A DNA stretch of 64,000 bases, taken from positions 6,006,882 to 6,070,881 of the forward strand of contig OZ025869.1 in assembly GCA_964019415.1 (NCBI GenBank), given 5' to 3'. The DNA is from Ianthella basta. Its lineage: Eukaryota > Porifera > Demospongiae > Verongiida > Ianthellidae. A program made the translations under genes and the position numbers. How positions within the stretch are numbered: the stretch's first letter is position 1; every line of letters begins with the position of its first letter. A model generated the notes under the pieces. The model made no database searches and had not been told where the DNA came from. It was given only the letters and a program-made list of their open reading frames with translations. Shown here one piece after another: positions 1-64,000 of this stretch.

Positions 1-686
1 CACAATGTGATATCATACTCATAGTTACCTTAATTATATTCATAGTGAGCACAAAGTCCACGTCAAGATGTGGTATTATTAATTTTATTACTAAGATGTC
101 CTCTGAAAGAAACCTAGACTCGCATGCCGATTCAACTGTTTCTAGCTCAGTGGACTGGCTAGAGGGAACTTATGACAACTTAATTATTCAACTGTTGTTC
201 TTGCTCAGCAGCTGGTCTTGCATCCATGCACACTACATAAAGTGCTATTTACCCATCCACTGTCTATGAGGACTATGTATAATCTTGTCTCTATAGAAGA
301 TTGTCACTATAGAAACTGTAGCATCCATGCATACGGATACATATCACAACACACAGCACACAGTGCAGTTAGGTAGATACAGTACCAGTATTATACAAAG
401 AGGCTACAAAATACTGTATAATATGCATTTTTTTTCTAGAAACGTGTATCAAAGGTGTATACAGCACATGTGCAGAACCGCAGTGCATTGTCCTGGAAAC
501 TGAGGCATATTGTCTTCCTGCACGTACAGCTCAGTCTGTCCAGTATCAAGGTGCACACAGCACTTGATGTAGGGGGCGGGGTCTGTACTGGAGATGACAA
601 AGAGATAAAGGGTAAATGGCGAAGGGAGTGAGGAAGGAAAATGATTGGGGATGAGAGACTTATCAAGAGTGCATTGGAACCTACCA

Positions 687-690
<4 letters not shown>
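1..690 (+). repeat. Repeat family R, copy 1 (left end cut by window)
   Basis: This is one of at least seven copies of a middle-repetitive sequence that I call family R. It matches 22480-23150 almost base for base over several hundred positions, for example the blocks ATTCATAGTGAGCACAAAG and CACTTGATGTAGGGGGCGG. It ends, like the others, in a CA tract. The minus strand keeps a reading frame (K-C-C-V-H-L-D-T-G-Q-T-E-L-Y-V) that is recognisable in other copies, so the family may derive from a gene or an old retroelement. I recognise no protein domain. The true left end lies outside the window. Confidence 0.7.

Positions 691-775
<85 letters not shown>
691..775. repeat. (CA)n microsatellite
   Basis: About 42 uninterrupted CA dinucleotides. 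Every long reading frame over it is a low-complexity Thr-His or Cys-Val string and is not a gene. Confidence 0.95.
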
Positions 776-778
<3 letters not shown>

Positions 779-1180
779 TGTTTACCTAACGGTAGCCCTG
801 TTTATAGGATCAGGCAGGCTGTATATCATAGAAAGGGCTGTGTGATGATGTATGCACCATGACATTTGTGCAAAGCTATGTACCATTTGAAGTTTACAAT
901 ACAATCCACCTTACTTTTGATCAGTAGTGCTTTTGACTCTATTTCTTTCAACTGCATGCGTGTGTAGAATGGTCTTGGTACTGGCAAGCGAGCCTGTGGG
1001 TCCAGTTTGGACTGGATGTTGCTGAGGACGTCTGTGCAAGGAATGGTCTGGGTGAGTGAGGGGTGTATGGGACCAATCTCCTCTGTTGTATAGAGGGTTT
1101 GCCTCTTAAGTGTGTGCTTCCCTAAAGTGCATAAGCTACCCATGGTATGGTGTGCTGTATTTGGCTTCCCACATATACCC
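776..1180 (+). repeat. Family R right flank; inverted copy at 45.24-45.49 kb
   Basis: Starts with a block (TTTACCTAACGGTAGCCC) that also follows the CA tract at 42300. The stretch 836-1130 is the reverse complement of 45240-45490, including CCCCTCACTCACCCAAACC. Related diverged sequence is also present at 14680-14800 and 42480-42570. The minus-strand frame (P-I-H-P-S-L-T-Q-T-I-P-C-T) is open in both the direct and inverted copies, but I recognise no domain. Confidence 0.6.
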
Positions 1181-1551
1181 ATAATAATTTCATAATTTAG
1201 TGTGTGTGTGTTTGTGTGTGTGTGTGCATGTGTGTGTACAGTGTGTGTACAGTGTGTGCGTGTGTGTACATATATGTATATGTGTGCTAGTGTTATCTCT
1301 TAATTTTTGCTCTTTGATAACTATGTGTATGCGCAAATAGAAAATCTGATACTTTTAACACTAAAGTACACTATTTTGTATAGTATGGGTGTTAATGCCT
1401 GCAGACTGAAGAGTATTGTTCAGCACGCTGTTTCTTTATTTATGTAATAATAAATATTTCACTCTATAATTATTATAATAGTAAGAGTGACTTTCTCTGC
1501 ATGCATGGTTGATAGCCTCTTATCATCTTGAGTAACTTAAAGTGTTTCTCC
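1181..1551. other. Spacer; TG-rich, collinear with unit B
   Basis: Contains a short interrupted TG tract (1200-1265) and then sequence collinear with 46650-46810 (AGTATGGGTGTTAATGC, TCTCTGCATGCATGGTTG). It is the 3' flank of the fucosyltransferase locus in both units. I see no gene in it. Confidence 0.5.
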
Positions 1552-2789
1552 TCAATGCCTGTTGCTGCTGCCACTGTCAATGGTCCTGTTCATTTTCATA
1601 GCATGTGTCAGCTGACCCACTCTGCACATGAAGTTGCTTTTGGGACACACACTTTCCACTCTTTTTCTTGACCTTTCTACATCAAAATTACTTGTGTGGT
1701 ATCTGAAGAGTTTGTGGTCTTCATCAATTTGTTTAATGTATATACTCAGCCAACTCTTCAGGAGTATAATTATTTGCATCAATGAATGTGTGGTTGCCTG
1801 GTACCCATAAATACACCTCTGGTGGGCTGCAATACACTGGAATGGCACCACCCTTGTAGATTAATTTAAAGCAATTTTCTCGGAAATGTAGTCAGTTTGA
1901 ATGACATTTTCAAATGAAAGAACCATGATATGATACTTTTGATGATATTGACTAAGACCTCTCTCCAGTCATCATTCTTAACTGCTGGTATAGCTGGCAT
2001 ATTGTTCCAGCATTTGCCATATGACTCAATGTGCACTAGTTCTACTATCTTTTCATAATACCAAGTACAATCCTGAAATCCTTCCCATGTAGTTTTGCAG
2101 TCACTGGAAAACAGTGCAATTCCCTTTCTCTCATTTGGATCTGGTGACTGTATTTCCCCACTTTGCCACTCCTCAACAGGTAAGAAATAGAATAGCTCAC
2201 TGTATACTGCATCTGATGTGGGGTGGTGATCAATTTTTATGTCCGCTTTTTTAGTTGCTGAATGTATAATCCCGTATTCACCTTGATTAGCTTCCATGTT
2301 CAACACTGCTGTCATCTGCCCTGGCCAATACCTCACTGGAAAGGATGGAGAAATAGCCCTGACCTCTCTGAATACAACATCTGACTTTATATCAGAATGT
2401 TGTACTGTGCACCTTCCACCACTTGGAAGTTCCATGTACAGGGAATAGTTTCCTCAAAGTAGATGAAATTGTACCATAGTGCCAAGATGTGCCAAAGGAC
2501 TCAAGGTAAACACTGATACTGTGATTGTAAGATATTGGTGCCTCTGTATCTTTATATGGCAATGGTGCTCCAGTGGCAGTGTCATGAGTAGAGTTGTTGA
2601 TTGGGATGCTGATGATGAAGTAACCACTTTTTGAAAGCTGCATGTCATTGACTTCATGTACATCCACATGAGAAAAATGTTTGAAGTAAACACCAAAGAT
2701 GTGCAGACCCAAAAGGCTTCCTTTACTCTGCAGACAGATGTCATGTCTGTATACAAGTAGGGTAGCATAAAAAGTACATAAGAATACAT
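1552..2789 (-). pseudogene. Alpha-1,3-fucosyltransferase (GT10) pseudogene, unit A
   Basis: This is the decayed partner of the intact minus-strand gene at 46822-48051. Matching peptide runs through the whole length but in several frames. The N-terminus with signal anchor (T-D-M-T-S-V-C-R-V-K-E-A-F-W) is at about 2789-2640, the stem region in a second frame at about 2640-2445, the nucleotide-sugar-binding half (R-Y-W-P-G-Q, I-D-H-H-P-T-S-D-A-V-Y-S-E) at 2435-1940, and the C-terminus (Q-I-D-E-D-H-K-L-F-R-Y-H-T-S-N-F-D-V-E-R) at 1740-1552. Frames break near 2620, near 2440 and near 1940. The donor-binding signature read in unit B as V-L-S-F-E-N-I is scrambled here. Long coding-like similarity with multiple frameshifts indicates a dead duplicate, not an unusual intron pattern. 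Confidence 0.85.
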
Positions 2790-3410
2790 CCTTTGGTTGG
2801 GGATGTGTTCATTTAACTATTATGTTTTTGGGATTTTCTACTACTGAAATTTGCTTCCTTTCATCACTGAATGTTGCGCTTCAGTGATGCAACACCATGC
2901 AACTTGCACGAGGGCACATAAGTTAGCAATAGTTACAGTTAACTCCTCCTGTCAGTGAAATGCAATGACTGTATCCCACGCATGGACTTCTTTGATTCCA
3001 AGTGTTGATCTATATGGGCTAGCTATACTTGTCTACTTGAAATTGTATGCATGTGTGATGGCAGGCACATTTATGGTGCTGGGTTGGTAGCAGTGTAGCT
3101 ACATTGGTGGTATGTGATGGCAGCATCAGCAACAGAGGTATCTGGTGTATATACAAGTAATGGCAATAGTGGTATTCCAGTGGGTTTGTCTAGACTGTAA
3201 GGTGCACACACACCTGCACTGTGCTGTGTGTGTATTGCAACACACCACTGAAAGCTGTACTGGCAGGTATATACACAATGAGCTGTAAGCTTATTCTAGC
3301 AGTGAATATATAGTTATGGCAGTTAAGAATACTGAAGCCAGTGCTAGTGCTGCCCCTGGGGTGTGGCACAACACTCCCTCAGAATCAGATCTTCGCCTTG
3401 GGTGGTTGGG
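2790..3410. other. Spacer upstream of the fucosyltransferase pseudogene
   Basis: No gene seen. It contains a small hairpin (TCATCACTGAA at 2861 against TTCAGTGATG at 2880). A block of about 45 bp (2997-3045, GCTATATGGGCTAGCTATAC-like) recurs at 10984-11030. Confidence 0.4.
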
Positions 3411-3413
3411 TGG

Positions 3414-3626
3414 CTATGTTATTGTGGACGAACCTGGATAGATTAGCTGCACTGATTTGGACTCCTCGAATTCTGACAATTTCTTCTTGAGGTCGCAGTA
3501 CGACGAAAACTTCTCACCAACAACAAAAGTCCCGGATGAGTGGTCCTCTTTCACCAGATTGTGTGTGGCTTCCTCCTGTGAAAAATCCAGTTGATGTACT
3601 AGAGCTGGATTCTTTGAAACATCCAT
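3414..3626 (-). CDS. Small unrecognised ORF, possible exon or transposon-protein N-terminus
   Basis: A 70-codon ATG-initiated frame with ordinary, non-repetitive composition (G-E-K-F-S-S-Y-C-D-L-K-K-K-L-S-E-F-E-E-S). The pattern of a short aromatic/glycine segment followed by a lysine-rich helix resembles the N-terminal part of some transposase-linked (FAR1/SWIM-like) proteins, but this is a weak impression. The frame stops in A+T-rich sequence without a clear domain, so it is either a first exon (a GT follows CTATCCAG at about 3437) or a fragment. Confidence 0.3.
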   Translation of the reverse strand: MDVSKNPALVHQLDFSQEEATHNLVKEDHSSGTFVVGEKFSSYCDLKKKLSEFEESKSVQLIYPGSSTIT

Positions 3627-4437
3627 TGTGGAGGACGCAGTGAGCAGCGGCTCACGATTGGCTTCACTATACGGGTGGGCACCGTACCATGCGAACCGGC
3701 TAGTAAGTCTTGAATTTTACCACCACCTGACACCAAGTGCAACCATGCATCTGATTGGTGCTCATGTGACTATATACTAGACGTACTGTATTAGTTACTA
3801 CTTTATTTTTTGTACATAAATTTTTGGGGGCATAATTTTTGTGGATGGAGGCAACCACGAAATTTCCATGCGCACAATTCAATTTTCAACCATAATTACA
3901 GTATGTTGGAAACCCACCCAAAGGGCAGGTATTCAACTATTAACCTTAATCATTGTCTTTCAGCAATCGGATCTTTGACACATTCTTGCACAAGAAGCTC
4001 GAACTGATCTAATACAGCTGCATGTTGCAACTAGAGTACTATAGAGTACATATAATATTATACCCCATGCATGCTATCTAGCACTATAGAAACAAAAGTA
4101 TGAACAAGAAGATAGGAATGAAAGCATTAAGTGTATATAATGTATCGTAATTTGGGAAATAAATGTGCTGTTAAAATAATGCGAATCAGCCCAAGGTGAG
4201 TCACTGAAATATTAATGCATGCTTAAATAATGCGGGAACACATCCATACACACATGCATAGTCGCAAGGTAATTGTTCAAGTGATCAAGCTACTGTTCAT
4301 CAATATCAGCAAAAGGATTGAGATCACTGTCACTCTCAGCTATGTCCACTACCTCACAGGTATGACACACAGCACCCAGTCTGGCCGGTCCGGCCATGGC
4401 CGGATCGGTTTTTGCTGCTGGAACAAAATTCTGAATA
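3627..4437. other. Spacer; nothing recognised
   Basis: A+T-rich sequence with short reading frames only. It ends in a GC-rich run (CCGGTCCGGCCATGGCCGG at 4385-4403) just before the inverted-repeat transposon. I see no gene or repeat match elsewhere in the window. Confidence 0.4.
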
Positions 4438-5899
4438 TTGAAGATTAGTCAGGCGTTGCGTGACCCCTCCTCACGCAAAGGTCAGGTTAAGTCTAATACA
4501 ATGACTTGTCCACGCGGAATGCAATTATGCGCTGTGGAATGTAATTATTGCGCAACATTATGCCTCGCTTGTGGCCGCAAGTACGTGCGACGGCTCGCGA
4601 CACTTACCTGATCTTTCATAATAGCCGTCAAAGGAGCGACAGCAAAGACTATTGATGTCCCTTCGACCGGCAACACCAGGCCGAACACTGTCGGCGGGCA
4701 CGCGTAGTACAGGCTCTTGCTTGAAGTCGGTCAGCAAAACCATCCCTCCCAGAAACGATGCCAGACATGACCTGAAGTTGCTCTGGCTTCATGGTAGAAT
4801 AACCAAGGCGCTGGATGGCTCCCGTCGCAGCGTATAACACTCGCTGGTCCAGCTCCGGTCTGCTGCCATTTGCGGACACGCGAGCAATAAATATTTCACA
4901 CCTTTCCTGCAATCTGATTGGGCACACAACCATTGTGGCGTGCTGCACAAGTCAATGTATTAGACTTAACCTGACCCTTCCACGGCCGTTTCGAGTTGGC
5001 AACTTAGTTTTTAGTGGAAAATGGGAACCGGAACCAGACTAGCCGACGGAAGGAAGGGACTAAGGCGTTTTTAGCCCATTCCCTCTCGATTGCAGGCAAA
5101 ATCGCCACAAATTCTTAATAGAACAGTGGAATTGGTAGTGGACAATGTGACTTTTAGGTTAAAAGCTTTGTATATGCCTTATGTTGCGTACGATTTTGAC
5201 ATACACTAGTTTCAGTTAACTGCTTGTAGCGCGTCTCTCGAAGTTTTCCTGGCATAGTGACTAACATGCAAAGATAGCCCGTCCATCGTACAACATTGTA
5301 CTGGTGCGACTGTTCTGCTGCCTTTTTCCTACCATCCGCTTTAAATGCCGTAGCACTTCAGAATGCAAGCTGCTGCTCCTTTGGGACGACTCGATAGGCA
5401 TTCTGAACTGCTGTGGCATTATTAGAGCTCACCGGGAAGTTGTACTGCGCAGTCCAGGGCGTATGCGCAATATAGCTTATTTGCTCTAAAAGCGGGTGGT
5501 AGGGAAAAGGCAGCAGAACAGTCGCTCCAGTACAATGTTGTACGGTGGCTGGGCTATCTCCACATGTTAGTCATTATTCCAGGAAAACTTCGAGAGGCGA
5601 GCTACAAGCAGTTGAACGTAAATCAGTTTGTGTCCCTGTTGTTACAAACGAAAGCCATTACAATTCTAAAGCCCAAATCACCTTACTTACTATCAAGCAC
5701 ACCGTTTTGTGACGTGTCACTGGTGATTTGGACTACAACCAAGGAGAAATGGGCTGTATACGCAGTAACCTCTATGCGAGGGAAATCTCGCTGCCGCGAG
5801 GTAGGTTTCCAAACCAAAACTAAGTTGCCACATTTTATATTGTAGAAACAGCCGTGCCTTCCGCGAGGAGGGGTCACGCGACGCCTGACTAATTGAAGA
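4438..5899. mobile_element. DNA transposon with TIRs and 7-bp target duplication
   Basis: The element proper is 4445-5892 (1448 bp). It begins TTAGTCAGGCGTTGCGTG and ends in the inverted form of TTAGTCAGGCGTCGCGTG. About 30 bp at the ends pair with few mismatches, running on through ACCCCTCCTC. Both sides are flanked by TTGAAGA (4438-4444 and 5893-5899), a 7-bp target duplication. Inside are two further inverted pairs: 4482-4512 with 4948-4979, and about 5190-5345 with 5480-5610. The latter places CGTACAACATTGTACTGG opposite its complement. No transposase was found; internal frames on both strands are short. It is therefore a non-autonomous, foldback-like element. The superfamily is unclear because 7 bp fits few families. 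Confidence 0.75.
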
Positions 5900-7171
5900 T
5901 ATGCATTTTAAACACACTTCCAAACTGGGAGGGGGGTACTGACCTAAGGTTAAACAACGTTCTTAAAGCAGAGTTGTCTTACAGTGTTGCAGGACGTAGT
6001 TTGAACAAGGAATAGCCAGATACTTAGCCCTCCAACCAACCTTAACGGCGCAGCCATTTACGGATGTCGCATGACGTTTTTGGCCGTTTTCTGATGCGTA
6101 AAATGGTGTGTTATACGATCGCCGTGCAAAATCAGACAGCACGGTAGCGCTTCAGTCATGTACAGCAGATTAATTTTATGCACACTTGCAACAGTTCCCA
6201 CACCATGCATGGGCAGTTGTTACCTAGGATGCGGACTGGTACTGTACTCACCTATTACATATCACCCTAGGTAACAACTACCCAGGTATGGGAACTGTTG
6301 CAAGGTTGCATAAATTCGCTGTACATGGATGTATGCATGCAGCATGGTGGTACATGGGAACATGTACGTAGCTTGAATGGGCATATGCATGCAATAGGAT
6401 AGTCTCCTGTGGCAACCCTTAATTGTTATTGCACACTCACATGTACACTTGCACTATAATACACAGGCGGAGAAACTGGGGATGGTAGCAAGACCACAAG
6501 TGCGGCAAAATGTTGGCAGATGTAGGGATGGTGAAAGCATATTCAAAGTCATGATCAGTGCATGTTAATGACCTGGGTTTTGCATCGACCAGCCCTCCTT
6601 GTTGCATGGACCAGCTGGCCCCCTTCTTTGCATGGACTGACTGACCCTCCTCCTGTTTTTGGAGGAAACATTTTCACACACCCTTTGCATTGATGGTGTC
6701 TTCTAGTCAAGGGTAGGAGAGATTTGTGCTGCCTAACGTCGGAGAGACAGCCAAAAACACTAGATTCAATTTTTAATACGCTATCTTCTTATTTCAATGC
6801 ACTGTATTACCTGTTACATGGCACTTGATTGCCTTTCCTGCTGTAAAAGCCTGTTAGTTTATGTTACATTTAATCATACTCACTGAAGTGTTGATGGGCC
6901 TAGAATTGCTCCAAAAGTACTCACAGAACATCTAAATTTCAAACATTTTCCTGGGGGGCATGCCCCAGACCCCCTAGTTTGCGTCGCGCCATCTATGGCC
7001 TGACTGGCTTTTATCTTGGTGCTACGGCCCTGTGACATGTTAACTATGAAATACATGGACACTGGGTTCATACTGTCTACATAGTTAATACAGTGCAAGT
7101 AACAATAGAATATAGGTGTAGCTAGCTAGCTACCTATAGCCTTTCTACTGTAGTGTAAGTGAATTCCTATT
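5900..7171. other. Spacer with old repeat fragments
   Basis: Contains the foldback listed separately at 6157-6327. A short tandem pattern of TGCATGGAC units lies at about 6580-6645. At 6945-6975 a GC-rich palindrome (GGGGGGCATGCCCC) is followed by CAGACCCCCTAG, a composition I associate with common dispersed invertebrate repeats. No gene is visible. Confidence 0.4.
6157..6327. repeat. Foldback element, arms of about 62-72 bp
   Basis: Positions 6157-6228 are the imperfect reverse complement of 6266-6327. For example GCAACAGTTCCCACACC pairs with GGTATGGGAACTGTTGC, and TTGTTACCTAGG with CCTAGGTAACAA. The outer ends are CATGTACAGC and GCTGTACATG, and the loop is about 37 bp. It is a MITE-like (miniature inverted-repeat) or structured sequence with no coding content. 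Confidence 0.75.
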
Positions 7172-7546
7172 TTGTATATATGTTGGGCAGAACAGTCTAT
7201 GACCATACAGTGTGGAACAATGCCAAGACGTAGTGTAGCTGCCTACGCCGTATCCACAATGCGTAGAAAGCACCACTTAGTCGGCAAATGCTGTAAACAC
7301 CAGTGGTATTCAATCGATTTGAAGGAGCTGGAGCCAGTTTTTACCAGTGGCAACTCCTACGTGGCGCTTACAAGCAGCGCAGGTGCCTTGATGTTGAGAT
7401 GTGCCGAAATTTGTGTCGACGACGACAACAACGACAACGACATAACCGATCACTTTACCCCTTGCGCAATCGCGCGGGGTAATAAATCTTTCTATCTATC
7501 CATATATATGAATAGCTATAGGTTGCTCGCCACTGTTATTAGTTAG
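7172..7546 (+). other. Unrecognised ORF ending in a LINE-like 3' tail
   Basis: A 124-codon ATG frame of mixed composition that includes an acidic D/N run. Just before its stop the DNA holds a hairpin (TTACCCC at 7455 with GGGGTAA at 7476) followed by TAAATCTTTCTATCTATC. A short hairpin plus a simple-repeat tail is how many CR1/L2-like LINEs end, so this is more likely the last few hundred bases of a retrotransposon than a gene. No domain is recognised. Confidence 0.3.
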
Positions 7547-7582
7547 CAATAGCTACACACTGTCAGTAAACAGTACCTGGAG

Positions 7583-7711
7583 ATGAGGCTTCGGCGGGCT
7601 CTCGTATACGTAGCTTGCACAATTGTACTCGCCATTCTCAGTTCAGTGTGCCTTCGAATGTCATTGGTAAACGTGGACATCACTGTGTTGAGAGATACTT
7701 CATTTGGCAAG
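7583..7711 (+). CDS. Putative glycosyltransferase A, exon 1 (signal anchor)
   Basis: This 43-codon first exon is too short to stand out alone and was identified through its paralogue at 49428-49763. It encodes a basic start (M-R-L-R-R), a hydrophobic segment of about 18 residues (A-L-V-Y-V-A-C-T-I-V-L-A-I-L-S-S-V), and then V-D-I-T-V-L-R-D-T-S-F-G-K. It ends at a good donor (AAG|GTAGGTTGA). Unit B reads V-D-L-T-V-L-R-D-S-S-F-G-E with the same GTAGGTTGA donor, and the sequence just before both ATGs is similar (CAGTAACAG-like). The exon ends in phase 0, matching exon 2. It should make the protein a type II Golgi membrane enzyme. The stem is about 69 residues shorter than in copy B. Confidence 0.75.
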
Positions 7712-8330
7712 GTAGGTTGAGCGACTTGTGTGTTGGTCTGACTTATCTTTTAGGCTACCTGTAGGGTGAGGAATTAGTATTCGGCCGGCATGAGAATTCT
7801 GTCACCCCGTTCAATTAAGACTCAAGCGCACCCACGGCTTTGAACTTGGCAGTCACAAAGGAAGGGCGGCTGCTACCTCGGTCACAAATGGAGACAATCG
7901 TGACTGCTACCCTTCTTGTGTGAGGCAGCCGAGAACGAGGTGGCCGAGTTCATGTAATTCGGCCGAAATCACGAGAATTCGGACAGCGACTGTGCTAGAA
8001 CAAAGAAGGCTTTGTTTGGATTTTCCATGGTGTGAACATCAAGCCCCAACCATCCCCTTCTAGAAACAGAATGTAGAAGCTATAACGTTCAACTGTCGTG
8101 CGGCAGTGCTGTGAAACAATTGGGTGGGTGGGGTATGAGAATTCGGCCACCCACGCAACGGATATATGAACGCGTGCACCTAATATCCCATGTCCTAATC
8201 TCAAATTTTGCGACTCGGCGAGCAGTGAGACAGTTGTGCTTTCGATCTGTGCTTTTTAAAGCGTTCCTTCTGGAGTTTCCACAACCTTTCCCAGGTATGC
8301 GTCATTTGCGCCATGTTTTCATACTGCCGC

Positions 8331-8375
8331 AACAATGGGGGTGATACAAACCGATTGTATCACTCCCATTTTGTT
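8331..8375. repeat. Strong hairpin inside intron A
   Basis: AACAATGGGGGTGATACAA (8331-8349) pairs with TTGTATCACTCCCATTTTGTT (8355-8375) across a five-base loop, with one mismatch and a small bulge. It may be the core of a tiny foldback element. Function unknown. Confidence 0.6.
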
Positions 8376-9138
8376 ATGAAGTAACTCTGCTTAGGTCAAG
8401 GGCCGTTTTGGCTATGACCAGTGATAACATCTAAAACTGAAAGTGCAGGACAAATGGGTTGTAAGGTAACCTGACCTACAAGGACCCTATATACATGGGT
8501 GCAACCATGGCTGTATATACCTGAGAGCAGTATAGCTACCTTACAATGCTTACAACCAAGAAATTGCATGGGCAGTTGAAAATGGAAATTGCAGGGTTAC
8601 ATCTGCTGTCATGCCTATGCACTACATTAGCTTTCACGTACACAAAATGTCTTCCATTCATGTACTCATGCCTGCAAACAGCTTGCGTACCCTCAAGTAC
8701 ACCACAACTAGTCTAAGAATAGTAATATAGGTCCAGTGTATATAGCTACAGACTGTATAGCTATAGCTAGCTATAGAAGATGTCAATACACATTGACAAC
8801 TGTGAATATACCTCACAGTATAATCTCATTCTACACCATAAGATCAGTTTGGCCTGCTTCCCTGTAGCTGTTTCCACCGTACAGTTGCATGCATCACCGC
8901 GAAAAGCCTCATTTGGTCAGATATTATCCTCTGCTCATCATTGCACAATCATGTGAATGTGAATGTGGCATGCAGTCAGTGGTACAAGTGCCCTACTGCC
9001 ATGTGCCCCACCATGTATGAATTTGGTAGCTAGTGTTGGACAGTGTGCCCCACAACATTGTGGCCCATTGAATGTGAATGTGCCCTACTGCCGTGTGCCC
9101 TAACATATGTGAATGTGGCAGTTCTTGGTAGTGGTACC

Positions 9139-9175
9139 TTGCAAGAAAGCCCACCTTTAGTTGGCTTTCTTGCAA
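9139..9175. repeat. Perfect 13-bp hairpin in a GC-richer minisatellite-like stretch
   Basis: TTGCAAGAAAGCC (9139-9151) and GGCTTTCTTGCAA (9163-9175) are perfectly complementary with an 11-base loop. About 90 bp downstream a related imperfect hairpin occurs (GCAGGAAAGCCTGCC...GGCAGGCCTTCTTGC), so the region 8950-9290 is a degenerate tandem repeat of hairpin-bearing units with GAATGTGG words. Confidence 0.6.
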
Positions 9176-11054
9176 GCGCGTTACTGCCACATGTTCTATT
9201 GTATGTGAATGTGGTAGTCAGTGGTGGCAGTGGTACACCTGCAGGAAAGCCTGCCTCGGCAGGCCTTCTTGCTCCATTGCATCACATCAAGTCAGTGATT
9301 CCAATGCATGCATTCAGTGCTGAATACAGCAGTGCAAATATGCAAAGTGGTGCCTGGTGTCTGGAGTGACACAGAGGTGCTTCTTTCGATCAAAATGCGT
9401 ATGGGAAAGGCCGCTCAGGCGGCAATTACCGATAACTGCACCTTTCGTTCAGAAATTCGGCGCCTACGCAATGGAAATTGTCTGTTGGAGACTACTATGT
9501 TTGTTTTCTGCCCTTCATTTGCACTGTCGCTGTAGCTAATGCTAACGGGAGCTCATGAACCGATGAGAGCCGATCCATACAACTGCCTCATAGAACGGTT
9601 CTCATAACCGGTTATGGAACCGTTCCACTAGTGTAAATGGGCTGTAAGATAGTAGATGCCATTTTTATTGGGCACATTCCTAAATCCCTAACCCTCGTCG
9701 CATGCACCGTAGGGTTACAGTAGCTGGGTGTGTGCATGTGGGTGTGTGTTCGTTTCGGCTTTTCCATACAGTAACGAATCCGACTAAAAGACCTACGGAT
9801 TGTCTCATTGCTGTGAAACATTGAATTAAAATGAGCATTTTTTGTAGAACAGCCTCTATTCAAAGCTACAGAATTCACTTCAAAACTACTAGTGCACCAG
9901 ACGCCATTTTGGTTGCTCTGGACCAAGTGGTGTTTTTGCCTGAAGGAAGGTGTGTTGTTTGGCCTGAAGGAAGGAAGACCTCAAGGCAGTAGCCACTCCG
10001 TTGAGTGAGGTATTTCGTGCCTTGCAGAACCTGTTTCATTCTTCCCCCAAATTCCACTTGGTCCTATACTTTCAAAGCTTTGATTTTCATACTCACATTC
10101 TGGAAGTCATCAAGGATCTCCAGTGATGCAAGTGTTACAGTTTTGGATGCAATTGCATTATCAGATTTCAGCGATGCTACATCCAACTTGAGGTGTTGGC
10201 TGCTCTAAATATTTGCCATGGTGTTGTAATTGCTAGATTGCTACACACTGACTGGTTACCACCTCTAAAAATAGCATAGTGCACCATGATGTAATAATTG
10301 ACCATATTGCAGAGTCAGCACTGTTGCCTTAATGCATGTCTTTAGTTTACTACAGTGTAAAAACAATTGCTATCATTTTCCCATGCCGTACTTTTAACTT
10401 ATATTAATATCAGCTCTTATTATAGAACCAGACATTCTAATTAACATTTTGATTCAGAATAATTTATAACTTATTACGCTAAGGGTTTAACACTTCAGTG
10501 CCTTCATTTTAACAGGAATGCCTCATCAGCCAATGGCTGGTCTACCAGTGGGTCCTGTAAACAAGCACACAACAGAGAAACAACAATAATAGGAAAAAGA
10601 GGGGAAGTTTATAATTACCAAAAGTGATTGTCAAAGCAACTGTCATAGTTAAGATTGAAAAACATGGTTAATTTACATGCTAGACAGATAATAAATGTTC
10701 CTTAACACAAGCCTTAATTAAAAGTCTTCAATGTCTTGATCTCATGTAATCTCTCGGATAAGTTATTCTATTCTAGGCCTCCCTTAAATGCTGTGGCATT
10801 ACGCCCAAATTCAGTTAATTAAGACTTTTCTAATATGCAGCTTTCTGAAACCGTGTGTAACACAGCAATTCCACATTTCTCATTTGTCTTAATATATATA
10901 GCTCAATAGATAGAGTGGAGCTTTCTGATGCACACAACGATGCATAAGAATAAGTACTCACGTCTTCTTGCTAAAGGCATCCAATTCCAAGTGTTGAGCT
11001 ATATGGGCTAGCTATACTTGTCTACTTGCATGTGTATATTTAGCTACATGCGTG

Positions 11055-11056
<2 letters not shown>

Positions 11057-11117
<61 letters not shown>
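11057..11117. repeat. (TG)n microsatellite
   Basis: About 30 TG units near the 3' end of intron A, 140 bp before the splice acceptor. Confidence 0.9.
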
Positions 11118-11118
<1 letters not shown>

Positions 11119-11257
11119 TGCATGCACTTGATTGTGATTTTGGCAACTCTGAGAATGTGCAAAATGTTTACAAGGTACGTAAGTTAATGTACTGTGCCAT
11201 TGTGTCAAAATAATTCTCATTCAATGCTCTGTTTTTGTTTTGTCTCATTTTAATCAG

Positions 11258-12268
11258 ATTCCTGACACTGTTGGAGTTACATGTTCAGAACTGAAAGTGG
11301 GAAATTCTACACCCTACCGAAACAAAGAGCGCTGCTGCAGGGAAGCTGAAGCTAAGCACCTACCTGAGCTGTGTGGACAGGTCAATGCTAGTGCTATTGG
11401 AAATGAATCCCATGTACAAGGTTGCACTTGTCATGACTTCATGGCTTGCAAGACAGTAGTTCTCACTTCTGCATCATCAAATCACTGGATTGAATCACTG
11501 GATGGCATTGGATCTGTGCAGAACATAATGCCAGATATGAAGATCATCATGATGGACATTGGACTGACCAAAGAACAAGTGGAACAGCTGCAACGATTAC
11601 GTAATGTTGAAATTCGAAAATTTCCATTTGACACTTATCCATCTCATGTGAGAGACCTGATGAAATATGCATGGAAACCATTGGCAATACAGAAGATACT
11701 AACAGAGTATGAAATTGTATTCTACATGGATGCAAGTATTAGGCTGAGGCGCCCACTTGTGGACATTCTCTTTCCAGACATACAAAAGTTTCCAATCCGA
11801 GTGAATGCCAACGGATTTTATGATGGAGCATTTACCATGGATGAAACTTATAAGCATTTAGGGGTAACTCGTAAGCAAGTGGGAAAACGCTTTCAAAAGG
11901 AAGGAAATGTTCAATTATACCGAAACTGTTCCTTTGTACATGAGCGAGTAGTGTCACCTTTAGTTGACTGTGCACTTCATGAAGAATGCATCGCCCCAAG
12001 TGGATCTTCACCTTTTGGCTATAATTTTGACAAGTACAAGGAGCAAGTTAAGCAGATTGATACCATTGAGGAATTCGCCTACATTGGCTGCCATCGTTTT
12101 GATCAAAGTGCATTGACAGTGGTTTTAGATAGGGAGTTTCACTTTCCCAATGACCATTATGTGGTGGACCCTGCAGGCTACAGCGAGACCATGGAAATAT
12201 GGAGGAATCCAACAAAGTGCTTTACTCTTTTCCTCATTGGTGATCATGCCAATAATACTCAAGAGTAA
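11258..12268 (+). CDS. Putative glycosyltransferase A, exon 2 (catalytic region)
   Basis: Begins after the acceptor TTTTAATCAG and stays open for 336 codons to TAA. No ATG lies at the exon's start (the upstream in-frame triplet is TTG inside the intron), so it must be spliced to exon 1, giving a protein of about 379 residues. Clear blocks are K-T-V-V-L-T-S-A-S-S-N-H-W (about residues 108-120), Y-A-W-K-P-L-A-I-Q-K (about 180-189) and F-Y-M-D-A-S-I-R-L (about 198-206). This order resembles the DUF1647-like putative glycosyltransferases of nematodes and other animals, where the aspartates of the last block may serve as a DxD-like site. That family link is from memory, unconfirmed. Many cysteines and N-glycosylation sequons (N-A-S, N-E-S, N-C-S) fit a lumenal enzyme. 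It is about 89% identical to copy B by eye, with substitutions spread out and no frameshift, so it looks functional. Confidence 0.8.
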   Translation: MPDTVGVTCSELKVGNSTPYRNKERCCREAEAKHLPELCGQVNASAIGNESHVQGCTCHDFMACKTVVLTSASSNHWIESLDGIGSVQNIMPDMKIIMMDIGLTKEQVEQLQRLRNVEIRKFPFDTYPSHVRDLMKYAWKPLAIQKILTEYEIVFYMDASIRLRRPLVDILFPDIQKFPIRVNANGFYDGAFTMDETYKHLGVTRKQVGKRFQKEGNVQLYRNCSFVHERVVSPLVDCALHEECIAPSGSSPFGYNFDKYKEQVKQIDTIEEFAYIGCHRFDQSALTVVLDREFHFPNDHYVVDPAGYSETMEIWRNPTKCFTLFLIGDHANNTQE

Positions 12269-13180
12269 TTATTCAACTGATGCAGAGGTGGTATATAGCC
12301 TATAGTATACAAAAGTAAAGGTACATAGGACGTATGCAATAGCTATAATTATGTAGTCACTTTAACTGCAGTGAGGCTTGCCTAAAACACTATAAGTTTT
12401 GTAGCTGTGTTCTTTAAGTATTACGGCGCTGAGGTGTATATGGATTTGGCCCATTTCAAAATGGCGGCCGGAAGTGGTCTGGGTACGAGATATTATTGTT
12501 ATACCCATCTGTTTTGTAGATAACTAGCACGTTTGTTTAGTGTTTAGCTACTAGCTAACAATGACAAGTATAGGCCTTTCTTTTGGCTGAGCAGCCCCTG
12601 CTCTATGTATGCTGTTTTGTCACTTTAATAATAATAATTATAATGCAAGAACAGACTTCTAGCAGACGTAGATCAGCCTGTGGCCATGCAGCCTTTCCCC
12701 CCCATACCTCCTGAGTGCCGCCAATGAAGCTGGGAAGCTGGAGAAATGTGGTAGCCTTGTCAGAGAGCCTTGAAGTTGACCATGCAAGTACAGTTGCCTA
12801 GATTCAACCTATTCCTTCACCCCAATAGCTATTGAATCTTCGGGAGCTTGTAGCCCACTTACTTTGGAGTTCCTAAGGGACCTCAGCAGCTGTCTCTGGC
12901 AGGCTACAGGCGAGTAGAGCTCATTGACCGACCTACTCCAGAGGCTGTCTGTGGTGGTTCAAAGAGGCAATTAATGCAGCATTCGTTTTGAGAGCAAGTG
13001 CCCACTTCTCCCCCCCGACTATCATTGCCCCCTATTGCCTGCATGTGTGCTCTGAGCATGACACTGCTTGTTCCTTATAATACTTAATTTCATATTTACA
13101 TAATATTATTTGTGTATTGTTCCATTATGGACTTTTAATTAACAGACTGTTTGATTACATAGGTTATACTGCAATATTAG
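12269..13180. other. Spacer downstream of glycosyltransferase A
   Basis: Holds the promoter-like motif listed at 12457, a GC-richer stretch (12580-13060) with only short frames, then A+T-rich sequence running into a copy of family R. No gene could be assigned. Confidence 0.4.
12457..12490 (+). promoter_or_regulatory. YY1 + ETS composite motif with possible first exon
   Basis: CAAAATGGCGGCCGGAAGTG joins a YY1-type site (AAAATGGCGGC) directly to an ETS/GABP site (CCGGAAGTG), a pairing typical of animal housekeeping promoters. The ATG in it starts a short frame (M-A-A-G-S-G-L-G) that meets a possible splice donor (CTGG|GTACGAG) at 12482/12483. No downstream exon was found, so a real gene start here is unproven. 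Confidence 0.35.
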
Positions 13181-14850
<1,670 letters not shown>

Positions 14851-16133
14851 AGATTTTTTAATGGTGCATGCTAATTCTACTACACAGAACAGACTAGTAT
14901 ACTGCGGACATGAATCAGGCTGGCCAAGAGGCAGCCGTTACGTCTCCTGGCCAGTCCTGTACGCTTGTGGGATGAATGTTTCAAACATGTTCCTTGCCCA
15001 TAGATTGGTATGGTTTCAATTTCACAAAGCCCTTGTATTCCTTAATATCTAACAGCAATAGGAGATTTTAACACCCCACAAAATCAGCATGCAAATAAAG
15101 AAAGCAGAGAAGAGCATATTGAAGGTTCTTTGGATTGACAATAGAACACTCAGCTTACTGGGTTCAGTAATGTCTTTCCTTTTTGTGCCCCTGACTATTC
15201 AAAATAAGCATTTGAACAACATGCAATACATTCTGTGCAGCCATGTACATAGCTAAATACAGCGACATAGACTATACTGCAACATTAGCATACACATGGA
15301 TGCAGGCGCCCTGCTAGTATAATAATATTCATGGTTACCACAATTATATTCATAATGTGCCCCCACTCCAAATGAAGGTGTGGTTATGGTCCCATAGCAC
15401 ATATACTGTTCAGATCTCCACTGATTGTTACTAGTTCAGTGTACCTGCTAGAGGCACTTATGACAGCAGCTGGACATGCATCCGTTCACATTACATAAAC
15501 TGCTACTTACCCATATCACTGTCACTGAGGACTAGCTGTGTCATCACAGGAACTGTAGCTACAACACATATGTTCAATCTTTACACGCAGTACCATGAAC
15601 ATACAAAATTATGCAAAATACTGTATTTATGTTAATATTTGTAGATATCTACATAAAACGTGTATACAAATATGCCTCTATTATATGCAGTTACTAGCAC
15701 TGTGTTGAAATGGTATATATTAGGGCCATGAAAAAACATACAAATTGCATGTGTGTATTAATTGTTACCTTTTCCACAAGGCACCCATTGAACCTGTCAC
15801 TATTCCTGTCGTGCTTGCAGCTGCGCTCTTAGAAGAGTTGGACTGACTCCTTCCGTGTACGGCACAAATTGTACAGGCACTAACTCCTCACAGAGGTGTC
15901 GGCCCGTTAACTGTGGCATATCGACTCCTAGTACCGACAGCCCAATCTGTCCATGGTCGAGGTGCACACAGCACTTGAGGTGGGGGTCAAGAGGGAAAGG
16001 GAATGAAGGGTAGAAGAAGGGGAAGGTGGAGGGGGGGAGAGGGGGAAGGACTCAGAGGGTAGCAAGGGACTGAGAAAAGTTGTGGGGCAAAAAGTACTGT
16101 CCCATGAAATTTTATACACAATTTGTCCACCAG

Positions 16134-16225
16134 TCCTGTGTATCGTCCTCTACCGCACCAACAAGGGTGCCTTCATCACTCTCACTTCCAGTCTGAGGCC
16201 TGAATTCACAACCTATGAGGCAGTT
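16134..16225 (+). other. Candidate coding exon conserved in three copies
   Basis: A 92-base segment with an acceptor (TTTGTCCACCAG) and strong donor (GCAGTT|GTAAGT). One frame is open: L-C-I-V-L-Y-R-T-N-K-G-A-F-I-T-L-T-S-S-L-R. The same exon is present at 43923-44014 (intact donor) and 59003-59094 (donor changed to GCAAGT). Its frame does not join directly to the next candidate exon at 16861, so an exon would be missing between them. I do not recognise the protein. Confidence 0.35.
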
Positions 16226-16294
16226 GTAAGTGCACTGCATGTGTGTGTATGCACTTCATGTATATGTGTGTATTCGCTTGTGTGTGTGTTTGTG

Positions 16295-16298
<4 letters not shown>

Positions 16299-16382
<84 letters not shown>
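16299..16382. repeat. (TG)n microsatellite
   Basis: About 42 TG units, present at the same relative place in the copies at 44.1 and 59.2 kb. Confidence 0.95.
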
Positions 16383-16386
<4 letters not shown>

Positions 16387-16860
16387 TGTGAGTATGTGTG
16401 CATGAGATGGAATTGCTGGAGGTGTCTATGTGTGCCTGTTCCCATCTTCCCCATCTCTAGCCCCACCCTAGTGTTCGGCCCATGCAGTATGCCAATCCCC
16501 TCTTAGGGCTGATGTGAGCTGAGCTACAGACAGACAGACAGACTGGTGTGCAGGTCCTGTATTGTGTAATTAATACTTCCATGAACATACAGTTATACAT
16601 CTTCTGTATTGTAATGTAGTTAATTTATGAATATTTCGTTGTACATAATTATTCAATGTAAATTTAACCCCAACCAAGAAGCAGTACATGTAGCACTCCT
16701 CCAGTCCTGTAGCCAGAGTGCTCCCTTTTGTACTCAAGCCTCGGTTTTGGGTGCATATGCCACTAGCCCTCTCTGTAACATATACTGAAACAGAAATATC
16801 CTTGTAGTAAGGGTTAATGTACTTGCCAGAATAAAAACACACACTGAAACTGTATCCTAG

Positions 16861-16980
16861 GTAATGAGTGCCTGTCAGTGAGACAGCGGCAGCTGCAGCA
16901 GCAAGATGAAGAGCTGTTCAACATTTCAAGCCACCGAAAGGACTTCAAAGAGAAGAAAGAGATCAGTAAAGATCACAGAG
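16861..16980 (+). other. Candidate coding exon, predicted helical (duplicated at 59738)
   Basis: A 120-base segment between an acceptor (TGTATCCTAG) and donor (CACAGAG|GTACGC). The best frame reads N-E-C-L-S-V-R-Q-R-Q-L-Q-Q-Q-D-E-E-L-F-N and then a Lys/Glu-rich helix, which suggests a coiled coil. In the copy at 59738-59857 most differences are silent (AAT/AAC, TCA/TCG, CAG/CAA), but one CGA has become TGA, a stop. Silent changes plus intact splice sites suggest a once-functional exon. The parent gene is unknown. Confidence 0.4.
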
Positions 16981-17061
16981 GTACGCTTGTTGCACTTGCA
17001 ATTGGAAGCACCTTCGTGTGTGAGCCCACTGCTTAATAGAAACTGCAGCACATTATTTTAC

Positions 17062-17460
17062 CCTCTAGATCTCATGCATTTGTGTTCACTGTAATACGCA
17101 TACAAGTATATTGTGTATACATGTGTGTGCTTGTGTGGTATGGTTGGTCATTTCTGGAGAGTCAAGCACTTCAATACTGTTCAGTCCTTTTGTCCAACAC
17201 ATCTCCTTGCAGTGCCAGTGGAAGAACCCTTACATTCAGGTCTTTTGCACCTTGGAACATGGCAGCAGGCATTCCACACTTTGAGTATTATCATCTCTAC
17301 TGTTCTACCGGCCTCTGTTCACCATATGTTACCTATAGAGCACATTCTAAAGTGTCCCTGTATACAGTATGTAGTGTGCGGATGCCTAATGTTCTATAGT
17401 AATGTGTGCATAAAAGTTCACATCTGTACTGATGTGTTGTCTTTGTACATGTACACACAT
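17062..17460. other. Sequence shared with unit B, between exon-like block and minisatellite
   Basis: Collinear with 59960-60345. A possible acceptor (TCTCCTTGCAG at about 17205-17215) is conserved and followed by a frame open for over 100 codons that runs into the minisatellite. It may be a terminal exon of the same unknown gene, but nothing in it is recognisable. Confidence 0.3.
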
Positions 17461-19170
17461 CTTGTTCCCTGTTGTGTACATGATGTTGAAGAGTCCATTC
17501 CAAGTCGTCTGAATCTGCCATTGTGTAATTGTGCATCCATTTCAAGCACTATTGTAAGCTTGTGTACACAGTGTTGAAGAGTTCATTCCAAGTCGTCTGA
17601 ATCCACCACTGTGTTGAGTGCATTCATCTCAAGCACTATTGTAAGCATGTGTACATGGTGCTGAAGATTTCATTCCGAGTCATCTGAACTCCCCATTGTG
17701 TAGATGTGCATCCATTTCAAGCACTATTGTAAGCATGTGTACACAGTGTTGAAGAGTCCATTCCGAGTCGCCTGAATTCCCCATTGTGTTGAAGTGCATC
17801 CATCTCGATCACTGTTGTAAGCATGTGTAAATGGTATTGAAATGTCCATTCCAAGTCGTCTGAATCCACCATTGTGTAGACGTGCATCCATCTCAATCAC
17901 TGTTGTAAGCATGTGTACATGGTGTTCAAGAGTCCATTCTGAGTCACCTGAATCTACCATTGTGTAGACGTGCATTCATCTCAAGCACTATTGTAAGCTT
18001 GTGTACATGGTGTTGAAGTATCCATTCCGACTCATCTGAATTCCCCATTGTGTAGACGTGTATCCCTCTCAAGCACTATTGTAAGCATGTGTACATGGTG
18101 TTGAAGAGTCCATTCCGACTCATCTGAATTCCCCATTGTGTTGAACTGCATCCATCTCAATCACTGTTGTAAGCATGTGTAAATAGTATTGAAATGTCCA
18201 TTCCGAGTCGTCTGAATCCACCATTGTGTAGACGTGCATCCATCTCAATCACTGTTGTAAGCATGTGTACATGGTGTTCAAGAGTCCATTCTGAGTCACC
18301 TGAATTCCCCATTGTGTAGACATGCATCTGTAGCAAGCAGACTTACCTTGTGTACTGTTGCATGACTTTCACATGTTGTGTTGCAACTCTTAATTGTTAA
18401 TATGTAATGACAAGATCTAGAACCTTCTAGGACCAATGTATATATACACGTGTACTGTACGCTCATGTGGTCCTTGTGTAATAATTGATCTGAGTCCATT
18501 TCAAGCACTATTGTAAGCTTGTGTACATGGTGTTGAAGAATTCATTCCAAGTCGTCTGAATTCCCCATTGTGTAGACGTGCATCCATCTCAATCACTGTT
18601 GTAAGCATGTGTACATGGTGTTGAAACGTTCATTCCAAGTCGTCTGAATCCACCATTGTGTAGACGTGCATCCATTTCAAGCACTATTGTAAGCTTGTGT
18701 ACATGGTGTTGAAGAGTCCATTCCAAGTCGCCTGAATCCACCATTGTGGTGAAGTGCATTCATCTCAAGCACTATTGTAAGCTTGTGTACACAGTGTTGA
18801 AGAATTCATTCCGAGTCGTCTGAATTCCCCATTGTGTAGACATGCATCCATCTCAATCACTGTTGTAAGCATGTGTACATGGTGTTGAAACGTTCATTCC
18901 AAGTCGTCTGAATCCACCATTGTGTAGACGTGCATCCATTTCAAGCACTATTGTAAGCTTGTGTACATGGTGTTGAAGAGTCCATTCCAAGTCGCCTGAA
19001 TTCCCCATTGTGTAGACGTGCATCCATCTCAATCACTGTTGTAAGCATGTGTACATAGTGTTGAAGAGTCCATTCCGAGTTGCCTGAATTCCCCATTGTG
19101 TAGACGTGCATCCATCTCAATCACTGTTGTAAGCATGTGTACATGGTGTTGAAGAGTCCATTCCTAAGTG
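17461..19170. repeat. 88-bp minisatellite array, unit A
   Basis: About 18 tandem units of 88 bp, each like GTAAGCATGTGTACATGG ... AGTCCATTCCGAGTCG ... CCCCATTGTGTAGACGTG ... CATCTCAATCACTGTT. Successive GTAAGC starts at 17641, 17729, 17817 and 17905 show the period. About 160 bp of unrelated sequence (18330-18490) interrupts it. Because 88 is not a multiple of 3, open frames across it only rotate and are not proteins. A second array is at 60345-62310. Confidence 0.95.
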
Positions 19171-20200
19171 GACTGTGTCCACTATTGTGAATAACAGTGC
19201 CTCCATCCCATTCGCTTGATTTGTAGCTGACCTGCTGGAATGTCTAATAGGGAGGCTATTTGTGAATGTCAATTATATCCGTGCTTTGTCACTATGCCTC
19301 CCAGTTACTCTTCTGGTCATGTAGCAATTGCAAGGAGGTGTGTGACTTCATGCAAAGCTTGGATCTTGACTGTATTACACAAGATTGATCAGGACAGACA
19401 TGCTCTGAAAACATGTAGCTGTTATCCATTTGTAGCAGACAAAGTGAAATGACCATGACTTGTGTCATTCATGCAGATATGTCATAGAGCCTTATGCATT
19501 ATTATGCAATTCTTTATGCAAATATGTGGGACTTAATAGGTTAATAATTATGGAGTCTGACTTCTGATACATTTATGTTCAATAATGTTACAGTACTTGT
19601 AATTATGCTCACACTATTTTGTGCATGTACAAACTACACTACAAACTTTGCTTATCTATCAGTTTAATTTATGTAATTATTTTCACGACACTTTCTGTGG
19701 TAATGTCTCACAATTTGTAATGGGTTCACAGTCTGCAACACACATATTACAAACATGTAAAATTTCCAAAAATCCCTGAATATAAAAGCTGTATGGACAT
19801 GCAATTGACATGCTGCATGTTATCACTTGCTCAGTGCAAGAAACATGAATGTTACATGCACAATATCTTTCGAATAGGGCACACTCCACCGGGCTTCTGA
19901 CTTTAGTAGTCTTCCAGCCCTTGTGTACCAGCATGATGGCATCGGGAAATGCCATTAACCTACCAGGCATAGTTGTCTTCTGGATGTGTTGTGTGCAGTT
20001 GGTAGATCTCAGACAGTGGTGTGTTAACGTATACCACTTTATTATGTGATCTGGCAATTGCAAACTGGCCTATGGTGAATAATTGTAGTGTTAGTGTACT
20101 GGGCACAGTGTGCACAGTGGAACCTGTCTAAGACAGCCACCTGTGAATCAGTTCGAACAGACCTTAATGGTGAGGTGGCTGCTCTACAGAGTTAGATTGT
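19171..20200. other. Tail of unit A, collinear with 62310-64000
   Basis: Near-identical to the end of unit B apart from the LINE present only there. At 20117-20180 lies CAGTGGAACCTGTCTAAG, which looks like the terminus of a Tc1/pogo-type MITE; the same sequence is at about 63930. The minus-strand frame 19683-20063 is preserved only in part in unit B and is not recognisable. Confidence 0.5.
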
Positions 20201-21880
20201 GATGCTATAGTGCTATTTAGGCAAGAGAGGCTGGCTGTTTTAGAGAGGTGTCTGCCTAACACCATATATAACCATCTTAGACATGTTTCATTGTACCAAA
20301 GGAAGTATGGAGCATCTAATTTTATTTTGGATATGCCAAGCCAGTCTGACTTTGAAGTGAATTAAGCATCATGAATAACAAATGTTGCCAAAATTGGCGA
20401 GGTGCTGTAACGTATATCTTCAGTGCGTAATGGAATATACTGAACTACTTGAAGGCTTCTGAGTGGCTGAGCTTATTATATCAAGAATCTCTGGAAACAA
20501 CTCTATAGCCGATCACAAGGGGAGACTGGTGTACAAGTCAATCAAACTCTTCAACCCCTATCCAGGGGCCCGCATCCGTGACAAAGACCCTTGCATTGGG
20601 GTCGAAACATTTAATTTGACTCGTACACCATGCAGTCTCCCCTTGTGATAGGCTGGAGTTGTCATGAAAATCATTGACATATTGAACTACTGTATAGTAA
20701 CTAATATATACCTCACATGCATACACAGAAGATTTTAGCCTGCTGCAGTATAGTTCGTACTAGGGCATACATTAAAATGCAACCAGCCTCGCTTGAATGT
20801 ATATAGCTAGCTATTTCAGTAAAGTACAGTGCATGAGCGTAACTCGACCAGGGCAAGTACATTTTGGGCAATAATAGAACTGCAATCTGCTTTCACTGGC
20901 TGGCAGAAAGAAGGGATAGCAAGCCATACGAAGCACTGGATGGCAGCTGAGCAATCGACACCTACATATTTGGAGCTGTGCAGGGAAGCCCGTTCGTGCT
21001 GTGCTAACCACAGTGCGTGTTTTGCGCTTCGCCCTCTGGAGCATTGGGCTACGTTAACAGCAATCTGAACACAGCGTGCAGCGATGAAGTGGAGTTTTGA
21101 GCAGTTTTGTGGCTAACGGTGGCCAAGTAGAGCGTTTTGTTGTCGTGAGCGCCTGCGGTGAACACCGGGCTATTGCGCAATCTAAAAGTCTCGGGTTGAC
21201 TGGGACGGATATACATATATACATACATACATACATACATGCATCTTCGCCCTGAAGAAGACCAGAGCATCTGGTTGAAATGTCGGCAAAGTTTTCAACC
21301 CTGTTGTGAAGCTGGTATTAGAGAACCAACCCTTTCTGATGCCTGAGCCAGCTGAGAAGCCCTCACTTTATACATACATATATACAAACGGGGGACGACA
21401 ACGCATCACGATTACTTGCCTCGCCTTTCGGCTCGGCAATTAATTTCTCTGAAATGATTATGCTGAGATATTTAGTTGTATGTACTATAATTATATGCTG
21501 TACATGCTGCATACATGCATGCTAGTAATGCCGACGATGCCCAAGAGTAGTTAGCCAAATGAGGCAGGCTATACTATATGAGGGTACTCTTGACAATGGG
21601 TATATATTGTGACTGTTACTCTAACTGCATAAATGCATGCCTGTAACTTTAAATTGTTTTCTGGCTGTGTTCTCTAATGTTAATTGTCATTGTCTACAAA
21701 CAGATATTTCATCGAGTGCTGTATCTGAGAATTATGATTGGCATACTGAGGTTACAGGTAACATGGGAATGATAATTAATGGGGAGGGGGCAATTTCCTG
21801 CTTTACCTCTCACTACATTAGCTGCACCATGCACTGTAATGGTTGAAGTCACACTATTGTCATTCAATTAAATTCAGTGA
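20201..21880. other. Spacer with foldback and a LINE/PLE-like motif
   Basis: Contains the 148-bp foldback at 20507, a GC-richer stretch (20820-21200) with short frames on both strands, a TACA tract (21210-21240), and CCTGAAGAAGACCAGAGC followed by TTGAAATGTCGGC (21251-21287). The last pattern resembles a conserved motif of Penelope-like or LINE elements. No gene is seen. Confidence 0.4.
20507..20654. repeat. 148-bp near-palindromic MITE-like element
   Basis: Left AGCCGATCACAAGGGGAGAC pairs with right GTCTCCCCTTGTGATAGGCT, and the inner arms (GTGTACAAGTCAA / TTGACTCGTACAC) continue the pairing. The centre is GC-rich. No clear target duplication is seen, since the inverted match continues to the edge. 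No coding content. Confidence 0.7.
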
Positions 21881-23223
21881 TTGTTTTTGCTGTGTCTTGA
21901 TCATTCTCAACATCGAACAGGTTTCACTAGTACATATTCTACCAGACAGGACAGACTTGTAGCTGACGTGGATCATGAAAGCAGTCAATATATATATTTC
22001 CCCTGTGCATGTTTGCATACAAATATTTTGTGGGATGTGCACTTTATATATACCCTTTGCCCATGGATTTGCACATTCTCGTTTTGTGGATTCAGGCTGG
22101 TATCCTCCCTAATATTTAATAGAAGTAGGGAGATTTTCATACCGATACTTCATGAATGCCTGCAAACTTGAGGAATTTGCAGAATAACATCCTGCAAAAT
22201 TAGCTGCATACACTGTAGAAAGCAAAGAACAGCACATTACATGAACGCTCTCTGGAGAGGATAGAGAACAAACAGTTGTCTGAGTACAGAATAGTGTTTA
22301 TATTATTGTGCTTGCCACTGATTATTGTACTAGCTATTAGTGATTCAGAATATATAGCAATATGAACAACATGCAATACACGCTCTGCATCTGTACAACA
22401 AGATACCTAGCACTATACCGTTACATAGAGTATGCAATATAATGTATAAGTATATATATAGTATACAACTGATAATTCTATAATACTCATAGTTACCTTA
22501 ATTATATTCATAGTGAGCACAAAGTCCATGTCAAGATGTAGTATTATTAATTTTATTACTAAGATGTCCTCTGAAAGAAACCTAGACTCACATGTAGATT
22601 CAACTGCTCAGTGGACTGGCTAGAGGGAACTTATGACAGCAGCTGGTCTTGCATCCATTCACACTACATAAAGTGCTATTTACCCATCCACTGTCACTGA
22701 GGGACTACGTATAATCTTGTCTCTGTAGAAACTTGTCACTAGAGAAACTGTAGCTATGTGCATTCATGCATATGGATACATATCACAACACACAGAACAC
22801 AGTGCAGTTAGGTAGATACAGTACCAGTATTATACAAAGAGTGTACAAAATACTGTATAATATGCATTTATTTCTGGAAACGTGCGTCAAAGGCATATAC
22901 AGCATATATGCAGTATATCGCAGTGCATTGTCCTGGAAACTGAGGCATATCGTCTCCCTGCTTGTACAGCTCAGTCTGTCCAGTATCAAGGTGCACACAG
23001 CACTTGATGTATGGGGCGGGGTCTGTACTGGAGACGACAAAGACCTACGTAGTGGTAAATGGGACAGGAGATAAAGGGTAAAAGGCGAAGGGAGTGAGGA
23101 AGTAAAATGATCGAGATTGAGAGACCTATCAAGAGTGCACTGGAACCTACCAATACACACACACAAACACACACATATACACACACACAAACAGACACAC
23201 ACACACACACACACACACACATG

Positions 23224-23296
<73 letters not shown>

Positions 23297-23300
23297 CCTC
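21881..23300 (+). repeat. Repeat family R, copy 4
   Basis: The left part (21920-22260) matches 40285-40740 and the right part (22480-23150) matches 1-690. It ends in a CA-rich tract (23155-23295) broken by CACACG and CACATG variants. Confidence 0.7.
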
Positions 23301-23405
23301 CTCCTCCTCCTCTGTACTCCTTATCCATCAAGGATGTTGGGCGGGATCTAGGCTCAAGATACTACAGCACGTTTGCAGATTAGGGGCGGTGGATGAAGCC
23401 TTCAT

Positions 23406-23449
<44 letters not shown>

Positions 23450-23453
23450 GCGC
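23155..23453. repeat. CA microsatellites flanking a unique 110-bp segment
   Basis: Two CA tracts (23155-23295 and 23408-23447) surround a short unique sequence beginning with a CTC run. They generate the long Thr-His and Cys-Val frames seen on both strands, which are not genes. Confidence 0.85.
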
Positions 23454-24990
23454 AAAGGACACACACACACACATTCATATACACATATACACATACAAAC
23501 ACACACAAGCAGACACTATATCTATATGCAATACATAATGAAATAGTTATGATCAAAGACACAACAACACACACTCCCTCATTCGCACAAATGACCACTA
23601 AATAGTGGATCATTGACTATTCAAAGCCGAGCAATGCCCCAACTACACAACCATCAACTGCGCACTCACCTCCTTTCCAAAGCTGCCTCATTTGTCTAGA
23701 GAGGTTCTGATGGCCTTCATGAAGGAGATCAAAGCATCCAACTGTGTATACCTTGTCAACCTTGTCAAGTAGCTAAAGGATATAATCCTATAAAGAGTTT
23801 TGGGATCAGTATCAAAAGCTACTTATGATGTGGTGAAATCTAATGCTACAGGAGTGAACTAGTCTTGAGCTTTGGCGAGCAATGTATTATAGCAGTTAAT
23901 GAATGAACAACAAGATCTAGATTCACATGACTATAGGATGTATCACTCCAAAGGTCTTCATCAGCTGCATAACAGAACTACTTTGAGGCTGATGGAGACC
24001 TTTGCAGTTGAAACAACCTGTAAATCTTGTTGTTCAATCATTGCTGTGTGTTTAACCTGCAAAAGCTCCCCAACAAGAAGCACAACTATGTTTGGTCATT
24101 GAGTGGCAACAGTATAGTGATTTATGAAGCCCTGTGTAATTAACCTTTGTGGTGAGACAACTAGGTGGATCAGCGTGACAACACTATCAAAGTACATGAC
24201 ACTTGAGCAGTAGCCTTTGACTGACCATATCAAAAGGATAATGCTTCAATGACTTCAGATAGTTCTATCACACTATTGCAATTAAAGAAACATTATATTA
24301 ATGGAATAAATCAGTGAAGAAATAAACTACTGAAATTTAGTGGAATAATTAAGATATAATTAAAATTTTAAATAAATAGGTGTAAAAATTATTTTAAATG
24401 TACAATTAATTAAATTGATCAAGTCTGAGTCCAGAACCTCGATGAACCTCGGTAAACACCTCAGGTCTGTAACTAGAGAGCCCAGTTCATTTGCATACCT
24501 GCTCCAATGCCTCTCTGTCACCATTCAAGTGGGCAACGCGGCCACCATGCTGGGATCACTCCCTGCCACTGACATTGACTAGGTGACGATTCCCCTTTGC
24601 GGAGCTTATTCCTCCGCTGCTGATAATGACTAGGCTGCATGTTCTTAATAGTTTCTGCTTTAGTTGTCGCTTATTTACTTATCCTTATTATTAGTAATAT
24701 TGTAGCATCATTTATTCAATCATCATTAATTTACATAATTGTGGTTAGTTTATTTCTTCACTATTTTATTCCATTAATTTATCGTTATTTCATTGACCTT
24801 AATTATTGGAATTGTATTTCAACTTAATGTTTTCCATTACCACACCCATCATCATCTTGTGTCATCTCCTTCAGGATCAATGTTACTGTATGCTGTTCAC
24901 TACCATATTAATAAGTCAGAGCAATAAATGCAGTAACCTACCTAAAAGTGAACAATTTTGTGAAACCTTTTCAACAAAATGGTCATGTGC
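23454..24990. other. A+T-rich spacer containing an inverted repeat shared with 44.4 kb
   Basis: No gene seen. The foldback at 23860-24015 is listed separately. 24240-24420 and 24640-24830 are very A+T-rich. A GC-richer patch at 24430-24600 carries no long frame. Confidence 0.4.
23860..24015 (-). repeat. Foldback repeat, inverted copy at 44.44-44.66 kb
   Basis: AAAGGTCTTCATCAGCTG (about 23950) pairs with GGCTGATGGAGACCTTT (about 23987). The flanking ACAACAAGATCTAGATTC is the reverse complement of sequence at 44545-44565. The 44.4-kb copy has the same hairpin arms (TAAAGGTCTCCATCAGC with GCTGATGAAGACCTTTA), so this is a small dispersed foldback element. Confidence 0.65.
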
Positions 24991-25051
24991 ATTTGACACA
25001 CTGGATTGAGTGCAGTATGCACTCTCTGTGCATGTTTATGCGGAAAGAATT

Positions 25052-25053
<2 letters not shown>

Positions 25054-25106
<53 letters not shown>

Positions 25107-25240
25107 CATACATACTTGTGTCTGTGTGTACATATGTGTGCTAGGGTATATACACAATTCCTTATCCCTGAACTTTTGTTCTTTGCATGATAACTATGTT
25201 TATGTACATTAATACAGAATCTGATTAATTACAAACACAT

Positions 25241-25303
<63 letters not shown>
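25054..25303. repeat. TG tract and CA tract pair
   Basis: TG run at about 25054-25104 and CA run at about 25238-25303, separated by about 130 bp of related sequence. The right flank (CTTCCCAATTAACCTC through about 25440) matches 45739-45870 in the same orientation. Confidence 0.85.
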
Positions 25304-25304
<1 letters not shown>

Positions 25305-25439
25305 TCCCAATTAACCTCTATCACTCAACAAGTTACTGTACAGTGCTTCTTGTTGTAGATGACAATTCATGATACTCCCAATAAATTGGTATAAATACCG
25401 GTCAAAAATAGCAAGCTAATGTTACTGTATACATTAGCC

Positions 25440-25958
25440 TTCCTAGGTATGTTATATTGTTGTGCATACGTGTGCATGGGAACTGCCTCTTTAGTACAAG
25501 TGTAGTGACACAATCAGTGTATATGGCAATTATGGCAAGTCTACATCTGGACAGGTAAGCATATATATCACATTAGATGAAGCCAGAGTGCTAGAATGTG
25601 AAGTGCGATACACACCCATGTAAAACTAGTCACATAGCTACTGAGACTCATAGGTACATATGCACGTAGGAAGGGGAACTCTGTTTGATCATTGGCATTT
25701 TTGCTGCTGTACTCATGCAGTACTATGAAAAGTATAATAAACTACGAGCGAGCGCGGACGAAGGCCATGCTCACTCTGCATCGCGTCGCCAAGTGGACAA
25801 CACAGGACATCCATCACCAATTGGGTGATTGCAGCTGGGTGACATTGTCTGGATATATTGCTGATCTTGTTTACACTGACGTTGGCCACTGTCATGCACT
25901 TGCATGCACATATACATAGCTATAGCTACATCTACACCATGTTAAAAGTATTGCATGG
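25440..25958. other. Spacer; CpG-bearing patch at 25740-25880
   Basis: Mostly A+T-rich. The patch has CpG-rich sequence (GAGCGAGCGCGGACG) and short frames on both strands. It could be an exon of the same hypothetical minus-strand gene as 26108-26250, but no reading frame is convincing. Confidence 0.25.
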
Positions 25959-26107
25959 TCATGTCTTTCTTTTGCCAATAAGGCAGTGCCAAAGCCAAGC
26001 AAGCTTTCTGCCCAATAGCTTACTTCGCGATAGAGAGAGGGCTTTCGGCAGCCCAGAACACTGAGCTAAAGTATCCAAACAGTGAAACAAAAATACCCAC
26101 GTACCGA

Positions 26108-26252
26108 TAGCCAGAGCAGCTCCCTCGCACCAGATAATAACAGTAAGCTTCTGCGCAAGTGTGCGTCGCGCCTTGGAGACCCAACCTGAGTCGCGCAGAG
26201 TGTCTAAGAGACGGCTGGCTGCCAGGCACATGCGCACTGCCAGAGCGGCCAT
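26108..26252 (-). CDS. Hypothetical first exon, unrecognised
   Basis: On the minus strand an ATG with good context (GCAATCATGGCC, about 26252) begins M-A-A-L-A-V-R-M-C-L-A-A-S-R-L-L-D and stays open through L-T-V-I-I-W-C-E-G-A-A-L-A to a possible donor (GCTATCG|GTACGTGGG near 26104). CpG density is higher than in the surroundings, as expected at a gene start. No domain is recognised and no confirmed partner exon was found. Confidence 0.25.
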
Positions 26253-26289
26253 GATTGCGGTTACGTCATTGCGTCGTCCAATCAAATGT

Positions 26290-27420
26290 CCGTTTTAAAT
26301 GGCACGCACAAGCAAAACGAACGAACGCAAAGACTGGAAAAGATTAAAATATTAAGGATAAGGATATACTACACATTACATCATGTGCTGGAACAACATG
26401 CCAACTGTACCAGCAACAAAGGAAGGGACTGAAAGAGATCTTGTCACCACAACGGATAACCATGATTGCGAGAGATTACAATTATCTGTTGTGGTGACAA
26501 CCAGGAACTGGATTACAGACACCATTCTATTGAGCATCAACCTATTACCATAGCACACACTGTTAGGAGTATATAGGATACTGGCAGAGTAGCCTGCCTT
26601 CGGTGAGCTACAGTGCCTGCCGCCTGCATGCCCCCTGATGCCCTCTGCAACCATGTTATTGAAATATAATTTAAGCTTGTGCGATGATTATCAGTTTAAA
26701 TTTAACCATGGGACGACAGCCAATCAAGTCTGGTAAAAATCAAAAACCAGTGGGAACAATGATACGAAAATGGCTGTTGTCCACGAAAGAAAAAGCGGAA
26801 ATGGACGGATAACTCTCTGCGAACCACAAGACGGGCGACGTCAAGCCCGTTAAAACTTGCCCCCCCCGGTGCCCACAGAAACCATAGCGAGTTTGACGAT
26901 GATGGAGCAAGAAACATGCGCACGCATAGTGAACACACACACACACACAGACAGCTATATAAATTAGATGCTGGATGGGGGGGGGGGGGGGGGGGGTAGA
27001 TGTGGGGATGGACCATGCATGTTTGTACGTCATAAGGCCAGTTAAAAACAACTAACTGGCAAAGAAGCTGCACATAAAGGAAATGCATCAGTGAGTTATA
27101 ATATTGTCGGTAATGCACTCTACAAGCTGTCTTTAACTTTTGCTGTTATTTGCAAGTTGGCTACGAAGCGTCCATACACACACTTGTAAACTTACCACAG
27201 ACAACAACTTCAAGTGATATTGGGTATGCGTGCTACTCAGCATACACACACACACACACGCACACACACACACACAAGGGGCAAAACATCTCCTTATTAT
27301 AAGACAACAGTACAAAAATAAGGAAATGGAGTCATCGGAGTAACAGTTATTGTCTACATGTTGAGGGACACAAGGCACAAATTAAAACTGTTAAATGACT
27401 CTTGGTTGGGTTTTTAGTAG
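26290..27420. other. Spacer with a hairpin, poly-G tract and short CA runs
   Basis: Holds a 19-bp stem (TTGTCACCACAACGGATAA at 26441-26459 with TTATCTGTTGTGGTGACAA at 26482-26500; one mismatch), a 20-base G run at 26977-26996, and small CA tracts near 26935 and 27245. No gene is seen. Confidence 0.5.
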
Positions 27421-27610
27421 TGGCAAGAGTGTATGCATATGGGGATCATGTGTATGCATATGGAGGTTGTGTGTATGTATATGAGGCATGGGTTGTGTGT
27501 ATGCATATGGAGGTTGTGTACATGTATATGGAAGTTGTGTGTATGCATATGAGGCGTGGGTTGTCTGTATGCATATGGACAGTGTATGCATGTGTATGCA
27601 TATGGAATAA
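27421..27610. repeat. Short minisatellite of TATGCATATGGAGGTTGTG units
   Basis: About eight imperfect units of 20-25 bp built on GTGTATGCATATGGAGG with variants such as TATATGAGGCATGGGTTG. The reading frames on both strands are repeat artefacts. Confidence 0.8.
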
Positions 27611-28600
27611 TGAGTAGTGTGTGTCTGTGTGCATGTGACAGTGTCAACTGGTGAGACAAAGCTTCTTGATCTTGAGGTGCTGCTCCATGGTTGTGTGTTA
27701 CTGACAGATCCACTGTGCTGCTGTTGCTAGGACTTTTGAGCCAGGCCATCTTACCAACCGTGGTAGCACTGCTTCAGCTCTGCTTTCCATGGCCAGTTCA
27801 TTCTGTCGTGGGGTAGTAGCAGGGGGCCGTTGGGGATAATTCCCTTCCAACCGCCAGCCGGTGGGGATACTCGCGTCCCTCATTCGCCTGTCGGAGCCCT
27901 GCCAGCTCCGAGTCAGGGTTATGGTACGCCTGACAGACCGGTGCGTTGTGATAGTCGCCTGTTCCAGTGATCGTCGAGGAGGCCGTTCGCCGTTACGATA
28001 TATAGATAGCCAAAAGTTCGCACCTCGGACGGGTTGCCATTCTCCGCTTCGTCCTTTGTGAGGCTCAGATTTTCTTTTCCAGTGCTGCCTAAACGACCGT
28101 TCTAGAGTTGTAGGCACAGACTGGGCGTCTTTCAGTCACAAACCTCTAGCGAAACTGACTGTCTTCCAACACTCAGTATCTCGCGGCAGCCATTTTACCC
28201 ACGCCAGACACACTGGGCTAGGCGCCGTGGCTATTCGTAGCTGTTGTTGGTCGCCCACGGACACCATTGCCGTTAAAGACCGTCGCTGGTAGACAGTTGC
28301 ACAGCCGATCCAAACGAGGGTCCTGTGGGTGCCGTGGCTAGTTAGTCCTGGCGGTAGGAAGCCACGTTGCGCTGGTCGCTAGGCTTGGGTGGCGCAATTA
28401 TCGATAATTGGACGGTTTGGACCTGAGGTGGTACTGTTCCACCTGGAGCGGTTCGCTATAGAAGCGTTTCACGCCCGTTTACAATACAGTAAAAACCGTT
28501 TCACTTTCAAAACCGTTTCATCGCGTAGTGTAAACGGGCTATAAGATAGGACTAGACATTTATAGCAGGCACATTCCTCAATAGAAGTCAATTAATTCTG
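27611..28600. other. GC-richer region upstream of the fucosyltransferase-like gene
   Basis: Higher G+C and CpG than elsewhere. A YY1-like site (TAAAATGGCTGCCG, minus strand, 28184-28197) is present. 28440-28550 carries repeated AACCGTTTC words and GTGTAAACGGGC, resembling 9580-9640. Several frames of 60-140 codons on both strands are unrecognised and may be chance in GC-rich DNA. Confidence 0.35.
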
Positions 28601-28609
28601 ATTGCTAAG

Positions 28610-28617
28610 TATATAAG
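28610..28617 (+). promoter_or_regulatory. TATA box of the fucosyltransferase-like gene
   Basis: TATATAAG lies about 160 bp before the long frame, in sequence that is otherwise not strongly A+T-rich. A start of transcription about 30 bp downstream would give a short leader with ATGs at 28727 and 28744. These share one frame that ends at 28777, out of frame with the main ORF. Confidence 0.4.
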
Positions 28618-28772
28618 GGGTGGTTGAGCACGTACGTAGATACTGTCTTGACTCATCGCTCCCAGTTAACGTTTAGTCAGTACAGAGTCAGTCACAAAGC
28701 TTGGACCACTAGCTAGCTACCTTCGATGTACGCAGTAGCTAGTATGCTTGCAAATATAGAAAGTTTCGCTTC

Positions 28773-30161
28773 TTGATTATATTACTCGGGCTCAGCAGTC
28801 TTCTGCTCATCCTGAAGGTCAATTCGCATGTGCCTCACAGTGATACCGCCCCATCTGTCTACATAGTATTACCAACCAGTAGAGGAAGCGCGTCTTCCCC
28901 TCCATCAGAGTCCAAACGGGAATCTTCCCTTCCATCAGAGACCAGTCTGGAGTCGCTCACTGATCAGCAGCTTTGTCTGAGCGTCCTGCAGCGAACACTG
29001 AGTTTCAAGCAAAGTCTTCTCAGAGAGTGTGAATACTTGGTAGGTAATCTGCCCATCATTAAGACCTACTTGAAGAAGACTTTAGCGTACTTGTCTTGGC
29101 ATAACAGCGCAGCAACCAGGGCAGCGCCCGCCACGCGGACATTGACATGGAAGTGTCTGAGGCCTCTCGTAATGTGCGGTGGGTATGGCGACCAAGTTCG
29201 TGGAATGGCCTACACCTTCGTTCTCGCTCTCCTAACAGACAAAGTCCTGTACATTCAGTGGCCTAACTTGTACACTGCAAAGAATGAAAAAGACGGGGAC
29301 ACCAACGAAGACACTAACATGTTTGTTCCTAATGCCATTAATTGGACTGTACCCTCGTTTCTTTCAGAAGTTGCTGCTATGCAGTTCATCGACCTTGATG
29401 CCTATCATGAGCCAAGTGGTGTATGCGAGGCTCTATACAGCCAGACTCAGCATATTTCATACAACACTATGCACTGGCACCCTACCTGCTTCAGTGAAAC
29501 TTTGATGGCTAACCATACTGCTTCTTTGGCTTTGAAAGAGTTACTCAAAGCACCGACAGATGCACTGGAGTTTACTGTTACAATTACAATACGCCTGCTA
29601 CTCAAGTACATCAATGCTGTGTATGAGAAAAAGAAAGAGCTCAAGACGAAATTAGGTATTGTTCCTGATTCCCCTTTTGTAGCTGTACATATCAGATCTG
29701 GGATATTTGCATCTGGTGTGGATGAATCAAAGATCAGTAATTATATGACATCTGAAATTCAATGGGAGGAGCAGATTGAATGTGCACTGAATAAGTCCAA
29801 GGTATTGGGTATAACTGGACCCGTTGCTGTAATATCAGATTCAATGCAATGCAAGCAGTGGGCAAGGAAGAGGTATGGCAACAGAGTGGTTGCAAGTGAC
29901 ATCGCTACAATCCACATTGCTAAAGATCCAAATTCTTGGACTGACACAGCGACAATGGAGGAGAAGATAAAGCGCTATGCTTCTGTCCTGGCGAATACAG
30001 CCGAGTTGGCATTCATGTCTGATGCTGCAGCGATTGGCATGAGAGGCAGTGGGTTTGCTAGAATTAGCGCCGGGCTGGGGGGACTACCCACTAATGCTAT
30101 GTTTTGTTGTCCTACAGCCAACTGTGGTCCCACTGTTGCACTTGTTCTTCCTGGTTCCTAA
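28773..30161 (+). CDS. Fucosyltransferase-superfamily protein (GT-B fold), no in-frame ATG
   Basis: An open frame of about 462 codons. A hydrophobic anchor (L-I-I-L-L-G-L-S-S-L-L-L-I-L) is followed by a Ser/Pro-rich stem and then the catalytic part: V-M-C-G-G-Y-G-D-Q-V-R-G-M (about residues 133-145), V-A-V-H-I-R-S-G (303-310) and M-S-D-A-A-A-I-G-M-R-G-S-G-F (415-428). A glycine-rich 'GDQ/RG' block, an H-I-R-S/T-G block and a late D/S-rich block are the three signatures shared by GDP-fucose enzymes of the protein O-fucosyltransferase, alpha-1,2 and alpha-1,6 groups. Which linkage is made cannot be told. Likely a Golgi type II protein. Oddity: the frame is open from 28743, but the only candidate start before residue 134 is TTG; upstream ATGs are in another frame. 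A small upstream coding exon, a start-codon loss, or a sequence error would each explain this. Confidence 0.75.
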   Translation: MIILLGLSSLLLILKVNSHVPHSDTAPSVYIVLPTSRGSASSPPSESKRESSLPSETSLESLTDQQLCLSVLQRTLSFKQSLLRECEYLVGNLPIIKTYLKKTLAYLSWHNSAATRAAPATRTLTWKCLRPLVMCGGYGDQVRGMAYTFVLALLTDKVLYIQWPNLYTAKNEKDGDTNEDTNMFVPNAINWTVPSFLSEVAAMQFIDLDAYHEPSGVCEALYSQTQHISYNTMHWHPTCFSETLMANHTASLALKELLKAPTDALEFTVTITIRLLLKYINAVYEKKKELKTKLGIVPDSPFVAVHIRSGIFASGVDESKISNYMTSEIQWEEQIECALNKSKVLGITGPVAVISDSMQCKQWARKRYGNRVVASDIATIHIAKDPNSWTDTATMEEKIKRYASVLANTAELAFMSDAAAIGMRGSGFARISAGLGGLPTNAMFCCPTANCGPTVALVLPGS

Positions 30162-30700
30162 CTGGCCTTGGCTAATGTCTGGCTTGCAAAAGGGAACACT
30201 GTAATTGCTATATGTACATCTGTATTTACAACTATAGCTGTAATTTATGCAGACTAACTAACGATTTGTGTGACATATATATAATGCCATAGATATCAGA
30301 CTATGTGGCGATGGTTATTCGTATAATGCTGTAGTACAAATGAAAAGTAGTGATATTATCATAAAAGGGTTATAACTGGCAAAGGAGTTACCCAAGAGCC
30401 TTTCTATTTGGTACCAATTCTTCATTTAACGAGTTGCTCTTGACTTGATGCTCTGAAAATGGCTCTGGTAGGGCTTCAGCAGCGTTGGCCATTGACTAGC
30501 TAACACCCCTTCCTTACATTAGATGAAGATTGTGCAGAACACCAAACACATTTTTTTACTGCTCCAGTGCTATACTTAGAGAATTACCATGCACTGGCGG
30601 TCCTATCCATGGCCTTCAGTTGCCCCCTCTGCTCAGTCGTGGCTAGTGTCGCCGAATCCGCAAATACATCCATATTGGAGTAGCCTATTTTATCCCTAAA
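30162..30700. other. 3' flank of the fucosyltransferase-like gene
   Basis: A+T-rich, short frames only. It is the presumed 3' untranslated region and spacer. No clear AATAAA was found close to the stop. Confidence 0.4.
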
Positions 30701-30887
30701 TCTAATATATAAAGCCAAAATTGTCTGTCTGTCTGTCATTTCTGACATGGACTTATATATAACAAGTATTTCGAGTTAAAAACTCGTGGGGCTGCCGCCC
30801 CAACTCAAAATACTTGCTCCCTTCGGTCGCTGCTCTGTCACTCACAATAGGTAAACATGACATCACGTCACAATACCTCAGTAACTT

Positions 30888-30888
<1 letters not shown>

Positions 30889-30924
<36 letters not shown>

Positions 30925-30943
30925 ACTATCACCAGACACATGA

Positions 30944-31003
<60 letters not shown>

Positions 31004-31015
31004 CACATACACATG

Positions 31016-31049
<34 letters not shown>

Positions 31050-31212
31050 TACACATGCACACACACACACACACCACACACACCACACGCACACACACCA
31101 CACACACACCACATGCACACACACACCACACACACACCACCTGCACACACACACCACACACACACACACACACACCACATACACACACACACACACACAC
31201 CACATACACACA

Positions 31213-31243
<31 letters not shown>

Positions 31244-31263
31244 CCACACACACACACACACAC

Positions 31264-31316
<53 letters not shown>
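30889..31316. repeat. Large CA-rich compound microsatellite
   Basis: About 430 bp of CA repeats broken by CACCACA, CACATG and CGCACA variants. It produces very long Thr-His and Cys-Val frames on all strands that should not be annotated. Confidence 0.95.
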
Positions 31317-31320
<4 letters not shown>

Positions 31321-31552
31321 CCACAACACATGCACAGAGAAATGTCCAGCAGACAGACACATGACTGCTTATAGCACGTGCATTTACAGTGAGTAATTAC
31401 AGAAACATAATGTACCAAGGAACCCACAGTCGACAGAGTAGCTAGTGGTCTGTGGTGGCAAAAGCTACGTACGTTTGCTACAGCGCAGTACGCGTGGGCC
31501 AGGTTCTGAAGAGCATTTAGAAGGGCAACCGTGCGAGTTAAGCTTTTCAACG

Positions 31553-31960
31553 CTAGAAACGGTTGAAGAACGTTAGCGTGTACATATCACGGCGTTCACC
31601 AGTTTCTACGTTACTCCTGTCATGTGTTCCAGGCGGCGGAGTGAAGTCCTCCGAGGCGGCGCGGCCATTATCGAAGAAGGCGCGGGGCGAAGTCGATGAC
31701 CTGTTGGGCGCTGTCTCGAAGCTGTGTCTTTGCCCGTCGACCAGAAGTGCTGTAGGAGTCTGTTCCAGGATCAGAGGCGGAAGAGAACGTCCAAAGTTCG
31801 CTAAAACGTCGTTTGGAAGCCGGTTTTCAAAGTCCCTTGGCCTCGCACACGGTCCACTTCCGGCCGAATAAAATGGCCGACAATATAAATTCCCTATACC
31901 CAATACTTCGCCCAATACATTCAATATAAATGTAAGCATTGACGTACAACCGTAGTTTTG
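31553..31960 (-). other. CpG-rich patch with an unrecognised minus-strand frame
   Basis: The minus strand is open for over 100 codons of balanced composition (P-R-D-F-E-N-R-L-P-N-D-V-L-A-N-F-G-R), preceded by an A+T repeat. The DNA also has CACTTCCGG and AAAATGGCCG at 31855-31879 (ETS- and YY1-like sites). It may be a captured promoter/exon inside the possible Helitron or a real first exon. No domain is recognised and there is no ATG at the natural start of the frame. Confidence 0.25.
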
Positions 31961-32059
31961 CGTATTATATATATATATATATATATATATCCGTAACATG
32001 AAGCCATATGAAAACGTCAATTTGAAAACAATATAGGGGCTGCCGCAGGCAGCCCCTAA

Positions 32060-32671
32060 TAATGATGATTGACACAAACATAGTGCACACTGAGGTGAAA
32101 GAAAATCATCTCATATAATTATTGATCTGTTCAATTAGACCAATCACTTCTAATGAGTTCAACACCCACCACATGTCAGCACAGGGAACAATAGGACATG
32201 TCACTCCTTTAAAGATGACATTATAATTGCAGCAAACAGATTCATTCAACAACCTCAAACACTTGAACCTCTCCTGGCAACTAGAATCACATTGTCTCCT
32301 CTGATGAATACCTGTGCTGAGTGCTGCCAAAGGGGAGGGGCAGTGCCCCGCCTACACTGACTGCGGGCAGCAAAGAGCTTTAACAAGCCATGTTTTGCCA
32401 GACTTGATTCGCTGTTGCTCACGTTCGAATTTAAACCGATAATCATCATTTTGAGCTGTAGCAGTACCATGGTTGCTGAGGACATCGGGGAACAGGTGTA
32501 GGGCGCCGTAGCTCGCCGAAGGCGGGCCACTCTGCTAGCAGCTCGTCTCGAGCGTGACGCGGTAATATAATTCTGACTAACGATAGTTGGCTGGCCACGC
32601 CTACATCCGTATAGTAATCAGTACGGTCAGGCGTTTTCCCGAACCTCTCAGTCTGAGGTTATTGATAAGCG
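32060..32671. other. 5' flank of the DxD glycosyltransferase gene
   Basis: A+T-rich then GC-richer toward the gene. Contains short minus-strand frames (32106-32530) without recognisable content. No TATA box stands out immediately before the ATG at 32672. Confidence 0.4.
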
Positions 32672-33538
32672 ATGAAGACAACGGCCGTTATTTCTATGTT
32701 GGGTATTCTTACAACCTTACTTCTGGTACTACATTCGGGTGGGTTTGTGTCTTGGAGTGCCCAGAATCCCACCATTCCTTCATCCCAGTGCGATAGTCGC
32801 TCTTCAGAACCTACCAAGCCCGCAACTGAACGGAAGTGCATATCATTTACTGTGTATCAAGCAGCTGAAGACCCTCCATCCCCTGTATACACTGATGGCT
32901 TTCTGCTGAATGTCGACTTAACCCGTGTACTCTACCCCAATTGGAAGATATTCCTGTACTTGGACTCGCGCCTTGAAGGGTCTGAATTCCACAGGACAGT
33001 CACAAGTAAGCACAGCGACATAGTTCACATTGTGTGGAAGAGTCATTCCGCAAACGGGCATTATGGGCGCGCATGGAGATTTCTGGTGGCTGACAGTGAA
33101 GAGTGCGACCGATGGATAGTGCGTGACACAGATAGCCGTTTGTCCATCCGCACTATGCAAGCGGTCTTCGACTGGATCTGGTCTGGTACCTCCTTCCATA
33201 TTATGAGAGATCATCCTCTGCACGATAGAGTGATCTTAGCAGGCCTTTTCGGTGGCGTGAAAGGTTGCTTGGGAGGCGGTGTCAAAATGGAAGACTTATT
33301 GGTAGAGTACTATTCCAAGCCATCCAAGAAGGACGATTTCTGTATGGATCAAAGGTTTCTTGCAGAAGTAGTATTTCCCAGAATCAGAGGGAGTTTTATA
33401 GTGCATGATGACTACCTTAATCAGCACAGTACCTGCAGAAACTATGGCAATTGCAAGAGATTTCCAGTTGAGGACGTGCTATTTTTTCCCAAACAGAGTG
33501 ATAAAGAAACGCTGGATTGTTCGTGCAAACCTCGTTGA
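32672..33538 (+). CDS. Type II membrane glycosyltransferase-like protein with DxD motif
   Basis: A complete ATG-to-TGA frame of 288 residues in one exon. Residues 5-21 form a hydrophobic signal anchor, and 25-56 a short Ser/Pro stem. The lumenal part has F-L-Y-L-D-S-R (94-100), I-V-R-D-T-D-S-R-L (149-157) with a D-T-D metal/nucleotide-sugar motif, H-I-M-R-D-H-P-L-H (176-184), G-L-F-G-G-V-K-G (191-198), D-F-C-M-D-Q-R-F-L (222-230) and H-D-D-Y-L (245-249). That order of a D-x-D, a glycine-rich loop and a D-Q segment is typical of GT-A-fold enzymes; the block with R-D-H-P followed by G-G is shared with uncharacterised transferases of algae, fungi and bacteria as I remember them. Donor and acceptor are unknown. 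It lies 2.5 kb downstream of, and on the same strand as, the fucosyltransferase-like gene. No disruption seen. Confidence 0.8.
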   Translation: MKTTAVISMLGILTTLLLVLHSGGFVSWSAQNPTIPSSQCDSRSSEPTKPATERKCISFTVYQAAEDPPSPVYTDGFLLNVDLTRVLYPNWKIFLYLDSRLEGSEFHRTVTSKHSDIVHIVWKSHSANGHYGRAWRFLVADSEECDRWIVRDTDSRLSIRTMQAVFDWIWSGTSFHIMRDHPLHDRVILAGLFGGVKGCLGGGVKMEDLLVEYYSKPSKKDDFCMDQRFLAEVVFPRIRGSFIVHDDYLNQHSTCRNYGNCKRFPVEDVLFFPKQSDKETLDCSCKPR

Positions 33539-33899
33539 ATCTGCAAGAATAGAAATTGCCCCATCATAGCACTGAGTAATGGTGATTCACCACTCTTGAA
33601 CGTATGTCCATTCCTGTTTCGGCTCATGGATTGATTTATGTACATCAATTACACTGCACCAACTGCCTTTAGTTAGCTACCAGAGTTGTAAAAGATCTTG
33701 TTAACTTGCAATAACAGCTTACTTAACATGGTTTAACAGAGTTGTAAGTTAACAGACTTACTCAACACTGTTAGCTCAAGTAATGAATGTACAATCATAT
33801 TCATAATTTATAGCAATATAGATATTCATGGTGCTATATACAAACTGTACAAATGTACTGTAGATTTCAGGCTAGGAATATAATGTTTTGGAAATCACA

Positions 33900-34240
33900 G
33901 TGGCCCCGGGCCAGCACACACACCATTTCTTCCCATGCACCCTCAATTCAATGGCATGCCCTTAGGCAAGCTTACCCTTGCTTGCTGCAGTACTCCAATG
34001 GCGACGATGCAGGTTCTGACCAGCTGTAACTTGCACTGGTGGTCTTTTTCTTCAGCCATTGAGCGCATTTACTTCCTGGGGCATGTGGTGGTGCAAATGG
34101 TGCGTGTGCTGGCCTGGGGCCACTGTAACTTGCACTGCTGGTCTTTTTCTATGACCAACTAGCACAGATACTCTACTGGCAGAGGTGGTGGTGGCTGCGA
34201 TATTGTAACTTGCACTGTGTGGTGGTGGTGGTGGTAATAA
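33900..34240 (-). repeat. CCA-rich satellite, inverted orientation
   Basis: Reverse-complement copy of the satellite at 36.5-38.5 kb. It contains GGCATGCCCTTAGGCAAG, TTCTGACCAGCTGTAACTTG and GGTGGTCTTTTTCTTC blocks and ends in a (GGT)n run. Confidence 0.7.
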
Positions 34241-34508
34241 TTGGGGCAAGCCTGAGCAAGCCCCACTTAGTGCGTAGTGTAGCTGGAAACGCCAATAGGA
34301 TGTGTATAAATTGTGCTGTACGGTGTAAGCAGTCCCCTGTGCCCAAAATGTGTTGCAGTCCTCCGATGAGTCCAACATATTACTACGCCAAAACTTACCC
34401 CGTGGCCCAAACTGACTGCCACTTCTACTCCGAATCGCTTTTATACTGACCTTTTTGCATGTTACAAACATTGTGGTTGCGCTATTGTGCATATTATTAG
34501 GCGTGGCA

Positions 34509-35075
34509 TCCTACTATAATTCACGGGATCTAGAATTTGGATGTATGTTTGTTCAGCCATAAAATCGGCGCCTTGCCGGGAATCGGCTCGAAACGCTCCG
34601 TACCTGTTGATGAACTCTGGGGACATGTTCTTAGCGGGGTGCCGTTCGCCTAGCTGCCTTGCGGCCGAAAAGCGAGACGTCCTTCGTCAATTCTCCGCGG
34701 GCCGACACTCCATTTTTAACATTATCAACTGGCCCTTCCACTACCTGTCATTGGCGTACTTGATACGAGGCATGCCAGTTAAGGGAGTGGGGGGACATGA
34801 GCTTAGAGGGGTGTCGTTCACCTAGCTTCCCTGCAGCCGAAGAAAGCGCTTCCTTTTTTCCCGCGGGCCGAGACGCCATTTTAATTATCGGTTTCTGGGA
34901 CTTTCGGTTACGGAAAATCTTATTCGTTGTCGGCAAACGTTCGAATTAAACTCTACCGTCGCTATAGCAGCCAGCCTCCGTTGCTACCTGTGCAGATAGT
35001 TCAAAACTGGCAAGGGACCGGGTCGCTGGCTTGCAAGAGGCTGGCGACCTGCCCGCAGGGCAGGCATTCAGCTAG
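34509..35075 (+). mobile_element. Non-autonomous Helitron (567 bp)
   Basis: Starts A|TCCTACTATAATTCACG and ends with a GC hairpin (CTGCCCGCAGGGCAG) 8 bp before the 3' tetranucleotide CTAG|T. This matches the other Helitron in the window (3' end GGGCGGGCATTCGGCTAG against AGGGCAGGCATTCAGCTAG) and the known Helitron rule of 5'-TC, a 3' hairpin, CTRR, and insertion between A and T. Inside is a direct repeat of about 185 bp (GGGGACATG...GCGGGCCGA at about 34619 and 34792). No Rep/helicase coding is present, so it depends on a partner. Confidence 0.75.
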
Positions 35076-35640
35076 TATATTATAATAGTACAGGTATCGC
35101 TGGATGTGACGTCACTAGATTCCACCCGTACTGTCGCTGCGGAAAGCTGGGCGAGGTAGACTACGCGAACGAACGTTGGCTACTTACCGCCCGTACTCTA
35201 GCTCAACGTTATCTGAAGAGACATGGAGTATCCCGACGATTTCTCTCCCTACAGCTTCAAAAAGTTATCCTGCCACACCTGATCGATGCCCAAGGCATTC
35301 TGCTGAGTCTTTATAACTTTAAGCATCAACAGTGTAACTGTCAGTCATTAACTCTCTATTACTTGCAACACATCCACTTGCACGATTTCTATGCAAGCTA
35401 GGCACGTTTTGCCTGCACAGTTAGTAATGCTTACCAAACATTCAAGCTATATTTTACTGTGTTGTGTTTGCACATGAATTCACCATGCAAGCTAGACACT
35501 GTGTGCTGGCGTTCTTGATGGCAGTCGCTTGCTGGCGATTGCAGCCATAGAATTTGTACATGCACTGTTCAGGCTCACCCCACAATACTCTGCATTCGTC
35601 TAGTAGATATATACAGTGCAAGTTACAATATACACCACTA
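35076..35640. other. Spacer with a CpG patch and a CRE palindrome
   Basis: 35090-35330 is CpG-rich and carries a perfect TGACGTCA (35107-35114), the consensus for CREB/ATF factors. A short ATG frame at 35223 (M-E-Y-P-D-D-F-S-P-Y) stops after 19 codons. This may be a small promoter/first exon, but no gene follows in recognisable form. Confidence 0.3.
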
Positions 35641-36514
35641 ATCTAAAGTAAATAATATAATATAATATAAATAAATAAATAAATAAATAAATAATTCCCA
35701 GGAGGATTGGCGGCCTTCATGAGCATATGCTAGGTATGGCTTTGAAGTATGGGGGATTTTAACACTTTTAAATGAGACGGAATTTTTAATTAAGTCTTCA
35801 TTCTTCTACAAGCAGCCTGCAAAATACTAATATAAATGCACATAGGAGAACACTTAATGTATTGTGCATTTATATTGATGCATAGTGGTATCTTGTATAT
35901 TAATGCAACTTGGCTCGTTCAGACATGAAACTTGGTGGACACATCCAAGTGGTCCACCTTCCTATGTTATTAGCGGGATTTCTTAATTAGTCTCAAAATG
36001 GCCGACATATGTGAGGTTTACGATTTATTCAACCAGCCAGGCCCGCTCAGTCTTGACACTTGGTGGACCTAGCCAGATATTCCAACTGTTCATGTCATTA
36101 GCAGGATTTCTTAATTAGTCGCAAAATGGCTGAGAAAAGCGAGGTTCAATGCATATCCCACCTACCCGGCCCCGCTAAGTCTTCATACTAAGTGGACATA
36201 GTTAGATGGCCCATTTGCTCATGTCATTAGCAGGATTGCTTAATTAGTCACAAAATGGAGGCGATGTTTTGAACAATCACATTTTGGCACCAATTTGTAG
36301 TCATTTGCTGCTATGCTGGAGCAGAGCAGCACCCACATGTACACTTGCTCACAGCTATTCAGCCACAATATCCAGCTACTATACCACCAATAGATAAATA
36401 CAACCACCATCACCATCACAGTGGAAGTTGCAATGAGTAGTATATTATGTGCTACAGCTGAAAGAAAACAGACCACCATGCACATTAGGTGCTGCTACCA
36501 TATACTACTACCAC

Positions 36515-36830
36515 CACCACACAGTGCAAGTTACAATATTACGGCCACCACATGCATTTCTAGATGAAACGACTGCCACCACCACCACACTGTGCAAGTT
36601 TCAATGCATGTATTCAGTATATGCGCCATTGTTCTAGAAAAAACACCACCGCCACCACCACCACACAGTGCAAGTTACAATATCGCAGCCACCACCACCT
36701 GTGCCAGTAGAGTATCTGCGTCAGTTGGTCATAGAAAAAGACCACCAGTGCAAGTTACAGTAGCCACCACCACATGTGCCAGTAGAGTATCTGCACTAGT
36801 TGGTCATTGAAAAAGACCACCAGCGCAAGT
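36515..36830. repeat. CCA-rich 75-bp satellite, first block
   Basis: Units built from CACCACCACACAGTGCAAG, TTACAATAT, TGTGCCAGTAGAGTATCTGC and TTGGTCATAGAAAAAGACC. The phrase CAGTGCAAGTTACA recurs in almost every unit. Similar blocks lie at 37960-38360 and, inverted, at 33900-34240. Confidence 0.75.
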
Positions 36831-37044
36831 TACAGCTGGTCAGAACCTGCACCGCTGCCATTGGAATGCACGCTGCAGCAAGCAATTGTAACTTGCCTAA
36901 GGGCATGCCATTGAATTTCTTCCCCTGCACTCTCAATTCAATGGCATGCCCTTAGGCAAGCTTACATTTGCTTGCTGCAGCGTGCACTCCAATGGCGGCG
37001 TTGCAGGTTCTGACCAGCTGTAACTTGCGCTGGTGGTCTTTTTC
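36806..37044. repeat. Large palindrome (arms about 115 bp) in the satellite
   Basis: GAAAAAGACCACCAGCGC...CAGCTGGTCAGAACCTGC on the left is matched by GCAGGTTCTGACCAGCTG...GCGCTGGTGGTCTTTTTC on the right, centred near 36925 on the GGCATGCC words. Such a cruciform-capable sequence is expected to be unstable in cloning and replication. Confidence 0.8.
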
Positions 37045-38362
37045 TTCAGCCATTGAGCGCATTTACTTTCTGGCACATGTGGTGGTGCGAATGGTGCGTG
37101 TGCTAATATAATATAATATAATATAGTATAATATAATATAATTCCCGGGGGGTTAGGCACCCCTCATGAACATGTGATAGGTGTGCCTTTGAAGTATGGG
37201 AGATTTTAACACTTTTAAATGAGGCAGAATTTTTAATTAGGTCTTCGTTCTTCTACAAGCAGCCCACAAAATCCTAATATAAATGTGCATAGCATAACAT
37301 TTAATGTATGGTGCATTTATATTGATGCATAGTGGTATCTTGTATATGAATGCAACTGGGCTCGTTGAGACGTGAAACTTGCATGGTGGACACATCCAAG
37401 TGGTCCACCTTCCTATGTTATTAGCGGGATTTTTTAATTAGTCTCAAAATGGCCGACATATGTGAGGTGTATGATGTATTCAACCAGCCCGGCCCGCTCA
37501 GTCATGACACTTGATGGACCTAGGCAGAGAATGCAACTGTTCATGTCATTAGCAGGATTTCTTAATTAGTTGCAAAATGGCCGAGAAAAATGAGGTTCAT
37601 TGCATATCTTACCGACCCAGCCCTGCTAAGTCATGATACTAAGTGGATGAAGTTAGATGACCAATTTCCTCATGTCATTAGCAGTATTGCTTAATTAGTC
37701 ACAAAATGGAGGCGATGTTTTGAACAATCACATTATGACATCAATTTGTAGGCATTTGCCGCTATGCTGGAGCAGAGCAGCACCAACATGTACACTTGCT
37801 CACAACTATCCAGCCACAATATCCAGCTACTCACCACCACATAGATAAATACAACCGCCATCATCACCACCACAGCGGAAGTTGCAATGAGCACACCAGT
37901 ATAATATTATGTGCCAGAGCTGCAAGGAAACAGACCACCACATCAGGTGCTGCTACCACATACTACTACCACCACCACCACACAGTGCAAGTTACAATAT
38001 TACGGCCACCACATGCATTCCTAGATGAAAATGACCAACACCACCACCACCACATGGTGCCAGTACAATGCATGCATTCAGTATATGCGCCATTGCTCTA
38101 GAAAAAACACCACCACCACCACCACACAGTGCAAGTTACAATAGCACAGCCACCACCACCTGTGCCAGTAGAGTATCTGTGCTAGTTGGTCATAGAAAAA
38201 GACCACCACCAGTGCAAGTTACAGTAGCCACCACCACATGTGTCAGTAGAGTATCTGCGCTAGCTGGTCATAGAAAAAGAACACCAGTGCAAGTTGCAGT
38301 AGCCACCACTACATGTGCCAGTAGAATATCTGCGCTAGTTGGTAATTGAAAAAGACCACCAG

Positions 38363-38556
38363 TGCAAGTTACAGTGGCTCCGGGCCAGCACATGCAAGTT
38401 ACAGCTGGTCAGAACCTGCACTGCAGCATGCCATTGAATTGAGGGTGCATGGGAAGAAATTCAATGGCATGCCCTTAGGCAAGTTACAATTGCTTGCTGC
38501 AGTGCAGGTTCTGACCAGCTGTAACTTGCATGTGCTGGCCCGGAGCCACTGTAACT
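38363..38556. repeat. Second large palindrome (arms about 90 bp)
   Basis: AGTTACAGTGGCTCCGGGCC pairs with GGCCCGGAGCCACTGTAAC, and CAGCTGGTCAGAACCTGC with its complement. The centre contains GAATTGAGGGTGCATGGG. It is the partner of the 36.8-kb palindrome in the second tandem unit. Confidence 0.8.
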
Positions 38557-38874
38557 TTACAGCCTTCACTACCACACTGGAGCACTATGCTAAGGTCAAA
38601 GGAGCTTTCATCACCGCAAGCCACAGCGAGTATGCACACAGATGCTACGTGTTAACTTGCCAGGCCAGCTTCCAATCTAGCTAGGCTACATAGCTATATA
38701 CATATTTACCCACTGGGGCTGTTCACCACTATAAAAGTACAAGTCTATTTGAAGTGCACTGCATCTACTAAGTTCTCCATGTGTCAGCTTCTTAACTTAA
38801 TTCTCTCTGCACTGTGTACAGGCATTCACCAGCTTCTAGCATTTATAAAGTATGCCTTAGTATAGTATACACAG

Positions 38875-39330
38875 TACCTGGCATGAGGAGGCAGGTATGA
38901 GAACAGAGTGAAGGGCATTTTGTGTACAGGAAACTGATAGTGAAAAGGCATGACATGTACAGTAGATACAGCCCACATACTTCAGAATGGTTGTAAGGTA
39001 GCTATTGCTACTCGGGTTATTTCAAGCACAATGAATGAGGGCAGCAAAGAACATCCGACACCCATAGTTAGTCTTCTCTAAACATACTGACCTGCATGCA
39101 AGGACCTGCACATGCAGTACAACTATGGCTGCATACATGCCTGAGAAGCAATATAGCTACCTTACAACCATACACCCATGTAATTGGGCTCCATCTGCTG
39201 TCATGCCTTCTCACTATCAGCTTACTGTACACAAAATGCCCTCCATTCTGTTCACATGTCTGTAAATGGTTGGCATGCCTCACGTACACCATAGCTAGAA
39301 CAGTACTAACAACATACAAATGTGCATATA
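38875..39330. repeat. Foldback element; relative in intron A
   Basis: GGGCATTTTGTGTACAGGAA (near 38917) is the inverse of sequence near 39225-39245, and GGTTGTAAGGTAGCTAT (near 38988) the inverse of ATAGCTACCTTACAACC (near 39152). The right arm is similar to 8440-8710 in direct orientation, so this is a dispersed family. Confidence 0.65.
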
Positions 39331-39956
39331 TATATATACATAACATAACCTGTAACCTGCGCAGAGCTCCAACTCTTGGCCACATGACCAGTAAGGGGTT
39401 ACGTCATTTACACAAAGCTTTAACTATGTCCGTGCAAAGCTTTAACGCAGGGCAAAGCTCTATCCCTTATGGGAGTGTGATGTCGATAATGGATTCCCCT
39501 AAAACTGGCCCCACTGGACTGCTTTTGCCAATGTTTCTTGCCATTTTCGAACCTTATTATACCTCATAGTATATTCTCATTCTACTATATGCACACACAA
39601 ATATACGTACAGCAGTATAGTAGCTACATTCATGAGCTTTAATGCGTGTAGTGACTGCTGCATTCTAGTTTTGCATTCTAGTACTAGTTCTTCTACTCAT
39701 TCTGTAGCCTGCAGACGTTATATAGCAATGTACATGATTTGAGTATGCATATGCATGCACACGCAGAAGCACACATGTACACCTTCCTGAAGTCTACATG
39801 CATGCATGGTGTACATATGCCTATATGTACACCATGCTGATCGAATGTCCGCTATTTGATTGATGCCTGGGAGTATGCGCAAAGTGAAGTGTTAATTCAT
39901 CTTGCAGCATGCAAGCCAAGATAGGAGCAATTAGAAGTCCATCTTGCTCCAGGGTG
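39331..39956. other. Spacer; nothing recognised
   Basis: A+T-rich with many ATGCATGC and GTACAT words. Short frames only. Confidence 0.4.
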
Positions 39957-40269
39957 AAGTGATTTCCAAAACATTATGTTCCTAGCCCGAAACCTACAGT
40001 TACTGTACATTTGTACAGTTTGTGTATGGCACCATGAATATCAATATTGATATAAATTATGAATATGATTATACATTCATTACTTGCCAATGGGTTAAGT
40101 AAGTCACAGGTCAGGTTCAGTAAGTCTGTTAAGTTAAACTTACAACTCTGCTAAACCATGTTGTAAGTAAGCTGTATTGCAAGTTAACAAGATCTTTTAC
40201 AACTCTGGTAACTATGGTAGTTGGTGCAGTTTTACTTACGTACATATCTACCTCAGCTGCAGCCTCGGG

Positions 40270-42243
40270 ATCCAGATGTTAAGCAGGTTTCAATAGTACA
40301 TATTCCACCACACAGGACAGACTTGTAGCTGACGTGAATCACAAAGGCAGTCATTATATATACTTCCCCTGTGCATGTTTGCGTACAAATATTTTGTGTA
40401 GCAGACATATATATATGGATCAAGCTGGTCATGTGCAGGTATATAGAAAGTCAATTATATACACTACATCCCCGGCCCTGTGCATGTGTGCATACAAATA
40501 TTTAGTGGGATGTGCTCTGCACATATACCCCTGCCCATGAGTTTGTACATTTAATTTTTGTGAGGCTGACCTGGTATCCTCCTAATATGTACCAGAAGTA
40601 GGGAGGTTTTCACACTAATACTTTCATGAATGTCTGCATGCGAACTTGCAAAATTTGCAAAAATTGCAAATTTGCTGCATACAATGTGGAAGGCAGAGAC
40701 CAACAAATTGAATGTTCTCTGAAGAGGATAGAGAGTAAACAGCTGTCTGAGTACAGAACAGTGTTCTTCCTCATTGTGCCATTGATTAGTGCATGTAGTA
40801 TAGCTACTAGTGATTTAGAATAGGAATGTGAGCAACACGCACTAATACACATTCCATACGTGTACAATAAGATACCTAGCATTATACAGTACGCAATATA
40901 ATTATGTAATATAATGTATAAGTAGTACTACACTGAAATAATATTCAGTTACCTAAATTATATTCATAGCGAGCAGGAAGATGTATGTGGCTATGAGTAT
41001 TATAGTATACTGTTAGACGTCTACTGACTATAAACAATTTCTAGCTTATAGTGTGTACCAGCTGGGGGCACACTATAATAATAATTATAGTATACTGTTA
41101 AGACATCCACTGCATGATTATAAACAATATCTCAGTGTACCAGTCGGGGGCACTTTCAACACCAACTGGCCATGCATCCCATCACACTACATAAACTGCT
41201 ATTTACCCATCCACTGTCACTGAGGACTAGCCATGTCATCACAGGAACTGCATGCAGTTGTGTGCACACATCCCTTCCATACGGATACATGTCATAAAAG
41301 GGCTACACACAGCACACAGTGCAGTTTGGTAGATACAGTACTAGTAATGTACAAAAACTATACAAAATTTGTACTATGCGCATTAAAAGTCACATACTCT
41401 ACACAGTTACACTGTGCTTGAAAGGGTGTATAAGGGGCCAAGAGCACAAACATACAAAACTGAATTGTTACTCTTTCCACAAGTCACCCATTGAACTGGT
41501 CACTCTTCCTGTCTTGCCTGAAGCTGTGCTCTTAGCAGAGTTGAGCCGACTCCTTTGGTGTATGGCACAAAATGCACAGGCATTAACTCCTCACAGAGGC
41601 ATCATCCTGGAAACTGGCGCATCATCTCGTACATATAGCCCAGTCTGTCCGGTGTCAAAGGATGAAGGGTAAAAGAAGGCAAAGGGAATGCGGAAGGAAA
41701 ATGGTTGAGATAAGAAACCTATCAAGAGTGCATTGGAACCTACCTATACACACACACAAATACACACACACAAACACAAACACATACACACACACAAACA
41801 CAGACACACACATGCACACACACATGTATGCACACGCTAATTACAATTACAATTACAATTACATTAACATTTCTTCAGTCCATCTTCATACATAGTAGTG
41901 TTTCAAGGTTCTTTCAAGAGCATGTGACGTCAGAATTGGTTTTATATATTGTCTGCCTGACTGAATATGCTCCATTAGTGCAGATGTAGCTGCTATGGAG
42001 AATACCTAAAGAGCTAGGTTGCACGAGTAGGGTAATCATGAGGTTTTATTCTGCAAAAGTCAGGGAGACTCTGGGACAAAGGAGGAGAAATGTAATTGTG
42101 TGCAATTGCATAATTTGGTATCATATTCAATTACATGAATGTAATCAACTACCATAACAATTACTTCAGCAAATATTTCTCAATTCCAGTTTAATTACAA
42201 TTACCTAGAAAAGTGTAATTCCAATTGCCATTACCACAACATT

Positions 42244-42301
<58 letters not shown>

Positions 42302-42600
42302 GTTTACCTAACGGTAGCCCTGTTTATAGGTTCAGGCAGGCTATATAATATAGAAAGGGCTGCCTTGTGTAACAACTGTTATGAATAGGTATTCAAAGGA
42401 GTAGCACAAAGTGACCATACAAAGGAGGACTATATGTGATGATGTCTGTACTGTGGCATTTGTGCAAAGCTATGTAACCGTTTGAAGTTTACGCAACAGT
42501 TCACCTTACTTTTGACTCTATGTCTTTCAACTGTGTGCTAGTGTAGAATGATCTCACTCCTAGCAAGCAATCCTTATCTGCATGAACGTGAACTGGAGGA
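40270..42600 (+). repeat. Repeat family R, copy 5
   Basis: The left part (40285-40740) matches copy 4. The right part (41090-42600) is collinear with 13300-14850, including the CA tracts (about 41750-41830 and 42243-42299) and TTTACCTAACGGTAGCCC after the second tract. A frame at 41319-41672 (S-P-I-E-L-V-T-L-P-V-L-P-E-A-V) is shared with copy 2 but not recognisable as a known protein. Confidence 0.75.
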
Positions 42601-44078
42601 GGGAAATGTCTAACAGATTTTTTAATGGTGCATGCTAATTCTACTACACAGAACAGACTAGTATACTGCGGACATGAATCAGGCTGGCCAGGAGGCAGCC
42701 GTTACATCCCCTGGCCAGTTCTGTACGCTTGTGGGATGAATGTTTCAAACATGTTCCTTGCCCATAGATTGGTATGGTTTCAATTTCACAAAGCCCTTGT
42801 ATTCCTTAATATCTAACAGCAATAGGAGATTTTCACACCCCACAAAATTGGCAAAACATTGCCTGCAAACTTTGCATGCAAATAAAGAAAGCAGAGAAGA
42901 GCATATTGAAGGTTCTTTGGATTGACAATAGAACACTCAGCTTTCTGGGTTCAGTAACGTCTTTCCTTTTTGTGCCGCTGATTATTCAAAATAAGCATCT
43001 GAACAACATGCAATACATTCTGTGCAACCATGTACATAGCTATACAGCGACATAGACTATACTGCAACATTAGTATACACATGGATGCGGGTGCCCTGCT
43101 AGTATAATAATATTCGTGGTTACCGCAATTATATTCATAATGTGCCCCCCAACCAAATGAAGGTGTGGTTATGATCCCATAGTACATATACTGTTCAGAT
43201 CTCCACTGATTGTTACTAGTTCAGTGTACCTGCTAGAGGCACTTATGACAGCAGCTGGACATGCATCCGTTCACGCTACATAAACTGCTACTTACCCATA
43301 TCACTGTCACTGAGGACTAGCTGTGTCATCACAGGAACTGTAGCTACAACACATATGTTCAATCTTTACACACAGTACCATGAACATACAAAATTATGCA
43401 AAATACTGTATTTATGTTAATATTTGTAGATATCTACATAAAACGTGTATACAAATATGCCTCTATTATATGCAGTTACTAGCACTGTGTTGAAATGGTA
43501 TATATTAGGGCCATTAGCAAATATACAAATTGCATGCGTGTATTAATTGTTACCTTTTCCACAAGTCACCCATTGAACCTGACACTATTCCTGTCGTGCT
43601 TGCAGCTGCGCTCTTAGGAGAGTTAGACTGACTCCTTCCGTGTACGGCACAAATTGTACAGGCATTAACTCCTCGCAGAGGTGTCGGCTCGTAACTGTGG
43701 CATATCGACTCCTAGTACCGACAGCCCAGTCTGTCCATGGTCGAGGTGCACACAGCACTTTAGGTGGGGGTCAAGAGGGACAGGGAATGAAGGGTAGAAG
43801 AAGGGGAAGGTGGAGGGGGGGGGGGGGAGAAGGGGAAGGACTCAGAGGGTAGCAAGGGACTGAGAAAGTTGTGGTGCATAAAGTGCCGTCCCATGAAATT
43901 TTGTACGCAATTTATCCACCAGTCCTGTGTATCCTCCTCTACCACACCAACAAGGGTGCCTTCATCACTCTCACTTCCAGTCTGAGGCCTGAATTCACAA
44001 CCTACGAGGCAGTTGTAAGTGCATTGCATGTGTGTGTATGCACTTCATGTATATGTGTGTATTCACTTGTGTGTGTGT

Positions 44079-44169
<91 letters not shown>

Positions 44170-44345
44170 ATGTGTGAATATGTGTGCATGAGAAGGAGTT
44201 GTTGGAGGTGTCTATGTGTGCCTGTTCCCATCTTCCTTATCTCTAGCCCCACCCCAGTGTTCGGCCCATGCAGTATGCCAATCCCCTCTTAGGACTGATG
44301 TGAGCTGAGCTACAGACAGACAGACAGACTGGTGTACAGGTCGTG
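42601..44345 (+). repeat. Repeat family R, copy 6
   Basis: Highly similar to 14851-16560 from the TCTAACAGATTTTTTAATGG block to the ACAGACAGACAGACTGG end. Contains the candidate exon at 43923-44014 with an intact GTAAGT donor, a 12-G run near 43816, and a TG tract (44077-44167). Similarity to copies 3 and 7 stops abruptly after GTATTGTGTAA at about 44355. Confidence 0.8.
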
Positions 44346-44355
44346 TATTGTGTAA

Positions 44356-45239
44356 GACTTCCCTTGCTTTCCTTGTCTTGTTTTGCTCTAACAAAACCAT
44401 ACTGTGAACTTTCTCTTTGCAGCAAACATTCTTAAACAACAAGTTGTTTCAACTGCAATTTAAAGGTCTCCATCAGCTTCACAAGTAATACTGTTATGCA
44501 GCTGATGAAGACCTTTAGAGTTGATACATCCCATAGTCATGTGAATCTAGACCTTGTTGTTCAGTCATTGCTACATATATTTGCTCACCAAAGCTCAAGA
44601 CTAGTTCATTGCTATAGAACTAGCCTTCACTATATCATAGGTAGCTGTTTCTTTTGAAGTAGACAAATTCACATGCTACTGCTCAGGCTTTAAGTAATCC
44701 AATTCTACTGTCACCAAAGTCATGCATTTTTGTCCATGATGTACAGCTCTCGATCTATTGCGCACAAACAGACATGTACTCACTGTTGGATACAATACAT
44801 TACTATTAATTCTAGCAAGCACATTTGCCCTTATCACATGGATATTTCTTGGTTGCTATATGCACCCCAACAAGCATACAATAGATACAAATGACAGCAA
44901 TGATCTCATCAAGGCTTGAATGGTTATAGAAAGCACTCTGACCAAGGGGCCATCTTTGTAGGATGACTAGCAGGGGGAAGGCTGTGCTCACTGGTTGCCA
45001 TCAATAAGGCTTGATGCCTCCCAGCCTCCTGAGACACCTTTGGTGTAGAAGGCTGGTTGGTGTAAAATTTCCAGTGATTATAATTTTTGTCATATAAAAT
45101 TGTGCATACATGATATACATAATTATGCATGGGGAATATGTGGGAAACCCATACAACACCTGGGGGTACTCTGTACACTACATGGAAAATCCATACAGTT
45201 CCATGGGTATATAGCTTATGCAGTTTTAGGGAAGCACAT
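44356..45239. other. Spacer before unit B, with foldback repeat
   Basis: Includes the inverted copy of the 23.9-kb foldback at 44440-44660. The rest is A+T-rich with short frames and no gene. Confidence 0.4.
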
Positions 45240-45900
<661 letters not shown>

Positions 45901-46640
45901 ATGGGACACATGCACAGAATGTGCATGTGCATGTGCAGTAGGGGCTAGCGCGCCAGACTAGGGTTGACCTTACTGCGCGCCTTTTGGCAGCACGCTGACC
46001 AATGAGATGACAGGGAACCGAATTCAAAATAATGCACAGTCAGCAGTTTGGGTTGTGGCCGAACAGGGTGCTGCACGGAGAGTCTTGAGAACTCTTCTTT
46101 TGTGGAGGATGACCGTCTTCAATGCGGGCAGAACTAGAAGGGACAATTTTAATCACATGTGGAAGCTTTCGACGATATTCAGATGGACTTGTCATCGTCA
46201 TCTGAAGACGTCGCTCAATAGACCGTGTCTGCGCATCTTCCACGCCATAGTTTCACGCAACAGAGCCGGACACAGTGCTCGGTTCCTAGAACACGTCCCT
46301 TTACGTATGTATTTTGGTATCTTGTCCAACTGACTTTCCTTCGTGCGACGATCTTTGCGTCGCAGTTTTTTTTCTTGGAGTATCAAGATCCTCCGCAGCA
46401 CTGATTGTCACAGCCACAGTGAAATGGTAAGACTGCTTCGCCTGACATTGTTTCGTACACTCCACCGTCTTCTTCAAATCAGACCAGTTGCGCGATCAGA
46501 GGTCTGATATCGTGATATCAGACCTCTTTCAGGTCTATTATCACATATATAGGACCAGCTGCCAATGCTTAACTCCTTATAGTTGCGCAATTACCATACT
46601 ATAGCAGACAGTTACAATCCTTAGTATACACAGAATATGG
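45901..46640. other. CpG-bearing spacer with a perfect hairpin
   Basis: Frames of 60-110 codons on both strands (for example minus strand 46198-46401, R-R-K-D-R-R-T-K-E-S-Q-L-D-K) have normal composition but no recognisable domain. At 46499-46526 a perfect 13-bp stem (GAGGTCTGATATC, GATATCAGACCTC) closes on a 2-base loop. This could be a gene start on the minus strand, but I cannot connect it to exons. Confidence 0.3.
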
Positions 46641-46821
46641 AGATACACTATATAGTAAAGTATGGGTGTTAATGCTTGCAGACTGTAGAATAATGTTCTG
46701 CATGCTGTGTTTTTTTTATGTAACAGTAAGTATTACACTCAATATTATAGTGACTTTCTCTGCATGCATGGTTGGTAGCCTCTAATCATCTTGATTGACT
46801 TAAAAAGTGTTTCTTCAATCC

Positions 46822-48051
46822 TCAATGCCTGTTGCTGCTGCCACTGTCTATGGTCCTGTTCATTTTCATATCATGCGCCAGCTGACACACTCTGCACATG
46901 AAGTTGGCCTTAGGACACACACTTTCCACTCTTTTTCTTGACCTTTCTACATCAAAATTACTTGTGTGGTATCTGAAGAGGTCATCATCTTCATCAATTT
47001 GTTTAACGTACTCAGCCAACTCTTCAGGAGTATAATTATTTGCATCAATGAATGTGTGGTTGCCTGGTACCCATAAATACACCTCTGGTGGGCCGCGATA
47101 AACTGGAATGGCACCACCCCTGTATATTAAAGCAGTTTTCTCTGAAATGTAGTCAGTTTGAATGATATTCTCAAATGAAAGCACCATACGATACTTTTTG
47201 ATGATATTGACTAAGACCTCTCTCCAGTCATCATTCTTAACTGTTGGTATAGCTGGCATATTGTTCCAGCATTTGCCGTATGAATCAACGTGCACTAGTT
47301 CCACTACCTTTTCATAATGCCAAGTACGATTCTGAAATCCTTTCCACTGAGTTTTGCAGTCACTGGAAAACAGTGCAATTCCCTTTCTCTCCTTTGGATC
47401 TGGTGACTGTAATTCTCCCCTTTGCCACTCTTCAACAGGCAAGAAATAGCATAGCTCACTGTATACTGCATCTGATGTGGGGTGGTGATCAATTCTTAAG
47501 TCTGCTTCTTTCAGTTGCTGGAAGCCGTATGTGTAGATGCCATATTCTCCGCGATTAGCTTCCATGTTTAACACTGCTGTTATCTGCCCTGGCCAATACC
47601 TCACTGGAAATGATGGAGAAATAGCCCTGACCACTCTAAATACAACATCTGCATTAGTATCAGAATGTTGCATTGTGCACCTTCCACCGCTTGGAAGTTG
47701 ACAAGTACTGGGAATGGTTTCCTCAAAGTTGGTGAAATTGTGGCGTAGTTCCAAGATGTCATCTATTGTATTGAATGACTCAAGGTAAACACTGATACTG
47801 TGGTTGTAAGATATTGCAGCTTCGGTAACTTTGTATGGAAATGGATTTTCCGTGGCAGTGTCACGAGTAGAATTGTTGATTGGGATGCTGATGATGAAGC
47901 AACCACTTTTATGAAAGCTGCATGACTTTATGTACATCCACAAGAGAAAAATGTTTGAAGCAAGCACCAAGGGTGTGCAGATCCAAAAGGCTTCCTTCAC
48001 TCTGCAGACAGATGTCATGTCTGTATGCAAGTATAATATATAAAAGTGCAT
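46822..48051 (-). CDS. Alpha-1,3-fucosyltransferase (GT10 family), unit B
   Basis: Intact single-exon frame of 409 codons. It transfers fucose from GDP-fucose in alpha-1,3/4 linkage to GlcNAc-type acceptors in the Golgi, by family. Evidence: a signal anchor (about residues 22-41); the mid-region I-D-H-H-P-T-S-D-A-V-Y (187-197); V-H-V-D-S-Y-G-K-C (253-261); and the GT10 donor-site signature Y-R-M-V-L-S-F-E-N-I with T-D-Y-I-S-E-K (287-305), followed by G-G-A-I-P-V-Y-R-G-P-P (312-322) and H-T-F-I-D-A-N-N-Y-T-P-E-E-L-A (332-346). Length fits the family (350-430). Two ATGs compete: the second (codon 12, about 48018; GACATGACA) has the better context and puts the anchor nearer the start. The same region in unit A is a pseudogene. 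Sequons (N-H-S, N-R-T, N-H-T) suit a secreted-pathway enzyme. Confidence 0.9.
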   Translation of the reverse strand: MHFYILYLHTDMTSVCRVKEAFWICTPLVLASNIFLLWMYIKSCSFHKSGCFIISIPINNSTRDTATENPFPYKVTEAAISYNHSISVYLESFNTIDDILELRHNFTNFEETIPSTCQLPSGGRCTMQHSDTNADVVFRVVRAISPSFPVRYWPGQITAVLNMEANRGEYGIYTYGFQQLKEADLRIDHHPTSDAVYSELCYFLPVEEWQRGELQSPDPKERKGIALFSSDCKTQWKGFQNRTWHYEKVVELVHVDSYGKCWNNMPAIPTVKNDDWREVLVNIIKKYRMVLSFENIIQTDYISEKTALIYRGGAIPVYRGPPEVYLWVPGNHTFIDANNYTPEELAEYVKQIDEDDDLFRYHTSNFDVERSRKRVESVCPKANFMCRVCQLAHDMKMNRTIDSGSSNRH

Positions 48052-49427
48052 AAGAATATGTCCTTGGGTTAGGGATGTGTATACAAACTATATTATGTAT
48101 TTGGGATGTTGTGTATGCATGGTCTTGTTGACTTCTGTATTGCAGCGAGCGTGCATTCGACCATGCCTCCTGCTTCTTCTGCGGAAGTTCCTCTAGCTTA
48201 TACGGCTGACGCTCTTCCTACAAGGATACACACAGCTTCACCTGTACTTTTTAGCATTGCTGGCGACGTCCTCCTGCTTTGCGAGTTCGTCGGACACGAA
48301 CAGAACTGCCTGTATAGTGTCACCTGCCGCGGTGCATGGAAGTCGCTACCGGTGTAGCTGCTCCTTGCACTCGATTGCCAATTATTCCTGCTTGTTGTCT
48401 TCCTGCTTTGGCAAGTAATCGGTTATTACGTGAGCGTTGAAGACATCGTAATAACGGTAAGATATCCACTGTATCTGTTACGCGCAAACCTCGAATCTCC
48501 ATGGGATACAGTAACGTTATTGCGCTATGCTAAAGCACTCTGTTTCGGCAAAGGGATTACCTTCACATCATCGCAATGTTCGAAACTGATAGCATGCACG
48601 CATCTTTGACTGCTATTTAAGTGCATTATTACGACTCTTGCTTCTTCGGCCATTCCCAATACATGGCATTTCAAATTACCCCATTTTGCGCTACATTTCC
48701 AAGAAAACAGATCAGGCCGCCGTGCTCTTCCTGTCGCAGCGGGTTTGAAACGATTTACGTGCGATATGAAAAGCAATGTCTCCTCTAACGTTTTGGAGAA
48801 ATTTGGTCTTGTACGCTTTGTAGTTTTCGCAAAATGTAATAGCTTAGTTGCCTCGCTGAAATTATATCCCGAATTCCCCCATCCTATCAACGAAGCATCA
48901 ACTTGTTGTAGAAACTAGCTATAAACCATTGCACACAACACAAATATATACTGTACAATCAAACCTACTTGTGAACTTACTTCTGCGAAGTACAGCACGG
49001 TGTATTCCTTCCTATCCTTTCTATGGAGCGTCTGTACACACGCCTGTACCCTTTACACAGGTAATAACTTCCACTATTTGGTATGTGTGCTACTCTGTCA
49101 CATATGCGTAATCTATATATAGTTGCTTGTGTGAATATATACAGGCCCACATAGTTAACTGTACAATTATACATTTAGTCAGTATAATGTATAATTACAG
49201 ATTTATACCATGCATAGCAATTAAATCGTCTTACAGCAGATGAACATGTTACTGCAGATGTTTGACACATTCCTGCACAGGAACCGAGTTACCATTATAG
49301 CTATACAGTACATATAGGTTGCTCGCTAGATATATATTATACGGTTATATATATAGCTATTATGTATAGCTATATTATATACTGTTAGATACTTGTACAG
49401 CAAAAGCTATCAGTAACAGCACCAGAA
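48052..49427. other. Divergent upstream region between fucosyltransferase B and glycosyltransferase B
   Basis: The two genes point away from each other, so this 1.4 kb could hold both promoters. 48145-48900 is richer in CpG. It contains a plus-strand exon-like stretch after TTCTGTATTGCAG (48133-48145) and a GTAAGATATCC donor-like site (48459). The rest is A+T-rich with TATATAGC words. Confidence 0.4.
48525..48890 (-). other. Unrecognised minus-strand ORF, possible exon
   Basis: Open for 121 codons with ordinary composition (L-H-F-A-K-T-T-K-R-T-R-P-N-F-S-K-T-L-E-E-T). There is no ATG at its start (TTG). A possible donor (GTGAAG|GTAATC) lies near its end. If real it would be an internal or first coding exon upstream of the fucosyltransferase on the same strand. 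No domain is recognised. Confidence 0.25.
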
Positions 49428-49763
49428 ATGAAGCTTAAGCGGACTATCGTATTCGTAGCAATAATTGTGCTAGTAATTCCTATTTTCTTGTTCCTGCGAA
49501 TTGTCAACTCCAACCAAAACTTGCCATCCCTAAACAATGTCCCCCCTATTGGATGGGAACAAATCCGACAACACGCAGTTCTCGACCAGGAGGTGGGTAA
49601 GGTGGCTGAGACTGAGTTGGATGGAATGGAGGTGACCGAGATTGCGTTAAGTGAAACTGAGCTGGACGACTCCGCCAAGAACCAAGTTGAACAAACTCGC
49701 ACACCGCGGCAGTTTAACCCAGACGTGGACCTCACTGTGTTGAGAGATTCTTCATTTGGCGAG
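49428..49763 (+). CDS. Putative glycosyltransferase B, exon 1 (signal anchor and stem)
   Basis: 112 codons starting M-K-L-K-R-T-I-V-F-V-A-I-I-V-L-V-I-P-I-F, a basic start plus a hydrophobic anchor, then a long acidic stem rich in E, D and T, ending V-D-L-T-V-L-R-D-S-S-F-G-E. The donor is GAG|GTAGGTTGA, identical in its intronic part to copy A. It ends in phase 0 and joins exon 2 at 56232. The extra 69 stem residues absent from copy A are in frame, so stem length is the main structural difference between the two enzymes. Confidence 0.8.
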
Positions 49764-50217
49764 GTAGGTTGACGTGTGCGTGTGTGTGTGTGGAGCGGGG
49801 GGGGGGGAGTATGCAAAGTGTTTTAATGATAAGCATCACACATCGTACCCAACAGCACTTTCCCCTGTCAGAATGGGATGTATTCACCTCACCACAGGAT
49901 GGCCACCTTATGACTAGCGCGACACGGGTATTAGCTAGTATCAATGAGACACCAGAATCGCGGGTAGATCCAGGCGAAAATCTGTGCAGTGCCACCTTAC
50001 GTTTTGCACAGAGAGAGGCCGTATGCATGCAGTAGATACACAGTGCATGGACTCGCTATAAGGACACCTAGCTATATACTAAAATCGGACGTTCCTATAG
50101 GCTTGCCAGTGTGTCTTACAGGGTACTTACTTTCCGGGACAGCGCCTCGCGGACACTTCGCAAAAATGTATACATCGCACAAAACAGACAGGCAAAACTT
50201 CGAGCTAAGACCACGCT

Positions 50218-51997
50218 TTGTTGATACTTGCCCTAGCAGGGCTTAAGAATCCGCAGCCAAAACGGGACGAGCGCCTTTCGTTCAAGAATTGGCAGACAGT
50301 AGAAAGAGCCGGAAATGCATCATCTTCGATTGCGCGCCGTTCACGGTTGGTAGGATCTGCTAGCGGAAAGATAATAATCATTGGTGACCGAACTGCAAGC
50401 GCTATAATAAGAACTAACTTCTGTGCTAGAAAGTGTCGGGAAGGACAGAGATTCGATCCACCAGGGACCTGCAAACTTCTGGAATGCTGATGAGAGCGGA
50501 TTTGCACTTTCCTTCAAGCCTGGGGAAGGTTGTGTCTACAATGAAAGCCCGCAATTTGTATGCAGTAACTGGCTACAGTAAGGAGCAAATCACCACTATC
50601 TGTGAGGGCTCTGCTTCTGGTGAAGTGATCCCACATATGCCCATCTTTGCTAAGCAATGATTTTCATACAATCTCTGGAGGGAGACCTGATGTGTACTTC
50701 AATAAATCTCAATCAGGCTGGATCAACACAGAACTGTTCTACAGCTGGATAGCCAAACACTTTGCACGGCAAGTAAAAAGACACCCAGTTGTGCTACTTG
50801 TCGATGGCCACAAGTCCCACATTAATGTGGAGACTGCCAAGTTCTGCAAGGACAGCACCCATCTGTACTGCCTTCCTCCTCACTCATCTCACATCACGTA
50901 GCCTCTAGATGTTGGGTTCTTCAAGGGCTTGAAGGATTCATGGAAGAGATCATGCTAGCAGTACATATATAGACACACGCCCCAGTCACTTCATGGCTAC
51001 TAGTCACATAGTGACTGGGGTGTGTCAAAGCAGGTTTTTCCAAGCGTTTTCAAGAAAGCATTGCTCCAAGCAGTGCAACCCAGCTCGTCAATGCTTTTCG
51101 TGCTGCTGGGATTTGCCCACTCAACTTCAGCTGTGTTCCTGAACGTCGGCTTGCCCCTTCCTGAGTATACACAAGTATTCACGCTGATGCAGTCGAATGC
51201 AAGAGCTTGTCCCATCCCTCCAAATGCCATTCTGCCTGTGCACTGGCTGAGGTCGAATCAGTGCTCAGTAAAGAAACGTTGGAGATATATCAAACAGGAC
51301 ACTAGGAGGAGTATGACCTGAAGACTGACACTGCCTACAATGTCTGGAAAAGGCTAAAAGATGCTCAGCTGTGCAAATTGAATCCAGTTAGCAAAGAGGT
51401 TCTGCCTCCCTTCAGCCAGAGTGATGAGGATTCACAAGCAACAGTACCCACTGTTAGCATTCAAGTAACACCAGGCCAAGCAACAGTCACAGTTGAATCT
51501 GTACTGGATACCATTCATTCTGGTCTATCCACGAAAGGCAGCTGCAGAAGGGAAGAAAGGCAAATCATCTGAAATGCCTGGGCATCTGTCTAGTCACCAA
51601 TTGATTGCTATCCTAGAAACCAATAAGAGAGAGGATCCGGAGGAGGAGGATAAGAAAGCTAAAGTGAAAGCTGAGCGGGAAGAAAAAAGGAAGACAAGAC
51701 AGAAAAAAGGGAAATAGGGTGATTGAGAAAGAAAAGAAACTGCAGGAGCGAGAAACGTGCATGGCCAAGAAAAAGACACAAAGAACAGGCAGAGCGAAGG
51801 CAGACATACCTGTGCAGATTAATACTGGAGAAGCAAATGAAGGGGTTTGCGCCACCTGTGGAACTGATGAAGAGGGCACTTGGATTTGCTGTGACAGTTG
51901 TTCCAAACAGCATCATCTTTGTTGTGTAGGGATATTTGACTCTAGCAACCTAGTGCAGTCCTTTGGAAGTGCGCTGAATGTTGATCCTTGGTTGTAA
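50218..51997 (+). pseudogene. Pogo/Tigger-like transposase pseudogene with C-terminal PHD finger
   Basis: Pieces of one DDE transposase appear in order but in different frames: N-A-D-E-S-G-F (near 50484; first catalytic D), a segment around 50540-50650 (Y-A-V-T-G-Y-S-K-E-Q-I-T), V-V-L-L-V-D-G-H-K-S-H-I (about 50790; second D), L-P-P-H-S-S-H-I-T, then a stop codon and P-L-D-V-G-F-F-K-G-L-K (third D, about 50905), then V-N-A-F-R-A-A-G-I-C-P-L-N (about 51095). A Lys/Glu-rich coil follows, then a PHD-type zinc finger at about 51848-51940 (C-A-T-C-G-T-D...W-I-C-C-D-S-C...H-H-L-C-C-V-G). At least two frameshifts and one in-frame stop show it is dead. Terminal repeats could not be placed. Its origin is DNA-transposon insertion into the intron, after or around the A/B duplication, as intron A lacks it. 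Confidence 0.8.
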
Positions 51998-52347
51998 TGC
52001 TGATCTTAGCCACTTAAACGAAGTTTAAATGAAAGTACCCTAATTCCTAATGCCTTTCTCACTTTAGGAAAAAATGTCTGGGAGTAGGGAAAATGGCTGG
52101 TACAACTGAGGATGATGCCACTAGGCGATCTTGATGAAATGGCCTGTTTTCTCGCCACCTCTATTGGAACAGATGTTTTTTTCAGTCAATATAAGCGTTT
52201 TTCTGCTGAAGGAACTCTTTCCTGACTTTTCTAGCTTGTTTACTGTTAGCTGTCTGGGATATGATGTGATTACCCTTTACCAGCTATGTGTGAGTATGTG
52301 TGTATGCATAATTATATCTGGTAGCTACAGAGAATAATGTACACATG

Positions 52348-52433
52348 TAGGGTAAACCCTGGCTTCTGAGGTGTTACTGGATATGTCACTGAGGTGATAT
52401 ATCTAGTAGTACCGAAGAAGCCAGGGTTTAACC
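52348..52433. repeat. 86-bp foldback MITE
   Basis: GTAAACCCTGGCTTCTGAGG pairs with the sequence around CCGAAGAAGCCAGGGTTTAAC, and the inner part (GGTGTTACTGGATAT / ATATCTAGTAGTACC) pairs imperfectly. It is nearly a continuous hairpin. Confidence 0.7.
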
Positions 52434-53461
52434 TGTTTGTACCCATCCTGTTGGCGCCAGGTATTGGCATTAAAACCACAGTCTAGCCCTGCTATAAGAA
52501 GTGCAGCAACTTTCTGCTGCACGCTTTTGTGGCTGCTATAGCTAGTACTAGAGTTTAAATGTGCACCAACCCCCTTTGCCTTCAAACATACTGGTGTACA
52601 GAGTGGGGGTGCTGTGAGATGAAAGATCCAGATTTTGAGGAGCCCCGTACAAAGAAGAATAAATCTGTGATGTCGCCTAGTGGTCAGGCAAGATGCGCTT
52701 CACTCCTCCCAAGTCTCCTGAAAAAATGATGAAAAATGTGCGGTTGCTACTTCAACAATGAAGAGGTGCACTATATGTGGGGCCGTTTGCGTGTTTGATC
52801 AGTGGCAGGAAGAGCGCAACACGCGGAGTAGCAAGCAGTGCCCGATGGAGTTTCTGGTGCCCCTTCTGTGAAATATCAAAATCAATGTCAATATTAGAGT
52901 GCACATGTGCCGAACAAGATTAATATATAGCACTATAGGGTACAATTCCAATGAGGCATTGTCATTAATGTATAGAAACACCATAGATAATGCTACTGTC
53001 AGGTCATAAGTCATTCAAATCTTGCAGTCCACATTGAATGGATCAGCTGGACAATCCCCTGGTCCTCACAAGCCAAGTCTGTGATTGCAGCAGAGTGAAT
53101 ATCATCAATTACAGATGTAAAATTAGGTAATCCTTTCTCCAGCATTAGTCAGCAGATGTCACCTTTCTATATCCCACCTCGGGCACTGCAACATCTGTTC
53201 CATTCATCTCACATTCTCTACATAATGTCTTTTCTCGAGGTACACCTACCATGCAGTCTCAATCTGGAAAGGGGCAGTTCCACCACTCAGTAGCATCAGG
53301 ACTCTCCCGTGGCTCTTCTCCTGTACATATACCATCCAGCACCTCCCATCAAAACCATGCATTCATGCACACAGTGTTCAACACTCAGAGTTTAGGTTAG
53401 TCTCCAAGGGCTTCAACTCAATCCTTCTCCGTACACCTACATGCAACATCATCTGCCTTAG

Positions 53462-54118
53462 TCATCCCCCTAATACCCCAGCTAGAGTGGCACAGTCCTG
53501 CCAACCAAAGACTTCAAAACAAGTTCTCAACTTCCCCACCCACTGGCCTCTTCTCAGATTCACCAGAGCAGCATAGGCCAATCTCTGTATCACATGATGG
53601 TGAAACTGATGATCTGTCAGTAGTCTATGCCAGAATCCAATGCACCTTATTCTGGCCTCCCAACCTACAGACAACATTTCCATCTCTGCAAGGAGTGATG
53701 TCCTAGTATGGGACCTGGGAACGCTAAAATAGGATTGAAAGGCTCTTAATTTGACCTGTTCCAAAGATTCCAGGCATCTAAGGCAACCATAAAGGAGAAC
53801 AGATTGCACCATAATGTCATACAATTTTCTGAAAGCATGGCCAAACAACAATCCAACAGCTGATTGGGCCCTCAGGAGCAGGGAACCCAATGCATGTTTC
53901 AACTCCACAACTAAACTGTTAATGTACAGTGAGAAGAACCAAGGAGACAACACACAACCTCGTCTGAGACCAGTACTCACTAGGAAGTGATCACTCCGTG
54001 TGCCACCAATACAATGCATACATTTTATGGAACAACATGCACTGCATAAAGAGGGCAGGCCACTCACTGCTGACCATGAGATCTGCCATCGTACTTGTGT
54101 GCAGCCACACATTGCCAA
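53462..54118 (-). pseudogene. Non-LTR retrotransposon reverse transcriptase fragment
   Basis: The minus-strand frame of 218 codons contains G-L-R-R-G-C-V-L-S-P-W-F-F-S-L-Y-I-N-S-L, the RT palm block usually read as GxRQGCPLSPxLFxLYI, and later V-L-L-Y-G-C and a C-terminal helix-rich part. The segment that should carry the FADD/YADD catalytic box between them is missing, so an internal deletion has removed the active site. Minus-strand similarity may extend to about 54250. Confidence 0.75.
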
Positions 54119-55389
54119 GCCAGCCTATCCTGGGGATATCTGTGACAGTATGCATTCCAGTGCCAGTGTCATGATGGGTTCCCGGCAAGTACCAAACAGC
54201 ATGCATGCCTATCTCCTCACAACAGAAAACTGAAGCAACTATCCAAAAAGAAGAAGTGGCCTTGGCCTTCACAAATGCAAAGATTGCTAATAGCCTTATC
54301 CCAAAGAAGTTGTTGCTGCTCTATATATAGGAATCCAAACAATACCATCTATCAGATTTTGTACAGGTTGAGGAAGGTCTACAGATGGAAACATCCAGCA
54401 TATTTGTTTGATTGTTGTGAATGCCGGTGGCTGTGCTATCAACCTCAAATTTACTGATGCCGAGACACAGTGTAGAAATATAGGATAATTATAAGAATAT
54501 GGAAGAAAGCCAAGACCATTTATAACAATGCATATACTCAATTTCATGCAGTCAACATAATGAAGGACTGCATAATTTAAGTGACACCCAATCAATGTTG
54601 CTCAAATGGACAGCTAACTGAATTCCATTCAAATCCATTTTTTTCCACTCTTTTATGGCAATGACCATATTGTGCTAAGGCAATTTCAACACTAAAACAA
54701 TTATTATATTGAATGTGAAAGCCAATTATTATATAGAACCATTGAGGTATGGTGGCACCAAAGGAGAAGCCTCAGCTATGACTGCAAGGCACTGCAAAGC
54801 AAGATTAGAGAGGGCAAAGAAACAACGTGGTGAACACAAGTGAGTCCAACATTAAAGACAAATGAAGAAAGGGTACCGACAACAAGATTGGGTGCATATA
54901 CTACCCAGTCAAATACTACTGAAGTGGTTCTCACCACTGCAGATTGTGATTATAAATTACGATTGTCCTCAATAAAATAGCTACAGTAAATTTTTGAAGC
55001 CACAGAGACATTTTGAGTGGAGATAAATAGGGGAACGGATCAACCCCCTTGTGTAACTTCAGCAGACTTACAGATGTGAAAGATATTAGGCATGCTGAGA
55101 TGAAATAATGCATTAATATCACTAATGTGGGTTTCTTTTCATTCACTTGGAGTTGGTTTCTTGACATTCCATGTCCGCACTGTCTGGTAAATAGCATAAA
55201 ATTAAACCTTGCCGACCTAAAGTTTTTGACAGCTACTATATGCATATCCTTGAATGTTCCTAAAATATTGTAATGCTTCTGAAATCATGTCAGTGCTCTG
55301 AGCCTCATTTGCATGTTATCCAGCAAAGGATCCCAAATGGAGGCAATTGGCTACTACTTTGGGCACTAACTTTAGTTGCTACCATATAT

Positions 55390-55905
55390 TCATACCTCAG
55401 AATGGTGAGGAAGCATCGTGGTCCCCATACCAAAGAGGAGTAGAAGTGGAGTATGCAAGACGCAGGGTTTCCGGAACATTTCATTGCTGCCAGTTGCTTA
55501 TAAGGCTATGTGCAGTATTGCTCAGAATAGGTTGTTGCAGGTAGTTGAAGAAAGGAAGCTGGTGGCAGAGGAGCAGGGAGGGTTTAGAAAAGGAAGAGGT
55601 GCAGAGATCAGTTAATGACTTTGGTATGACTGGAGCAGTGACAAAGACAGGGATGGTTGCCAGTTTTATTGACTTTAAGAATGCATATGACAGGGTGGAC
55701 AGAAGGAAGTTGTGGAGGTGTTTAGAGTGAATGGGATAGAAGGGAGGAGAGAAATGGCACGGCTGATGAATAAGATAGTGGTGGGATGGGAGAGCATGAA
55801 GGATGACGTGAGGGTGATATGGGTACTGAAGGAGGCATGCAGAGATAGAGGAGTGCAGAAGGCGCTGCAGAGGATGTGGCGGAAAAGAACAAGCTGCCCT
55901 TAAAG
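55390..55905 (+). pseudogene. Second non-LTR reverse transcriptase fragment, opposite strand
   Basis: Blocks in three frames: F-R-N-I-S-L-L-P-V-A-Y-K-A (about 55460), E-E-Q-G-G-F-R-K-G-R-G (about 55570), and F-I-D-F-K-N-A-Y-D-R-V-D-R-R-K-L-W (about 55660-55710; contains the first catalytic aspartate). This is the N-terminal half of the RT domain and is complementary in content to the 53.5-kb fragment, which holds the C-terminal half. The gaps and frame changes mark it as dead. Confidence 0.75.
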
Positions 55906-56012
55906 AACTATGCCCTTTGTGATTCTTTTGACACTTTGTTACATTCAATTTTATTATAGTGCTGCATGGGGCTGACACCCTAGTGTCTGTATTATACAAC
56001 ACGGTGCACTTA

Positions 56013-56052
<40 letters not shown>
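56013..56052. repeat. (AAT)n microsatellite
   Basis: About 13 AAT units, possibly the 3' tail of the preceding LINE fragment (same strand). Confidence 0.85.
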
Positions 56053-56231
56053 TATTACACAATTTGGATTAGGGTGTGTACACTCGTCACTTAAAAACTT
56101 GTATCCAGAAGTAATATTAGTCCTCAGTCCTAATATTAGTCCATAATAGTCCTCAGTGCCATTTTGCAGTCATATGAAATTCAATATGCTTATCATGTAT
56201 TGTCATTCAGTGCTTTGTCTCATTTAATTAG

Positions 56232-57227
56232 ATACCGGACACTGTTACTGCTATGTGTTCAGAACTGACAGTGGGAAATCCTACGCCCTACCGAAACAAG
56301 GAGCACTGTTGCAGGGAAGCTGAAGCTAAGCACCTACCTGAGCTGTGTGGACAGGTCAATGCTAGTGCTATTGGAAATGAATCCCATGTACAAGGTTGTA
56401 CATGCCTTGACTTCATGGCTTGCAAGACAGTAGTCCTCACTGCTGCATCATCAAATCACTGGATTGAATCACTGGATGGCATTGGATCTGTACAAAACAT
56501 AATGCCAGATATGAAGATCATCATGATGGACATCGGACTGACTGAAGAACAAGTGGAACAGCTGCAACGATTACGTAATGTTGAAAATCGAAAATTTCCA
56601 CTTGACACTTATCCACCTCATGTGAGAGATCTGCAAAAATATGCATGGAAACCATTAGCAATACAGAAGATACTGTTAGAGTATGAAATTGTATTCTACA
56701 TGGATGCAAGCATTAGGCTGAAGCGCCCTCTTGTGGACATTCTCTTTTCAGACATACAGAAGTTTCCAATCCGAGTGCATGCCAATGGATATTATGATGG
56801 AGCATTTACCAGGGATGAAACCTATAAGCATTTAGGGGTAACGCGTAAGGAGGCTGGAAAGAAATTCCAGAAGGAGGGTGGTCTTGCAATTTTTCGAAAC
56901 TGCTCCTTTCTACATGAGCGAGTAGTGTCACCTTTAGTTGACTGTGCACTTCATGAAGAATGCATTGCCCCAAGTGGATCTTCTATTTTTGGCTGTAATT
57001 TTGACAAGTACCAGGAGCAAGTCAAGCAGATTGATACCATTGAGGAATTTGCCTACATTGGCTGCCATCGTTTTGATCAAAGTGCATTAACCGTGATTTT
57101 AGATAGGGAGTTTCACTTTCCCAATGACCATTATGTTGTGGACCCTGCAGGCTACAGCGAGACCATGGAAATATGGAAGCACCCAACAAAGTGTTTCACT
57201 CTTTTCCTCAATGCCAGCAATATCTAA
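56232..57227 (+). CDS. Putative glycosyltransferase B, exon 2 (catalytic region)
   Basis: Follows the acceptor CATTTAATTAG and encodes 331 residues to TAA; with exon 1 the protein is about 443 residues. Starting at the internal ATG (56253) would lose the anchor, so the spliced model is preferred. It carries the same blocks as copy A: K-T-V-V-L-T-A-A-S-S-N-H-W (about 177-189) and F-Y-M-D-A-S-I-R-L (about 267-275). By eye it differs from copy A at about 35 of 325 residues, with one cluster (G-G-L-A-I-F-R-N-C against G-N-V-Q-L-Y-R-N-C) and a different C-terminal tail (N-A-S-N-I). Reading frame intact. Role inferred: lumenal sugar transfer of unknown specificity. Confidence 0.85.
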   Translation: MPDTVTAMCSELTVGNPTPYRNKEHCCREAEAKHLPELCGQVNASAIGNESHVQGCTCLDFMACKTVVLTAASSNHWIESLDGIGSVQNIMPDMKIIMMDIGLTEEQVEQLQRLRNVENRKFPLDTYPPHVRDLQKYAWKPLAIQKILLEYEIVFYMDASIRLKRPLVDILFSDIQKFPIRVHANGYYDGAFTRDETYKHLGVTRKEAGKKFQKEGGLAIFRNCSFLHERVVSPLVDCALHEECIAPSGSSIFGCNFDKYQEQVKQIDTIEEFAYIGCHRFDQSALTVILDREFHFPNDHYVVDPAGYSETMEIWKHPTKCFTLFLNASNI

Positions 57228-57522
57228 AGTAGTTACTCAACTAGGTTTTACTATAGTATAATAGTATAATAATTATTATACTGTAGTAAATAGTTATTAT
57301 ACTATAGTATATTATACTGTATTTTATATTGTATAATATTCTATAGCCTGTAGTATCGTATAGAGATTGAATACATAATACCTGGTATGAGCATGATTAT
57401 AGTCTTGACAATAGCTATATAGCCACTTTTAATTTATATAGCTGCATTTGCCTGTTCGAAACTATACAACGTTCATAGCTGCATTCTTTTGTATTGTCTT
57501 ATATGCATTGTACTTTCGTCAG
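57228..57522. other. A+T-rich spacer between glycosyltransferase B and a third relic
   Basis: Tandem TATAGTATAATA-like words (57255-57330). 57480-57522 resembles an intron end and finishes in TTTCGTCAG, equivalent to the acceptors of exon 2 in A and B. Confidence 0.5.
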
Positions 57523-57642
57523 ATTCTGACAATGTCACATTTTTATAACTATGTTCAGAGTTGAAAATGGGCAATAAACCTAACCCTTGTGATCATAACA
57601 AAGAGCAATGTTGCCAGGAAGCTGAATCACAATTCCTACCTG
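57523..57642 (+). pseudogene. Truncated third copy of the glycosyltransferase exon 2
   Basis: After TTTCGTCAG the sequence ATTCTGACAATGTCAC is a frameshifted form of the exon 2 start, and then reads in frame C-S-E-L-K-M-G-N-K-P-N-P-C-D-H-N-K-E-Q-C-C-Q-E-A-E, matching C-S-E-L-K-V-G-N...N-K-E-R-C-C-R-E-A-E of A. It ends after F-L-P, exactly where a family R copy begins. It is more diverged than A and B are from each other, so the gene family once had at least three tandem members. Confidence 0.8.
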
Positions 57643-59175
57643 TATAAATGTGGACTGGAGGGGGACATGCCTAACAGATTTTAATGGTGCATAGTAATTC
57701 CACCACACAGAACAGACTAGTATACTGCGGACATTAATCAGGCTGGCTAGGAGGCAGCCATGATGTCCCCTGGCCTGTCCTGTATGCTTGTGGGATGAAT
57801 GTTTCACGGATGCTCCTTGCCCATGGATTTGTGTGATTTCACTTTCATAACGCCCTTGTATTCCTTCTTATCTAACAGCAATAGGGAGATGTTCATGCCC
57901 CACAACATTGGCAAAACATTGCCTGCTACTGTGTATGCAAATAAAGAAAGCAGATAAGAGCATATTGAAGGTTCTCTGGAATGACTATAGAACACTCAGC
58001 TTTCTGAGTTTAGTAATGTCTTTCCTTCTTGTGTGCCGCTGATAGTAATAATGTTATTGGAATTCAAAATAAGTATTTGAGCAACATGCAATACATTCTG
58101 TGCAACTATGTACATAGCTAAATACAGCGACATAGACTATACTGCAACATTAGCATACACATGGATGCGGGCGCCCTGCTAGTATAATAATATTCATGGT
58201 TGCTGTAATTATATTTATAATGTGCACCCAGTCCAAATGAAGGTGTGGTTATAATTCCATAGCACATATACTGTTCAGACATCCACTGATTGTTACTAGT
58301 TCAGTGTACCTGCTAGAGGCACTTATGACAGCAGCTGGACATGCATCTGTTCACGTTACATAAACTGCTATTTACCGATCACCGTCACTGAGGACTAGCT
58401 GTGTCATCACAGGAACTGTAGCTGCAAAGTTATGTACATTCTGTCTTTACACACAGTACCAGGAACATACAAAATTACATAAAATACTGTATTAATATGT
58501 CAATATTTTGTAGATATCTACATAAAAAGTGTATACAAATATGCCTCTATTATATGCAGTTACTAGCACTGTGTTGAAATGGTATATATTAGGGCCATGA
58601 AAAACATGCAAAATTGCATGCATGTATCAATTGTTACCTTTTCCACAAGGCACCCATTGAACCTGTCACTGTTCCTGTCGTGCTTGCAGCTGCGCTCTTA
58701 GAAGAGTTGAGCTGACTCCTTCACTGTACAGCACAAATTGTACAGGCATTAACTCCTTGCAGAGGTGTCGGCCCGTTAACTGTGGTATATCAACTTCTAG
58801 TACCGACAGCCCAGTCTGTTCATGGTCGAGGTGCACACAGCACTTGAGGTGGGGGTCAAGAGGGACAGGGGATGAAGGGTAGAAGAAGGGGAAGGTGGAG
58901 GGGGGGGAGAGGGGGAAGAACTCAGAGGGTAGCAAGGGACTGAGAAAGTTGTGAGGCAAAAATTACTGTCCCATGAAATTTTGTTCGCAATTTGACCACC
59001 AGTCCTGTGTATCTTCCTCTACCACACCAACAAGTGTGCCTTCATCATTCTCACTTCTAGTCTGAGGCCTGAATTCACAACCTATGAGGCTGTTGCAAGT
59101 GCATTGCATGTGTGTGCATGCACCTCGTGTATATGTGTGTATTTGTTTGTGTGTGTGTGTGTGCATGTGTGTGTG

Positions 59176-59270
<95 letters not shown>

Positions 59271-59445
59271 ATGTGTGCATGAGAAGGAATTGCTGGAGGT
59301 GTCTATGTGTGCCTGTTCCCATCTTCCCCATCTCTAGCCCCACCCTAGTGTTCGGCCCATGCAGTATGCCAATCCCCTCTTAGGGCTGATGTGAGCTGCG
59401 CTACAGACAGACAGACAGACTGGTGTACAGGTCCTGTATTGTGTA
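57643..59445 (+). repeat. Repeat family R, copy 7
   Basis: Collinear with 14830-16560 and 42590-44345 (CTGGAGGGGGACATGCC at its left end). It contains the TG tract (59147-59266) and the exon-like segment 59003-59094 with a GCAAGT donor. The minus-strand frame 58666-58959 keeps C-C-V-H-L-D-H-E-Q-T-G-L-S-V-L. Confidence 0.8.
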
Positions 59446-60344
59446 ATTAATACTTCCATGAATATGCAGTTATACATCTTCTGTAATGTAATGTAGTTAA
59501 TTTATGAATATTTCGTTGTACATAATTATTCAGCGTACATTTAACCCCAACCAAGAAGCAGTACATGTAGCACTCCTCCAGCCTTGTAGTCAGAGTGCTC
59601 CCTTTTGTACTCAAGCCTCGGTTTTGGGTGCATATGCCACTAGCCCTCTCTGTAACATATACTGAAACAGAAATATCCTTGTAGTAAGGGTTAATGTACT
59701 TGCCAGAATAAAAACACACACTGAAACTGTATCCTAGGTAACGAGTGCCTGTCGGTGAGACAGCGGCAGCTGCAGCAACAAGATGAAGAGCTGTTCAACA
59801 TTTCAAGCCACTGAAAGGACTTCAAAGAGAAGAAAGAGATCAGTAAAGATCACAGAGGTATGCTTGTTGCACTTGCAATTGGAAGCACCTTCGTGTGTGA
59901 GCACACTCCTTAATGGAAACTGCAGCACATTATTTTACCCTCTAGATCTCATGCGTTTGTGTTCACTGTAATATGCATATAAGTATATTGTGTATACATG
60001 TATGTGCTTGTGTGGTATGGTCATTTCTGGAGAGTCAAGCACTTCAGTGCTGTTTAGTCCCTTTGTCCAACACATCTCCTTGCAATGCCAGTGGAAGAAC
60101 CCTTACATTCAGGTCTTTTGCACCTTGGAACATGGCAGAAGGCATTCCACACTTTGAGTATTATCATCTCTACTGTTCTACCGGCCTCTGTTCACAATAT
60201 GTTACCTATAGAGCACATTTTAAAGTGTCCCTGTATACAGTATGTAGTGTGCGGATGGCTAATGTTCTATAGTGATGTGTGCATAAAAGTTCACATCTGT
60301 ACTGGTGTGTTGTCTTTGTACATGTACACACATCATGTTCCCTG
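59446..60344 (+). other. Unit B copy of the exon-like block (partner of 16561-17460)
   Basis: Near-identical to unit A. The 120-base candidate exon at 59738-59857 has intact splice sites but one CGA-to-TGA change in its best frame. The following intron-like part and the conserved TCTCCTTGCAG acceptor are also present. Confidence 0.5.
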
Positions 60345-62310
60345 TTGTGTACACAGTGTTGAAGAGTCCATTCCAAGTCGTCTGAATCTGCCATTGTGTA
60401 ATTGTGCATCCATCTCAATCACTGTTGTAAGCAAGTAAGTGTACAGTGTTGAAGAGTCCATTCCGAGTTGTCTGAATTCCCCATGTGTAGACGTGCATCC
60501 ATCTCAATCACTATTGTAAGTACTAGCCGAATGCCCGCCCTTCGGGTGGGTTCCCATCATATCGTTTGAAATTTGAGCGTTTAAGCAATCAGAACCGTCC
60601 ATTTAACCCTTTAGCGCCCAATGACACCTTTAGGTGTCATAAAACGCAATGTCGTTAAGGCCCATTGACACCTAAAGGTGTCATAACTAAAGAGGCCTAA
60701 AAAACGTCGCTGCTTCAGTGGTTACAAGTCTTCTACGCAAGCAACGGTTTCCAAGGACATGTACCAGTAGAAAAAGCTTCTTTCAGCGAGCGTACCTTGT
60801 CTTCTGGTCGCGCAAGCTGCGTGCAAGCAACTGCTTTAGTTCGAGCGACATAACGCCGTGTCCTTTCTCGTTTGTAGTTAAAGCCAAAGAACGCGCGCTG
60901 TGTAAGGAAATGGTGAAGTACGGGCTCTACATCTTCCTGTGATACTGCGCCAACAATTCGCTTACGTACGTACTTACATCGTCACGTTTCATGGCCGAGA
61001 AAAAGCTTGAAGAGTAGGCGTGCGACGTCTTCCTCAATGGCACCACGCACTCGCGCGAAGTGTCTGGATTTGGTTCAACTACACTGTCAAACGTCATGCA
61101 GTATATCACTCTACACTACCTTTCTCCTTATGTCGCTGTTTGGGCGAAGGAATGACCAGAAAGCGTGAAAATTTAGTGCACAATATCTTCGTGTGCGCAG
61201 CCATTTTTAAACTCGGGCATTTAGAGTATGGCGCGAATTTTAAACTTGAGCACTATAGGGTTAATTGGGAGTATTCCGTAGACTCGTTCCGTAAAACTCC
61301 GTACGTACAGAATTTACTTATGTTAATCCATTTCGTTTAAAGGAGTCCAGCGGCGAAGGCACTAACCACCTTAGGTCACCCCCCGTATTGCCGTGATATG
61401 CTCTTCCAAGTTTGGCGAAGATTGGTGAAAAATTGAAGGAGGAGTTCGTGCACAACCAAACACGATCTTGTCCCCTATCTCTTAGATATGGCGGCGACCG
61501 TAAAAGTGGCAAGAACTCGGACGGAACGACCTTAAACCAAATTTCGGCTCGGCGAGGTTACTCACAGTCCCCCTCTTCGTAATCCTACCAAGTTTCGTGA
61601 CGTTTCGTCCAGAATTGAAGGAGATTATCCCGAACAACGAAATGTGAGTTACGTTTATTATAATAAGATGTGTACATGGTGTTGAAGAGTCCATTCCGAG
61701 TCGTCTGAATTCCCCATTGTGTAGACGTGCAACCATCTCAATCACTATTGTAAGTATGTGTACATGGTGTTGAAGAGTCCATTCCGAGTCGTCTGAATTC
61801 CCCATTGTGTAGACGTGCAACCATCTCAATCACTGTTGTAAGCATGTGTACATGGTGTTGAAGAGTCCATACCGAGTCGTCTGAATTTCCCCATTGTGTA
61901 ATTGTGCATCCATCTCAATCACTGTTGTAAGCTTGTGTATATGGTATTGAAAAGTCCATTCCCAGTCGTCTGAATCCACCATTGTGTAGATGTGCATCCA
62001 TTTCAAGCATGTTGTAAGCTTGTGTACATGGTGTTGAAGAGTCCATTCCGAGTCTTCTGAATTCCCCATTGTGTAGATGTGCATCCATCTCAAGCATGTT
62101 GTAAGCTTGTGTACACGGTGTTGAAGAGTCCATTCCGAGTCGTCTGAATTCCCCATTGCGTAGACGTGCATTCATCTCAAGCACTATTGTAAGCATGTGT
62201 ACACGGTGTTGAAGAATTCATTCCGAGTCATCTGAATTCCCCATTGTGTTGACGTGCATCCCTCTCAAGCACTGTTGTAAGCTTGTGTACATGGTGTTGA
62301 AGAGTCCATT
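60345..62310. repeat. 88-bp minisatellite array, unit B, split by a Helitron
   Basis: About two units before 60522 and about seven after 61669, with the same consensus as the unit A array. Fewer units than in A (about 9 against 18), so the two arrays have changed length independently. Confidence 0.95.
60523..61668 (-). mobile_element. Non-autonomous Helitron (1146 bp) in the minisatellite
   Basis: Read on the minus strand it starts A|TCTTATTATAATAAACG and ends with the hairpin CCCACCCGAAGGGCGGG, eight bases, then CTAG|T. Removing it joins CTATTGTAAGTA to TGTGTACATGGTG, which is exactly the neighbouring intact minisatellite sequence at about 61746; no target duplication and insertion between A and T are the Helitron hallmarks. 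Inside are two 20-bp palindromes (TGACACCTTTAGGTGTCA at 60629 and TGACACCTAAAGGTGTCA at 60667) and GC-richer sequence with short frames, possibly captured host DNA. No Rep/helicase coding. Confidence 0.9.
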
Positions 62311-62569
62311 CCTAAGTGCACTGTGTCCACTATTGTGAATAACTGTGCCTCCATCCCATTCACTTGATTTGTAGCTGACCTGCTGGAATGTCTAATAGGG
62401 AGGCTATTTATGAATGTCAAATATATCCATGCTTTGTCACTATGCCTCCCAGTTATATACTCTTCTGGCCATGTAGCAAGGAGGTGTGAGACTTCATGCA
62501 AAGCTTGGATCTTGACTGTATTACACAAGAATTATCTGGACAGACATGCTCTGAAAACATGTAGCTGTT

Positions 62570-63237
62570 GTATTGTATTGTATTGTATTTATTAAGGTTA
62601 CCCCTTCAGCACAAGGCTGGTGTGAATGGGGGACCCAACAAGATACAGTAGGATAAAGGCAACAGGGAAAACATGAAATATAGACAACAGGGAGAACATG
62701 AAATAATATACTGTTACTGAATTGTGATAAATTGCATTGTCATAACATAATTCAATGGTTCAATCCAAGGTCATGGTCAATGAAATATTGCTTTAAGGCT
62801 GATTTAAAAGTAGTGTCACTTGCATCTCTGATTGACAAAGGTAGACTGTTCCAATCCTGCCCTGCACAGTAAGCAAAGGACCTGCTCAGCCAATTGGTCT
62901 TGCATGGTTTCAAATGCAGATCATTTGGCCTTCTTGCACTCCGCAGCCCAAGGCTCTCATTCGTTGCAAACATTCTCTTCATATAGTTCGGTCCCATACC
63001 TCTTAAGCATCTTCTGGTGCACACCACCCTCTGCATCCTCCTTCTGTTGTGAAGGGTCATCCAGCCCAGCCTCAACCTCATGCTTGCAGACGGACAGCCA
63101 TAATCTTCATCTAAAATAAATCTCATGCCTCTCTTCTGCACACGCTCCAAAGTTGTGGCATCTTCCCTCGAACATTCAGTCCAAACAACTGCACAATAAT
63201 CCAGGTGTGGGAGCACGATCGACTGGTAAAGTTGTTG
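62570..63237 (-). mobile_element. 5'-truncated CR1/Jockey-like LINE insertion
   Basis: Absent from the matching site in unit A (19423/19424), which gives clear edges; about 5 bp (TGTTG) is repeated on both sides. The minus-strand frame 62752-63285 encodes the C-terminal end of a LINE polyprotein: S-I-V-L-P-H-L-D-Y-C-A-V-V-W, L-E-R-V-Q-K-R-G-M-R, L-G-W-M-T-L-H-N-R-R and W-N-S-L-P-L-S-I-R-D-A. The first codons of that frame run past the insertion edge and are host sequence. The 3' end is GGTAACCTTAATAAATACA with an (AATAC)n tail, as in L2/CR1-type elements. The frame is uninterrupted, so the insertion is young. Confidence 0.85.
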
Positions 63238-64000
63238 TCCATTTGTAGCAGACAAAGTGAAATGACCATGACTTGTGTCATTCATGCAGATATGTCATAG
63301 AGCCTTATGCATAATTATGCAATTCTTTATGCAAATATGTGGGACTTAATAGGTTAATAGTTATGGAGTCTGACTTCTGATACATTTATGTTCAATAATG
63401 TTACAGTACTTGTAATTATGCTCACAATATTTTGTACATGTACAAACTACACTACAAACTTTGCTTATCTAGGTTTAATTTATGTAATTATTTTCACGGC
63501 ACTCTCTGTGGTAATGTCTCGCAATTTGTACTGGGTTCACAGTCTGCATGTAACACACATATTACAAACATGTAAAATGTCCAAAAATTCCTGCATATAA
63601 AAGCTGTATGGACATGCAATTGACATGCTGCGTGTTATCACTTGCTCAGTGCAAGAAACATGAATGTTACATGCACAATATCTTTCAAATAGGGCACACT
63701 CCATCGGGCTTCTGACTTTAGTCTTCCAGCCCTTTGTGTACCAGCATGATGGCATCAGGAAATGCCATTGACCTACCAGGCTTAGTTGTCTTCTGGATGT
63801 GTTGTGTGCAGTTGGTAGATCTCAGACAGTGGTGTGTTAATGTATACCACTTTATTATGTGATCTGGCAATTGCAAACTGGCCTATGGTAAATTGTAATG
63901 TTATAGTGTGCTGGGCTACACTTGTGCACAGTGGAACCTGTCTAAGACAGCCAGCTGTGAATCAGTTCGAACAGACCTTAATGGTGAGGTGGCTGCTCTA
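63238..64000. other. Tail of unit B, collinear with 19424-20180
   Basis: Almost identical to the end of unit A, including CAGTGGAACCTGTCTAAG near 63930 (Tc1/pogo-like terminus). The duplicated segment continues past the window edge. Confidence 0.7.

Follow-up and report, generated by a model that had tools for sequence, protein, structure and literature searches.

The window analysed here, a 64,000-nt stretch of contig C2 (coordinates are 1-based within it unless given in Mb), lies inside a mixed cluster of predicted Golgi-type genes that extends over about 300 kb (C2:5.918-6.216 Mb) and holds about 30 copies, intact and broken, instead of ending at position 57642 as originally predicted. Comparing these copies, we consider it probable that the cluster is undergoing birth and death and that its founders joined once, block and tandem duplication accounting for the later rise in copies. 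Under this model, a GT10 fucosyltransferase, a DUF1647 gene, a GT37/GT23-like fucosyltransferase and a DxD type II gene would have come to lie together a single time, after which their repeat- and transposon-bearing neighbourhood would have been duplicated, some copies being kept by purifying selection and many decaying.

Two fucosyltransferase kinds in the window

The genes of the original prediction were all found in the window, though with corrections: a GT10 gene and its pseudogene, a fucosyltransferase-superfamily ORF, an ORF with a DTD motif, and two DUF1647 copies plus a relic. The intact GT10 fucosyltransferase (46822..48051, minus strand, 409 aa) has an N-terminal hydrophobic anchor, matches PF00852 with its C-terminal domain above the gathering score (86.5 bits against a cut-off of 23.9; E 2.2e-24) and matches the FUT9 structure (8d0o) at E 9.9e-10. 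It shares these features with the GT10 alpha-1,3/1,4-fucosyltransferases, but represents a local group inside that large family. The pseudogene (about 1555..2771, minus strand) carries a frameshift and internal stops, one TGA and one TAA in its pieces, and is 61% like the intact copy across two frames (tblastn).

The GT37/GT23-like ORF (28773..30161, plus strand) had been regarded as intact, but in the window copy the conserved start no longer opens the reading frame. Relative to two other C2 copies and one on C17, two nucleotides are inserted and three deleted directly after the conserved ATG (28744), which is therefore out of frame: the ATG frame hits a stop and the 462-codon frame starts at a TTG. 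The window copy stays below the gathering scores of both PF03254 (XG_FTase, GT37; 16.1 bits against 23.4) and PF19745 (FUT8, GT23; 17.5 against 27.6). Across the family, XG_FTase matches 10 of 13 members at E <=0.1 (best 1.1e-4) and FUT8 matches five of 13. A family profile searched against the PDB returned 13 sequences at E <=10, all of them named fucosyltransferases and 12 with E <1 (best 6.3e-6); the best were GT37-type structures, NodZ and FUT8 were weak, and the alignments comprised two short motif stretches. These matches support placing the ORF in the fucosyltransferase superfamily (GT23/GT37/GT11/NodZ/O-FucT), although, set against GT37 xyloglucan fucosyltransferase, GT23 FUT8 and NodZ, it is not clearly GT37 or GT23. 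Both the GT10 and the GT37-like enzyme are predicted to use GDP-fucose as donor and to cap or branch Golgi glycans.

DUF1647 and DxD proteins as putative transferases

Both DUF1647 genes appear to consist of an upstream exon encoding the membrane anchor and a downstream domain exon, all on the plus strand. In gene a, the inferred exon 1 (7583..7711) is a 43-codon open frame encoding M-RLRR, a hydrophobic stretch and a very short stem, and exon 2 (11258..12268; DUF1647 listed at 11240-12268; PF07801 E 5.5e-16) follows an AG acceptor. In gene b, exon 1 (49428..49763, 112 codons) would supply anchor and stem, and exon 2 (56232..57227; DUF1647 listed at 56253-57227; E 1.6e-14) begins at the acceptor ..ttaattag|ATACCG. 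Both first exons end in a GTAGGT donor and the GT...AG sites are in phase 0, which suggests that the exons are spliced together. The donor-end 44 bases of gene a exon 1 are 93% like gene b exon 1. Gene b exon 1 has at least 11 genome matches, all of those listed lying on C2, and for nine of the 11 the next downstream DUF1647 exon is on the same strand, at a distance of 1.2 to about 30 kb. A relic (57522..57641, plus strand) retains 52-55% similarity over 38-40 aa (tblastn). The earlier view that all intact proteins are single-pass and Golgi-type needs correcting for the DUF1647 domain ORFs, which carry no membrane anchor of their own.

The intact DxD type II-like protein (32672..33538, plus strand, 288 aa) contains the motif IVRDTDSR and an N-terminal hydrophobic stretch. 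It matched no Pfam, NCBIfam or PHROGs family, its family profile found nothing in the PDB, and the structural model built from six rows was unusable (mean pLDDT 31.2). A single-sequence search gave one weak match, to a putative glycosyltransferase of PBCV-1 (E 0.054).

The original prediction counted four kinds of glycosyltransferase. Profile searches bear this out for GT10 and the GT37/GT23-like kind, but did not confirm DUF1647 and the DxD protein as enzymes, which in part contradicts the claim. One alternative is that neither of the latter is a sugar transferase and that the locus consists of two fucosyltransferase kinds beside unrelated secretory neighbours. PF07801 is annotated in Pfam as of "unknown function", even though both window copies clear its gathering cut-off (59 and 54.3 bits against 25.7) and it matches 12 of 12 aligned members, the model covering only about 80 residues here. 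In a DUF1647 profile search against the PDB, a nucleoside phosphorylase (E 0.23) ranked above LgtC (E 0.83), and with the poor exon 2 model (12 rows, mean pLDDT 41.6) Foldseek placed LgtC third (E 0.021) behind two dehydratase matches, none reaching E <0.001; given such a model, these fold matches are hints. The absence of any family match for DxD and the lack of a relation between DUF1647 and DxD in hhalign also fit this alternative; the hhalign result likewise lends no support to treating the two as a single family. On the other side stand the weak GT-A signals (LgtC) for DUF1647 from both profile and fold, the DTD motif, hydrophobic stretch and PBCV-1 match of DxD, and the presence of DUF1647 in C. 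elegans glycoclusters, as far as the available part of PMC7614267 describes them. We consider the alternative unlikely and DUF1647 and DxD to be putative, probably GT-A-type, transferases that would act on secretory glycans. No viral or prokaryotic relatives were confirmed for either in the collections searched, so that transfer from these sources is unsupported at that search sensitivity.

Repeats and other reading frames

The window contains 87 further ORFs of at least 85 codons, 21 of which were scanned against Pfam. They yielded a DDE_1 transposase fragment (50629..50898, plus strand; PF03184 E 3.9e-11) within the intron of DUF1647 gene b, a reverse transcriptase and a PHD finger, both below threshold, and one chance-level match. 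The predicted near-absence of other genes is borne out for these 21 of 87 ORFs, a scan that short exons would escape. Comparison of the window with itself (blastn) revealed two duplicated units that are 87-91% alike. A non-coding block at 13301..16569 is 91% like a second copy at 41080..44355, parts of which are in turn 89-91% like C2:6.148-6.158 Mb, and 14835-17645 is 91% like 57660-60520. An 88-bp satellite array occupies 17473..19164 and also 61669-62312.

Copies and history of the cluster

All genome searches give lower bounds, and the alignments (12 rows for DUF1647, 6 for DxD, 13 for GT37-like) and trees (12 rows each for DUF1647 and GT37-like) sample families of which the genome holds more. 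The five C2 rows of the DUF1647 tree formed one branch (support 99/100), as did the three C2 rows of the GT37-like tree (98/100). GT10 grouping was judged from identity, with at least 47 matches genome-wide: identity to the window copy is 64-92% for nine cluster pieces longer than 100 residues, and at most 53% for such pieces elsewhere. The C2 GT10 copies are thus nearest to one another, although a further relic of the cluster, with just 28% identity over 147 residues, shows that not every GT10 piece fits a young C2 branch. DxD has at least 23 matches in its own genome, all of those listed on C2. Outside C2, the kinds were found apart among the matches listed, and GT10 and DUF1647 form separate arrays elsewhere. 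Together, the single C2 branches, the close GT10 copies and the separation of the kinds elsewhere point to one coming-together followed by block duplication. GT31 (PF01762) had no match in the cluster and at least six at two other places.

Two units recur: GT10 on one strand head to head with DUF1647 exon 1 on the other, at five cluster places, and GT37-like followed by DxD, three times in the same order. A tight two-way promoter shared by GT10 and DUF1647 is unsupported, since the two GT10 copies cease to be similar 56 bases before the intact gene starts and spacings differ. Copies of DUF1647 and DxD show purifying selection: dN/dS is 0.25-0.49 for DUF1647, in the 10 pairs that five C2 copies form, and 0.29-0.50 for DxD, in three pairs. 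Selection on GT37-like copies looks looser (0.55-0.62 in three C2 pairs, 0.97 in one C17 pair).

Retained alternative haplotypes can mimic duplication, and copy number might then be largely an effect of assembly. At the two ends of 11502-29335, where 4.3 kb were compared, contig C93 matches the window with 100% identity; it keeps the window spacing and borders N, which marks an assembly gap or withheld letters. Part of the cluster is also present as a near-identical inverted repeat at C2:3.483-3.568 Mb, corresponding to about C2:5.938-6.019 Mb; of four pairs compared, three are 99.6-99.9% identical and one 97.6%. However, the units of the window are 87-91% alike and arranged in series, the other C2 copies are 81-94% alike in protein, both far for plain alleles, and four kinds lie within one N-free window. 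We thus regard an assembly origin of most copies as very improbable and retain duplication of a once-formed cluster as our preferred explanation.

Two side observations concern the genome at large. A silicatein-like query gave at least 13 matches, and the three loci that were read are cathepsin-type, a result that does not speak for a siliceous sponge. The mitochondrial contig C96 carries cox1 (Pfam), open under code 4, and tRNAs (ARAGORN); its gene order, with neighbours named by eye, presumably fits a sponge, and code 4 sets the genome apart from those of nematodes.

Chance grouping and co-selection

For the placement counts, matches within 500 kb were merged, and the inverted copy (C2:3.48-3.57 Mb), contig C93 and small same-gene pieces were left out. 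Random placement of these families brought four kinds within 64 kb in 0 of 200,000 trials and within 300 kb in four of 200,000. When all glycosyltransferase places were considered, any four-family span of 64 kb arose in 2, 17 and 248 of 3000 simulated genomes, assuming 100, 200 and 400 places, respectively. The signal for grouping beyond chance is hence strong for the named families and mild once all glycosyltransferase places count.

Non-homologous kinds do lie together here, two of them unproven as sugar enzymes; that such grouping is rare in animals, as originally stated, is too strong. The available part of PMC7614267 describes C. elegans "glycoclusters" (C13A2, K06H6, T15D6) of putative glycosyltransferases from differing CAZy families, DUF1647 included, a published precedent for a mixed cluster. 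The likeness extends to several members of one family, whereas the present cluster combines GT10, GT37/GT23-like and an orphan DxD family and was multiplied through block duplication.

Co-selection for a fucosylated glycan, as predicted at the outset, is possible. In its full form, this would mean that the four kinds work successively on a single fucosylated glycan of the surface or matrix that is specific to the species, such as an adhesion glycan of the glyconectin type, and that co-regulation or co-inheritance keeps the genes linked. Two fucosyltransferase-like kinds, the outcome of the 64-kb trials, the recurring head-to-head layout and the lack of any other place, among the matches listed, where all four kinds meet agree with this, as does, if the genome is a sponge's, the fucose content of sponge adhesion glycans (glyconectins), which vary between species (PMC7828597, in the part available). 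However, unit duplication keeps an arrangement without selection; since a once-formed cluster gave rise to the copies by block duplication, their number is no independent evidence of co-selection. The spacing between GT10 and DUF1647 starts is loose, at about 1.4 and 4.8 kb within the window. Many of the copies are defunct, the two families also form separate arrays elsewhere, and the look-elsewhere effect weakens the statistics. We are therefore rather doubtful of a co-selected biosynthetic locus. Quite unlikely, in our view, is the further-reaching idea of a fast-evolving locus inherited as a block, in which four unrelated transferase kinds, DxD and DUF1647 being two new families, would together produce a fucosylated recognition glycan particular to the species or the individual, and duplication and loss at this one place would alter self-recognition.

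The cluster may nevertheless shape cell-surface sugars. The available part of the sponge glyconectin review names no gene making those glycans (PMC7828597); if a single glycan is the joint product of the cluster, the locus would provide a genetic handle on the between-species differences of adhesion glycans. Even otherwise, it illustrates how a mixed glyco-gene cluster can originate, here probably by one founding event followed by block duplication and decay, and it marks DUF1647 and the unnamed DxD family for testing as candidate enzymes.

Assignment of the clustered genes to families

The locus is a real, locally expanding mixed cluster, partly mis-described in the original prediction, which placed four non-homologous kinds of glycosyltransferase and hardly any other gene within 56 kb and proposed co-selection. 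Two of the four kinds stood, the GT10 fucosyltransferase (46822-48051, minus strand; Pfam, above the gathering score) and the fucosyltransferase-superfamily protein (by profile), whereas the DxD type II-like protein (32672-33538) was left without a family match. Both DUF1647 copies in the window also score above the Pfam gathering score. The window corresponds to C2:6006882-6070881 in an assembly of 209 Mb and 96 contigs, in which we counted 47 GT10 vs 6 GT31 among the matches listed. At C11:2.739-2.825 Mb, at least 12 GT10 genes stand in tandem over 85 kb (11 of 12 stop-free over the match). On C6, a distance of 28 kb separates two GT10 pairs (5.4187-5.4231 and 5.4466-5.4510 Mb) that score equally or nearly so and are probably a recent tandem duplication.

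The GT37-like ORF (28773-30161) reached no Pfam cut-off on its own. With a profile of 13 members of its family, all 13 PDB sequences retrieved at E up to 10 were named fucosyltransferases. The top matches were three entries of galactoside 2-alpha-fucosyltransferase of the GT37 type (E 6.3e-6 to 7.9e-6), which are plant enzymes; NodZ and FUT8 ranked next, weakly, and the alignments cover two short motif stretches. XG_FTase was matched by 10 of the 13 members and FUT8 by five (E up to 0.1). As judged from these profiles, the predicted protein belongs to the fucosyltransferase superfamily, but not demonstrably to GT37 or GT23. Two small length changes past the conserved ATG put this ATG out of frame in the window copy, while it is in frame in both other copies on C2, the contig containing the window. 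Contig C93 is identical to the window at the altered start; because it is redundant assembly sequence, this agreement is not independent evidence. C93 shares 100% identity with both ends of window stretch 11502-29335, over a total of 4.3 kb that was compared, keeps the spacing between them and borders N (gap or withheld).

The DxD protein had no match in Pfam, NCBIfam or PHROGs, nor did its profile in the PDB. Its single weak sequence match was a PBCV-1 putative glycosyltransferase (E 0.054), known as A064R. DxD matches are confined to C2, where they lie in the cluster and in the inverted copy of it, besides two incomplete matches at 4.54 and 4.63 Mb.

The DUF1647 domains do not contain the membrane anchor that had been placed within them; it is carried by a separate upstream exon. 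In gene b, exon 1 (49428-49763) encodes M-KLKR-hydrophobic-stem and closes with a phase-0 donor, GTAGGT. It is predicted to be spliced to exon 2, which starts at 56232 after an AG acceptor. This type of exon 1 occurs 11 times in the genome among the matches listed, always on C2, and in 9 of 11 cases a DUF1647 exon is next downstream on the strand, 1.2 to about 30 kb off; the pairing across the longest gap is uncertain, since GT37-like and DxD copies lie inside it. Gene a (7583-7711 + 11258-12268) has a short putative exon 1 (7583-7711) of 43 codons vs 112 in gene b, so that its domain would sit near the membrane. Within 50629-51994, the gene b intron holds a decayed DDE_1 transposon and, after it, a sub-threshold PHD-finger ORF (51668-51994).

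Extent of the cluster

Own-genome searches of C2:5.918-6.216 Mb found at least 7 GT10, 11 DUF1647, 10 DxD and 3 GT37-like places; these counts, our grouping of matches, are all minimum values, and additional GT10 scraps exist. Two full-length GT10, five DUF1647 second exons, two full-length DxD and three GT37-like copies are stop-free over the match, and all others are broken or partial. The window DUF1647 second exon was counted as stop-free because the TAG reported for it precedes the acceptor. The roughly 10 kb adjoining each edge contain no more copies. In 36 kb of the cluster outside the window, transposon-like ORFs were recognised by eye; of the four kinds, these 36 kb contain just the exon 1 already known plus scraps 19-23 residues long. 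Arrays of an 88-bp satellite (window 17473-19164 and 61669-62312) adjoin duplicated blocks.

Some 80 kb of the cluster (C2:5.938-6.019 Mb) are present again, inverted, at C2:3.483-3.568 Mb. Of four pairs compared between the two copies, three are 99.6-99.9% identical and one is 97.6% identical. The second copy either arose by recent duplication or is a haplotype retained in the assembly.

Origin of the grouping

The C2 copies form one branch in the trees of both DUF1647 (support 99/100) and GT37-like sequences (98/100). Nine GT10 pieces of the cluster longer than 100 residues share 64-92% identity with the window GT10, vs at most 53% elsewhere; one further relic shares 28%. Outside the cluster, no place among the rows counted has two of the four families within 100 kb, the nearest pair being GT10 and GT37-like, 182 kb apart on C22. 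Units were evidently copied whole: the GT37-like/DxD pair was found three times, the cluster has five head-to-head arrangements of GT10 and DUF1647 exon 1, and non-coding blocks of 3 kb share 91% identity. Taken together, the single branches, the closeness of the C2 copies, the separation of the families elsewhere and whole-unit copying argue that the grouping happened once, and the copies are therefore not independent votes for selection.

When the 16, 6, 7 and 2 independent places of the four families were put at random, 0 of 200,000 trials brought all four into 64 kb and 4 brought them into 300 kb, but the families had been chosen for being together. Of 3000 genomes simulated for each of our assumed totals of 100, 200 and 400 glycosyltransferase places, 2, 17 and 248 had four families in some 64-kb span; for a span of 300 kb, the numbers were 104, 1144 and 2988.

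Pairwise dN/dS (Nei-Gojobori) was 0.25-0.49 for C2 DUF1647 (10 pairs) and 0.29-0.50 for DxD (3 pairs), which indicates that these copies are kept under constraint. Values of 0.55-0.62 for C2 GT37-like copies (3 pairs), with 0.97 for one C17 pair, suggest that the GT37-like copies are either under relaxed constraint or too young for a judgement. The locus is best read as one founding association; block duplication and decay would have come afterwards, part of the copies being retained as putative secretory-pathway transferases.

In C. elegans, 'glycoclusters' that mix putative glycosyltransferases of different families, DUF1647 proteins among them, have been described (PMC7614267). None of the papers retrieved on tandem expansion of sponge glycosyltransferases and fucosyltransferases concerns such a cluster by its title. 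Sponge glyconectin glycans are described in a review as species-specific, with fucose and sulfated or pyruvylated hexoses in common (PMC7828597). The assembly studied here includes a mitochondrial contig whose cox1 is open under code 4 and whose gene order resembles that of sponges. That the four kinds would work together to make a fucoglycan is a reasonable hypothesis.
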